The notes under the pieces are model-generated. The model saw only the letters and a program-made list of their open reading frames with translations, made no database searches and had not been told where the DNA came from. A stretch of 64,000 nucleotides of DNA, from positions 1,120,341 through 1,184,340 of the forward strand of contig KV748182.1 in assembly GCA_001692895.1 (NCBI GenBank), in the 5' to 3' direction. The DNA is from Cenococcum geophilum 1.58. Taxonomy: Eukaryota; Ascomycota; Dothideomycetes; Gloniales; Gloniaceae. Below, in pieces: positions 1 through 64,000 of this stretch; positions within the stretch are counted from its first letter, which is position 1; the number at the start of each line of letters is the position of its first letter. Made by a program: the position numbers and the translations under genes.

Positions 1-600
1 GTACTTAGTAGATAAACTTCCGAAACTATCTTAATAGATATTATTAATAGTCTTTTTCTATAGCAAAATGGGTGGAAATAAAAACACAGCGTTACGTTAT
101 CTTTTCCCCTATAATAATACTAAAAAAAATTAATCCGGAGGTATAGCAAATATATATATAGATAATACAATAATACACGCAAAACACCCTATATTCTTTA
201 CCAATGGAAATACTAAACTTATACTTCTGCTAAAGCAGACACTATTAACTTACTATAAAATAACAACGTATCCACTTATATAGCTATGCGTAAATACTTA
301 AATAGCGCTTAACGTAGCCCTTACCTATATTATTCTACCGCAGTATACTGTTCTTATAATTTTTATAAATAACTTTAATAGTATAGACCTACTCCTTGGC
401 TAGCTTGTATAATAGACCGCTTTAGATATTTTTTAAAACCTACCTAAAAATATTCGGCCGAGGCTTATTTTAGTATTCTCTATAAGTAACAAAGCTTATA
501 ATTAATAAGCGATGCGAACTATTAGTACGAATTCCTATATCTAGGTAATATTCTCTTTAATTATTATTTTTCTAATTAATAAGAAGCTCTTACCTCTAGC
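1..600. other. AT-rich RIP-type sequence, no gene recognised
   Basis: Rich in TA dinucleotides and stops in all frames. It lies directly 5' of the patatin-like relic and may hold that gene's promoter or missing 5' exons, but I find no start codon or domain I can defend. Confidence 0.5.
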
Positions 601-2240
601 CTGCTTTTGTCTATTAAAGGAGCAGCTTATAAAAGAAATTTACCTTTCTAGGGATACTCGCCGTTAATCCTATTAGCTCTTCTTAGCTACCTATCTTAAA
701 AGACTCTAGGTTCCAAATATAAATTATAAGATTTCTTTAATTTAACTATAGGTATAAGCTCTAGTAAGAATGAGATATACTTAATTTAAGTAGGATAATA
801 ACTAAACTACTAGGAGGATTAATTGTTTTTAGTATAGGTCTCTGCTTATAGGACGTTATATAGTATAATAAGAACTTTAAATCTATTATAAGGAGATTTT
901 TTGCAGAGTAAAAGGAAAAGAAATCCATTTTTGGCGACATTAAAAAGCTTATTAAGGCTTGGAGGTCTAACGGCTACTATAATGCAATTACTCTAGAATC
1001 TTTGCTAAAGGAGACATTTAGTAATTAACAAATGTTTAAAAACCTACAGCTATCAGGCAAAAAGGTAGTAGTTATCGCTACTTTAATTTTAACTAATTAG
1101 GCGTACTTCTTCGCAAATTATAATGCGTATAAAATGGGTTTTGGTATACTATTCCCTTCTTTTACTTCTTTATTAAATATAGAATCCTAATTAAGGTAAA
1201 GGATATAAGCAGGAAAAAGAAATTAATATATAGGAAGCGTAAGTATTTCTAAGAATACTTAAAGCTTATACTAATCCTTTTATAAGGTAAGAGCTACCTT
1301 AGCCGCTTTAATATAAGATTTAACGCTTAGTAATATATTTAAGCTAATTATATAAGTTTGTTTCCCTAAGTAGATCTAAAGAATAGCCCTTACTTAGACG
1401 GTACGCTACTATATAACAATCCAATTAGAATTGGTTTATGGGAAAGTAAGTATATCTAGCCTAAACAATCTCCTAATATGGTCCTTTCTCTAGGGACTAC
1501 AATATTAGATCTTTAGCTAAATACAACGTCCTAATTCCTATGCTAATTCCTACCCCAGGGGGTAAAAAGTATCTATAACTTACTTTCTTCCTATATAGAT
1601 ATTTAGAAACAATGGTAAGGTATATATAATAGTCTTAATAAAAATTTAAGGGAAGATTACTTCCGATTAAATATTAAAGTGGGATAAGTACCTAGGCTTA
1701 ATAATATTACGTAAATAGATAACCTATAAAGAGTAGTTTAATTCTAATTATTAGGAAAGTCTAAATAGGAAGGAGTAGTCTTAGCGCTGCTTATATCTTC
1801 GTTCTATTTAGAGTTAGACTGCTTACTATATTATAAAAATGGGTTTTATAGATGCGAAGGAGTTATATATTACCAAAATAATAGTTATACTATTATATAT
1901 GCCCTAACTAAACTATTTTTATTTTCCTTAGAGTTTACTAGTAAGATAACTAGCGAAAGAGGCCTTTTAGCTATTTTTAAAGGAGAAGAAGACATCTACT
2001 TATGGTACCAACAATATAGTAAATAGATTGTTTTCTATATTAGACACCTACGCAATATAATTACTTTTTTCCTAAAAATAGACGAGCTAAACTACTAAAA
2101 ACTTGGCGGCTTCCTATATAGCATAGAGTGGTTTATAAAACAATAGAGGCTTAATGCTTAGTTTAGGACTGCAGACCATTATATTTCTAGAGCTTTTTTT
2201 TATTCTAAATATAATATAACTAGGCTTTAACACCGTAAGC
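601..2240 (+). pseudogene. RIP-decayed patatin-like phospholipase relic
   Basis: Patatin-like proteins are lipid acyl hydrolases with a Ser-Asp dyad. The nucleophile elbow reads DFFNLTIGISS at 730-763 and, after removal of a 50-bp intron (764-813), continues RGLIVFSIGL; the family pattern is GTSSGGLI. Next come IFGDIKKLI (about 930), a decayed R-ATSAAP block (RATLAAL, 1290-1310, both changes being CA to TA), and the dyad Asp in YLDGTLLYNNPI (Asp codon 1397-1399) followed by NMVLSLGT. DYFRLNI, PRLNNIT (about 1650-1710) and a C-terminal block ending RTADHYIS (about 2165) also fit fungal members. Many in-frame TAA/TAG and frame changes show it is dead. The oxyanion-hole DGGGxRG motif is not readable, and the 5' end is unknown. 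It is followed on the same strand by a kinase-like relic; whether the two were one gene is open. Confidence 0.75.
764..813 (+). other. Relic spliceosomal intron in the patatin-like gene
   Basis: A 50-bp stretch starts gtaagaatg and ends ctaaactactag, with a fungal branch-like ctaaac 12 bases before the end. Removing it (phase 1) joins GISS to a GGL-type block and accounts exactly for the frame change between the two parts of the nucleophile elbow. Length and signals are typical of filamentous ascomycetes. Confidence 0.7.
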
Positions 2241-2589
2241 GTAAAGATTATAAGGCTGCGTAGCCACCGTTAAAACGACAGCGGTAGGTGTAGTTATTTA
2301 TATCTATATTCTATAATTAGATAGCATAATTAATTATAAAATCTCCTATCTTTATACTTTATTTACAGATATATAATAAAGTATAGCTTTAGGTAGCAGA
2401 GCCATATTATTCCCTAGGTTTTTAATTAATAAGACCTATTAACCTAGATCACTAAAACAATCGTTTCTTACTAGGGGAAATATTCCACCTAAACTTCCTA
2501 TCGTAGTTAACTTAGGAAGTTTGTTTCTAGCTTTGCCCTAGCTAAAGGCCTTAATTTTATAGAATAAATCCTCTTCTCTAAAGTACCGT
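2241..2589 (+). other. Linker between patatin-like and kinase-like relics
   Basis: Directly after the patatin block, one frame still reads a basic stretch (HRKRKDYKAA, then PPLKRQR) in phase with RTADHYIS, with TAG in Gln positions. Beyond about 2330 no domain is recognisable. It may be a linker of a patatin-kinase fusion protein or an ordinary intergenic region. Confidence 0.35.
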
Positions 2590-3123
2590 AAGATACTTAA
2601 TAAAGACTAGGTAGGCCCGTATATAATTATATATAAAAATAACTCTAAATTTATAGTAGTTATAATTAAATAGAGACCTATAATGCACTAAAGTTATAAC
2701 TAGATTATGCTTGTACTAGTAAAATACCTAAATATTATTTCTCTTAAAGAAGCTTTTATTTTCTAGGATATTTACTTAATTTGTAAGTATTTATATATTA
2801 ATATAACGCTAAGAGAAATTTAAGCAAGCCTATTAATTAGCTTTAGAGATTACAAGCTGGCTACAATTTGTAAAGAAGTTTTAAAGGCCCTTTATATTTT
2901 TTAACTTATAAGTTCCCTAGGTTTTAACTAGAGTTTATTTTATTTATAATAAGTTAGGTATTTAGTACGGTTTTCTAAGTATAAAAAACGTTCTTATCTT
3001 ATAAATAAGAGATATTAGGCTTAATACGTTTCTATATAATACTCTAAAGCTTAAACTAAACCTAAAGAAGTAAATATTGGCGATAGTATATTATAAGGGA
3101 GCCTTAATAAAGCAGATGATATT
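2590..3123 (+). pseudogene. Protein-kinase-like relic, N-terminal part
   Basis: Decayed kinase-like domain. Segments in changing frames resemble kinase subdomains of fungal degenerate kinases: ISLKEAFIFQDIYLICKY (about 2740-2800), the helix LATICKEVLKAL (about 2855-2890), and a GI-YGFLSIKNVLIL block (about 2950-3000) where the HRD/N-I-L loop would lie. The last codons before copia-1 read KADDI, and the matching C-terminal half resumes at 9137. The canonical HRD and DFG motifs are not visible, so the ancestor may already have been a pseudokinase. Assignment rests on remembered family patterns, not on a search. Confidence 0.55.
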
Positions 3124-3333
3124 TGTTGGGAATAGGGCAAATTGCCGCCATATAAGGCAAATTGCCGTCACGTAAGGCAAGTTGCCGTCACGTGTTGCCA
3201 CGGCACTACCGTAGCGAGGAACCTAAGGTTCCTCGCCCTTACCCCTTTCTTTAAGAATATATAAAAATAAGAACAACAATCATCATACTATCTACGAACC
3301 GTAGCTACGTGATATCCCCTTATGAGTCCAACA
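3124..3333 (+). repeat. copia-1 5' LTR
   Basis: 210 bp. It carries three spaced copies of the palindrome ggcaaRttgcc, two followed by gtcacgt, and a perfect 11-bp-stem hairpin gcgaggaacct-a-aggttcctcgc at 3214-3236. About nine positions differ from the 3' LTR, all transitions. Confidence 0.95.
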
Positions 3334-3989
3334 CTAATCAGTGGTTAACTTTACTGTTATACTATAGAACAGCTAGGTTTTCACCAAAAAGAGACAAGCT
3401 ACTATACCAGTGCTACTCGTGCTAAGGGAAGCTGTCTTTTAAGGTTAGAACTAGTCCTAAACCTTAAATAGAACTCTTCCACGAATCTAAGGATCTAAAG
3501 GCTAGAACTAGTCCTAAGCCTTCCCCAGATTATAGATTCTTGCGTCCATTATATAGAACAACACGCTTTATAAGTCTTCGCGATTTAAGGCTAGAACTGG
3601 TCCTAAGCCCTATAATCGCAAATATANGTNANNAACGCGTACTAAANNANAATCCCTANACTACNAATATTCCCTTCCTCNNAAGANATAACTATNGCNA
3701 CNCNNAANNACTNGAGAGACTCCTTACTACTAGGGGTAGCTATATACGCGAAACTTATTAATAAAGATTAGGACGCATTTACCTTTAATATAACAACCTG
3801 TACCGCAAAATAAGTTAACAGCTTTCTCCTATACTATATTCTATTCTACTAAGATAGCTATTACGCCGATTTACAGTTATGGGAATACTTTAGGGAGGAT
3901 TTTATAGGATGGACCGCCGACACCTAGGCACTTAGCAATGTTAATATTATTTAGGATTTTTAAAACTCCCTCTAAAGGAATAGGGTATA
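3334..3989 (+). other. copia-1 5' leader with triplicate motif and unresolved bases
   Basis: Non-coding leader between LTR and gag. The motif aaggYtagaactRgtcctaaRcc occurs three times (about 3440, 3498, 3588), each with self-complementary ends (aaggct/agcctt). Positions 3627-3713 contain many N, so this stretch was not resolved in the assembly. Confidence 0.7.
3627..3713. other. Ambiguous bases (N) in copia-1 leader
   Basis: About twenty scattered N among called bases; they probably mark mixed signals between near-identical repeat copies. Confidence 0.9.
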
Positions 3990-5130
3990 CGTTACTAAGG
4001 ACGGTAACCCAATTACCAGTAATATTTACGCCGTTCTTACTAGTATAGAAGAACTAGTATAGACGAAAGCTAAGATTATACGTTAACTATGGAAACCTAA
4101 AACTAACCTATATTCTTCGGAAGGCAACTTTAATTCGGAATAAAACCCCTAGAACGCTACTCTCCCACCTAGAGGTACTCTCCCACCTAGAGGTGCTCTT
4201 CCTCTACCTCCACTACCTCTAACTCCTCTATCCCAGCCAACTAATAAGCCTCTATCTTAAGAAGTCACGAATCTAATAAAGGTATATTTGGACGAAGAGA
4301 AGAAGTTTAGAGGAGAATTATATAATATACTCGGAGTAAAACTACAGGTCTTTTATAACTGCTACAACAAGGTTAGAATTCAACGCCATTAGTTCTATTA
4401 TGCTTTCTCTATTATATTAAAGGGACGGGCGGTAACGTTCTATTACGACTATATCATAGGTAAAAACTATAGCTTTAATATAATGCTTTAGCTTACTAGA
4501 GCCTACTTTAAAACCAATAAAAACCGCTAACTCTATATGTCCAAATAGCGGGAGACTATATTCTAAAGAGTTATCGCTTCTAACCCAATAACGACTTACC
4601 TAGAGTGTCTTTAACTACTCTTTAATAAACTCTAGAAAATCTAATATAGTCTTACTAAAACCTACTAAAATAAGAACAGTCTAAGGGACTAGGTTATTTT
4701 AGCATGCTATAGCGTTCCTAAGTGCAACTTGGCGCTATATAAACCTATAAACACATTTAAAGGAGTATATGCCAAGCTACGCTCCGCTGTAGGTACTGCA
4801 ATACAAATACAAGAATCTTAACAGCTCTATACCAAAAGCCCTACCCAACTAAGCGTTCCCAACCAACATAATCATAACTAGACTAATCGAATATATAGTG
4901 GCCGTAGTAGGGAATACGGCAAAGGGTATAATTAATGTCGACCACAAAGTAATTATAAAGGTCCTTATGGAGGTTTATTTCAAAGTAATCACTAAAAGAA
5001 GTGCTATATTTATAAGAAGCCAAATTACTAGTTAACTAGACACTCCCTTAATAAGTAAAAAGAGGTATATAATAAGTTCCATTAGAGTATAAGAAACGTT
5101 AGAAATTGCAAGGTTACTACGGCCTACTTC
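3990..5130 (+). pseudogene. copia-1 gag relic
   Basis: Gag would form the retrotransposon capsid and bind its RNA. A long in-phase reading includes LQVFYNCYNKVRIQ and LKGRAVTFYYDYI (about 4340-4460), typical of fungal copia gag. A basic Arg/Gly/Tyr/Gln stretch then leads to a CCHC-type knuckle (about 5000-5040) in which CYIC reads CYIY, a TG-to-TA change that removes a zinc ligand. Stops are TAA/TAG in place of Gln/Trp. The start is not certain. Confidence 0.8.
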
Positions 5131-8100
5131 TAAAGCTTCCTAGTTCAATATAAAGGCGTAAAAGACCTTAAGGGTAAGGTTAATAAGACCAAACAGCTCC
5201 TTATAGATATAGAAATTGAGGACTACTTACTTAACTAATACTTTACTAAGTATAGTAAGGTAAATGGTATATAAACCATTACTATTCTTAATAACCAATC
5301 TACACTCCATTCTATTACAAAGTTAGATATCTTTAATAAGCCAAAAGAGAGCTCCGCGTTTTCCTTTAACAACAAATACTCGGCGAACGTCTTCTATAGT
5401 ATTATACCAGATACTAGAGCCGCAGAAGTATCTATAGCAGGAGAACCTCAAGTTTAAGCCCTTTAGTAGCTTAATAGCTCTGTTTAGATTAACTATTTAA
5501 CGGCAGGCCAGCATATAATTCGTTTTAGCAAAGGTACTATAATCTCTCTCAGCACAATTAAGGTTTAAACCCCCTTAGGGTACATCAGTTTTTACATTAT
5601 TCCTACAAACACTCCGTTTCTATTTTACATTAAAGATATAAATAAGTTAGGTATTAGGCTTAACAACCTTAAGAATATACTTATTTAGGGAGACAATTAG
5701 ATACCCGTCATGCGCAAGTAGGGTTACCCCTAGTTACTCCTTTATTAACTAGAAAAGAGTATTACTTAAAGCCACTTAACTAAGTCAGAATTACGCCAAC
5801 TACACCATCATTTTGGCCACCCATCCGTTTACTAACTGCTTAGGGTTCTTTAACAAGCAGGTTATAAAGTCAAGGTTAAGGCAATTAAGCATCTTATAAA
5901 GTACTACTATTACTGCTAAATAAACCAGAAGTCCCCTAGCCAATTTAAGTTCACCCTTAAAGATAACTACAACTTTAACTTCTATATTATTATTAATGTT
6001 ATATATCTTAACGGCAAGCCAGTCCTCTAAGCTATTAACTTATTAACCTCCTTCTAAGCCATATATTTCTTAAGGGATATATTAGCTAAAAACGCATAGG
6101 ATACCCTTTGGTTATACTAAATCAATATTTACCTAGGACCCCCTAATTAAATCATTCACAATATAGGAAAGAACTTCTTATCTACGGAGTTTCAATAATA
6201 GGCAAAAGCAATGGCAATTAAGGTTAAGGAAGTCCCTATTAAGGCATATAATAGTATTAGAAAAGTAGAGCGATACCACATACCATTACGCCGAGTATAT
6301 AAGATTATTTCTTTAGAACTAGAGGACGCTAGCAAAGAAATCATCTTATAAATAGCTGTTAAGGCCATCAATGATTCCACTGGCCCAGATAAGCTCGTAC
6401 CCACGTTACTAGTCTTTAGCGCCTACCCTTAAATAACTAACAATTCTCCACTATCTCCCTCTATTATATAACGAGCTAAGGCTATTTATAAAGCAACAAA
6501 GGAGGTATAATATCTATACGCTACGCGCCAGGTTAATAACGCACTAGAAATAAGAAATGGCCTAAACACCTCAACTACGCTTAATCTGCCACTCCAATCT
6601 AAAGTACGGGTATAGCATAAAAAGGGAGGATAGTTAGGCCTACATAAACTCATTACAACTAATAGTTAAACTTGCACTCTTTAGATGCCCTATAGACCCA
6701 CTTAATTCCATTTAACCGTTATTAGGCCCTACTATAAAAATAACAGTTCCAAGCCTTTATAGGATACCCTAAAAGATACCCTAGAAAATACCCTAGAGGA
6801 GAACTACAACTAACGTACCCTAGAAGGCAACTATAATCCTAATATAATTATAGTAGACGTGCCGCAACCACAATATAGTAGAGGTCGCCTAAAGGGATTA
6901 TAAAATCGCCAACACCTTATTAATTTCAAAAAGCAATTTATTGCTGCCATTAAGAATAGAGTTGAGTTATTAATAGCCTTTATAATAGCTAAAGAGAAGG
7001 CTAACTTTAAGCTCGCAAAACAGCTTTAAAAGGAAGGTTATATTATAACTCCAGGGACTCCTTTCCAAGCATCTAATAAGTAGGAGATTAACGGTCTTAT
7101 TACAAGAGGAGTCTTTAAATTTAAGAAGTATAACCCTACTAAGTTTAATAGAATTTGCATCTTTAAGTTAAAAATAGTTAATAAGATTAAGGGCAAAGCT
7201 ACTAATACCCTATTTAAGAAATTAAGGCTTATTATCTAAGGTTATAACAATAATAGTAAGGAGGTAATTCTTACGCAATCTTCTATAATATAATAAGCTA
7301 GTCAGCAAGTCATTGTTATACTAGCTCCCTCCTTAATAAAGAACAGAATGGCAGTTTATTTATAAGATATTACTTAGGCCTATACCCAATTAGAGACGCG
7401 CCTTTAGCGCTTAATACTAGCATACCTTCTAAAGCAAATTCGCCACCAATATCCCAAAGATACGATTATAGTTGTACTTAAGCCACTATATAGAATTACA
7501 AAAGCAGGAACTTATTAGTAGGCTACCTATAGCAAGCACCACAAAGAAAAGCTTTTAATAACTACTTCTATATTTAATCCCTACTTCCTCATTACAACTA
7601 CGGGAACTCTATTTGGAATTGTCGGCATATAAACTAACAATATAATTATCTTAGGAGACGACCAATTCTTAGCTCTTAAAGAAGACGAGCTAGTAAAGGC
7701 AAATCTTATAGCAAAGCTAAAGGAAAAGCTTAGTTTAATAACACCATTACTCTTTAACGGATGCATCCTCTCCCTAAATAAGGATTCTATTACTCTGCGC
7801 CAGAAGGGTTAAGGTAAAAAGATTAACGTTATTAACACTAATTCTCTAAAGTAAGGATATATAGAGTAACGCGCTTGCAAAGCTTATATTACTTCTATCT
7901 ATTAACCTAAGGCTTTATTTAATTTCTCTATTGCCGCCTAATACTAGAAACCAACTAAGGATAATATCCTTACCCTAAATAAGCGTCTTTTCTGGTAAAT
8001 AAACTATCTTAATTAGGGACTACTCTACGTACCTATTAATCTTCCTACCGCTAAGCTCTTTGTATTTGTTAATAAATCATTTATAAATAATAAAGATTTT

Positions 8101-8640
8101 AGCTCCTAGTTAGAATATAAGATTATTATTGTAAATGAATTTACTAAAGAGAATAACTTCACAATCTATGGCAATCTTATCTATTAGAGCTCAACTAAGA
8201 GTAAGCGCGTCACCCGAAGTATTTTAGCGTCAGAGATATATAGAATGGTTAGCGGAGTTAATATAGCAATTGCAATTGGAACTACCCTAAAGATAATTAC
8301 AGATCGACTCAAACTTTCCGTTATCCCTATAATCATATACACCAACTTATATTCCCTCTATAAGTATTTAGTTAAGCTCGGTACCACAAAAAAAAAGCGC
8401 CTTATAATCGATATTATAGCACTTCAGCAATCCTACAAGCGTTAAGAACTCTTTAAGATTTAATGGATTAATGGCTAAGATAACCCGGCAGATATAATAA
8501 TAAAGGCAAACCTAAACAAGGCACTAGAGACGTTTATTAACACGAATACTCTATGTGTATAAGTTAAAGGTTGGGTTAAAAGGGAGTCCCCAGAAATTTC
8601 TTAGTCACGTAAGGTCTTAAAATATCCAGGAACTTTAACC
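5131..8640 (+). pseudogene. copia-1 pol relic (PR-IN-RT-RH)
   Basis: Polyprotein for cleavage, integration and reverse transcription. In order: protease around IIPDTRA (about 5402), where DTG is altered; integrase with FGHP-type text (about 5810), YLGPPN and NSIRKVERYH (about 6130-6290); an RT block KGVFKFKKYN-type region and YL-DIT-AYTQ (about 6900-7400); the catalytic pair as TNN in GIVGI-TNNIIIL (7636-7641, normally TDD); and RNase H with SKRVTRSILASEIY and IIYTNLYSLYKYLVKLGTT (8160-8445). The stretch 8245-8445 is the longest piece still open. The stops are overwhelmingly Gln/Trp to TAA/TAG. Confidence 0.85.
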
Positions 8641-8803
8641 GGCGGTTAAAGTTATCTAATTAGTTAGATTCTCTTACCAAGACTTTTTAGAGTATAATAT
8701 TCTACAGACCCTAACTTAATCTAGCTAATTAGGATTTTCCATCCCCGGGATAGAAAATCGCCATTAGCTTGCTTACTGCTAGCGCCTTAGCGGCCTACCC
8801 ATC
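8629..8803 (+). repeat. Palindromic module P1-P2 in copia-1 3' region
   Basis: P1 holds the hairpin aactttaacc-ggc-ggttaaagtt followed by ctaattagttagatt (8629-8670). P2 (8716-8803) starts with the inverted partner aatctagctaattag, then an imperfect palindrome gattttccatccccgggatagaaaatc, then a gccattagcttgcttactgc tail. Near-identical text occurs in gypsy-1 (15940-16090), and P2 in reverse orientation occurs in copia-2 (50586-50665). Confidence 0.75.
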
Positions 8804-8921
8804 TTTGCTAACTACTGCATTATCGCATAGTGTTTAGTCTTATTATATACTATCTGGTATTATTGCATCCTGTCTGTTTATATATATATAAATAGTAACT
8901 ATAAAAAAGAAGAGTTACTAG

Positions 8922-9131
8922 TGTTAGAAATAGGGCAAATTGCCGCCATATAAGGCAAATTGCCGTCACGTGAGGCAAGTTGCCGTCACGTGTCGCCGCG
9001 GTACTACCGTAGCGAGGAACCTAAGGTTCCTCGCCCTCACCCCTTTCTTTAAGAATATACAAAAATAAGAACAACAATCATCATACTATCTACGAACCGT
9101 AGCTACGTGATATCCCCTTATAAGTCCAACA
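8922..9131 (+). repeat. copia-1 3' LTR
   Basis: 210 bp, same structure as the 5' LTR, with the conserved hairpin at 9012-9034. It is followed by the duplication atatt (9132-9136). Confidence 0.95.
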
Positions 9132-9136
9132 ATATT

Positions 9137-9330
9137 AGAGCCATTAGTTTAATGTTAATTAAGCTTATTAAGCCCTTATCTGGTTTTTAAATATAGGCTC
9201 TTTAACATCTATTTATTTAAACCGATAGACTAATAGCGCTTTGGAATTCTTTAAGAAATTAAAAACTGTATCTGCAGTAGAGCTTCTATAGGTAGGGTAT
9301 CTAAGCAATGTTTTCTTTACCACAATTAAT
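9137..9330 (+). pseudogene. Protein-kinase-like relic, C-terminal part
   Basis: Continues the kinase relic after copia-1. With the element and one atatt duplication removed, the codons join as KADDI then RAISLMLIKLIKP, matching the D-I-RA-GLMxxELMEP helix of fungal kinase-like proteins. After one frame change, 9238-9330 reads ALEFFKKLKTVSAVELL-VGYL, matching the final helices (W/EFL...SA-ELL-HPFL). This exact rejoining shows the insertion hit the middle of an exon. Confidence 0.6.
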
Positions 9331-9999
9331 AGTAGTAGGACGACTTTCTTTAAAAATTACCTAGATTAGCCTGTCTTATACCGCATGCCATAATTACTAA
9401 AAGGTATCGTATTATAGATATTAAAGATAACGAAGTATAAAGCTATTTATAATATAAGATTAAATTAGTATAAGCCCCTAAACGAAATATATAAATATAA
9501 AATTGTAGATATATATGCCTTATACTAAGGATGGCTAAAGCTATTCCATGCCTTATAGGCTAGTTAGTAATTATTACGGTAATATAAGGGAATTTATAAG
9601 GTAGAGGATATCTCGCCATTATATAATCATAGGGAGTGCTTATAAAAACAGCGATTTATAAGAAAAAAGCCAAGTTTAAAGATAAAAAATTTAATATATT
9701 AATCCCTGTTGCTAAGTAGGAGAGTAAGTATATAATTATTATATAGGGAGGTAGGTTCTCTTATTATAACGGGCTTATATAAATGCCTCTAAACTAAAGC
9801 TTATAGATTGCTACTATATAAGGATACTAAGCTAAGGAGAAAAAGAAGAAGAAGAAGGGGGTAGTATAAATAAATATCTTAAGAGGGTCGCTGAGGCGCT
9901 AGTAGTAAGCGAGCTAATAGTAGCGTAGAATTTGGTAGAATTTAGCAGGTAACATGCCCTAGTACTATTATACTTATTGTAAAAATTAAAAGAGAGATT
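9331..9999. other. AT-rich RIP-type stretch, no gene recognised
   Basis: No domain found on either strand. At 9895-9945 it contains gcgctagtagtaagcgagctaatag joined directly to tagaatttggtagaatttagcag. These are the two flanks of the copia-2 palindrome (50586-50745), but the palindrome itself is missing here. Confidence 0.45.
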
Positions 10000-10400
10000 T
10001 GCGAGTATATATAGTTAGCAACTTAGTTAATCGAGGTATAAGTACGGCAAGAGGGACGCGTAAGCCTATATAATTGAATTGTCTATAAACAAGGATCTAA
10101 AACTAGAGAAAGGAAAGGAGAAGGAGAGTAGCGCTAGTTAAGGTAGGGTTCTTCTATATAGTCCCCCAGTTACGTAACTATAAAGTTCTACTAAGTTCTG
10201 CTAACTAAGTTCTACCGTTTTCTGCCAGTGCTATAATAGTAAGTTTAGTAGTTTTTAACGGGGAATTAGGTAGGCGACCTAAACTTTTAACGTAGTACTA
10301 TATGCTATATATTCTATGTATATAATTAATTTAGTTATCTTATTATTTAGTAAGTTTTAGTTAGAGTATATAAGGCGTGCCTAGTTATATATTGCTGTTC

Positions 10401-10428
10401 TATAGTATACTATATATAGTATACTATA
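10401..10428. repeat. Perfect 28-bp AT palindrome
   Basis: The 28 bases starting tatagtatactata read identically on both strands. It lies inside the fold-back structure. Confidence 0.85.
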
Positions 10429-11140
10429 TCTACCCTACCTCTTTACTCTTCTTCTATCTAGAGGAGTACTTTTAAGTGTTAATTAATGAATAAGAAAGGA
10501 TTTTATTCTATCTTTACTTACTATCTACCTTTTAAAAATATAATACTTTTATAGAAGCCTTTAGTACCAGCTCTAAAGCCCACGCTCTTTTAAAGTTTTT
10601 CCTATTTTTTCTTTAAAACCCTTTAGAATCTGGCTCTATACTAATCCATCCTTTATATGTAGAATAATTAGTAGTTCGTCTTTATAACTAACCCCTTACT
10701 AATTAGCTTAAAATAGTTAGCCCGCGTATATTGAAATAATTTTAGTAGGATAAAAATTCTTAACAGCCACATAGACTAAGGGGTAGGAATAGTTTTAATA
10801 ATAACTAATATATTATTTTTTATAGTTACTTAATGTATATAGTACTACGTAAGTTATATAGTCTTTTAGCTAGGTAGCTACCCGGGCGCGTAAGTTTAAC
10901 CCCTTTTAGTAGGCTTTTGAAATAAAATAAAATTTAGATAAGATATTAACTTAGAACCCTTCTAAAAATAATATTTAAGGCGCTAATCGGAGCTATAAAG
11001 TATAAAGATGCCACTAAAAGAAGAGATAAAAATGTATATTATAATCTTATTATTAAGGACTTTTTAATGGAAGCGACTTATTAAATACGTATTTAATTAA
11101 GTAAATGAAGATCGTAGCTCCGCGTTAGTACTAGGAGAAT

Positions 11141-11320
11141 AAGTACTACCTTATTATAAAGAGTTAGTGCTATAAAAGAGCTTCTTAGATTAATTTCTTA
11201 CGTTTTTTTAGTCTACTAATAAATATTAAAGAAGAAGAAGAAATACTACTATATTATAAAGAGTTAGTGCTATAATAGATTTTTGTATTAATTTCTTACG
11301 TTTTTTAGCCTACCTATAAA
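11141..11320. repeat. Two-copy direct repeat of about 100 bp
   Basis: Two consecutive copies share attataaagagttagtgctata and attaatttcttacgttttttta at a 100-bp spacing (11141 and 11241). No coding sense is seen. Confidence 0.65.
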
Positions 11321-12010
11321 TAATAGAGAGTATAAATTGAACTAATAGTAGCTAGTACTAAGAGTTGGTTTTATAAGCTTAAGCTTTAGCTAAGCGGATT
11401 TCTATAACCCTAGGATAATAATCTCTTTAGTATAATAGTTAGATTTATTAGAACTTAGGGAACTAACTTTAAGTTACCTACTTATTTTGTGTTATAAGCT
11501 ATTCTTTATACTCGGATATATTTAGTAATAGATTTAGGGGTTAAATCTACTTTAAAGCTCCTAGAGCTCTATAAACGCTAAACTTAAATAGGACTAACGG
11601 TTACCTATAAAGGTTAGTACTCTAGCTCTAGTCTAGTCTAGTCTAAATTAGCTTCAGTCTAATAAGATTACTAAATATATTAGAGTCTATCTATAACCCT
11701 AAGATTAAGCTAATACTAGTATTCTAAATCTAATAACTATATATTACAGCGATAGCAAAACTTGGTAGAACTTAGTAGAACTTAGTTAGTAGAACTTTAC
11801 AGTCCTCCGTACTAGCAAGTTGCTATAAATTGCTGTATATTGCGGTTACGTAACGCGAAGATCTTATAAAACATTAAGCGGCGCTACTCTTTTTCTCCTT
11901 TCCTTTCTTTAGCTTTAGATCTTCGTTTATAGACAATCTAATTATATAGGCTTGCGCGTCCCTCTTACCGTGCTCGTACCTTAATTAACTAAGTCGCTAA
12001 TACCGTGTAT

Positions 12011-13149
12011 GCTTAATATTCTAAGAAATTAAGGAGACTCTTCGCTGTGTCTAAAATAGTAAGGTAGTAGATTGTTATAGTAATTTAATAATCGTTAGTT
12101 AATCTCTTTAATGGTATATTAATATTTAATACTAAATTCTTATTAAGCCTCTATATAAATATAAGGTGCGAACCGCGTATAACTAAGGTCTTAGCCGAAA
12201 TACACGCCTAGATATTACCTAAAATAGATACCTTATATCTTAGCCGGGTACTATATATCGTCCCTATATTACGTATAATATAGTATATATCTCTAATACT
12301 TAGTAAAATCTATAAAACTGGCTATTTTTATATATTCTCTTTTAATAACTAATATATTTTAGTATTAAACATATCGCATTTATATTAAACGTTTAATATT
12401 GTTGACCTAAATTAGGTTATCTTATTATCGACTTAGAAATCTCCTATTGATTTAGTTATTGACTTAGTTACCTACCCCTTATTTTTATTGCCATCCCCCT
12501 ACCCCCTTCTCGTTCTTGTTTCCTATACCTTTCTTATATATATATAGAGACTCTTAGAGCTATATTTAATAGATAGAGTCCTTATTCTTTTTTTATAATT
12601 AGTGCACGGATATCCAATTAATAAATATTTAATATTTAGTACTAGTGGCACCACTATACCTCTCGTTAACAGTATATTAAAAGTCTATCTTTAGTTTTAG
12701 TGGCTTGGTTATAGGTATATAAGAGTATATATATTAAATCCCGTAAGAGTCGCAATAGAGTTATAATTACTCTGTCTTTTTAGCCTTTAGTAATATAGAG
12801 CGGGATAAGTTATAAGGCAATTACCTTTATAAGTTTAATATTTATTAATGCTAGTCCTTTTTATATAATGCTTTAATTATATCTATATAAATAAAAGAGT
12901 ATATAAATCGGTCTACGTGCGGGGAAATTAGTAGCCATTATTTTAAGTGCCTACTTGGTGTATATTAAGCTTTAAAGTAAGCTATATTATTAGAATAAAG
13001 GAGGAAATAGAATATGTACGGTTTAGTATTGCTCTTAACTATTCTGCCTAAAGTAATAGAGTTAGATCCTTACTAAATGGTTATATAAGCGTAATATACC
13101 TTAGTGAGAACAGATATATCTTTAGATACGCTGCGAGCCTTAAACTAAT
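12011..13149. other. AT-rich RIP-type stretch, no gene recognised
   Basis: No domain found in six frames. A polypyrimidine-rich part lies at about 12490-12540. The text gtatataagagtatatatattaaatcccg (about 12715) resembles 23229-23257, upstream of gypsy-1's gag. Confidence 0.4.
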
Positions 13150-14190
13150 TTATATTTACTAATTCTTATACTTTGTCCACTATTATATATTTAATCTTCT
13201 ACCTTTTTCCTACTGCTCTTCTAGGGCTTATACACGCTTAGAATAAACAACTTACGGTAGTTTCTAACGGAGTTTTATAGGAAGTAATGGATATCCTCGC
13301 GGATATGTCTCTTGCAGTGATCCGGGCTTTAACGATAATATAATGACTTATCTTTTACCACCTTTAGCTTTAGAAAGGATAAGGGTAAATGGCTTAGATC
13401 TTTTATATACTCTAATATAGAGAACCGCTAACTAAACTGTAATATTTCCGCGACTTAATATATTACTAGGAGCTTATATAGCTATAAAGTACCTTAAAAA
13501 TAAATATATTATACTACTGTAAACCTAGCTAGGTAAGCCAAAAGTAGGTAGAATAGTCTATGTATTTAGTATATCTTAGCCAAGTAATAGTAAAGTATTA
13601 GTAGACGTCCTATAGTGGATATTTAACGGTACTAGCGGTAACCAGAAAGGGAAACTATTAACTACTTAAAATTTTAATAATAATAGATGTTATCAAATTA
13701 ATAATGGTAGTATTTCTATAATACGTTAGAATTAGTTTCCCGACCCTATCTCTAGCTAACTAAGGTCTACCTATAAACAATAGTGCAAGACTAATCTATT
13801 AGTACCTACGGATCTGTAGACTAATTCCACGTATACTATATACTGGGTTTAGCAATAGCCAACAGAGCCTAGCGTGTTAGGGTTACCTAGCGGTAAAGAT
13901 AAGCATTATATAATATGCTCCGACCTTAGTATTATTGCTAGCGTACTTTAGAATAGCCCTTTAAACCTACTTCCCTAGTAAGACCCTTAAAGTAACGCTA
14001 TTCCTAATTTCTAGTCCCGTATAGTATACACTACCAACCCCCTCTTAACTAGTATTATTGCATCTTCCTTATCTTAGTTAGCTGTTTCTAAATAATTGTA
14101 AATATAATGCTATAATATATATCTCTTTATATTCTTTATTTTACTTAGACCTTCGGGATAACACCAGAACTATAATATTCCCTACTCTAA
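13150..14190 (+). pseudogene. Decayed gene for a small secreted fungal protein (DUF7492-like)
   Basis: A hydrophobic segment (IIYLIFYLFPTALLGLI, about 13180-13232) is followed by His-Ala-stop(Trp)-Asn-Lys-Gln-Leu (His codon 13233). This resembles a signal peptide cleaved just before an N-terminal His. Then follow NGYPRGYVSCSDPGFN (about 13287), YLLPPLALERIR, KLLTT-NFNNNRCYQINNG (about 13650), LVPTDL-TNSTYTIYWV (about 13800), and LPSGKDKHYIICSDL (about 13880). The pattern matches fungal secreted proteins I recall as DUF7492; the name is from memory. Stops fall at Gln/Trp positions. One frame break near 13273 (gttttatagga) is explained by a single lost T. The His start could mean a copper-oxygenase-like fold, but that is inference. 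No neighbouring gene gives context. Confidence 0.6.
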
Positions 14191-15399
14191 AGGGAGTAAA
14201 TAAGATAAAAAATAATAATATATACGCTCTAATAGATAGAGTCTATATCCGGTAAATAGAGTTTAATAAAGCGTTTGCATCTAATTCTCTAGCATACTAA
14301 ACTATTAATGTATTAATTTTCCTGTATCTCTAGTTATCTTGTTAATTTATCTATTATAGATAAGTTTGGGTATTTATACGGGATATCTATAGGACTAAGA
14401 ATTAGTAATAGTAATAAACGTCTAGTTAATTCTAGAGTAATAATATAATAATTGTGTAATAGAAAGTCTTTGCGTCTAATAACTATAAAAAGGGGCTCTT
14501 TGCCAACTAAATAATATAGTTTAGGATTCTATAGCTTATAAAGAAAACGAACTTACCCTATCCCAACTTACTTTTGCTCTTCCTAGTATGCTTAAAGAAT
14601 ATTTATAAATAGTAGTTATATGGACCTTTTCGGGAAGAGGATTAGGAAGATATAAATGTAAATTAATTAAGGGAGAAGTTAAAATAGGCGTGGGGATTAT
14701 ATAGACCCTGAAAATTAGCCGAGACTTCTCTATAGAGCGTTATTAATATAGCACAGCTTAGAATATAAGTGGCTTTTTAGTAATAGATGGCTGTATCTTG
14801 CCCTAATTAATTAGAGCTCTTTATCTAACAAACATGTATAAAATATTATATAATTGGCCCAGACTGCTAGAGTTTATATTCTAAAGAAACGCCGCTTTTA
14901 AGGCTTGGAATCTAGCGTAGTTTTACTAGATTGTTCTAAGGTATAAGTATAAAGTAAGCTAGCGGAGAGGGGCTAGGGTTATTAGTATTCCTAATAATAG
15001 GTATTACTCTTACGTATAAAGATTTACTATATAGGGTGTAAGCTTCTTACGACCTTTTAACCTCCTATATGTATTAGCAGTGCAGCTAGGTATACTTATA
15101 TTCTTTTATATACTAAAGCAACAGAAGAGGTCGGTTAGATATTTAGAGATATACTAACTAGAAAATAAACGGTGCTTTAGTGCTAGGCCATCTAGATAAT
15201 AGGAATTTATAGAGATAGGCCATGCGCTTTAACGACCCTTGGCATAGTGTTAATTTCTATATTAGTAATAACTTGCAGATAATATATTAGAGACACGTTT
15301 ATAAAAGTATAGTTTAGTAAATTAAGCTTTAGGAAACTACTTAGAGTCCTCTAAGCAACCAGTAATTATAATTTATTAAAATTAGTAAGCGCTATACAA
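14191..15399. other. AT-rich RIP-type stretch, no gene recognised
   Basis: A partly open + strand stretch around 14740-14950 reads YKWLFSNRWLYLALIN and ARVYILKKRRF, but I cannot assign it. The rest shows only TA-rich decayed sequence. Confidence 0.35.
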
Positions 15400-15823
15400 A
15401 CTACTATTTCCTCTTGCCCCTTTAGCATTCTTTAGTAGATTATACTAAAACGAAATTATATTTTCTTTTTAATGCTATAGTGTAAGGGCGTGAAGAGACT
15501 TCGGGGAAGATTCGAAGGAACGATATATATTCTATCTAAATCTAAGGGTATATAGCTCTCGCTAAGAATAAGACGTTGCGTAAAGAGGAGAAGGGAATAA
15601 CAAGAGAGTTATATATTAAATAGTTAGGGTCTTAGTAGTCGATACATGCGCATATATATACGCGGTCTTTAACTAACTTTAATAGAATTTAACTAATCTA
15701 GTAGAACTTAGTAGAGGTTAATTAAGCTAGCATAATTCGGTAGAATTTGGTTAAAGCGTTAGAATTTATCTATTAAGTATTTTACTAAGACATTCCTACT
15801 ATAACTGGGCTAGTCCTATTATA
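15400..15823 (-). repeat. Probable gypsy-1 3' LTR (left edge uncertain)
   Basis: On the - strand a purine tract (ctaaagggggaggtac, 15824-15839) follows the chromodomain and 3' non-coding region. The next bases, TATAATAGGACTAGCCC, look like a RIPed TG start of an LTR running toward lower coordinates. I could not find the second LTR, so the length is a guess. It contains decamer repeats of the gtagaattt type (15690-15770). Confidence 0.45.
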
Positions 15824-15939
15824 GTACCTCCCCCTTTAGCCGAAGGTCTAAAACAATTTAATTTGGTTAAGACTTTATAACTTATTACGTTTTTATATAT
15901 TTGTATTAGGTAGTAGTATAGCGTTTTACCAGTTCTAAT

Positions 15940-16090
15940 CATAAATAGACTAATTAGGATTTTCTATCCCTAGGATAAGAAATCGCTATTAGCTTAGTTA
16001 AGGCGGTAAGCAGAACTAATATCTTTATAGTAGGTCTTAGCAAAGCAAATCTAACTAATTAGACAACTTTAACCGCTAGTTAAAGTTCTT
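15940..16090 (-). repeat. Palindromic module P1-P2 in gypsy-1 3' region
   Basis: P1 (16048-16090) reads, on the - strand, gaactttaactagcggttaaagttgtctaattagttagatt in two adjoining parts and matches copia-1 8629-8670 almost base for base. P2 (15940-16010) contains ctaattaggattttctatccctaggataagaaatcgctattagctta. Relative to the element, P2 is in the opposite orientation to that in copia-1. Confidence 0.75.
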
Positions 16091-16239
16091 TAATATCTTA
16101 CGTATTATATAACCGTGTTATAAGCGTTATAATATATTTTAAGTCCTTTTTAATTTTAAGCTTCCTACTATCGTGTTTAGTGTATTTATATTAGGTGGTA
16201 ATTATTTACTTTTATATCGTATTTATCTAGCTAAAGTAG

Positions 16240-19200
16240 GCCGTAAAGAATAGTCCTTATAGAATTCTTTTACTAGGGAAGGCGTATTAGTTTTAATTTG
16301 CTTATAAGGTTCCTAGGTTTATATTTTATATTTTTCCTATTTAATAAGAAGTTTAAATTATTTAGACTATGTTTTTCTATTATATATTATTAATTAAGTT
16401 AATAAAGTAAGAACTATTACCGTTGTTAATAATTATAGGAGGTAGTAGTAGCACTTCACGAGTTATAGGTTTACTTTTTAAGGGTTATAGTAAGTTTATA
16501 TAAAATATTAGATATATTTTTATCTTAGTCGGCAGTTTAAGTTTATAAGTGTATAGACTTAGTTTCTTCTTAATTTAGTATAGGCCCGTAAACTTTTAGT
16601 CTAGTTTCTTTAAGGGTCGTTAAGTCTTTAGGTTTTATATATTTAGGTAAACTATATTACCTTCCTTAAAGTCCTATATAAGAGCTCGTCCTTTATTTAT
16701 ATGCTATTGCTATACTATTTAAGCGTACGCTAATTCACTTTATAATAATTCCGTTAACTACTTTATTTAATTAATAAAGTTATACGCATTAATTAGTTAA
16801 ATCCTCTTAATTATAGATTCTATTATATTAATTTTAGGTTATAGTTTAAATCTAAGTTAAGGGTCTTATCTATAGGTTACATAGAACGGCGTTACGCCTA
16901 TTAATTTATTTCTTATATTATTTGCAGTAAACTTAGCTAAAGATAGCCACTTTTCCTAGTCGTCTTGTAGGTAGGAACAGTATATTTATAGGTATTATTC
17001 TATAATTACGTTCGCAATTTTAATTTAACTATCTATCTCTAGATAAAATGCAGTTAAGAGTTATATTTATATACTTAATCGTTTATATAAAGCTTTCTAG
17101 AAGTCTAAAATAAACTAGCTTCCGTAGTTAGATATTATTAAATTAGAAAGTCTATATAGCTTAAAGACGTACTTAATAAAATATTTAGCTACTAATATTA
17201 CATTAATTAAGTCTATAGGAATTATATATCGCATTTTTATAAGACGGTTAATAACTACTATAATATTTATAAACCTATTACTATTAGGCAGGTTAACTAC
17301 AAAGTTAATTAAAATATCTTACTATCTTTATATTAGAATTAGTAACGGTTAAAGTACTCTTTACTTCTTTATATAAGGGGTCTTCCTATATATATTTATT
17401 CCGTATACTTAAACATATTTTCATATATGGTTATATATTATAGGCTAGTAATATACTTATTAGATAATCTTATACGTCTTTATATAGCTAGGATGCCCTA
17501 CTATAGGGGAATTATATATAAATTCGAGTATCTTAAATTATAAGGGTTTAGAATTTGGGCTTACTATTTTCTATTAATAATATAACTAATTATTATAGAT
17601 TTCGTATTTAGCGAGTGTAATATTCTTATATTACCGTTTTTCTATTTAAATCGTTTTTATTACATTTGCTATTTAGGGGTTATTCTTATATTTATGTTCT
17701 ATTAATTTATTAATTTTTATATCCCACTTATTAATTTCTAATTTATTCCTATTAAGCTCCGCATTTAAAAATATAAGGTATCTATTCACTTGCTCGCAGA
17801 GATAGAGATATATTCTAAATAATGTATTGTATTGGGGGGTGTAGGCCCGAGGAGAGGGTAATCATCTCAGCCTGCTGTATTGCATAGGTTCCCTACTGTC
17901 TCAAGCAGCGGTAGATGATTACACACTCATTGCCCCACTCGGGCCTACCGCAAGCCTAAGAGGCTGCAAAATCTATCTATAGGGTGGAGGGTGGGAAAGC
18001 GAAAAGCCGAAAGGCTGATTGTAATAGATATTAATGTTGCTGTTTGGAGGGAAGGCGTAACTTCGCTTTAAATAGACATTTTTATCTATTTACTTGCTTG
18101 TAGAGATAGAGATATATTCTAAATAATGTATTATATTGGGGGGTGTAGGCCCGAGGAGAGGGTAATTATCTCAGCCTGCTGTATTGCATAGGTTCCCTAC
18201 TATCTCAAGCAGCGGTAGATGATTACACACTCATTACCCCAAACAACGCGTACCGCCAGAAGGTAGTGGTACGAGGCCTGCGCCCAACAACCAATATAGA
18301 AGTAAGAATATATCATCTCTTTGCGCCCGTGGGGTATCGAAGACCGTTTAGGTAATCTCGCCTCAGCCTGCTATGCAGTGGTAGATAATTACTTACGTAC
18401 CGCCAAAACCTAGCGGTATAAGGCCTACGCCCAATAACCATAGAAGTAGGAATATATGTCGTCTCTTTATATAGAGTATCGTTAAAAACCGTTCGGGTAG
18501 GTAAATATCGAAGGCTATTAACGACGACGACGTAGGAAGCTAGAAAGCGTCAATTCAAAACCTGTTAAAAAACCCTATGGGAAAAATTATCAGGAAAGAC
18601 TACTTATTAATAGCTTATGGAAATCGCGAAGCTGTTCGTAATAAATTACAAGGCTATTCATAATAAATCGCGAAGCTGTTTATGGGTTCGCGATTCTCCA
18701 AGGGGTAAGACGTTTTATCGCGACGACAGCACAGCGCCGTATGGCATAGTATTATTGAGGCTATAAAACGAATAAACAACAAAATCTCTATCAAATAAGC
18801 CTTATTTCAAAGCGAAAAGCCAAAAGGCTAATTGTAATAGATATTGATGTTGCTGTTCGGAGGGAAGGCGTGACTTCGCTTTGAATAGACATTTTTATAG
18901 TTTTTTAAAGCGTTTAGGGGGGAGTAGAATTTATAATTAAGTTATAATCCGTTTGTTAGAGGGGTTTATAAATAAATTTTATAATTATTATATTAATAAG
19001 TTAAGCTTTTGGTTAAGTTTGCTAGGTTAGTATATAATCTTAAAGTTAAATTATAAAAGGTATTTAGCCTAACAAATTTAGTATTATATTAATTACTTTA
19101 TAGTTATAAAGTACTATAGGTTTTTATAGTCCGTTAATACGCATATTAGAAATAACAATTCTCTAAGTTCTAGACGCTATTATTTAAAGCATTTAATAAT

Positions 19201-21120
19201 TATAAGCAGTTCCTTATTATATATTTTATAGTTTAATTTAGTAGGGGTAAGTTTCCGGGAGAGAAAGGCTACTAGGCGCAGCTTACTATTCTTATTATAT
19301 TATAATAAAACTCCTTCTAGTATATAATTAGATAAGTCTATTTTAATAATATATTTAAGGTTTAGATTAAAGTAGGTAAGAATTAGAGTAGTTATAAAAT
19401 AATATTTTGGGTTATTAAAAGCTTATTTATATTTAGTAGTCTATTTAAATTTTATATTCTTCCTTATTAAGTTTACTAATAGCTAAATAATTTTTAAAAA
19501 GTAATTAATAAATTAATAATAGAAATTTATAAATCTTAGAAATCCTTAGATATTTTATATACTACTAGGACTTTCCTAGTTTATAATTGCTACAATTTTC
19601 TTAGGGTTTATTTTAATTCTATTATAGGATATAATTAGGCCTAAGTATATAACTTTAGACGTGTAAAACTTGCATTTTTTAATATCACATTATAAGACTG
19701 CGTCTTATAGGCATTTAAGGACTATTTAGATATACTTTTAATACCTAGAAAGCGAAGATAAATAGATAAAAATATTATTAATATACGCGGTAATAAATAC
19801 ATTAAGGAATTTGCGAAGCGTATTATTAACGTATTACTAAAATATACTAGGACCGTTCTTTACACTAAATAGTATTACTAGGTATTTAAAGAGTCCCTAT
19901 TATATACAGAAAGCTATATACTTCTTATCTCCTTTATAAATACGGATTTAATTAAAGGCAGTAACTATATTAAGCTTTATAAAGTATTATAATTTTAATA
20001 AGTAGTTAAGTATTTCTTAAAGCAGAGGAATTAGATATCGTTTTTAAATTATAATTATATTTAGGGCTTAATAATTAATATAAAACCTTAAGCCTCCTTT
20101 AGGTTTCTTAATAAATAGTATAAGTAAGGTAAATAGTAATTAACTAGGGCAAATAAATCCTTTCTTTAGGCACTCTTTAAGGTATTATTATATTATAAGC
20201 AGCTTTTCTCACAATATGCCGTATAATAGGCCGAACGCTAGCGTTATACTAGGTTTAAATTCTATCTTAAAATTATACTTATCTTAATACGGGGGTAGTT
20301 AGTCTATAAATTATTTTTTAAACGGAATTAATTAGATTGTAATATTCTTTAGGTATAAGAGGTTAGGGGTTAATATATTACTTTAGTTCCAACGCCTTCT
20401 TAATATCTTATAGTCTTGTTTTCTTATTAATAAATAAAAGGGTGCGGCTTATATTATATGAATTTTAAGGGGTTTTAATATATTATCTTCGCATTCTTTA
20501 CCGCGATTAGTAGTTATAACTTTATTATATTAGTTTAAGGTTTATAGTAAGGGTAATTTATATTATATTAAATTTAAATAGTTATATGCATATTTATAGG
20601 GCAAGTAGTATTTTAAGTAATAACTTTAGTAGTAGGTTGTACGGAATTTTAGTATTTCTTTAACCTAGCTAATTAAAGGGTTATGTTATTTTAGCTATCT
20701 ATATCTAAGTATTACCTTATAATGCTTTAAGGGTGTTATAAATAGGGAAATATATTTAAGGTATTTGCCTATCCACATCTTTATAAGAGCGTAGTGCGTT
20801 AGTTCGCCGTATATTAAAGGCTTACTATTAAAGCCTTATAGGCCTTAGGGCTTATTAAGTTTTTTTAAATTTAAGCGTTAGGTTTTTATATAGTTTGTAT
20901 TAATAAAGCCTATACTAGTAGCTCCGCTATCTATAAGGATTTATACTTCCTTCTATTTTCTAAGTATTTAAATTTTACTAAGTATATTAAGGGGGTTATA
21001 TTATATATTAGCGCTAGAAGAGCCTAGATACTTATACTCTTCTACTTCTTATTCTAAGGCGCAACTTAGCCCTAGGATAATTCGTTTTCTAAATTAATTA
21101 AAGATAAGATACTTTATAGT
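16240..21120 (-). pseudogene. gypsy-1 pol relic (PR/RT/RH/IN/chromodomain)
   Basis: Polyprotein for reverse transcription and integration. RT (about 20500 down to 19560) shows ECLKKGFICPS, KKPKGGLRFYINY, FIKLNIVTAFN and the catalytic motif as YINNIFIY (Asn codons 19774-19779; normally YLDD). RNase H spans about 19500-17720 and is split by the inserted element. Integrase shows KWLSLAKFTANN and GVTPFYVTY (about 16960-16870) and a basic tail with NIVYLN and FTGLY-I. A chromodomain-like segment (EPYEQI-type, TL-AN-N) lies at about 16400-16240. Nearly all stops are TAA/TAG at Gln/Trp. The protease is not clearly seen. Confidence 0.8.
17781..18896. mobile_element. Short non-autonomous element, two tandem forms, nearly free of RIP
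   Basis: Copy 1 (17781-18084, 304 bp) and copy 2 (18085-18896, 812 bp) share about 165 bp at the left (tctattYacttgctYg... to ...cactcattRcccc) and about 90 bp at the right (gcgaaaagcc...tagacattttta), with different middles. Copy 2's middle holds a duplicated block of about 150 bp (18250 and 18398) and repeated cgcgaagctgtt. Each copy is bordered by TA. A weak terminal inversion (tctattca) is visible. CA and TG are common here, unlike the surroundings, so it either arrived after RIP or was too short to be hit. It lies in gypsy-1 RNase H. It could be a MITE or SINE-like unit. No reading frame is seen. Confidence 0.6.
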
Positions 21121-21130
21121 ATTAGCCTAT

Positions 21131-21640
21131 AAACCCTAAGCCTTAAAGTTTCCTAGAAGTGGAGATCTAATACTATATTATGAATTCTAAATTTCCAGAT
21201 TTCCTACTACCTAGGAACTAGTGCTACGCTATAGATTTTAAACTTTAGAATTTTTCGTAATTGGAGATCTAGTGCTATATTGCGAATATTAAACCTTAGG
21301 CTTATCTAAAAGTTAAGACTTAGTATTGCACTATAAGCTCTAATACTTAGACTGCCCTAAGGATTTGGATTTAATACTATACTATAAGCTTTAATATCCG
21401 GATTGCTTTAAGGGCTAAGATCTAATAATATGCTATAAGCTCTAATATCTAGACTGTTTTAAGGGTTACAATACAGAGCTGCCTTATAAGCTATAATACC
21501 TAGCCTACCCTAGAGACTAGTTTCTAATACTATAGTATAAACTTAGATATCTAAGAGCTGTAGAGAGTTAATATCTATTATTATAGTATAGACCCTAATA
21601 TCTAAGAGGCCGATACTTAATATCTAATAATAACTAACGC
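21131..21640 (-). repeat. Tandem array, 51-bp (17-codon) unit, about ten copies
   Basis: Units begin at about 21131, 21184, 21235, 21286, 21337, 21388, 21439, 21490, 21541 and 21591. Spacing is exactly 51 bp for seven consecutive steps. On the - strand each unit reads roughly L-YSIRS-SLGQSGY-S, with TAG/TAA in Gln-like positions. The multiple-of-three period implies it was translated, between gag and pol of gypsy-1. Confidence 0.75.
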
Positions 21641-22990
21641 TAATTATTACCCTAGGGCTATTAATACCTAGCCTGGCTTTAAGATCCTAGATATCCGCCC
21701 TATATTAAAAACTAGACCCAACTATTACGTTACTAGGACTAATATCCATTATAGGGTGTTAATATACTTAGCCTAAAGGTGTTCTAATAGCTAAAGTTTA
21801 AGCTAGCTAGCTATGCGTTCCTACTAAACATAGGCTAAGAATGTAATAGTATTAGCAGCCCTATATGCGGATTTTCGGCAGATATTAATTAAGGTAGCTA
21901 GGCTACTTATGTTTATAGACATAAAGCTATTAATACTGTACGCCTCTCCGCTACCCTAGGCCGTAGTAATATCCGCTCTACGCTATCTTTTAATTTGCTT
22001 ACTAATGCTAATAGCTAGCTCTCTACCTAATTTGCCTTTTTTACCTCTGCTTAAATAAAGGTAATAAACTTATTTAGATTATTACCAAGCTAATTATACT
22101 TCTAATTAGGTAGGTTTTTCTTAAACGCCTTATAGCTAGTTATATACTAGGTGCAGCTATAAAGGGTAGTAATTTACTTATTAGATATAACGTAGCTTAA
22201 AGTTAAATTCTAAATAGTATACTAATATTTCTTCTCTATTTAGTTATAGAACTAGTTTTTTATGCTTATAGCAAAGGCCTTTTAGTATACCCCCCCTGGA
22301 ATCCCCTCTATATACAGCTTACGGATATTAAACTCTTTAAAAGCCCATAAAGTAGGATTATAGTTAGAGTAATAACCCTAGCTACTAGTAGATGGAGACT
22401 GTTCCTTACAGTTCTCTAATATAATCTTTTATAAGCAGCCCTTTTCCTTATTTATAAGAGTATATATATAATAGAAGAGAGCTGCTCTTTTCTTAGCTTT
22501 AGTCTTTAGACGCTACGCTAGCTTTTTTAGTAGAATATCCGTAGGTAAAACTACGGATGTTCCACCTAGACTAAGCTCTTACCCTATATTAGATATAAAT
22601 AGATTAAAATCTGCATTACTATATATGGATACTCTTAAAGATATATCACTAGTAAAATTAGCAGCCCTATCCTCTTATAGCACCTATTGCTCAATATAAT
22701 ATTTATAGCTAAGTTAACTTAGCTAAAATTAGAAGGCTTTACTAGTATAACCGCGATTTTTAGCTAGCCTGGTAATATTCTTATATAGACCTTTACACTA
22801 ATCCTTAATTAGAAATATCGCTATACCTATTTAATCACTACTATAAGTACCATATCTAAGTTATTGTTATATTATGTTAATAAACTTGTCTTTATATATA
22901 TAATACTGCGCGATATAGTTAATATTAGAAATATTAGCGCTATAGGTAAGCGCGTTAAAGGAGAATAAAATATAAATTTCTGAGTTAGGC
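21641..22990 (-). pseudogene. gypsy-1 gag-like relic
   Basis: One - strand frame stays in phase for over 1 kb with only TAA/TAG stops. Readable parts are ILLKKLA-RLKTKAKKRAA (about 22510), STSS-GYYSNYNPTLWAFK (about 22380) and LGNNLNKFITFI (about 22080). I assign it as gag from its position before the tandem array and RT; I do not recognise a capsid signature. The start is unclear. Confidence 0.5.
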
Positions 22991-24119
22991 TTTCTAAACT
23001 TTTTATATAGTCTATCTTTATCTATAATAGCTAATAATATATAATAAAGCTAAACAGCTCTTTTAGCCTACGCTTTTTAGTATCTATAATATACTAACTA
23101 TAAATAAATTAAGTCCCTGCCTAGTAATATTAGGTCCTTTAAATTAAGAAAGATAATTATCTTTAGGATCTAGTAGGGAGTTAGTATATATTAGATTCTC
23201 TGCTTAGCGGATATAGCGGTATACGTGCAGTGTAAGAGTACATATATTAGATCCCGCCGCGCTTGCAAACAAGTTCGCAAGCACTCGACGTCTTTTTGGC
23301 TATATGGCGACGTTGGGGCGGGAAACGTTATACGCGGTTAATAATAAAGCATAAGCTTTTAAAGGACTTATTATTTCCTCGCTTAACGTATTCTCTAATA
23401 ATTAATAGATCCGGCTGGTTAATTAATATCCGCACTATATTAATATTATTTTAAAAACCTACTAACTCTTAAACAATCTTAAACGTTATATTATTAAGTG
23501 TTATAGTATAAGTAAACTAAGGCTTCCGCTCTAATAATGACCGCACTTTCTATAGCTATATATATAAATTCCAGAATAAACCCCCCTAATTAGCTATAAG
23601 GCATACCTTATTAATTACTACTAAGTTAATATATATATAAAAGGTAGGGTTAGTAAGAGTTTTATAAAACCTTTTACTAACTAGTAGCTCTAGCGATATT
23701 AAAATATAGGTATATACTCTAATACGGATTTCCCGTAAAAGATGTGCGGATATTATCTTGGTATATATATAAACCAGCCTTATTTTAGAAAGCTCCTTAA
23801 TTTTTACCTTCTGCTTTATACTAATTGTATTAAGTAGTAAGATAATAATTATTACTAAGGCCCGAAAAAGATATAGTATTATTTATATTATTATACTCTT
23901 ACTAAATAAGGTTTTTATAATAGGTATTATATCTTTTTTCTTAAATAGCAGCTACCTAAGGGCTTTAAGTTGCTCTATGCGTCCGCAATATAGATATAAA
24001 AATATAATAGCCTTATTAACCTTACTTAGCTACTAGGCCTTACTCTCTATAAAGCGCAAGAAGCTAATTTTAAAGGTCCTATAGCCGTCGCTCCTAGTCT
24101 ATTTAATAACTCCTCTAAG
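22991..24119. other. Intervening region between gypsy-1 and gypsy-2
   Basis: Mostly RIP-type AT-rich DNA. 23240-23335 is an island with C and G retained (cgccgcgcttgcaaac..., ggcgggaaacg), which is why a 63-codon frame stays open there; it has no recognisable product. 23649-23681 forms an imperfect hairpin (gttagtaagagtttta/taaaaccttttactaac). Its sequence resumes after gypsy-2 at 43109. Confidence 0.4.
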
Positions 24120-24540
24120 TGTTACAGACGCTTTAAGTACGATGTTATAACTACTAGGAGAGGAGTCAAAAGCAGCTAGTTAGTTAATTAAGGCACGGTC
24201 TAGGATGGAACCAATAGAGCTATATAACAAGGAATGGTAACCAAGGTTATATAACGTGCTATATATTAAATAAGAGGAACGGGAGGGACTTACGTACCTT
24301 ATATATAAGACGTACTTTACGTATAAGGAGAATTCTTAGGAGTACGGTTGTGTATTTAAAGGACTATAGTCCCTACCTAGATAGTTCTTCTTTCCTTATA
24401 GTGAATCTTAGAATATAATTGGAATTAATCTATTAGGTAACCACTCTACTAGTTTATATTACGTTATTGACTTCTTGTTTACCTATATACCTAGCCTATT
24501 AATAAGTCTACCGTAGTTCCTACTATAAGGCTTCGTTATA
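24120..24540 (+). repeat. gypsy-2 5' LTR
   Basis: 421 bp, starts TGTTACAGACG and ends GGCTTCGTTATA (an original CA end changed to TA). It differs from the 3' LTR almost only by transitions. A diverged relative lies at 52338-52611. Confidence 0.93.
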
Positions 24541-24581
24541 TATTTACTACTAAGGTTACGGTATTAATAAAGTTAAATAAT

Positions 24582-25680
24582 ATGCCACTAAAAGTAGTAG
24601 CTACAACGGCATCCACAGCGGCAACTACCTTAGGATTAGGTAATAACACCAGTATAGCAGATACTAACTCATAACTAGTTACTGTTAGATAGCTATAGGA
24701 AATGGTTAATTAATTAATAGATAATAATAGAATATTTAAAGAAAGGATTAATAGGATCGGAGCGGCTAAGGTTAAGTTACCCTTAATTAAGCGGTTCTTA
24801 GGAAAAAAGTTAAAGCTTAAAGGATTCCTTATATAAATGCACTTTAAGGTTATATAGGAAGGAGTAAAGCTAGGAACGCCTATAGATTAAGTCGCTTATA
24901 TAGGATAATTCTTAATAAGAAGGGCGCTTAAGTAGTTTAAATCTTACCTTACGGAGGTATAGGAATACGGTATAACAACTACTAACTAGGAGGTACGGTA
25001 CTTATTCTTAAGTTAAAATAGGTTCGCGGAACGATTAACGTAAATGTTTAGAGACCTAGAGGTAACTACTACGGTAAAAAGAAAGCTTTAAAACCTAATA
25101 TAAAGAACTTTAGTAATTAAGTACACGATATAGTTTTAAATATTAGTAATATAGGTTAAATAGAATGATAAAGCGCTTATAGTATAGTATAAGCAAGGAC
25201 TTAAGGCAAAAGTTTAGGATATAATTATCCTAATAGAAGATACGGATACTCTTAGGGATTTAATTAATTAAGTAATTAAGATTAATAATAGGATCTACTA
25301 AAGAGAGCAGACTAAGAAAGGTTAAGATAGAGTTCTATAGTCGTATAAGGCGCAAAGCACGTATTAACAAAGTTAAAGTTAAAAACTATAGTATAGCGCA
25401 GAGCTAATGGACCTAAATAGTACTAAAAAATCTAAAAAATCGAATAAGAAATTATGGAAACCTAGAGGATAAGGATTAAGTAATTAAAGGTTTAAAGAGT
25501 AGAGGCTAAACTAGGGATCTTAGTAGTAGAAGATATTTAGGTGGACTCTATAGCAAGAAAAATAGTTTAAAGAAGGAGCTTATATAAATTACGGAAAATA
25601 GGGTTATTATAGTAAAGACTATAGAAGTGGTTAGAGTTACTATATAGTAAAAGAAATAAGACTAGTAGACGATATATGCG
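24582..25680 (+). pseudogene. gypsy-2 gag relic
   Basis: Begins at an ATG (24582: MPLKVVATTASTAATTLGLG) 40 bp after the LTR. The capsid-like part has KLPLIKRFLGKKLKLKGFL, MHFKVI-EGVKLGTPID, EVRYLFLS and ERLT-MFRDLE (about 24775-25060), the retrotransposon gag pattern of fungal gypsy elements. A knuckle-like stretch (YINYGK-GYYSKDY, about 25575-25615) retains G-H/Y spacing but has lost its Cys to Tyr, as expected from TG-to-TA. Stops are TAA/TAG in Gln/Trp positions. Confidence 0.8.
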
Positions 25681-27403
25681 TATAGAGGGATAATAATATA
25701 CTGCAAGGAATAAAAGAATATTTAATTAAGAGTTTTGCGTTTTATTATAATAACGTATACCAAATTTATAAAGACGCTAAGTATAGCGTAAGCTATTGGC
25801 TATAGGAGCTAAAATTATTAGAGTTTAGAGGAACTAATAAACTAGTTTATAGATTGGATATTAAGGATAATAAGTTTAATATAGGCGAAACGTTCTATAA
25901 CGATAAGGTAATAAAAGTAGCTTACTAGAAGTATATAGACCTTAGAAATGTTATATAAGAGGTAAAGGATAATTCCACTATAGAATAGGGAATATTAGTA
26001 GGGATTAAGACCCTACTAGACACGATATCTATTGCTTTATAAGACGCAGAAGATGTAGGATAACGAACTACTTTGGCACTTAATAAAGGCAAAAGGCTAT
26101 AGACTTAAGATTCTTAAGATAAGATAAAGTAAGCTTAAGGACCTATAATAGATAATAACCAATGAAGTAGAGTAACGGCTTAGTTTAGTAATATATAAAT
26201 AAGCTTAGGACTAAGTTTCCTAAAGGCATAAGACTCTTAAGACAAGATAAGTAAGATTTAAGACTTTTAAAACAAGATAAGGACACTATAGAAGCCTAGT
26301 TAGACTAAGGCTAGAGTAAAGCTTAGGATTAAGAATCCTATAGGACTAAGATTTTAGTAACAGAATAAGGACTATTAAAGAAATTGCGAGTAAGGCTTAG
26401 CAATAGGATTGAAATAATAATACTAAGATTAAGAAGTAAGAAAACTTTAAGGATTTACTTACAAGACGTAAACCAAAAGAAACTATAAAAGAATTTAGAT
26501 AAAGAATTATTGTATAGTAAGAATAGAAACTAGATAAGAGATTTAGCATATTAGGTTATATAAGGGATAGGGTACCTATATAAAGAATTACTAATAGGCT
26601 AAGAGTAGGCACACTAAAAGCTAAGTAGCTTATTAAATTAGAAAACGAAAAGGATCTAGGGATCCCTACTAGATTTAAAGAATAACATATAAAGGGCTAT
26701 TATAATATAGTAATAAAAAGATACTTCCTTACGGACAAACCGTATATACTCTAGTAGCTATACTAAAAGTAGTATAGGTAACGATATAATAATAAGTAGG
26801 AAGATTTCTATATATAGTTAGATAAATAAGTTATTTAGGACCACCCTATTACAGAGAAGGCTATAACTTATATTAAAGAAGCCTTAATTATAATATTAAA
26901 GGATCTAAAGGAATAATTAGAGGACTAAAGAAGCGAGAGGCTTATCTTAGTACCTGCGAATAAAATTATAATGTTTAGATTAATATAATAAAGGTTTAAA
27001 CTTAAAGATAAAGATAAGTTAAGAGTTAACCTAAAGTACCTAGCATACTATACGCTATTATAGATTGCATATATAGATAATATATGCGAAATGTATAAGA
27101 ACCAAAAAAAAAGAATTAGAAGTACTCTATAAGGATATATTAGGTATTAGATAAGCAATAATATAGAAATACTAAGTATATATATAGCTAGCATCTAGTA
27201 AAAATTTAAGAGTTAGGGGACTTAATACTTTAACCAGAAAGATTCCTTATGGAAGAATACTTAGATAAATAATAGTGGTGGAAATACCTAAAAAATATAT
27301 ATCTATAGTATATAGAGGATAAAAAGCAAACTAGATATTGGCTAAAGAATAAGCTAAGTATCATAGGATTAAGCAACTAATAATTAGGAAAAGTAAAGGC
27401 CTA
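25681..27403 (+). pseudogene. gypsy-2 gag-pol linker, decayed
   Basis: Continues the gypsy-2 reading before the Fot1/pogo insertion. Imperfect repeats of a gactaagactYtaagataagata type (about 26100-26360) point to a low-complexity, charged linker. No further domain is assigned. It resumes after the transposon at 29872 with the protease. Confidence 0.5.
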
Positions 27404-27445
27404 ACGTAGGTGATGGGCTTTTGACGGTTAGGGGGGTTTTGACGG
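27404..27445. repeat. Fot1/pogo left terminal inverted repeat
   Basis: 42 bp, identical to the reverse complement of 29828-29869; contains two ttttgacgg blocks. Confidence 0.95.
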
Positions 27446-27599
27446 GTTTAAATATCAAAACTACCTTAAAATGCTCAATTGCAGGCATTTTCTTAATAAA
27501 AGGCATCACACAGTATTATCCACGATATTAATAAAATAAAGCTTTAGTTTTATATAATCAAGGCTCTATCGCGACATTTTATAGTGTTTGTATTGGAAG

Positions 27600-29760
27600 C
27601 TCTACTTAATTAACTATACGGCGTTGCCTATATCCATACCAACGTCTATATTAACGTCCTCATCTAATACCTTACTGTCGCTTGAATTGCTCTGCTTGTC
27701 GTCATCTACCTCTACCTACGTATTAACCTCTGCTACCTTTTTTACAGCTGCTATTAAAGCCTTTAAGTAAGCCGTTGCTGCCTCAAATATAACAGTAGAT
27801 GCCTCTACCATCAATTGTGCAGCGGTCGCGAGCGCTTTAGCTGACGTAGCTTGATCCTCTGCCTTCCTAAATTCATCTTATGCCTTAGCTGTCTTCTTCT
27901 TCGTCGCTATCCCAGATATAGTCTCTAAAGCTTTCTGTGCCTTCTTTAACGCCAGTAGCGCTGCTTAAAACTGCCGCTGGTGTTACTCTATCTTCCTTTT
28001 GGCCTCTAATGCGGCAGCCTAAGCCTCCTTCCGTGCCTTAACCTGTTTCTTATAGAGTATCGCTACCTCCTCCCGCTTAATTCTAGATCGCTTCCTTTAT
28101 TCCCTAGCGTTCCTTTTAGCTTCCTCTATAGCCTCTCTAGCAGCAACAATCGCCTTTATAGCGTTAGTAGTAAGCACCACTGCCATTAATAGTACTGTCT
28201 TCTTATCCTTCTTCTTTTTCTTTCTCTCCATAGCGCCGTAGCGAAGGTCTTTATTTTCCTACTTAAGTAACACCTCTTAATCTTTATATAATTGTAGCTG
28301 CTTAATAAGCTTTTAAATATAGCTTTTAACTGCCTCCGGTGACGTTTTAGGGTTAGTAATCATCCTTAGATATTAGGCGCGGTCGTTAGCGCTTATCAGA
28401 GTTTGTGGATATAAGGGAGAGGATAGTAGCAATACTAATTTGTCTATAGGTGTAAGGGCCTAAACGGGATCGCTTTTTCTATAGCGGCTAAGGGCACGTT
28501 CTGGATTATATGGGTAGAGGCCTACGGCTTTAAAGGCGCTATTAATATAATTAGCAGTATAGATCTCTGACCGAATTTCGCCAATAATCTTAAGAAACCA
28601 CTCCCTGTTAAGGCCCGTAATACCCAAAGCAATATACTTATCTACTTTCTGCGAGTAGGCCCGCTTAAGTAGTAAGAATATTACTAAATCAAGAGGTTGT
28701 AGTAGGTGAGTCGTATACGGAGGAAGGCAGATTAGTATAATTCTATAGTCCTCGTAGAACTAAACAAATTTAAGGTTAATATGGCTTATATGACCGTCCA
28801 TTATAAGCAGGCGGTAGCCGTTTGAATTAAAATTGTCGTCGTCTTCTTCTTTATTTAAGGCCTGCCACTATTTAGTTCGTTAAGTATATTGCTTAAAGTG
28901 TTCTAGCCAACTAAGGCCTTGCTTTTATAAACTCTAGCCATTCTTAGTTATTCCAATAGTACAGCTAGGTATAGCTTCCTTAGCCATTTGCTATAGCCGA
29001 TCTGTATATTACTTGCCCTTAAAAATAATATAAGGTGGAATTATTTTACCGCCCATTCCTATGCAGTTAACTTAACTTACCCACTCGCGCGAGCTGTCTA
29101 CCGTTTTAAAAGCTTGTTTTCTACCTCTAAGAACTACCACTTTTGCACTTAGAGCAAGCCCCATAGCATAGCCAGTCTTATCTATATTATATTAATCCTT
29201 AAGCAGAATTCTATGGTTTTAAATTACGGTATTATAGTCGTTAAAGAAGGCCTTAATTGCGGCAATGTTGTTACCAGCAATTGCACGTTCTTAATTAAGT
29301 AATTAAGCGTAGTAAACGCGAAGCTCATTCTAATAAGTAAGAAAGGCAGTTATCCATGCTTTGCCTAGCGGTGGTAGTAGTTAATAGGGAGGAAGCTTTC
29401 TTGCTTATTCTTTAAGAATCTTAGTTATAATAACTCGGATTGTTTAAATTTGAGCAGGAAAGCCTGCATTTGTAAGGTATATACACTATCGCACGACTGC
29501 AGATTCTACAGGAGGTAGTAGTCGCTGCTAGTGAGTATACGCGACTTTGTGAGATTTATGTTTGCCGTTAAGTCGCCTGCGCAATGTATTTGGGTTAACG
29601 CTATGGGACTTTATAGCATCTTCCCGGCTTTTATAGAGGCCAATCTTAAAGCCAGCAATTGCTAACTCAATCCTCTGGTCCGTATTAGGTTCGCGAGTCC
29701 AGCGAGGTATAGTAGCGTTAGTGGTAAATTTCTCAAATATAGATCAAGCATTGAGGAATC
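27600..29760 (-). pseudogene. Fot1/pogo transposase relic
   Basis: Would bind the inverted repeats and cut and paste the element at TA. From the N-terminus: a psq-type helix-turn-helix (RIELAIAGFKIGLYKS, then NPNTLRRRLNG, about 29660-29570), a CENP-B/Tc5-type second helix-turn-helix (AGFPAQI...GKAWITAFL, about 29450-29330), and the DDE_1 domain. Its three acidic residues are visible: Asp in NIDKTGYAMG (about 29190), LLIMDGHISH (about 28800) and LLQPLDLVIF (about 28690). A Lys/Glu-rich coiled-coil tail follows below 28400. Internal stops are TAA/TAG in Gln/Trp positions. No in-phase ATG is seen; the nearest ATG is in another frame. Confidence 0.85.
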
Positions 29761-29827
29761 AAATGTTTTAATTTTTAAAGCGGCAGTATACGTTGCTAAG
29801 CCTAATCAGATAAGCGGTAAGGAAAAA

Positions 29828-29869
29828 CCGTCAAAACCCCCCTAACCGTCAAAAGCCCATCACCTACGT
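29828..29869. repeat. Fot1/pogo right terminal inverted repeat
   Basis: 42 bp, the exact inverted match of 27404-27445. Confidence 0.95.
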
Positions 29870-29871
29870 TA

Positions 29872-30443
29872 TAAAACTAGAGGGAGCTAGTAGTAGAGCC
29901 TTAGACCCTTAAAGGAATTTAAGGATAATACCTAAATTTATAAATTAATTGGCAAGATTAGCAGTTTAAAGCACTAATAGATAGTGGAGCGACGCGAAAC
30001 TATATCTTACTAGTAATAGTTTAAAAAAAATAGGATTACCTTATAGATAGAAGGAATAACCTTACCTATTAGTTATAATTTTAGGAGATCTAATAGCCTA
30101 TAGAGGAGGGATTATTAATCTTAAAATAGGACCTATTTAGATAACCATTAAAGGAAGATAAATTAAGATGTCTTTTAATATCCTACTATTAGGACAGGAT
30201 AAGGTAGTATTAAGAATGCCTTAGTTACAGGAATATAATCTAAGGATTAATTAGATTACGGGTTAGGTTAATATTAGAGATACTTAACAACGTAAGATAT
30301 AATAGTAAACTAAGCTAGTATAGTACTAAGTTGGAGCGATATATAAGGAGACTAAGTAAGGCTTAAGTTATATACTAAAAAGATACTATAAGTATGGTAA
30401 GAAACTATAAAGCCTAAAAAGTAAAAAGCTGGTAAATTATATA
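29872..30443 (+). pseudogene. gypsy-2 protease region relic
   Basis: After the transposon the gypsy-2 frame reads ALIDSGATRNYI (catalytic Asp codon 29980-29982), a retropepsin D-S-G-A motif that is still intact, then LLVIILGDLIAYRGG and FNILLLGQDKVVLRMP, the typical flap and second half. The region ends at a 14-bp sequence (30430-30443) duplicated at 39155-39168 by the LINE insertion. RT continues at 39169. Confidence 0.75.
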
Positions 30444-30479
30444 ATAATTTATTGCTTAACGTCCGATTTAGATCCCTAT

Positions 30480-31671
30480 TGGGCCCACGCGGACTACTCC
30501 TTATTTACATGTAGGGAGAAAACTCTATTTAAGAAAAATAAGAAAACCCCGTGATCCATCTCCCCGCCTTTTAGGACTTGCCTACTTAGCGCCTATAAGT
30601 TGCCTATAGTGCTCTACTACCTTACTGTTTAACCTCTTTAGGAACCACTGCTGCCGTAATAAGCCTATAGACGCGCTAGTATTATAAACTATTACTCTAC
30701 TACTGTAGAGTTACTAGGGGGCACCTACTGCTTGCCCCCTTGCCTTTTATTACTATTTCCCTTATAACCTAGAACTAATTTAGCATATTTTAACTAATAA
30801 GCCACTAGGTAACCGCCTTAAGGCCTTTTTATATTAAGAGCAGTATATTATAGTTCTCTATGCCAGCTGCTAAGAGCATTATTTCTTAATTGGTGCGTAG
30901 GGGGCATAGCAGTATTACGTGTTTTGGTGTCTGTCTTAGCTAGCTATATTTATATCTTAGGCTACCTACTAGGACACCCACCCAGTAAAGCTAATCTTTT
31001 AGTCCTATTATTCCTATTCTTAAGAGTATTGCTATTATATTTTCTACCTTTATTAGGCCTTCTCAGAGCCCTTAGGTATTTACCCCCTATAGTATTAACT
31101 ATGCTATAGCTTAGGTTCGTCTTACTTAAGTTAGCCTCTATACCTTTAACTCCTATTTACCTCTCTAGCGTTGGTCCAACCAGTATTATATTGCGGTAGA
31201 TGGTTTCCTGGCGTTCTTATATATTCTACTTTAGCTCCTTTCTCTGTCTTGCTGTCTTTGCTAACCTTTTACGTGTCTCCCTTTCTCCTCTATATGGGCC
31301 TAGGCCCTAAAGCGGTACTATTTTTCTTCTGCTTTCTTTACCTGTTTCTCTAATATCTCTTCCCTACTTTAGGGTTGTTGGTTTGTTCTCCTATAGGGCA
31401 CCTTAGGGTCCCTCTATAGTTTACTTAGGCGTGTCTTAATGTACTTTATAATATTAGAGTTGCGTTTATTTTATATCCTTTATATTATAGCGGCTTTAAT
31501 ATATAACTATAGGGGGGGAATATTGGATTCCTTCTTAAGCAATACTGTGGCCGTTCGCTTGTACCCACCTGTAATACTCTAGAGGTAGGCTATCTAGACC
31601 TTTTGAAGTGGTTTAAGGAGTGATTTAGGGGGGCCCTTTTTAGTTTCTCTAATGGCCTAAATACTGGATCT
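30480..31671 (-). pseudogene. LINE ORF2 3' part relic
   Basis: C-terminal end of the LINE polyprotein on the - strand, after the hAT insertion. One frame reads LRTN-EIMLLAAGIENYN and ITAAVVPKEV with Gln-type stops, compatible with the helical C-terminal region after RNase H in fungal LINEs. + strand open frames here (30924-31353) are antisense artefacts. Confidence 0.45.
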
Positions 31672-31679
31672 ATATGTGA

Positions 31680-34600
31680 CTAGGGGTGCTAGTAAATCTT
31701 TTAAGTCTTCTAAAGAGGCTCGAATTGAATTGAATTGCTTGGCGTTCCAAATTAGGCGAATTAAAAGAATTGAATTGATTTGGAAGGTTCGAATTGGAAT
31801 TGAATTGACGAATTGATTATATAATCCTATATAAAGTCTTAGCATAGTGTTTTACGTAGTAGTTGCCTAAAATCGCTTAGTGCCCACCTATAGGGTCCTT
31901 AAATAAGGTCTCTTGTTCAACCCTTCCGCCTGTATAAGGATCTCGCGATGTATGACATCACCGGCGTGGTGGAAGCGGTAAAGGAGGCTTCAGTAGAGGC
32001 TCTGGTAAAGGCTTAGGTCATAGTAGGGAGGATTAAGTCGTCGTTCCTATATAAATATTAGCACTCTATATACTTTTAGAACACCTCTATATTAACTTAC
32101 CGGCTTTAGCGGCTTATATTAATAACCTTATTTGTGTCCTAATGCTTTAAGCTAATTGCAGCGCCAATAACGTCAGCTTTAAGCCTTGCTCTATTAGGCC
32201 GTACCATATTACTAGTAAGGCTAAATACTCGTTCTGGCTTATTACTTATCGCTAACGTACTAAATATATTAATTGCGAAGCGTAAAAGGCGTGGATAGTT
32301 AAATCAAAGCTCCTACTAATACTTAATTAGATTATTAATCTTCTTATCCCGTTTTAGATACTTCTTCATCCATACTTTATACTCGTTCTCCTCCTTATCG
32401 TCTTTCGAGTCGTCGCTGAGGCCTTTATCTAAAAAGGCTCTTAAACCCTCTGCCTCGCGTCACCGGCGCTTAAATAGTGGTATATTAACTCTCTTACCTA
32501 AATTAAGGCCTTTATATGTCTCCCATTCCGTTTAAATACGCTTTTTTACATCCTTAATCCACGTCTTCTTATTCTTCTACTTATCCTTAATCCACTTCCA
32601 TTTATATCGCGGGTGTAGAGCAACGGAGGCAATATATGCGGCGGATTCGTTAGTGAGCTTATAGTATTTATTAAGTTTCTGCCATCTAAGTTAAAGGCCT
32701 ATGTAAAAGTAAGACTCTAGGTCATGCTTATATTAAAATATAAGAAGGTCGATCTGCTTGATAAGGTACTTTAGAGACGGGAGGACCTCCTATAGAGCTC
32801 CGTTTCTACCTAATTTGTTATAAATTAATAGATATTTTTAGACCCTAATTAAGGTTAACTTACCGTTATAAGCCTTGCCTTCTAGAGTCTTAGTAACCTC
32901 CTTAAGCGGCGCCAATATCTGCATATACTCCTTCAGAATCTGCTATTCCTCCTTGCCTAAAGCGTCGTTAATAATTAAAGGCTTCTTCTTACCATTTTTC
33001 GGGTAAGGCTTTATGCCGTTTTTGGTGGCCTAATTGTAGTGAGCCTCCTAATCTCGTTGCTCCTTTTTAATAAAGGCATCAATTGCAGCCATAAGGTGTA
33101 GCGCGCGCTCGATTATATTAAAAGTAGAGTTCCACCGCGTATTAACGTTGAGGATAAGCTTCCAGGTAGTTTAAGTCGTAGAGCCGTCTAAAAACGACGG
33201 CATAGTAGTTAAATAGATGTGTTGAAACTCCTTAAATTGCTGCTCGCGTTGGGGTGACGTAGATAATATATAAACGATAATATTATAAAGCTTTCTAATT
33301 GGGCCCTGCTTCCTCCAAAGCTCTAGGTGCTTAATCTTATCTTTGGCCTCTTCAAGCTCGTCCTCTAAAGCCTTCGTATCCTTACCATAGAGGATTGAGC
33401 GAGCCACTAGGTTAATTATATGGCTAGCGCACTGAAGTCGACGCTCCTTTTAATTAAATCTAAGCTCCTCACCCAGAGCCTCTATATAGGTGTTATTATT
33501 TAACGCATTATCCAGTATAAAATACCCGATTTTGTTACCAATATTGAACTCCGTAAGAATCGCGGCTACGCCGTTAGTAATATTAACGCCTGTATGTCGC
33601 CCAGCGAGTTTTAGTATACTAAGTAGGAAGGTTTTATAGTTGCCCTTATTATTAATAAAGTAAATAACAATTCCGCAGAGGCTTAGGAGGCTTCAAGAGG
33701 TCTATATATCCATAGAGACGTGTATTTAACTATACGCGCGCTTAAGAAGCTCCGTTACTACGCCTTTGTATTGTTTAAAGTCCTTAATAATCTAATCGCG
33801 TATTATCGTTCGGTGAGGGAGAATCTCTTTAGAGTCCTTATTTAGGTAGATAATTAGCTTACGAAAATACTTGCTGTTGACTTAATTAAATGCAATTCCA
33901 TCCTAAATAACCTACCGTGTTAGAAGCTTCTGAAATCGGCGTTCGTTAAAGCTCCTGTAACGTTAATTAAGCTCGGCTTGCTCAGTAGGTGTTTTGTTTC
34001 GTATACTGGCGACTAATTGAGATTGATCTGAAAGCTTAATTGGCCTATTCTTGCCAATATTATGCTTTTTTAGAAGGTGTTCGGCAGCTCTACTAGTTGA
34101 GGCGTTAAGCCAGCGGTGATCAGTGGCATATTTTGTTTTGTGTTTTATATGGCAGATCTGACATACTGTATAGAGATTTCCTGTTTCTGTTTGGTAGATC
34201 TTATAGTAATACTTTTAGATATGCGATCGGCGGTCTCGTTTTGATGGAGGAGGAATTTAAAAGCCAGGAAACTTCAGCCAATTAAGGTCTTTGTATTTAT
34301 CGTCGCTAGAAGAAGTCGCAGTGTTAATCTCCTAGGCGCGAGAATCGAAATCAGAGGTCTTCTGAAGCTCGGTAGGTACCTTAATTGTACTAGGAGGCGC
34401 AGAAAGTGGTTTAGAATCGGATTTAATATCCATTGTAATGATATAAAGTGGTGGTGTTGAAAGGCTGATGAGGTGGTAATTTTAGAAGGACTTTTGTAGG
34501 TGTGAATATCTTTATGCAGGTAGTGTGCCTAGCTGATGACTTAGATCTAGCTTAACGATGACGGCAATTGCTAGGTTATATGGGTTTACCTAATAAAGTT

Positions 34601-34819
34601 TAAAGAATTGGCATTTTATACGCCAACCGAGAATATCTATTAAACATTAACACTAAAGGTAAAAATATTTCTATATTCTATATATTTATCAATTTAATTT
34701 AGCCCTTAATTTGATTTGAATTGGCTTGGCAAAGGACCTTAAATTGACTTGAATTGATTATAGATTAATTCAATTCAAGTCAATTCGGACTTGATGGGAA
34801 GATTTGCCGGCACCCCTGC
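31680..34819 (-). mobile_element. hAT-type DNA transposon
   Basis: Ends are short inverted repeats: taggggtgctagtaaatc at the left and the complement of gatttgccggcacccctg at the right; the differences are RIP-type. The flanking 8-mers atatgtga (31672-31679) and atatgtca (34820-34827) match at 7 of 8 positions, the hAT duplication length. Subterminal zones at both ends (31715-31815, 34680-34795) are packed with ttgaattga/aattcaagt repeats. It encodes a hAT transposase on the - strand. Inserted into the LINE. Confidence 0.88.
32080..34433 (-). pseudogene. hAT transposase relic
   Basis: Starts at an ATG (34433) and keeps one frame for nearly 800 codons, with stops almost only at Gln/Trp. N-terminal BED-type zinc finger: VCQICHIKHKTKYATDH, then AAEHLLKKH (about 34180-34060). 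The RNase H-like core includes HVSMDI-TS (about 33720), IGYFILDNALNNN (about 33530) and CASHIINLVARSILYG (about 33430). 33171-33407 is the longest piece still open (Lys/Glu-rich helix, TTMPSFLDG). TRWNSTF lies at about 33140. The hATC dimerisation region reads YPRLLRFAINIFSTLAISN, then PERVFS and RARLKADVIGAAISLKH (about 32310-32160). RIP is light compared with gypsy-1. Confidence 0.9.
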
Positions 34820-34827
34820 ATATGTCA

Positions 34828-37420
34828 TAGTTGGCCGGACGACTGCTGTATATAGTAGGCGTGACCTCTAGAAGTATGGACCCCATGTAGAATTAATAAT
34901 CCTAGATAAAGCGATGAACTATACTTGGCCTTTATGGGCCGCTTGCGCCGTATATGCGCTCCACTAGAGCTTACTATCTACCTATACTCCTAATACCCTT
35001 AGGCCCTAAACTGGTTGACCCCTAAAGCCTTAGATGCGAATTATATACTAGAGATCTATAGATTGGTTGCGTTTTCTTATAAAATGGATTAGCTGGTATT
35101 TCTCTAGTAAAAATTGGACTCTATAACGTTTTGCCCATTCTATATAAGTATTATAGGCTTTCTCTAGTGTTTTATAATTCTCTACGGCTGTTAGCCTGTA
35201 TATAATTAGGTTTATATTATTAATGAAGCCTATTCCCTAGGTCGCCCCTTCCTTAAAGGAGTTAAGCAGGTTACTTATAAAAAAAAGAAAGAGTATAGGC
35301 GAGAGGGGTAATTCTTATAGTATTCCTATTATAACTGCAATAGGGGGGCTCTGGTATCCACTAAAGACTAATAATATTTTTTTCTGGCCTGTAAACCCTT
35401 GGATAAATTATATAATCTATTCTAAGAAGCCCTTTGCCCTAAGGATATGCAGGAGACGCTTATAGGGTATATTATTATAGGTACTACTAATATCTAGGCT
35501 AAGTATTGATATTACAAAGTTCTTTCACATCGCCTATGCAGATTTAATGGTGGCAGCGAGTAATATAAGTGCTAATAGTATTAAGCGGTTCTTTCTTACC
35601 CCTATTTAGCTTTGTGGTAGTAAGGCGTGTTTCTTTACCGTATCTACTATGCGTTCCGCTATTACCCTTTCTAAGATTTTACTAAGGGTATTTTCTAAGG
35701 CAATAGGGCGGTAGCTTTCTAGGATTAAGTAATCTGCTTTACCTTCTTTTTATAGAATAACCGTCATTATAAATCTTCTAAGTTGTGGGTAGTAGCCTAT
35801 AGTAAAGCATACTCTAGCTATATCTACAAGCTAAGGTGCTATAAGTGGCCTATAGGTTTTTAGGGCCTTATTTAGAATCCTATTTAGTCCTAATACTATA
35901 TTATTTAAAAGGCGGCTAATAGTTCTAGCCATTTCCTCTATTATTATATCGCTGTTAACCTATAAGCAAGTTACTAGTGTTTCGCCTATAATATTACTAA
36001 GGTCTACTAGAGCCAGTTAGGGGAAGAACCTTTCTATAAGGATCTTTGCCTTCTTATTGTTATTATTTATAGCCTATAATTCTCCTACTCTTTATAGGGG
36101 TGGTAGGTGTAAATCTTCTACTAGGCGCCCTGCCTTTTTCTTTACCTATTTTACTATAGCCTAAAGGCCCTTATTATGGGGGAGGCTTAGGTTAGAAGTA
36201 TACTTATTTATAAACCGTCTCCAGTTATTCCTTACTTCTTTTTTTAGGGTATTCTTTAGCTGGTTTCTTATATCTTTATATTATCTCTCGTCTTTAGGGT
36301 TATAGCTACTTATATATTTCCTTCTTACTTATTATTAGCTGGCAACTAAAACTGTATATTATATAGACCATATATATCGCGTATAGGGGCCCGGTTTTGA
36401 GATCGGGTAGTACTCTTCTAGCCTATTTTTAATCGCTACCTAGATCCTTTCTAGTCTTTGGTCGATTTCCTTAGGGGTAGCCAATAAGCCTCGCTTATTT
36501 AGTATTAAGTGGATTTCTTCTAGGTTTTAGAGTTGTTGTTTAACTACATTAAGGAAACTGTCTGTCTTAAGCTTCCTTATTACGTATCTTTTTCTATTTA
36601 GTTGCGCTTTAGTATCTAAGTCTAGCTATATCTAGATAGGGATATAGTCTAGGGTAAGTGCCTATTCTTCTTTGGGGTTACACCTTTTAAGTCTCTAGTA
36701 TAGGCCTTCGTCTATAAATATGAGGTTAATTATACTTCTAGCGGTGCCTTATTACTATATAATTACTTCTAGGGGGGTGGCTAGCTTAAGGCCCCAGATA
36801 TCTATAGCTCTTAGTAGGCACTTTAACTGTTGATCTATAGTAATATAGATACCCCCCTACCGCGGGTAGTGGAGGTTTATATCTCCTAGTAGGATAAACT
36901 CTATACCTTCGGTTTCTAGTAAGCTTATTACCAATATAATATTCTCTATTTATAGGACCCCTTTAACCCTAGGGTTATATATATTAATAATTTGTACCAG
37001 TCCCCTATATGTTTAGATTATTATAACTACAATATCTAGGTTAACTGCCTGCTATAATTATAAGAACAGGCTGATAGCCTTACTAATTATAAAGTATACG
37101 CGTATAGCTGCTTTTAGTTTATATAGGAGCTAGAATCCTTAAGGGCAGTATATTAATTATATAAAGGTATTGTAATACAGTTCTTATATAGTAAGGATAT
37201 AGTGTTTCTCTAGGTCTAGACTATCTAGTAGGGGCCTTATAAGGCGGTGGTTTATATTGCCGTAGTTATACTATATAATAGATAGGTGGCGGACCCCTAG
37301 TAAGGGTCCTTTAACTCTCCTTTATTCCTCACTTCTTCTATTTCTACTTTCTCTAGAATATTTAGAGCTTCTATCTCTTATGTCTATACCCTAGTTACTA
37401 CTTATTTTATATAGAGCTTT
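34828..37420 (-). pseudogene. LINE ORF2 relic: endonuclease and reverse transcriptase
   Basis: Would nick DNA and copy LINE RNA onto it. The endonuclease retains EFILLGDINLHYPR-GG (about 36900-36850), matching the GDFNLHHPxWGG motif. RT follows; the catalytic motif reads GIGFINNINLI (Asn codons 35216-35221; normally FVDD). Downstream, ENYKTLE and the thumb text NFY-RNTS-SIL-ENATN and GVNQFRA-GY (about 35150-34990) fit fungal Tad1-group RTs. Stops are mainly TAA/TAG at Gln/Trp. The frame continues across the hAT insertion to 31671. Confidence 0.8.
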
Positions 37421-38939
37421 CTATTCCCATATCTTATATTCCTATTAGCGCTTCTATATCTAAATCTATTATTATTACCGGTTCTTCCCCTATTTTTACT
37501 AGTTAGCTATATGCCCTTTATAGGTCGGCTGCGAATGTTATATTTACCGCATTAAGTCTAATTCTTAATTATCCTAGTTTTAAGCCTACTGTTGCTGTTT
37601 ATAGGGGTCTTCCTATAGGGCGTCCTCTCCCTTATATCCCCTATAACCCTTATATCCCTAATTAGTCTGGTGATATTATATAGCGTCGCTTCTAGCCCGT
37701 TAAGGCTTAGAATAGCTGGCCTAGCCCTCTAGTATTAAAGGTAGGAAACGCTAGGAAGGCGCCTGCGTCCCCCTAGCTTATTGCCTATTATTTCTATTTA
37801 TATAACCTAGCGTATAGTTATTCCCGCAGCTATTAAGCCCTTACCTTTTATCTCCTATATTTAATGCAGTTTTCTCTCTCCTACGCCTTATGTATGCTTT
37901 AGTAGCAGTTTACGCATTTTATTTAGTCTTAATTTAAGTAATATCTTATATTATAGGGGCCTATATAGTAGCTATAGTATACCTATACTGCGTATATAGA
38001 TTAGGTATGTCCCTATTATATATAGTGATAGCATTATTCTAGGCGTAGTCTATAGTTGTAGAGCCTTATATTATATATAAGGCCATTTATAATTATTCCT
38101 TTTTAGATAAGGAGTTTTTGCATTCCTAGTATATATATGCTGACGATAAGGGAGCTATATATTCGTCTAGCGTCTCCCTAGCAAGTCTCCGGCGACCCTT
38201 ATATCCTTTTATTATTCTCGTTATATACTTAGTTTATATTTTCCTATTAAAGTTATTAGATTTAGGTGATTTTAAGTCCTAGTATAAGGCGTTCCGTTTA
38301 TCTTACTATCTCCTATATAATTACTATATTATCCGCCTAGCATCCCTTTTTTACCCTAAGGCTTATAGGAACCGCTAGGACTTTAACTAGGTAATCCTTA
38401 TAGAGTACTTTTATGCTAATACGTTCTCCTAGCTTATTCCTTACCCTTATAGCTCGTTCCTTTGCCTATTAGTCCTTTAAGGTAACTCTAATATCTCCAC
38501 TCTTAAGGTGTTAAACTATAACAGCGTTATGGACCTTTTTGCGTATCTTTATAAGGACTTCTATTTCTAATTATCCCCTAAGCCCCTCTACTTATTCTAT
38601 ATTTGGTTATATTATAATTATATACCCAGTTATTAACTTAAGGGGGGTAGGTTCCCTATACTATAAAAGCGCAGCTATAGTAGCCCAGGTACGGTTCGCC
38701 GGTAAGGGGGGGTTATACTTGTTTTCAATTTTACTTAGCTATTAGAGGATTTAATTAAGGGTTTGCTAGAGGGGCGCCTAAAGTTTACTGGACTGGCGGA
38801 GCCATTCTGCTAGCTATATTAGTTTATTATAGCTAACGGTTACTCCCCCGCAATTTTAGATACTAAACGCGTCTAATAGGCTTTATATTTTATTAGATGC
38901 CTTCTTAATAGAGGTATTTCCGCTTTATGGTATAGTATT
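37421..38939 (-). pseudogene. LINE ORF1-like relic
   Basis: Region 5' of the endonuclease on the - strand. Readable pieces include GPLYNKDGRILYHKAEIPLL (about 38960-38900) and a stretch ILSLNGLEATLYNITRLIRD (about 37720-37660). No zinc knuckle is secure. Assigned as ORF1 by position only. The open + strand frame 38539-38745 is antisense. Confidence 0.45.
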
Positions 38940-39154
38940 CGCCCGTCTTTATTATAGAGGGCCATTGCTGGGCGTAGTTCTAGCGGTCGCGCGTGAGTGC
39001 GAGCCACCGTCGTTTGACGTGTGCCTCCCCTGCGATGCATGCATCTCAGGGGGATTCTCTAGGTGTTTTTCAGGGTTCTTTTGGTTGGTTTTGGTCTTTT
39101 TAGGCCGGGTGCAGCAAGAGCTCCTTTTCTCTATCGCTAGTATATAGTTCAAGT
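38940..39154 (-). promoter_or_regulatory. LINE 5' end, un-RIPed island
   Basis: This 215-bp segment keeps abundant CA/TG (gcgatgcatgcatctc, ggttcttttggttggtttt) while the rest of the LINE is stripped of them. Frames stay open on both strands only for that reason. In LINEs this position holds the internal promoter and 5' UTR, which is my inference here. Confidence 0.5.
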
Positions 39155-39168
39155 TGGTAAATTATATA

Positions 39169-41990
39169 GTATAGAACTATAAAATAGAATTAGAACTAGG
39201 AATAAGTTTAAGGTTCTTTCTAACCTATAAGCTTACTAAGGAAGAGTTAAGAGCACTTAAAGAGTTTGTTTAAGAAAACTTATAAAAGGGATATATTAGA
39301 CCATTATAGTTATTAGTAGATTATTTAGTACTATTCGTACCAAAAAAGAATGGAAAACTTAGGTTATATATTAACTACATATAGTTAAATAGCATTACTT
39401 AAAAGGATAGGTATTCTTTACCCTTAATTAGCGAAATCTAGGATTAAATAGGCAATGTATAAATCTTTATAAAGATAGATCTAAGATAGGCGTACTATTA
39501 AATTAGAATTAAGGAAGGTGATAAATAAAAGACAGCCTTTAGGTTAAGAGAAGAACTATACAAACTATTAGTTATGTAATTTAGATTAATAAATACACTA
39601 GTAACGTTTTAGAAAAGAATTAATAGTATATTAGGAGAATACTTTAATAAGTTTATTATAGTATACCTTAACGATATTATTATCTACTTAATAACTAAGG
39701 AAGAANANNGNGAANANNTTAAATANGTTTTAAAGAGACTATAGGAAGAATAGATGCTAGTAGTAATTAAGAAATACGAGTTCTTTATAAAGAAGACTAA
39801 TTTCGTTAGATTTATTATTAAATTAGGTTATATTAGTATAGACCTAAAGAAGATTAAAGCTATAGTAAGTTAGTAGGAACTAGAGAATATAATATAGTTA
39901 AGGTTATTTTTAGGGTTTTGCAACTACTATAGAAGGTTTATAGCATAATAGTTAAAGAATATTAAACCACTTATTAGGCTTATAAAGAAAGAGGAACTAT
40001 AGGTATAGGGAGATAAATAAAAGAAGTTATTTAAGGAACTTAAGGAGTTGTTTACCTAGGAGCTAATCCTTAAAATCTACTAACTAAGGCTAGACATGGT
40101 TGTGGAAACAGATATATTAGACTATATACTAGGAGTATACTTACTATAAAAGCATAAGGACGCATAGCATCCAATATTATATTATAGTCGGAAAATAACA
40201 CTACTAGAGTTAAACTATAACGTCTATAGTAAAGAGTTATTAGTTATAGTTATAGTACTTAAGGAATAGAGAGCATTCTTATAAGGCGTAGAGAAACTAT
40301 TTATAGTTAAGACGGATTATAAGAACCTAATAAGGTTCCTAATAATAAAAGAACTTAATTATAGAGTTAGATAGGTAAAGATACTTACAGAATACTATTT
40401 TAAAATTTAGTATACTAAAGGAACTAAGAATATAACAGTAGATACGCTTAGTAGAAAAGCTAAACTATAGAATAATAAAAAAAACTATTAGGAGCAATGC
40501 TACGCAGAGATAAAAATAGATGGATTAGATATAATTACCCTAAACTAGTAGCAACTTAAGAGGGTAACGAACTAGAAAGAGTCTATAAGATACTAGAGAG
40601 CTTTTAGGTATAAAGAATTCTAAAAGCATAGCTAGAAGATCTACAGATAGATATATACGAAAATTAAGAAGTAAAGTATATCCTAAAAAGCATAGCAGAG
40701 TATTTTATAAAAGACTTCTATAAGGAAATAACTTAAGGACACAATAGAGTAATAGGCTTAGTGTTAAGGCTATAAGAAGAATATATTATTAACAGAATCT
40801 AAAATATAGCTAGAAAAGTAATAAAGGAGTGTTTAAATTACTAAAGGAATAAACTAATAAGGCATAAGCTATATAGAGGGCTACAACCTATAGAAATACT
40901 AGAGAGACTATAGGAGGTTATATTATAGGACTTTATCATTAAGTTACTAAAATTAAGAGATCCTATTACCGGATAAGAGTATAATATAATCTTAGTAATA
41001 ATAGATAAGTTAACTAAATAGGGCTACTTTATAGCATATACAGAAGAAATCTCAGCGGAAGATATTACTAGAATCTATGTTAAAAAAGTGTTTATAAGAT
41101 ATAGAGTACTAGGTAAGATTATATTAGATAAAAACCTAAGATTTATAGCAGTATTTTAGGAGGTATTCTTGGCAGAATAAGGAGTTTATGTAGTAACTTC
41201 TACCGCATATTATCCGCAGACGGATGGTTAAATAGAAAGATTAAATTAGACGCTAGAATAGTATCTAAGACATTATATTAATTACGCATAGAATAATTAG
41301 ATATTGTTATTACTAGTTATATAGTTTATATATAATATAACACTATAAAAAGGAATAGGTATATTACTATTTAAGGCAAACTATAGATATAAACTAAGAA
41401 TATCATTGTTACTACGGTAAGTAAAAAAACGAGTAGTATAGCTAAAGAAAGAATAAAGATGTTAATAAATCTTTATATAGACCTTAAAGAATTAGTAAAA
41501 AAGATATAAGAAAGGATAAAAAGGTACTATAACGCTAAGAGATCTAAGGGACCAGATCTTAAGGAGGGAGATAAAGTATAGCTACTATATAAAAATTTTA
41601 AGAGTTAACAACTAAGTAAGAAGTTAGACTATGTTAGACTAGGACCTTTTAAAATTATATAAAGGATTTCACTAGTTACGTTTAAGTTAAACCTACTAGC
41701 TAAAATAAAGATCTACCCTATATAGTATATTATAATACCAGAGCCAGTATATAGGAATATTAAGCCACTAGTTTATAAAGCAGACACGTATAGAGGATAA
41801 GAGGAAGACAAATAGTAAGTTTTAAAGATCGTTAGTTATAAGGACATTAACGATAAAATATAGTATAAAGTTAAGTGGATAGGCTATAAGAAGACTACCT
41901 AGGAACTACTAGAAAATCTAAAAAATGTTATAAGAAAGGTATAGGAGTATTAGAAGAGATTAGGTTAGGTAGTATTAATAAGAAAAAATT
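39169..41990 (+). pseudogene. gypsy-2 pol relic: RT, RNase H, integrase, chromodomain
   Basis: Completes gypsy-2 pol after the LINE. RT: VPKKNGKLRLYINYI, KDRYSLPLISEI, IKEGDK-KTAFRLR, and the catalytic motif IVYLNDIIIY (39661-39690; first Asp now Asn, codon 39670-39672). RNase H: ETDILDYILGVYL (about 40110) and YNVYSKELLVIVIVL (about 40215-40260). Integrase: HNRVIGLVLRL, then a Cys/His region, ILVIIDKLTK, TAYYPQTDG-IERLNQTLE (about 41205-41260). Chromodomain: EVLKIVSYKDIND...YKVKWIGYKK (about 41810-41900). N bases occur at 39706-39726. Confidence 0.88.
39706..39726. other. Ambiguous bases (N) in gypsy-2 RT
   Basis: Several scattered N just after the RT catalytic motif; a single further N is at 57552. 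Confidence 0.9.
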
Positions 41991-42687
41991 ACCAAAAAAT
42001 AAACTACCTAAGGGGGACCTAAAAAGAGTAGTTGCTAAACTACTTAAATCTATTTCCTTCTTAGCTGGAAGAAAATCCATTCTTTTATTGTTAAGTTTCT
42101 ATAAACCTTATTCTATAAGTTTTTACTCCTTAAAACGGACCTTTTTACAAACCTTCTTAAGACAAAGTAATTAAGTAGACGCCGCGATATAAGTATTTAA
42201 AGCCTTCTATTCTGCATTATAAGAACGTTTTAACTTAGTAAGGGCTTAAGATAACTCGCTATTAAGACGAGCAGTAGTAAATTAAACACAAGACCCTAAG
42301 GCAAATTAATTAGGGAACTAAATAACTATTTAGGATAATAGAACGCGTATATTTAGTATCTAAGGTAGAGCAAACGTTATAGGATAAATAAATATTTGCT
42401 TTAGTGCACTCTAAGTAAGAGGACGGTTATTAGGAGGATAGACTTGCCAATGTAATATAAACTAATCCCTCTTTTGTATAACGAGAATACAAAGATAGTA
42501 TAATTTTACTAAGCGATAATATTGCAGCAACGGTGCGGGCATAATGTTAGGCGTATAAAGAAGAAGAAGCTTTAGGTATAATAAGTAATAATACTAACTA
42601 AATTAACTAGACGGATATTATACCTCTAGTAAATAACTTAGAGACATTAACAGTCTTTAAGGACGAAGATAAAAAGGAGGGAGATGG

Positions 42688-43108
42688 TATTACAAACGTT
42701 TTAAGTACAATATTATAACTACTAGGAGAGGGGTTAAAAGCAGCTAGTTAGTTAATTAAGGCATAGTCTAGGATAGAACTAATAGATCTATATAACGAGG
42801 AATAGTAACTAAGGTTATATAATATGCTATATATTAAATAAGAGGAACGGAAGGGACTTACGTACCTTATATATAAGACGTACTTTACATATAAGGAGGA
42901 TTCTTAAGAGTACGGTTGTGTATTTAAAGGACTATAGTCCCTACCTAGATAGTTCTTCTCTTTTTGTAGTGAATCTTAGAATATAATTGGAGTTAATCTA
43001 TTAGGTAACCACTCCACCAGTTTATATTACGTTTTTGACTTCTTATTTACCTATATACTCAGCCTATTAATAAGTCTACTGTAGTTCCTGCTACAAGGCT
43101 TTATTATA
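42688..43108 (+). repeat. gypsy-2 3' LTR
   Basis: 421 bp, starts TATTACAAACG (TG changed to TA) and ends GGCTTTATTATA, followed by the ctaag duplication. Confidence 0.93.
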
Positions 43109-44717
43109 CTAAGTCTAATTATCTAACACCTAATACGGCCGCGGCTGTTTTAGTACCTTACTTAACTTCTTTCCTCTCCGCTTAGCGGGTTTTAGTAATA
43201 GTATATAGTAATTTACTTAGATATCTATAACTTAGTAATTAGTGCGTAATAAGATTATAGTAGGTGTTATACACTATAACGCGGACGCTATATATCTGCT
43301 AGGCTATAATAGGTTCTTTAGGGTGGCTATTATAGATCTATATAGTTTTTATATATATTAGCTAGCGTTTAATAAAGTTATATATAGTTATAGAATTGCT
43401 AATAATATGTTTTTTTTTAATAAAAATAATTATAAGACCTAAAAAGACCTAGGTAATAAAAATAATATATTCTAAAAGCCTAGGTTCTGTTATATAATTA
43501 ATAAACTTTAGGAAATAATATAAAATATTAGTATTAAGTTATTCTAATATCCGCAATTTCCGTAACGCGGATATTATTAAATTTACTAAGAACCTTTACA
43601 AAACACGCTTAGACGTAATTCTAGTGGTTTCGCATAAACGTAGTTAGTAAGCTTATGAACTGATTAAAAATCCATACTAATAGAATTGCGTCTAAGCTTG
43701 CTAAGGTAAGGAATCACGTCTAAGCTTACTAAGGTAAAGGTTTTTTTATAAATCTTGCCAAAGTCTCTTGGATTAAGAAAACGATTACTATCCTAAATTA
43801 GCTTAGTAGACGGTACGGATATTGCTAACCTTTTTTGTTAAAAGCTAATTCTATAGCGACTTATTTTATATATAGAGCGGTTACCTTCTTTAACGAAATT
43901 AATATATATCTTTATAGTAGCTATTATCTTAAAAATATAGTTAAATTAATCTGTAGAACTAGCTCTCTCCCTTAATACATTAGTTTATATTCATCTATTA
44001 TTGATAAGGATTATCTAATTAAATTAACTAACCTAAATCGTCATGCTTAGAAATACGAGGCTAGTAATATTTATAAAATCTTATATAAAACAATCTATAT
44101 AGCTTATTCCTTAGAGTTTAGTCGCTTAATATAAGGTAACTAATACTCGTCCTTTCTGCAGAATGGAATCTAATATATTTTACACCAAAAATATATCCTT
44201 GGCGCTCGTATAGGCCTCTTTTAGTTCTTACTACCATGTGGTTTCCAAATAGAATTTAGTAAGAGCTTTAATAAAGACTTCCTTAATCCTTTATAGTGTT
44301 CCTAAATATTCTTTAAGCCTTTATATAGGCTAAATAGTTCTTTAGCTTAGTCTAAAGCTTTCCTAATATATATAGCTTTATAGCCTTTCTGAACTATTTA
44401 TAGCCCTTATAGCGAGTTACTCGGCAATTAATAGAATAGTAAGAGGATAGTAGGTAGGAATTACTAAGGATTATATTAAGTAGGAAGTAAAAAAGAGGCT
44501 TCTACGTCTTTTAATGCGTCCTCTAGGTATTAAAATAGGACTATAACTAACCTACAATATCTACACCGCCTATATATAAATTATAATAGAAAATAAAGGC
44601 AGAAATACGTAGTGTTTTAACTACTTTATTGCCAAAGACTTTGTAAGTTATTTAGGCGCCAGTTTAGGTAAGAGGAGGACATTTTTAGTTAGTTTCCTTT
44701 GTTAATCGATCTATAAT
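43109..44717. other. AT-rich RIP-type region, no gene recognised
   Basis: Continuation of the DNA left of gypsy-2. A two-copy direct repeat of about 31 bp lies at 43690-43745 (gtctaagcttRctaaggtaaRg). A partly open - strand reading around 44300-44100 (LYKGLKNI-EHYKGLRKSL) is not assignable. The same DNA resumes after copia-2 at 51022. Confidence 0.4.
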
Positions 44718-44883
44718 TGTCGGAACGTTAATCACGTGACGTGGTCACGAGGCCACGAAGCGAGACTAGCTATCTGACTTTGGAGCAACCCCTTTCTTCT
44801 AGAATTAACTACCAACTTTAACACCGCATACGTACCACTACAAGTGATATTTGTGCACGTTGATAAAGTGAGTTATACCGACA
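44718..44883 (+). repeat. copia-2 5' LTR
   Basis: 166 bp, begins TGTCGGAACGTTAATCACGTG and ends ATACCGACA. It is flanked by ataat on its left. Confidence 0.95.
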
Positions 44884-44995
44884 CTGATTAGTAGACGTAT
44901 AGATTAGGAAATATGTAATAGCAAAGCTTGAGAACCAGCACCACCCGGTATTCGATAATCGCCAAGCTATCGCCCTATTTTAGTTGAAGGAGAAA

Positions 44996-45220
44996 GCTAC
45001 GTTACCCTTGAAGCTCGAGACCACGTATCAGCTTGCTGATACGTAAGATCGCCTAGAGAATCGTATCTTTACTTAGAGAGAGCTACGTTATCCTTAAAGC
45101 TTGAGACCACGCATTAACTTAACCGTTAACGCGTTAGATCGCCTAGAGGACCCTCAAAGCTTAAGACCACGTATTAACTTAACTGTTGATGTGTAAGATC
45201 GCCTAGAGGACCGTATCTTT
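44996..45220 (+). repeat. copia-2 leader: three tandem hairpin units
   Basis: Three units of about 70 bp (44996, 45081, 45151) share aagctYgagaccacg and agatcgcctagagRa. Each has an inverted pair between these blocks: perfect in unit 1 (acgtatcagc-tt-gctgatacgt, 45023-45044), with one mismatch in unit 2 (gcattaac/gttaacgc), and weaker in unit 3. It lies in the RNA leader upstream of gag, where packaging or translation signals would be expected. Confidence 0.75.
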
Positions 45221-45395
45221 GCTAAGAATCGTCTTCGGTCTTCAGTTTTTAAGAACTGTAGATTTGTTAAGGGGACATGTACACACCCTTACACCCTTAC
45301 TTTTATATACCTTAAACCTTGAACTTAACCTTAAACTCGAACCTTTAGAACCTCTACTTAATTCTGAACCACAATATCCACAAAGACACGATAAT

Positions 45396-47100
45396 ATGGA
45401 AATTAACTAGAAGGAAAAAATTGCTAAATACGGCAACGGAATTAACTTGGAGACGGCTACGGATAATAACCTAGCGGAGTATCTGGAGACTAAGATGCAC
45501 CTATATACACGGTATAACCTTATAGACTTTTTATTATGGACAGCGTTTTAGGAAGACTTTAAAGACTTTACGCTAGAGCTCTTTAAACGAGTACGATCTG
45601 AAACTAGAATAGGAATCCGTAACTACCTAGTTAAGAGAGGAGTATACGTTGTTAAGCAAGATAAGAGACATACCCTTGGCAGTGTGCTGACGGACGTCGC
45701 TAATGAAGAAGAGCCTTACGAATGGACGGATGAAGAGATTGACCTAACCATTATTGAGATTGGGCCAATGATTACTATGGCCCTGCGGAACCGACTTAAT
45801 TTGACCTTAGATAAGCTCGCTGCACCACTAGCTACTCCAATCGCTGCACCACTAGCTACTCTGGCCGCTGCCCCTGCTACCCCTACTACCCCCCCTAGAT
45901 CTACTCCAACCGCTGCACTGCCAGCCACTCCGATTGCTGCCCCCGCTACCCCTACTACCCCTCCCGGTCCTTAATCCTCCAATTATAACCAAATCCACGC
46001 CCTTATCGACCAATTACTATGGCTAAGAGAGCAGCAACCGCAGCAGCTATAGCAACCGCAGCAGCTATATATACATACACCACCTAAACTAGCTATGCCT
46101 AGTATAGAGTAGGGACCTAAGCAAGGACCTAAGTAAGGACCTGGATACAGTAAGGAGGTGGCTATAATTGTAAAGATTTACATAGACGACTAAAAGTACG
46201 ATAGAGTTAATGACAGCTTTAACTTTAAGCTAACTATCTTTTATAACATTTGTAAGAGATCTGGCTTACCACCAGAAGGCTATATAGTGGCATTCCCTAG
46301 CATGCTAAAAGGGCTTGCTTAGGACTACTACTATAATAGTAACCTTGAGTTAAGACCTTTTACTAAAGCCTGTAACCATATATAACAGTTCTTTAAAGGG
46401 CCAGAATACTACCGCAAGAACCTTACGGAGTGGAATAGTATAACCCTCTAAGGAGTTATGGACGAGAACCCTAATAAGTTAATCTATTAGAACTTCTAAC
46501 TACTTATAGATAAGCTGCTAAAGCAACGTTATGGACTATACCTAGACTTCCGTATAAACCGCATCCTTATAAATAAGCTGGTTACTGCTTGCCAGGGAGT
46601 ACCAGCATGCCGTATTGCTGTCTCCAACCCTTTAGAAGACCTCTCTTAGTTAATTAGTAAGCTATAATCCTCTATTATTGCGTAGGAAAAAGAATACCCC
46701 CTATAGGCCTTAATAAGATCGTCTTACTAAGCCTTTTTTATAGATTAATGCTACTACCAAAATAACCAGAATCGAGACCGAAACACCAATCGCTACGGTA
46801 GCAATTGCCCCTATAGAACTAACGGCAGACTAAAGGCTAAGTGCTATATCTATAAGAAGGAGGACTGCCGTTTGTAGAAACATATAGAGGAGAAGCGTAG
46901 TCGGTCCAGAGACGACTATAAGAGACGCTTTATTGATATTAAAGGCCGTAATAAGGGTAACTTTAATAACTACTTTAAGCAATACGTCGCTGCTTGCGAA
47001 AGAGATAAAGATGACGATTTAGACTTCGAAGCCTACATATAAGACGCTGATGACTCTGGGAGCGATGCTAGAGAACCTAACGATAGTTCTACCTATATTA
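45396..47100 (+). pseudogene. copia-2 gag relic
   Basis: Capsid precursor. An ATG at 45396 (MEIN, then TAG for Gln) starts the likely frame; the same frame is open upstream from 45219. Next comes a basic/acidic N-terminal part (YEWTDEEIDLTIIEIGPMI, about 45715-45775), an Ala/Pro/Thr-rich repeat (LAAPLATPIAAPLATLAAAP and following, 45816-45974), a Gln-rich stretch, then the capsid-like FNLKLTIFYNICKRSGLPPE, YYRKNLTEWNSI and LLKQRYGLYLDFRINRIL (about 46210-46570). A CCHC-like knuckle is partly kept (CYIYKKEDCRL-KH, about 46840-46885). Few stops, nearly all TAA/TAG at Gln/Trp. Confidence 0.82.
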
Positions 47101-50100
47101 CTACCTTTAGAACACTTACTACGGAGGAAGCAACCTCTATAAGCGTAGAGCTAGCTAATAAGGCTTATACATACCTGCTTACGGCTTTAAAACTTACTAC
47201 GAAGTCTACTACGGAACCTTACACGGAGACCGACCCATTTGCCTACAGTACGGCTACAGCCACAGCGTCACGATACACCTTAACGGTCTTTATAGGAATT
47301 ATAATTAATACAGGTGCTTCGCGTAAGTCTATAGCTGGCTATGGTTAATTCTAAGCTCTATAGGCCGTAGATAAGTCCGTAAGTCTTAACACGTTAACTA
47401 AGGGTTAAGTGACTGTCCAATTCGGGATCGGAGCCTCTACGTCTATCGGAACTATAGATGTCAACAGCCCTATAGGTAAGGTATAATTCCATATCGTTAA
47501 AGCAGATACTTCCTTCCTACTTTGCTTAGCAGATATGGATAGACTCTATATTAAATACAATAACCTAAAAGACGTTATCATTACTCGCACTAAAAAGGTG
47601 CCAGTAGTCAGACGATTTGGCCACCCATTTCTCCTATAGAGCTTCTCCCTACAGTCTTATTTGGTCGAGTCTTTTAATATAAACCCTTACTACTTAACTG
47701 ACGTAGAACTACGACGTCTATACCGTTAATTTGGTTACCCGTTAGTTGACAGACTATAAAAGCTTCTTAATAAAGCTGGCCACGGCTATAATACTGATAG
47801 ATCTGCTATTAAAGAACTAACTAGACTCTACCACTACTGCTAGAAGTATAGTAGATCTCTAGGTAGATTTCGCTTTACCTTATAAGACGACGTCAATTTT
47901 AATTATAACATTATCGTCGATATTATGTATATTAGCGGCTCCCCCCTATTACACGTAGTTAATGAAGCAACTTGATTTTAAACTGGTAGATGGCTACAAG
48001 ACATTAGCGCCAAGCACACTTAGGATGTTCTTTAAATGTGCTGGATTAACAGCTATTTAGGACCACCAGACTTAATTACCATAGACGCTAGGAAGAACTT
48101 TGTCAGTAAGGAGTTTAAGCACTATGCTACCACTATGGGAGCAACTATAAAGTCAGTTCCAGTCAAATCACATAATTCCATTAGAATGGTAGAACGCTAC
48201 TACGGTCCGCTACGACGAGCCTACCAAATTATTACGACTAAAATCCCTGAAATCAGCAAGGACATGGCCCTATAAATGGCCTTCAAAGCCATTAATGACA
48301 CGGCTGGCCTAGAAGGCCTAGTCCCTATACTCCTAGTCTTTAGAGCCTACCCCTAAATGGTTGAATTGGACGCGCTATTACCTTCAGTTATATAGCGAGC
48401 TGCGGCTATTAAGAAAGCAATGGTGGAAATTTAGAAGCTATGAGCTGAACGATAGATTGCTGATGCTCTTAATATGCGAAACGGACCACGAACTAACGCC
48501 ATTCACGGCTTCCCACCTAGTTCGCCTGTCTTAGTCTGGAGAGAAGGCAATACTGGCCAAAGCGGTTATTGGGATGGGCCATATATACTGCTTGCCGTTA
48601 ACGGCAAGACCTGCACCGTAAAACTACTAAATAGGCCTACGACCTTCCGCTCTATAGTTATAAAACCTTATCTACTGGACCTACAAAACCCAGTCGAACC
48701 ACAAGAGTCTGTTAAATTAGATAAACTAGTACCTTCACCAGCCGAACCTTAATCGTTACTTAAGGCTAAACTACAGCTACCGCTAAAGCGAGGTAGAGGC
48801 CGCCCCCGTAAATACCCATTGCTTACGGCCGTCGCAGATACAGCTGTTACGGATACTACGACGGATATAGGCGCTCTTACGGGTAATATTGCGGATATTG
48901 CGGATATTACGGATATCGCTAATATCGCTATCTACTTACAGGACGATGATACCGCAGATATGGCTAATACTACTATTTACTTATAGAACGATAGTAACAC
49001 CCAATTCAGCGCTTTACGACAAAAGGAGGTCACAGGCCTACTTAAGAAAGGTGTCTTTAAGATTATTAAACTACACAATATGCCAAAGGGGGTCAGACTC
49101 TTTAATTCACGGTTTGTTGATAAGATTAAGAATAAGGGAACCGATAAAGCCTTTAAGAAATTACGACTTGTTATACAGGCCTATAATAACTTAGAGAAAG
49201 AGCTAGTCCTTACTTAGTCACTAATGATTTAACGAGTTAGTTAGCGGCTGATTCTCTATATTGCTGCTATGCTACCGTAGATATAACTCTACCTCTGAGA
49301 CATCTTATAAGCCTACGTCCAGTCTACTATGAACCTGAACCGCGAGTTCTATATATAACCACCATATGAGCTAAATAAATAATTGGGAATTGATACGGAC
49401 TCCATTCTAAAGGTTATAAAGCTACTTTATGGAGTACCTGAAGCTAGAAACCACTGGTTTAAGACCTACTATTTATACCACGTTAATTAGCTGTAAATAG
49501 ACTAGTCCACGTACGACCCTTGCTTACTTTACAGTGATAAGCCTTTCGGAATCGTTGGCTTATAGACTAATAATACACTATTCCTTGCAGACGATACCTT
49601 TACAGAGGCTAAATAAAGCGAACTATATAAGGCCGAATTTATAGCTAAGGAGCGAGAGCAACTGACCGCTAATATACCAATTAAGTTTAACGAAGGACTT
49701 ATTTAATTAATACGAGACGGGAGCATTACGCTAACGTAAAAGCGCCAGTGTGAGAACCTTAGTATGGTTAACACTACGCTAGCAGACAGCACTAGCTCTA
49801 GAGGAGTTACGCGTGGCCTACTTATGCTAAAGGACTAGTATATCGCTTAATGCGCCAGAGGAGCCTATATCGCCTTAGTTTATTAGCTAGAGGCCTTATA
49901 TAACTTATTCTTTACTGCCTAGGTAATTAACCTAGTTAAAGATAATATAAAGAGTCTTAATAGGCGATTAAGCTAGCAGATTAAGAACGCGAATAGAGGC
50001 CTAAAGTTTATTAAGCTAGACGCCAATACCTTATAACTCCTGGTATTTACAGACGCTTCCTTCGCTAATAATAAGGACCTATCTTCGCAAATTGGCTACG

Positions 50101-50600
50101 TACTTGTACTAGCAGACGCCTTAAATAAGGCAAATATTGTTTACTGGTCTTTAATTAAGTGTAAAAGAGTTACTAGGAGTGTATTAGCCTTAGAGCTGTA
50201 TAGTATAGCGCACGGTTTTAACATAGGCGCTATAATTAAATCTACGCTAGATAAGGTCCTATAGGTTAACCTACTACTCGTTCTCTATACTGACTTAAAG
50301 TCTTTATACAACTGTCTCGTCCGACTAGGAACTACGCAAGAGAAACGCTTAATAATTAATGTAATGTGCCTTCGCTAAGCTTATGAACGAAAACAGATTA
50401 CTAAAGTTAAGTAGATTAATAGAGACACTAACCCTGCGGACGCTATGACAAAGGGTAAACCCTGTACGGCACTATTATAGCTTATTAATACGAATCGAGT
50501 CGAATTACGGGCCGTAGGGTGGGTTGAATGGACGGATTTAGCTTCGGTCTAGCGTTATACGACTAGGTATAACGGGCTTATACTATACAGAGCCAGCCGC
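47101..50600 (+). pseudogene. copia-2 pol relic (PR-IN-RT-RH)
   Basis: Protease: FIGIIINTGASRKSI (about 47290-47335; DTG reads NTG). Integrase: FGHP-type text, MCWINSYLGPPDLITIDARK (48036-48095), NSIRMVERYYGPLRR, and a C-terminal domain SGYWDGPYILLAVNGKTCTV (about 48570-48630) with FRSIVIKPYL. RT: KKGVFKIIKLHNMPKGVRLF, RFVDKI, YL-DIL-AYVQS, YGVPEARNHWF, and the catalytic pair as TNN in GIVGL-TNNTLFL (49569-49574; normally TDD). RNase H: FTDASFANNKDLSSQIGYVL (about 50050), CKRVTRSVLALELY, LYTDLKSLYNCLVRLGTT, NPADAMTKGK. The 101-codon frame at 48889-49194 is a shadow in another phase. Confidence 0.88.
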
Positions 50601-50745
50601 CAAGGCGCTAGTAGCAGGCGAGCTAATAGCGATTTTCTATGCCGGGCATAGAAAATCCTGATTGGCTGGTTCAACGGCATAGCAGAATTTGGCAGAATTT
50701 AGTAGAATTTGGCAGATAACGCTCCAGCACCGTTACACGTGGAAG
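50586..50745 (+). repeat. Palindromic module P2 and decamer array in copia-2 3' region
   Basis: Contains aaggcgctagtagcaggcgagctaatag, then the palindrome gattttctatgccgggcatagaaaatc, then ctgattggctgg, followed by repeats of agaatttRgYag (50693-50722). It is the reverse complement of the copia-1 module at 8716-8803 and sits just before the 3' LTR. Confidence 0.75.
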
Positions 50746-50855
50746 CTATTACGTATTATAGACGGAAGAGCTAACTATTGCGTATACGCTACAAATAGTC
50801 TAGAAGAGACTTAACTTTAGAGTGTAGATTAGCCTTCTTTTTAGAGTTGCTCTAG

Positions 50856-51021
50856 TGTCGGAACGTTAATCATGTAACGTGGTCACGAGGCCACGAAGCG
50901 AGACTAGCTATCTGACTTTGGAGCAACCCCTTTCTTCTAGAATTAACTACTAACTTTAACACCGCATACGTACCACTACAAGTGATATTCGTGCACGTTG
51001 ATAAAGTGAGTTATACCGACA
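50856..51021 (+). repeat. copia-2 3' LTR
   Basis: 166 bp; four transitions from the 5' LTR, two of them in the CACGTGACG block (CATGTAACG here). Followed by ataat. Confidence 0.95.
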
Positions 51022-52337
51022 ATAATATATAACGTTATTAGTATATAGGGCTTAAGCCTTAATTTAGAAGCATTTTGGTGTACTTACTATCGTTAACTAT
51101 ACTTATAAAAAGCACTATATTAGCATCCTTTTAGGCAAACTCTATAACCTAGCCATCTTTAAAAGTTGCTGTATATAACATATCCCATTATATCTAAGCT
51201 ACGTAAGTTAATTTAAGGTTAGTAAGCCTTTAGTTAATTTACTCTATAGGAACTTTAACCTTCTTTCTACTACCTACTAATTTGTATACTAGAATGTTGC
51301 CTACCTTCCCTCCCTTTCTCTTACGCTTTATTCTAGTTATATAAACGGTTCCTACGCCTCTAATTTTAAGCTCTTAAAGTTATTTAAAAAGCTTAACACT
51401 TATAAATACATTATTAGGCCAAATAATATACTTCCCTAGTAAATAAAGTGGCTTATTTAACTCTATATTGCGCTAGGTAAGAAGATTAAGGACTACTACC
51501 TATATCTTTAAAAGGCCTTCTTTAATAAATATCTTATCTGAATTAACTAGGCCTACCTTATTACCTTTTACGTGCTATAACTAATTAAGTATATAGCCCT
51601 TATTTACTAGTACCTATATTTTAAAAGCCTTTAGGTATTTATAAGGCATATTGCTAAGGTATACGGTAGGGAGCAGGCAAGCCGAGCATAAGTCATAAGG
51701 AGAGTCGGTAGAAAAGGAGAGTCGGTAGAAGAGGACAATATGGTAATAAGGGTAGGCAATAGCCTAGTACAGAGAGAGAGACGAACCGATAAGGAGGGAA
51801 GGGCTGCAAGCCCGAGGAGCTTATAAAGAGGTGCTAAAAGATACATTACAGTATTAGCTTAGTAGGAATGTTAACAGTTTTAGGGGCGCGGCCTATAAAG
51901 CGTTTAATTATTTTATTAACTATAAGGTAGGCGCTAGGGCTATAGAACTTCCTATAAGTAAGTTAAAGGTACTTAGTAAGTTTAGTAACTTAATTAAATA
52001 TAGTTTAAGGTATAGAATCATTTTTAGGCTAAGGTATAGTGCATAAAAAGTAATAATTAAGTTGCTAAAATCTAACGCTTCTTATATATTTTTTAATAAT
52101 ATACTTGGAGCCATATATATCTAAACTCCGCTAATAGTCCTTAATAGACGATTTAGTAGTAATACCTATATAAATAAGCACTGCTAAATATATATATAGT
52201 TCCCGTATTACGGACCTTATATTAGCAGTAGTAGCACTACTAAGAAGAGATATAAATGGGTTAGTTAAGATAGTACGGGAGGCACTAAAACTAATTAGGC
52301 TATAGGATAAGGGGTAGCTAAGTTATATAGTTAGTTA
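51022..52337. other. AT-rich region with one purine-rich un-RIPed island
   Basis: No gene recognised. 51655-51835 keeps G and CA/TG and is purine-rich on the + strand. It contains a tandem pair ggagagtcggtagaaRa (about 51700-51735) and agagagagagac. A 71-codon - strand frame is open here only because of this composition. Confidence 0.45.
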
Positions 52338-52611
52338 TGTTATAAATTTGGAATATAGGAACGTGGAAATATAAAAACGTAATGTACTAATATACTTAGC
52401 ATATTTCTTAGGCGTAGTATTATATATTTAAAGGACCACAGTCTCTACTTAGATAGTTCTTTTCTTTATAGTAAATCTTAGAATATAATTAGAGTTAATC
52501 TATTAGGTAACCTACTCTACTAGTTATATATATATTATTAACTATCCCTTAGCCTATATACCCAGTCTATTAATAAGTCTATTATGGTATTTCCTCTAAG
52601 GCTTTGTTATA
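52338..52611 (+). repeat. Diverged LTR relic related to gypsy-2
   Basis: From tgttataaatttgg to ggctttgttata it matches the 3' two thirds of the gypsy-2 LTR, for example tatttaaaggaccacag, gaatcttagaatataattRgagttaatctattaggtaacc and cctctaaggctttgttata. No matching 5-bp duplication is seen, so it is truncated or old. Confidence 0.7.
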
Positions 52612-53259
52612 TCCTGCTTATATATTAGTTACTATACGCGTAGTTATTTAGGTTTATTTTTAGGTAGATATAGCTTTATATAGGTATTCGTCTATTTTAT
52701 AAGCTTATTTATTATCTCATCTATAAAGAAAAGATTAAATAGCTATATAGGATTGTGCCAATTAACGTTAAAAGAAAGATTTAGTACACTATAGTCGTCC
52801 CAATTGTGTCTTTAAAGTAGTCAAAAATTAGGCAGTGGATAGGGTTTTAGATGGGTTTTTTTCGCAGTCTAATTAAGTAGAATGTTATATTTGGTAGGCT
52901 TAATAAGATCTATATTATTAGAAGTATAATTAAAAGGCATAGTAGCTAGTAATCTATTAATTAAATCTATATAGGTGTGCGTGTAATTAAGAGTTTACTA
53001 TTTTAGTATTTTATATATAAACTAAGTTCTAAATAAACGCTAATATATTAAAGGATAACCAAGTTAAATATATGTAATATTTTAACTTAAAGTAGAGGGA
53101 TCTAAGCTGTTTAGGTAGGGGGTATACTTGTAGCGTTTTGATTTTCGTAGACTTAACCAATACTACTTAGCTAGTTAAGTGGCTGCTAGTATAGTATATA
53201 GCATAGGAAAGAACTTAGGAACAACTTCGAACTTTAAACTATAATAATTATACTATAAC
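52612..53259. other. AT-rich RIP-type stretch, no gene recognised
   Basis: No domain seen on either strand. Short CG-retaining patches lie at about 52790-52870 and 53120-53150. Confidence 0.4.
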
Positions 53260-53785
53260 TATAACTTCTAATTCTTTTAAAGATAAGGCTAAGGTTTAAA
53301 AGGCCTTTTGCTACCTATATAGCCTATAAGTTTCCTTTTATTACTGTTACTGCGCGCCATTTTTATGCCAAATATAACCGCGTCAAGAATCGCGTTTATA
53401 GACTCCTAGTAAGCCTAGACTACTAGCTTATAACCTACTACTTACTCTATATAAGGAAAATAGCCTTCTAATATAGCTATATTGCTATAACGCGCTTAAA
53501 ACGCGTATGATAGTCTAGGAGCTTAAGTGGGAGTATAATTATATACTTAAATCGCGTTATACCGGCCCAGAAGAGCCACTACTTTATAGTAGCTATTGGA
53601 CCAACAGATTTACTAAGCGCTACCCTAAATTTAGCCTATATACTAAAAATTCTAAGGAGCTAAAAAGATAGGTAGCAAAAGATCTAATAGCGCTATTGCG
53701 CTAGTATAAGGACTATAATAGCGTAGTATGGCTTTATAAAATTATAATAGGAGATATATATAATTATAGGGCTCGATAAAATCGG
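53260..53785 (+). pseudogene. pogo-type transposase N-terminal fragment
   Basis: One frame reads ELKWEYNYILKSRYTGPEEP, then YWTNRFTKRYPKFSLYTKN (about 53520-53640) and AKDLIALLR-YKDYN. This is the CENP-B/Tc5-type helix-turn-helix of pogo transposases, where W-RF-KR-P is the hallmark. The DDE catalytic domain is absent: the sequence changes character at about 53775. Stops are Gln-type TAG. Confidence 0.6.
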
Positions 53786-53952
53786 CCTCTACACCTCTAC
53801 GCGGTGGAGCCCGGGAACCTAGCAGCTACTATTGATGTTCTATTTAGATCGTGTCAATAGACTACCAGAGCAAACGCAGAGACGTATATACGGCTGCGCA
53901 GCGCCTGCGCAGCGACGTGGTGGTGGTAGTATAAAAAAAATTTTACTGGGGG
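53786..53952. other. GC-retaining junction with hairpin
   Basis: Lightly RIPed sequence between the transposase fragment and the next reading frame. It contains a perfect 9-bp-stem hairpin gctgcgcag-cgc-ctgcgcagc (53893-53913). Confidence 0.5.
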
Positions 53953-54600
53953 GTGAGCCCTAGCAAAAAGTTTAAATATAGCTACCACGTCTATTATACA
54001 CGTTCGGTCATTCAAATCAACAAGCAATTATCCCTCCGGCGTACCTCCTTCCTCCTACGAATACTATATACACCGCATAGTAACTATATATATACGCAAA
54101 CAATCCGCGCCCTAAGCGTAGCAGAGGCCCCCTATTTTAATATTACCTAGTAACCTGGGTATCTAGTTATAGGGACTAGTCCCCCCTATCTAGAGCGTCC
54201 TCCTATACCTTACGAATAGGTGCAAGGGCCTAGGTTTGGGCCCTAGGGCAAAAGCGATACCAAGTTATACACACCCTATTGTAGAAACCTTTTAATAAAG
54301 GAATGGATAAGAGACCTTAGCATACAGGCCCAGGCAGAGCGCAAGCGTTATTATCAGGAGATATTCATAGGAGACTTAGAAAAGGAGCTAGGGACAGGCA
54401 TACGACTTTATATAGGCAATACACAGACATAGTAAAAATGGTTTAAGTGGCAGACGGGGCAAGATAGGTATTTTAGACACTCCTACGGAGTCTTAAAGCA
54501 GTAACCTAACGGTGTTTTTCCTCTCGTTAATGTAGTACGGATGCTATCTGGAAGTATTACCTTTTACGTTTCCCCTAGAGGTTTTTTGTATACCTAAAAA
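53953..54600 (+). pseudogene. Unidentified reading frame, about 215 codons, Gln-type stops
   Basis: A single phase runs from about 53953 to 54597, interrupted only by TAA/TAG, mostly where Gln would fit (VQGPRFGP-GKSDTKLYTPY, NTQT--KWFKW). Readable parts: TQTIRALSVAEAPYFNIT, TSPPYLERPPIPYE, IRDLSIQAQAERKRYYQEIF, DRYFRHSYGVLK and VFPLVNVVRMLSGSITFYV. No ATG starts it. I do not recognise the family. Constant phase over 640 bp and conserved aromatic/charged pattern argue that it was a real protein, perhaps of a mobile element or a host gene. Confidence 0.5.
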
Positions 54601-54885
54601 AAATAGGGTTTTTCTCAGATAAGGAGGTTTTTTCCCATAGGAATTAGTCTATGTGGACCCATTAGGGGGACCAGGTTGGACGGTAAATTGAATTTATTAT
54701 TATATATATAATTATAATAAAATAGGTATACGCCTAGGCGTAGGTAAGAAGGAAAAAGTAATTATAACTTTAAAGGCCTTTTAAATTACTACTGTAAAGG
54801 ATACTAGCTATAAATTATCTATAGTTATAGAGATAATTTCTAGTAATAGAGTTGTAGGGCCATTAGGATTTTTTTTTGGGCTGGT
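54601..54885. other. AT-rich stretch, nothing recognised
   Basis: Contains aaaaaaatagggtttttctc and a TA-rich run (54700-54720). No coding sense. Confidence 0.4.
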
Positions 54886-55125
54886 TATTGCGGTTTACAG
54901 CAAATTGCCGCAAACTATACGATCGCGGCAGATGTATATGGTTAATAGCAATCTGCGTAAAACGTACGTTTTATAACAAGTTTGCAGCACCCTAATAGTA
55001 AATTGCGTATTTTGTAATAAGTTTACAGCATCTAATAGCAAATTGCGGTAAAACGCTACCCTATAATAAATAGTGCGCAAACTATATAAATTGTAAAAAC
55101 TGTACAAATTGTAACTATATAAATT
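54886..55125. repeat. Cluster of short degenerate repeats around gcaaattgc
   Basis: The blocks aatagYaaWYtgcg...ataaYaagtttRcagca recur at about 54952, 55003 and 55038, preceded by an inverted version (gcggtttacagcaaattgccgcaaac, 54888-54913). aacgtacgtt is a palindrome within it. Lightly RIPed. Not translated as far as I can see. Confidence 0.5.
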
Positions 55126-55146
55126 ATAATTATATTACATATTCCC

Positions 55147-55339
55147 TATTATAGAACCCTACCGCAGGGGCCTCTATAGGAGAGCCCCGTGCTCTTACGT
55201 ATACCTCGCGTACAGCTTATATTAGCTACGCGTAAGTATATTACCTCCTTACGCCCTTGACCCTTACAATCGATCGCGTAACGTCTTATAGACTCCTCGA
55301 ATACATACGCTTTATAGCCACTGCCCCCGTCCTATAACA
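55147..55339 (+). repeat. gypsy-3 5' LTR
   Basis: 193 bp, aligned end to end with gypsy-4's LTR. Starts TATTATAGAACC (RIPed TGTTACGGAACC) and ends CCTATAACA. Confidence 0.8.
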
Positions 55340-55499
55340 TTACGTTACGCCTTTTTTACCACTAACGCTTAGCCTATAACTAATTCTACGTCTTTATAAT
55401 ACTATAGGCGCTACTAAAAGCAGCGTATTTATAAATTACCTTACTTTATACTTCTAAAGAACCTATAATAGTAAGATAATATCCCTTACTAGCTACTAT

Positions 55500-58400
55500 A
55501 TTAAACTTAAAGAATAATCTAATACCTATACTTAACCTACAACGCTAATTAATCTTAGGAGAATTTAATTTATTAGCCCTAGCCTTAACTCCTAAGGAGA
55601 CGGACACTAATAATATTTTATCTTTTATTAACTATATAACTACAGATAAGCAAACAGAAGGGCTACTACCTATTAAAATTGAAATATAAGACGCCGAGAC
55701 GTTTGTAAAAATAGTAGTATAAGACCCTAATAAATACTACCGCCTTCTATAAAACTATTACTTAAAGCTTATATAAGCCAAAATATATACTACTTAAGAT
55801 CGCGATATTATCTAAGACCTATAAGCTTATAAGGCGCTCGCTAATAACATATATTAAGAAACTAAAGATAACCTTTATATGTCTAAACGCAATATCTAAC
55901 AGTTTAAGAAGGCTAAGATTATACTAATTGCTATAGTTACTAAAAGAGAAGGCATAATTAAATACCTATAATCTTAGCTTAATAAGCATATTTATAACAA
56001 CGTTAAATACCTTTTTACTATATATAACGCCACCTAAGTCTTTATACCCCCGGCAACTTTACCTACTTAACGCTTAATAGAGGGCTAGTGCTAAGCAGCT
56101 TTACCTAATAGGAACCCTTAATAAAGTAGCGATAATAAAAGCTATAATAATTAGACCTAAACTACTACTATAGGGTCTAATATACGCTACTCTAATCCCC
56201 TAGTCTTTTAGGGAGACTATAAGGAATATAGCCACTAGAAGATATAAATCCGTAAAAAACTAACTTAGAGTACCTGCCTTTTTCCTATAAAAGACACTAA
56301 GATTAGCTATATTATTGGACGAATAAAGGGTATACTATTTAATAAACTCTTAGCCTAATAGGAGACTAGTAGCCCCTAAAAGTAGTAGTCCTACTAAAAA
56401 GTCCTTAATAATCTTAACCTAATATACCGCGACTATAACCTACTAGCTACTAACCGAGCTAAACTACATGCCCTAAAGATAAGCCCTACTAAATTATTTA
56501 ACGAATTCTATATTAAATTCTAGGAATATACTAAAGCCCTTACCTAAGACAATACTAAAAACTAGGAGGACCTCCTTAAAAAAGTTACTTATTACCTTAA
56601 TTACGCAGCCGCCAGCTATAACTACAACTATTTTTATAATATAGTAGCAGCTCTATAGAAGATTAAATAATAACTAAATTAGATTGCTACTACTAACTTT
56701 TACCTAAAGACCTCTCTATAGAAGCCCCCTAGGCCTACTAAACCTATATATATTAAGCTACCAACGCCTATTACCTTAAGTACTACCGGAACCAATATTA
56801 ATTTCTCTATACTAACCTTCCTATAAAAACTCTTAAATAGAGAGCGCGAGCTACTTTAGAAACTAGGACGCTGCTATAGATACTATTAAAAAGGCTGTTA
56901 TTATAATAACCTAAACTGCCTAATAGCTAGGTTTAGTAGCTGCCGCTTAATACCTAACCTAATGCCCTAAACACTAAATACGTTATTATACGCTACTACC
57001 ATATAAGATAAAGACGTAATAATAGCGGTAGAGTTAGATACGGAAATAGAAAACGCTAAGTCCTAGCCCTAAGTTACGGGTTAGGACGCCCTAATAATAG
57101 AGGGATCTATATATTAGCTTACTTAATAGATAACTCTATAAAAATAAATAGACGGAAATAAATAGTTTTACCTATAATAGGAACTACTACTAAAAAATAA
57201 TATAAAAGCCGTTCTATAATTAATTGCGGAGCTATAAATAAATTTATAAATACCTAATTTATGCGTACTTATAACCTACCTACCTTACCCCTTACTAAAG
57301 CCCACGCCCTATAACTTACTAATAGTAATTATACCATATAGAAGATTACCTATATAATATAACTCTACCTAGATATAAATAGGCACTAGGAAGAACTCTA
57401 GGCCTATATTATACCACTTACTAACTACTCTATTATCCTTAAAATAAACTAGCTTAAATAATATAACCCCGCCATTAACTAAAAGAAGAGAGAAGTAACC
57501 TTTAACTCTAAATACTATAAAGAGACTTGCCTAGGGCATAGCCTAGCCGCCNCTATTTACTCCCTAGGATATTAACCTAAGGAACCCCTTATTACCCTAC
57601 CTATAACTAACTACTACTATATAAGTGCTCTAGCCCTCTACTATATAGTATATAAAAAAGGCTAGACCGTTACTATAGGTTCCTAATTATAATTATATAA
57701 GCTTAATAAAGAATAAGATTATATCCTCTATAGTAATAGAATAGACATAATTGGCTTTCTAAAAGATAACGCCTCTATAAAACTCTACGGACTTTTACCT
57801 TTAGACTTTAAAAAGTTTATAAAGCTTAAAAAATGACTTACTAACAAAGAACTCTGTAAGCTCCTCCCTAAGAGGTATTATAACTTTACCGATATATACT
57901 TATAAAAGAGCGTAGATATACTCCCCCTATATTAACCTAATAACTATACTATTAATATTAAATAAGGAAAAATACTACCTTATAAGAGACCCTACCTAAT
58001 ATTAAAAGATAAACTTTTAGTTATAAAAAAGTATATTAATAAGCACCTTAATAAAGGATTTATTTGTCCTAGTATATTACTAGCAGCTGCCCCTATCCTT
58101 CTTACTAAGAAGCTAAAAGGAGGTATTTAATTCTGCGTTAACTATAAAGGACTTGATACTATTACGATTAAAAACTAATACCTAGTACCGCTTATATATA
58201 AAACCCTTAAGCGGCTTAGTTAAGCTAAAATCTATACTAAGCTTAATATTATTGCCGCCTTTAACTATCTCTAAATATAGGAAGGTAATAAATGGAAAAC
58301 CGCATTCGTATTACGCTTCGGCTAATTTAAATATACTATTATGCCCTTTAGTATATATAACGGCCTAGGCACCTTCTAAAGCTATATTAATAACGCCTTA

Positions 58401-59035
58401 TAGAACTACCTTAATAACTTTTACTTTGCGTACCTAGATAATATACTTATTTATAGCAATAACCCCTTTAAATATACCGAACACGTTTAAAAGGTCTTAT
58501 AGCGCCTTAGAGATATAGGACTTTATATTAATTTAAAGAAATGTAAATTCTTAGTTATAGAAGTAAAATACCTTAGACTAATTATTACTATTAAGGGTGT
58601 CTGTATAGACCCTAAGAAGGTATATATAATTACTAAATAGTAAGCCCTTAACTGCATTAAGGACGTATAAGCCTTCCTTAGTTTTGCTAACTTTTATTAG
58701 AAATTTATATACAACTTCTTAAGCGTAGTAGCACTACTTATAGCAATAATGTAAACAAAGGGCTTTTCTATAAAAGGAAGAAAAACGCACCTACGCTTTA
58801 CCTAGACGCCTAAATGCAAGAAGGCGTTCTAAGACCTTTAAAATGCCTTTACTAAAGCACCTGTCCTAGCTTACTTTATACTAGGATAACAACTCTACCT
58901 TAAAACCAACTCCTTAGACTACGTTAACGCAGGCATCCTTTTCTAAATGGGTAATAATAGTCTCCTTTACCTAGTCGTATTCTACTTATCTAAGCTTATA
59001 CTATAAGAGTGTAACTACCGCACATGCAACCTTAC
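55500..59035 (+). pseudogene. gypsy-3 gag-pol relic
   Basis: Gag: ISPTKLFNEFYIKF-EYTKAL (about 56480-56545), NYAAASYNYN, then a knuckle region C-YRYY-KGCYYNNLNC (about 56870-56925) with one Cys lost. Protease region: about 57210-57260 reads LIAEL-INL where gypsy-4 still has NCGAT. RT: KKYINKHLNKGFICPS, FCVNYKGLDTITIKN, IYTKLNIIAAFN, EGNKWKTAFVLRFG and the catalytic motif AYLDNILIYS (58428-58457; second Asp now Asn). One N lies at 57552. RNase H begins (VVFYLSKL, about 58975) and breaks off. Confidence 0.8.
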
Positions 59036-60158
59036 TAAAAGGTAGCGCCATACTCCAAAACTTACGCATACCCATCTTACCATCAAAAACAATCGATTTT
59101 CCAACTTTCAAGACCTAATTCTTACTGCTTAGCAAGCTAGAGGTGGATTTATTTGTCTTTTTACCCCCTTATCCCAACAGAAAATTTTCTCTAAGGGTGG
59201 TCCTAGCTTATAAGCGAGGCACGGACAGGAATACTAAAACTACTACTACTACTATTAATACCAATAGGGGCTAGTCTTTCTACTACCTTTTAGCCTAATC
59301 TCCCTAGAAATCTTCTAGTAGGATTAGTAAGGAGAAAGGGTATAAGGATAGTAAAAACTAGGAAACCCCCCTATAAGATACAAAATGCCAAGACCTAATA
59401 GGTTTAAAAAAAACCTATAAAAATAAGTGATGAAGAGTCTACAGTTACCATTTCTCCTCCTTCCCCCCCTCTTGGCCTGTTTAGGACAGGAGAAAAAAGA
59501 GGATATCCTTAGTCTTCTCCTGAAAAAGAAAACCAAAAACCTATAAAAAGGATAACAAAACTAACTACTACTACGGCTAGTACGCCTAGTATACCTACCG
59601 ATTCCCTTTCTCCAGGACAACATCTAAGCTTCGCTCTAGATAGCCTAACTAAGGCCTATATAGGGCTAGAAGAAGAAAAAGAAGAAGAAATAAAAGAACA
59701 AGTTAAACAGCTAGTGTACTATACACGAAGTATCCTATTAGGAGAAAAACCCTTTATACAAGAAGAAGAAGAAAAAAAAGAAAAAGCAAACGATGTCCTA
59801 AAAGGACTAGTAGAAGAAGTAAGAGCTCTCCATAAGGAGGTAGCTCCTATTAAGGAAACCTACGCAGAAAGGCTAAAGAAGGACCTCCCTTCTTCGTCCT
59901 CCCTACCCTCCTTATCACTACCTTTTACCCCTTCTTCTTCTAGTAGGAGTTTTACCTCTACTAGAAGTAAGAAAAAGCAGCTACAAGAAAGGAAGCTAGT
60001 CTTAATTACAGACGAAAAGGACCAACCTTTAGATACATTCTCTATACGAAACAAAGTCAATTAACTATTTACTTTGAAGCTGTAAGTAGAAAAGCCAGTA
60101 CTAGCGTCTATAGCTAGAACTAAAGGAAAACAAAATATTCTCCTTACAACTATAGAAG
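59036..60158 (+). mobile_element. 5' part of a LINE (copy B), lightly RIPed
   Basis: Between gypsy-3 and gypsy-4. CA/TG are retained (ccaaaacttacgcatacccatcttaccatc). About 360 bp of 5' untranslated sequence leads into a LINE ORF1, cut at 60158 by the gypsy-4 LTR. It differs from the LINE at 30444-39154 and is in the + orientation. The exact 5' boundary at about 59036 is inferred from loss of gypsy homology. Confidence 0.6.
59395..60158 (+). pseudogene. LINE ORF1 (gag-like) 5' part, interrupted by gypsy-4
   Basis: RNA-binding protein of a LINE. One phase: KKPIKISDEESTVTISPPSP (about 59408), one TAG near 59508, LSPGQHLSFALDSLTKAYIG, an acidic coiled-coil stretch EEEKEEEIKEQVKQLVYYTR, EEVRALHKEVAPIKETYAER (about 59810-59870), a Ser-rich linker, then KKKQLQERKLVLITDEKDQP, NKVN, TAA (60062) for Gln, EKPVLASIARTKGKQNILLT. 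The last part is the start of the RRM-like domain of fungal LINE ORF1. 59714-60064 is still open. The initiating ATG is uncertain: one at 59383 is out of phase across a run of A. Confidence 0.7.
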
Positions 60159-60351
60159 TGTTACGGAACCCCACCGCAGGGGCCTCTATAGGAGAGCCCC
60201 GTGCTCTCGCGTACACCTCGCGTATAGCTTATGTCAGCTACGCGTAGGTATATCACCTCCTTACGCCCTCGACCCTTACGATCGATCGCGCAACGTCTTG
60301 TAGACTCCTCAAATACATACGTCTTATAGCCACTGCCCCCGTTCCATAACA
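60159..60351 (+). repeat. gypsy-4 5' LTR
   Basis: 193 bp from TGTTACGGAACCCC to CCCGTTCCATAACA. The termini are inverted complements over about 11 bp (TGTTAYGGAAC), longer than the usual 2-6 bp. A GC-rich fold ggggcctctataggagagcccc lies near the start. Confidence 0.85.
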
Positions 60352-60499
60352 TTACGTTGCGCCTTTTTACCACTAACACCCAGCCTACGACCAATTCTAT
60401 ATCTTTGTAATACTATAGGCGCTGCCAGAAGCAGCGTGCCTATAAGTTACCTTATTTTATACTTCTAAGGAACCTATAATAGTAAGACAATATTCCTTA

Positions 60500-63400
60500 T
60501 TAGCTACTATATTAAACCCAAAGAACAATCCAATACCTATACTTAACCTACAACGCCAATCAATCCCAGGAGAATTCGATTTATCAGCCCTAGCCTTAAC
60601 CCCTAAGGAGATAGACACTAATAATATCTTATCTTTTATTAACTATATAACTATAGATAAATAAGCGGAAGAACTACTACCTATTAAAATTAAAATATAA
60701 GACGCTAAGACGTTTATAAAAATGGTAGCATAAGAACCTAATAAATACTACCGCCTTCTATAGAACTACTACCTAAAGCTTATATAAGCCGAGATGCGTA
60801 CTACCTAAGATTGCGATATTATCTAAGACCTATAAGCTCGTGAGGCGCTTACTAATAACACGCGTTAAGAAACCGAAGATAACCTCCGTGTGTCTAAACG
60901 CGACGTCTAATAGTTAAAGAAGGCTAAGATTGTACTTATTGCTACGGTTACTAAAAGAGAAGGTATAATTAAATACCTATAATCTTAGCTTAATAAGCAT
61001 ATTCGTAATAACGCTAGATACCTCTCTACTGTATATAACGCTACTTAAGTCTCTACGCCCCCAGCAACTTCACCTACTTAACGCTTAATAGAGGGTTAGC
61101 GCTAAGCAGTCTTACCTAATAGGAACCCCTACTAAAGCGACGATAAAAGCTATAATAACTAAACCTAAGCTGCTATTATAGGGTCTAATACACATTACCC
61201 TAATCCCCTAGTTTTCTAGGGAGACCGCAAAGAATATAGCCATTAGAAGATACAAATCCGCGAAAAACTAACTTAGAGCGCCTGCCTTTTTCCTACGGAA
61301 GACACTAAGATTGGCTATATTATTAGGCAAATAAAGGGTACACCATTTAATAGACTCTTCGCCTAATAGGAGACCAATAGCCCCTAAAAGTGGCAGTCCT
61401 ATTAAGAAGTCCTTAACAATCTTAACCTAATATACCGCGACTACGACCTACTGGCCACTAACTAAGCTAAACTATATACTCTAAAGATAAGCCCTACTAA
61501 ATTATTTGATAAGTTCTATGTTAAATTTCAGGAATACACTAGAGCCCTCACCTAAGACGATACTAAAGACTAAAAAGATCTCCTTAAAAAAGTCACTTAT
61601 TGCCTTAGTTACGCAGCCGCCAGCTATAACTATAATAATGTTTATAATATAGTAGCAGCCATATAGAAGATTAAACGACGACTAAATTAGATCGCTACTA
61701 TAAACCTTTACCTAAAGACCTCCCTATAGAAGCCCTCTAGACCTATTAAACTACTAACGCCTACTACCTTAAGCAACACTACTAGTCCTAATATTAACCT
61801 TTCTATACTAACCTTCCCATAGAAGCTACTAGATGGAGAACGCGAGCTACTTTAAAAGCTAAAGCGTTGCTATAGATATTGTTAAGAAGGCTGTTATAGC
61901 TATAGCCTAAACTGCCTAATAGCTAGGTTTAGTAGCTACCGCCTAATACCTAACCTAGTACCTCAAACACTAAATACGTCGCTATATACCACTACTATAT
62001 AAGACAAAGACGCAGTAATAGCAGTAGAGTCGGATATAGAAACGGAAAACGCTAAGTCCTAGCCCTAAGTCGTAGGTTAGGACGCCCTAATAATAAGGGG
62101 ATCTATATATCGGCCTACTTAATAAATAACTTAGTAAAGATAAATAGACGGAAATAAATAGTTTTACCTATAATAGGAACTACTGCTAAAAAACAATATA
62201 AAAGCCGTTCTATAATTAATTACGGAGCTACTAATAAATTTATAAATACCTAATTCGTGCGCACTTATAACCTACCTACCTTACCCCTTACCAAAGCCCG
62301 CGCCCTATAACTTACTAACGGTAGTTATACCATATAGAAGATTACCTATATAGTATAACTCTACCTAAATATAAATAGGCACCAGGAAGAACTTTAGGCC
62401 TATATTATACCACTTACTAACTACCCTATTATCCTTAGAATAAACTAGCTCGAATAACACAACCCCACCATTAACTAGAAAAAGAGAGAAGTAACCTTTA
62501 ACTCTAAATATTATAGAGAGACCTGCCTAGGATATAGCCTAGCCGCCTCTATCTACTCCCTAGAATACTAACCCAAGGAACCCCTTATTACCCTACCTAT
62601 AACTAACTGCCACTATATAAGTACCGCGGCCTTCTACCGTATAGCATATAAGAAAGGCTAGACCGTTACCGCAGCCTCCCAATTATAACTATATAAGCTT
62701 AATAAAAAACAAGACTACGTCCTCTATAGTAATAGGATAGATATAGTCAACCTTCTAAAAAACGATGCCCCTATAGAACTCTACGGACTTTTACCTTTAG
62801 ACTTTAAGAAGTTTATAAAGCTTAAAAAAGGACTTACTAACAAGGAACTCCGTAAGCTCCTCCCTAAGAGGTACTATAACTTTATTAACATATGCTCACA
62901 AAAGAGCGTAGATATACTCCCCCCATATTAACCTAATAACTATACCATTAATATTAAATAAGGAAAAACGCTACCCTATAAGAGACCCTACCTAATATTA
63001 AAAGACAAACTTTTAGTTATTAAAAAGTATATCAACGAGCACCTTAATAAAGGGTTTATTTGCCCCAGTATATCCCTAGCAGCCACCCCTATCCTCCTTA
63101 CTAAAAAGCTAGGAGGAGGTATCCGATTCTACGTTAACTATAAAGGACTTAACGCTATTATAATTAAGAACCGATACCCCGTACCGCTTATACATAAGAC
63201 TCTTAAGCGGCTTAGTTAAGCCAAAATCTATACTAAGCTTAATATTATTACCGCCTTTAACCGCCTCTAAATATAAGAAGGTAACAAATGGAAAACCGCA
63301 TTCGCATTACGCTTTAGCCAATTTAAATATACTATTATACCCTTTGGCGTATATAACGGCCTAAGCAGCTTCTAAAGCTATATTAATAACGCCTTACGGG

Positions 63401-64000
63401 ACTACCTTAATAACTTCTGCTCTGCGTACCTGGATAATATACTTATTTATAGCAATAACCCTTCTAAGTATACTAAGCACGTTTAAAAGGTCCTACAGCG
63501 CCTTAGGGATATAGGACTTTATATTAATTTAAAGAAGTGCAAATTCTTAATCACAGAAGTAAAATACCTTAAACTAATCGTTACTATTAAGGGTGTCCGT
63601 ATAGACCCTAAGAAGGTACGCATAATTACTAAATAGCAAACCCCTAACTATATTAAAGATATATAAGCTTTCCTTAGTTTCGCCAACTTCTATTAAAAAT
63701 TCATATATAACTTCTTAGGTGTTATAGCACCACTTATAGCAATAATGCGAACAAAGGACCTTTCCGTAACAAAAAAAAACATATCTACGTTTTATCTAAA
63801 TACTTAAATATAAAAAGGCGTTCTAAGACCTTAAAGATGCTTTTACCAAAGTACCTATTCTAGCTCACTTTATACTAGGACAATAACTCTATCTTAAGAC
63901 TAACTTCTTAGACCACATTAACGCAGGCGTCCTCTCCTAAATAGGTAATAACGGTTTCCTCTACCTAGTTATATTCTACTCGTCTAAGCTTACACCATAA
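60500..64000 (+). pseudogene. gypsy-4 gag-pol relic (partial)
   Basis: Gag: GDRKEYSH-KIQIRKKLT-SA (about 61220-61275), KISPTKLFDKFYVKFQEYTR (about 61485-61545), LSYAAASYNYNN, and a knuckle region CYRYC-EGCYSYSLNC (about 61870-61917). Protease: NCGATNKFI (about 62220; the expected D-C-G-A Asp is Asn). RT: LGGGIRFYVNYKGLNAIIIKN (in part, about 63110-63175), YTKLNIITAFNRL, EGNKWKTAFALRFSQF and the catalytic motif AYLDNILIYS (63424-63453). Then FLSFANFY-KFIYNFLGVIAP (about 63670-63730). Stops are mostly TAA/TAG at Gln. Confidence 0.82.

Follow-up and report, generated by a model that had tools for sequence, protein, structure and literature searches.

CCAAT-flanked palindromes shared by copia and gypsy retrotransposons of Cenococcum geophilum: candidate regulatory cassettes

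Two short palindromes, P2 and P1, recur at more than 6,900 sites in the genome of Cenococcum geophilum, at fixed distances from CCAAT-type boxes and within or beside LTR retrotransposons of both the copia and the gypsy type. On balance we favor, with about even confidence, the reading that they are cis-regulatory cassettes of these elements, the CCAAT/NF-Y assignment being made by motif against the NF-Y consensus. Most of the sharing between copia and gypsy would then reflect gypsy-type sequence lodged in copia 3'UTRs. The window, i.e. the whole 64-kb stretch of DNA analyzed, contains the following features.

3124-3333, plus strand: 5' LTR of copia-1, followed at 3334-3342 by CTAATCAGT, which resembles GalEa CHSeq1
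8631-8653, plus strand: P1 palindrome (23 bp) in the copia-1 3'UTR
8723-8769, minus strand: 47-bp P2 unit of copia-1, dyad core 8733-8759, CCAAT-type boxes on both sides
8770-8795, minus strand: LTR "head" segment adjoining the copia-1 P2
8922-9131, plus strand: 3' LTR of copia-1
9765-9972, minus strand: P2-less solo LTR of the "LTR-X" kind (gypsy type), with a 5-bp duplication, CTTAT
15482-15823, minus strand: putative gypsy-1 3' LTR, preceded by a purine tract and assigned by reading the sequence
15948-15994, minus strand: gypsy-1 P2 unit (47 bp), with the dyad core at 15958-15984
16065-16087, minus strand: P1 in the gypsy-1 3'UTR
16130-19700, minus strand: decayed pol stretch of gypsy-1 with RNase H, integrase zinc finger and SH3_Tf2-1 matches
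44718-44913, plus strand: 5' LTR of copia-2
50568-50737, minus strand: LTR-X relic of about 170 bp carrying P2, in the copia-2 3'UTR and antisense to copia-2
50621-50667, plus strand: copia-2 P2 unit (47 bp), with the core at 50631-50657 and CTGATTGGCT as its right flank
50856-51047, plus strand: 3' LTR of copia-2

Results

Abundance and architecture of P2 and P1

An initial annotation of the window had placed P2 in copia-1, gypsy-1 and, in opposite orientation, copia-2, and P1 in copia-1 and gypsy-1; all of these sites were confirmed. The genome-wide search for P2 that it had proposed returned 3,404 sites for the 27-bp odd dyad in the 177.19 Mb assembly, allowing up to two arm mismatches, versus 4 for a reversed-pattern control, and the 23-bp P1 yielded 3,564 sites versus 1, so their recurrence is not due to chance. 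Within the window itself the surplus of perfect palindromes with arms of at least 10 is only modest: there are 7, and three random sequences gave 1, 3 and 3.

P2 sits at the center of a 47-bp unit, CYAAT-N3-P2-N3-ATTRG; after P1 comes N5-ATTRG. Genome-wide, CYAAT flanks P2 at the exact spacing at 3,303 sites on one side and 3,300 on the other (control 0), and N5-ATTRG follows P1 at 1,770+1,768 sites (control 0). Among 102 fetched P2 copies, kept out of 412 loose matches after exclusion of rows with weak pattern scores, the left flank reads CCAAT or CTAAT in 97 (CCAAT in 28), the right flank ATTGG or ATTAG in 100 (ATTGG in 53), and both sides carry a CCAAT-type box in 95. Purine/pyrimidine identity is 100% at positions -12 to -1 and +2 to +10 across 14 representative copies, some of which are related to one another (L005/L033/L089; L091/L094). 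The less mutated copies of P2 and P1 have CCAAT/ATTGG flanks, which suggests that CCAAT was the ancestral state, although CTAAT and ATTAG predominate (33 and 30) in a sample of 43 not drawn by similarity. Since the flanks are common by descent, their conservation is no independent proof of function.

RIP probably accounts for part of this variation. With a TpA/ApT of 1.63 and a CpA+TpG index of 0.49, the window bears a strong RIP-like signature, a published table lists RIP in C. geophilum as "Probably" (PMC5445492), and in 29 copies of one family RIP-context sites vary by 13-27% versus about 2-3% elsewhere. The motif CTAATTAG, noticed in the initial annotation, looks largely like a RIP product of CCAAT/ATTGG, and the sequence TCTAATTAG at 8655-8663, after the copia-1 P1, is read as the RIP form of an ATTGG box. 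The complementary ends ascribed to P1 and P2 are best read as (RIP-altered) CCAAT boxes. Caution is warranted here, as RIP can drive unrelated motifs, CCAAT boxes and others, to converge on CTAATTAG. Outside RIP contexts, in one copia family, P1 and P2 erode nearly as quickly as their neighbors (0.022 and 0.025, versus 0.029 and 0.033; box flanks 0.017).

Contexts of the palindromes

Contrary to a confinement of P2 to three elements with alignable flanks, the surroundings of 40 sampled loci matched copia-type panels in 21 cases, gypsy-type panels in 15 and neither in 4; these were 40 of the 3,404 sites, all without arm mismatches and taken from the top of the list for contigs C1 and C2. One of the four, L066, sits within an LTR. 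For P1, 20 of the 3,564 sites were sampled from C1, chosen for absence of P2 among the listed P2 matches; 10 matched no element panel, and 13 nonetheless had a P2 match with up to five mismatches within 200 bp. At a candidate P1 donor, L145, the P1 strand gave no Pfam match and reverse transcriptase appeared only on the opposite strand.

The location between pol and the 3' LTR given in the initial annotation holds for copia-1 and copia-2, both with LTR pairs; in gypsy-1 the 3' LTR (about 15823-15482) is putative, with no partner LTR found. Judged by RT/RNase H, integrase and Tf2-1-like SH3 domains in gypsy order, gypsy-1 and the LTR-X element both classify as Ty3/gypsy; no reverse transcriptase was seen in the gypsy-1 stretch examined. 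For copia-1 itself a Pfam search gave no match, and for copia-2 the match to RVT_2, at E 4e-6, does not reach the curated cut-off.

LTR-X and P2 inside LTRs

The P2-less junction noted earlier at 9895-9945 is real, but it is a segment of the solo LTR at 9765-9972 and not a hairpin target site. This identification follows from a perfect CTTAT duplication (9760-9764 and 9973-9977) and from similarity to LTRs that occur as a pair in one element: on C12, two same-strand LTR-X matches lie 7.3 kb apart with gypsy pol between them (the SH3_Tf2-1 match is weak, E 0.002). A purine tract adjoins one side of the repeat in relatives L107, L111, L112, L113 and L028, and other relatives share a common internal start on the opposite side. 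LTR-X thus belongs to a gypsy element as its LTR. With P2 it measures about 243-252 bp (3 copies) and without P2 about 195-219 bp, lengths that omit L083, L078 and the first copy of L061, all with mis-set ends.

Empty sites do occur: 20 P2-less junctions were fetched and read. They belong to the top-ranking relatives of the copy in the window, and several of them hardly differ from one another. CYAAT is kept in 19 of these 20 heads, and in 5 of the 19 it is CCAAT. Head counts of 2,203 and 1,653, obtained with one mismatch limit on patterns of unequal length, differ by 550, a rough upper figure for P2-less heads.

P2 also lies inside LTRs, as paired repeats 5.7-6.5 kb apart carry it. Among 100 listed of 1,653 places, five head+P2 pairs at this distance are on the same strand and none on opposite strands. 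With a 311-bp P2-LTR query, four partners were found about 5.7 kb from a full-length copy, ending at query positions 225-236 with P2 included; one of them is also among the five pairs. In the L066-type LTR, some 64-75 bp separate P2 from the end of the repeat, and no clear TATA box was seen there.

Gypsy-type sequence in copia 3'UTRs

Capture of gypsy-type sequence by copia is shown for copia-2, whose 3'UTR holds the LTR-X relic (internally deleted, by inspection), and in part for two copia-1 relatives, L083 and L078, which carry LTR-X pieces beyond the head, beside P2. At the copia-1 head, 7 of 40 scored copies of the region end at 8795. Segment 8618-8767 of copia-1 matches gypsy-1 15950-16100 at 73% over the whole 150 bp, inverted on the plus strand, and 8716-8794 matches the copia-2 segment at 82% in opposite orientation, whereas the two copia pol regions are 55.6% identical at the nucleotide level. 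Orientation changes even among relatives: L146, 84% related to copia-2, holds the LTR the other way round, and P2 orientation differs between gypsy-1 and gypsy-B.

Discussion

In the reading we favor, the P2 unit would present two inward-facing CCAAT boxes, 3 bp off each side, bracketing the 27-bp dyad, and P1 would pair its palindrome with a single ATTGG box 5 bp away. Within LTRs, P2 is found where the element has a CCAAT box of its own, so it would most likely recruit a CCAAT-binding complex, together with a dimeric factor on the dyad, and may act as an upstream activating sequence in either orientation. Gypsy-type LTR or 3'-end sequence with P2, and with P1 upstream, would have come to lie in copia 3'UTRs through insertion or recombination, to be amplified afterwards along with copia. 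Promoter regions of different LTR families may first have exchanged P2 by ectopic recombination or gene conversion; gain and loss are alike compatible with the P2 difference among LTR-X copies. The P2 copies of gypsy-1, gypsy-B and the copias lie outside the LTR, in the 3'UTR, and at that place it is not evident how they would serve as promoters. The initial annotation had suggested a regulatory cassette exchanged by template switching; the cassette part fits the CCAAT-type flanks, the paired LTRs and the several families, while the orientation flips within families (L146 versus copia-2, gypsy-1 versus gypsy-B) disfavor simple template switching.

An unlikely alternative casts P2 and P1 as hairpins in the RNA of the retroelements that would signal dimerization, packaging, the 3' end or reverse transcription, much as the conserved hairpin of GalEa or the dimer initiation site of retroviruses. 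That they lie downstream of pol and ahead of the 3' LTR in three elements would suit this, as would the palindrome-containing hairpin after the 5' LTR described for fungal GalEa copias (PMC5445492). RNA folding, also proposed in the initial annotation, gave better folds than shuffles for the copia-2 unit (-22.4 kcal/mol, z -5.6), copia-1 (z -3.8) and P1 (z -3.9), and a weaker one for gypsy-1 (z -2.0, with 8 of 200 shuffles equally good). However, palindromes fold on either strand and the folds are therefore uninformative, the fixed-spacing CCAAT-type flanks are left without a role, and P2 also occurs within LTRs. Single sense-strand changes that keep G.U versus those that make C.A, which are not independent events, number 18:2 in the copia-2 family and 3:8 in copia-1, a pattern without consistent bias. 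We regard plain common descent with loss as improbable: here an ancient LTR-element cassette would consist of RIP-immune words that outlast scrambled surroundings and so mimic conservation. The arms GATTTTCTAT and AACTTTAACC indeed contain no CpA or TpG, and the RIP-like window and elevated RIP-context variation agree with this; yet P2 segments at 82% identity in opposite orientation contrast with the far lower pol identity of the two copias, a 3'UTR common to copia and gypsy is unexpected, and RIP-prone CCAAT/ATTGG boxes persist in part of the copies.

Foldback and MITE elements are short, have terminal inverted repeats and reach high copy number. The "tiny mobile hairpin" of the initial annotation would make P2 such an element, an independently mobile, MITE-like foldback of 47-61 bp inserted many times in LTRs and 3'UTRs. 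The near-perfect terminal inverted repeats (the copia-2 unit folds end to end), the thousands of copies in both orientations, the P2-less counterparts at the equal LTR position and the unlike left contexts in gypsy-B and LTR-X speak for it. By inspection, however, no direct target duplication was seen at the P2 boundaries in an alignment of 16 filled with 20 P2-less copies, which leaves self-mobility unsupported; the surroundings are of copia or gypsy type for 36 of the 40 copies sampled, with L066 from the remainder in an LTR; and loss of a deletion-prone palindrome would give identical empty sites. We therefore consider such mobility very doubtful.

It is a tentative, rather unlikely proposal that P2 and P1 are transferable cassettes that spread precisely and without regard to orientation across LTR superfamilies, with the CCAAT-bracketed palindrome as the joint. 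If true, few DNA units that are selfish or convergently captured would be smaller, and retrotransposon promoters would evolve via exchange of 50-bp modules. Should P2 and P1 drive LTR transcription, one set of host factors would govern copia and gypsy jointly, which could help explain their joint expansion in a repeat-rich genome and offers one handle for tests. LTRs with and without the cassette, in both orientations, constitute a natural series for asking how regulatory modules pass from one element family to another.

Several other candidates for the head were considered. The sequence GGCGCTAGTGGTAAGC in it is A-box-like, but a tRNA-derived SINE was rejected because ARAGORN found no tRNA in 8 loci and the unit proved to be an LTR. 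In an Rfam search of nine head loci the sole match below E 1 was CssrB (25.3 bits versus a gathering score of 76, E 0.042), which is taken as chance. A 205-bp MITE was rejected once the unit was seen to have a purine tract to one side and internal element sequence to the other. A third perfect palindrome, GCGAGGAACCTAAGGTTCCTCGC, lies in both copia-1 LTRs and has no other perfect copy in the fetched sequence; L035, which also lists it, is this very place.

Among known systems, human ERV9/LTR12 is described as having conserved U3 CCAAT motifs that are NF-Y-bound and required for open chromatin (PMC11853044). CCAAT motifs within the LTR are present here too, as in CCAAT/NF-Y-type LTR enhancers; in ERV9 the repeats are arranged in tandem and measure about 41 nt, whereas here a single CCAAT-bracketed palindrome, found across superfamilies, is the putative enhancer. 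Triticeae are reported to carry complex LTR insertions formed by template switching, with pieces in common (PMC1950507); the present unit differs in being a sub-LTR cassette, in both orientations and common to copia and gypsy. Unlike foldback elements and MITEs, P2 has no visible target duplication, and its sampled copies are mostly in LTR elements. Fungal GalEa Copia elements have TGT...CA LTRs averaging 235 bp with CHSeq1 after the 5' LTR (PMC5445492). Their Conserved Hairpin Site follows the 5' LTR, whereas P1 and P2 lie in the 3'UTR or LTR, gypsy included, and a common origin was rejected because the less mutated P2 flanks read CTGATTGG and not CTGATCAG. Copia-1 itself may be of the GalEa kind: its 210-bp LTR is of the TGT...CA form and is directly followed by CTAATCAGT, with a CHSeq2 match that is loose, by eye.

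P1 and P2 are shared by copia and gypsy elements

The palindromes described in the initial annotation were found by sequence check at their reported positions in the window. P2, present in copia-1, copia-2 and gypsy-1, is an odd dyad of 27 bp (GATTTTCYAT-NCCNGGN-ATRGAAAATC), and P1, present in copia-1 and gypsy-1, is a dyad of 23 bp (AACTTTAACC-NNN-GGTTAAAGTT). A search of the genome (177.19 Mb in 162 contigs; the window is C7:1120341-1184340) revealed 3,404 sites for the P2 arms with up to two mismatches versus 4 for a reversed-pattern control, and 3,564 sites for P1 versus 1. Within the window itself, perfect palindromes are modestly enriched (7; three random sequences gave 1, 3 and 3). When 40 P2 loci from contigs C1 and C2 were compared by BLAST with short panels (E up to 1e-6), which gives rough classes, 21 lay in copia-type and 15 in gypsy-type contexts and four in neither; the corresponding numbers for 20 P1 loci were 5, 5 and 10. 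That the module is common to copia and gypsy elements is confirmed, and constitutes a strong case of non-coding modules common to different LTR superfamilies.

At C1:876451, 877352 and 878235, three P2 copies lie within 1.8 kb, possibly in nested LTR elements. A third perfect odd palindrome, GCGAGGAACCTAAGGTTCCTCGC, occurs in both copia-1 LTRs (3214-3236 and 9012-9034).

CCAAT-type boxes flank P2

The conserved block extends beyond the palindrome to AGCYAATRGC - P2 - CTRATTRGYT. Purine/pyrimidine identity among 14 representative copies reaches 100% at positions -12 to -1 and +2 to +10, with 78% at +1; farther out it declines unevenly on the right and stays partly high on the left, because most of these copies have the LTR head in common. 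CYAAT/ATTRG at a fixed 3-bp spacing was found on the two sides of P2 at 3,303 and 3,300 genome sites (mismatch limit as for P2, applied to a longer pattern) and in 97 and 100 of the 102 fetched copies, and ATTRG follows P1 after 5 bp at 3,538 sites. Fewer boxes read CCAAT (28/102) or ATTGG (53/102), with 7/43 and 12/43 in the subset not drawn by similarity, the remainder being mainly CTAAT/ATTAG. The window has a strong RIP-like signature. At CpA/TpG, RIP replaces C by T and G by A, and for this reason CCAAT/ATTGG is taken as the presumptive older state. Copia-2 and one fetched locus (L073) carry CTGATTGGCT; in the reverse reading this gives AGCCAATCAG, which fits the NF-Y consensus well. The ends of P1 and P2, initially annotated as complementary, are best read as CCAAT-type boxes pushed toward CTAATTAG.

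P2 lies within LTRs

The left flank of many P2 copies (GCCGCTAAGGCGCTAGTRGTAAGCGAGC) is part of LTR-X, an LTR of roughly 200 bp, copies of which have a purine tract at one end or a common internal start at the other. On contig C12, two same-strand LTR-X matches 7.3 kb apart enclose the reverse transcriptase, RNase H and integrase domains of a gypsy element, together with SH3_Tf2-1 as a weak match. LTR-X measures ~243-252 bp with P2 (L146, L021, L028) versus ~195-219 bp without. In another type of LTR (L066-type), P2 is part of the terminal repeat: among the 100 places listed of 1,653, five same-strand and no opposite-strand pairs of head plus P2 lie 5.7-6.5 kb apart, and four partner matches ~5.7 kb from full-length copies, one match being among the five pairs, end at query 225-236, beyond P2. 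In L068 and L072, the P2 unit is succeeded on its right by minisatellite-like arrays with words of the GGCAGAATTT/GCGATAATATGGCAG type, and similar words recur in LTR-X adjoining P2.

The "empty site" initially annotated at 9895-9945 does lack P2, but sits within a solo LTR-X (9765-9972) with a perfect CTTAT duplication; 19 of the 20 P2-less copies most closely related to it keep CYAAT. The locus of another P2-less LTR (L106) holds a perfect hairpin with 23-bp arms (AATAATATATATAAGTAAGGTAA...) at 124-174.

Probable capture by copia elements

In copia-2, the module (50568-50737) consists of an LTR-X that carries P2 and has lost an internal part; it lies within the 3'UTR, antisense to the copia. 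L146, a copia element 84% identical to copia-2, has a longer LTR-X with P2 at the corresponding place in the opposite orientation; a clean 5-bp duplication is absent around LTR-X in both. Two relatives of copia-1 (L083, L078) match the half of LTR-X beyond the head, so that the part of their module on the side of P2 derives from an LTR. Since P1 and P2 are separated in L065-like copies by a purine tract like those found ahead of LTRs, the stretch from P1 through this tract to the LTR piece may have been taken from some gypsy 3' end. In a copia relative (L002), 8588-8689, including P1, is missing. Gypsy-1 and gypsy-B (the L094 group) carry both palindromes in the 3' non-coding part, with the orientation of P2 relative to P1 inverted between them. 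The sequence after P1 and purine tract in L145 (TGTTACGGCACTAATAG...) matches the window at 11787-12000 and, as an inverted partial copy ~1.7 kb away, at 10010-10144.

The initial annotation had proposed a tiny mobile hairpin or a regulatory cassette, of which the cassette is likelier. That P2 moves by itself is possible given its symmetry, copy number and empty counterparts, and nothing else speaks positively for it; when 16 filled LTR segments were aligned with 20 empty ones, they agreed on the left as far as AGCYAAT and again on the right from TAGGGT or GGCAGAAT repeats onward, and inspection revealed no direct duplication at the P2 boundaries, and the ATTRGCT right of P2 is an inverted mirror belonging to the dyad. 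Within the single genome compared, the P2-less copies fit either gain or loss of P2. Action as RNA hairpins would agree with the good folding of the units (z of -5.6 in copia-2, -3.8 in copia-1, -2.0 in gypsy-1 and -3.9 for P1), but this is expected of any palindrome on either strand, and substitutions in the copia-1 and copia-2 families show no consistent sense-strand preference for G.U. The shared module is likely due to LTR/3'-end capture and recombination of a CCAAT-bracketed palindromic cassette, a putative promoter.

Possible regulatory function

The paired terminal-repeat position, fixed-spacing CCAAT-type boxes, dyad symmetry and occurrence in both orientations form the basis for a regulatory reading, in which a CCAAT-complex and a dimeric factor would bind at P2 as an orientation-independent activator. 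A TATA-like stretch was seen by eye ~40 bp after P2 in L021 and L146. Against an activator, inspection of the L066-type LTR, with little room after P2, revealed no TATA box, and P2 copies lie in 3'UTRs without obvious role. Also against it, change outside RIP contexts (29 copies, one family) is slowest in the box flanks (0.017) but in P1 (0.022) and P2 (0.025) only slightly slower than elsewhere in the module region (0.029) or at the pol end (0.033).

A parallel is the U3 of ERV9/LTR12, where NF-Y is described as acting on CCAAT (PMC11853044). In searches of mainly open-access literature, we found no report uniting CCAAT box, palindrome, LTR retrotransposon and fungi, nor, among the titles listed, one of such a cassette; the papers found on CCAAT, LTR U3 and inverted-repeat promoters concern, by title, human ERV LTR12 and orthoretroviral LTRs.

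Other features of the window

3334-3342: CTAATCAGT, immediately behind the 5' LTR of copia-1
13271-13945, + strand: DUF7492 (PF24320) match, Pfam, E 9.7e-47, one frame with stops as X
55149-59006 and 60161-64000: direct repeat of 3.86 kb, 86% identity, at the right edge

The DUF7492 stretch, between retroelements, is of host origin, either a gene or a fragment of one. Copia elements of C. geophilum are described in PMC5445492, and CTAATCAGT in copia-1 resembles CHSeq1, the conserved hairpin motif of fungal GalEa elements treated there.
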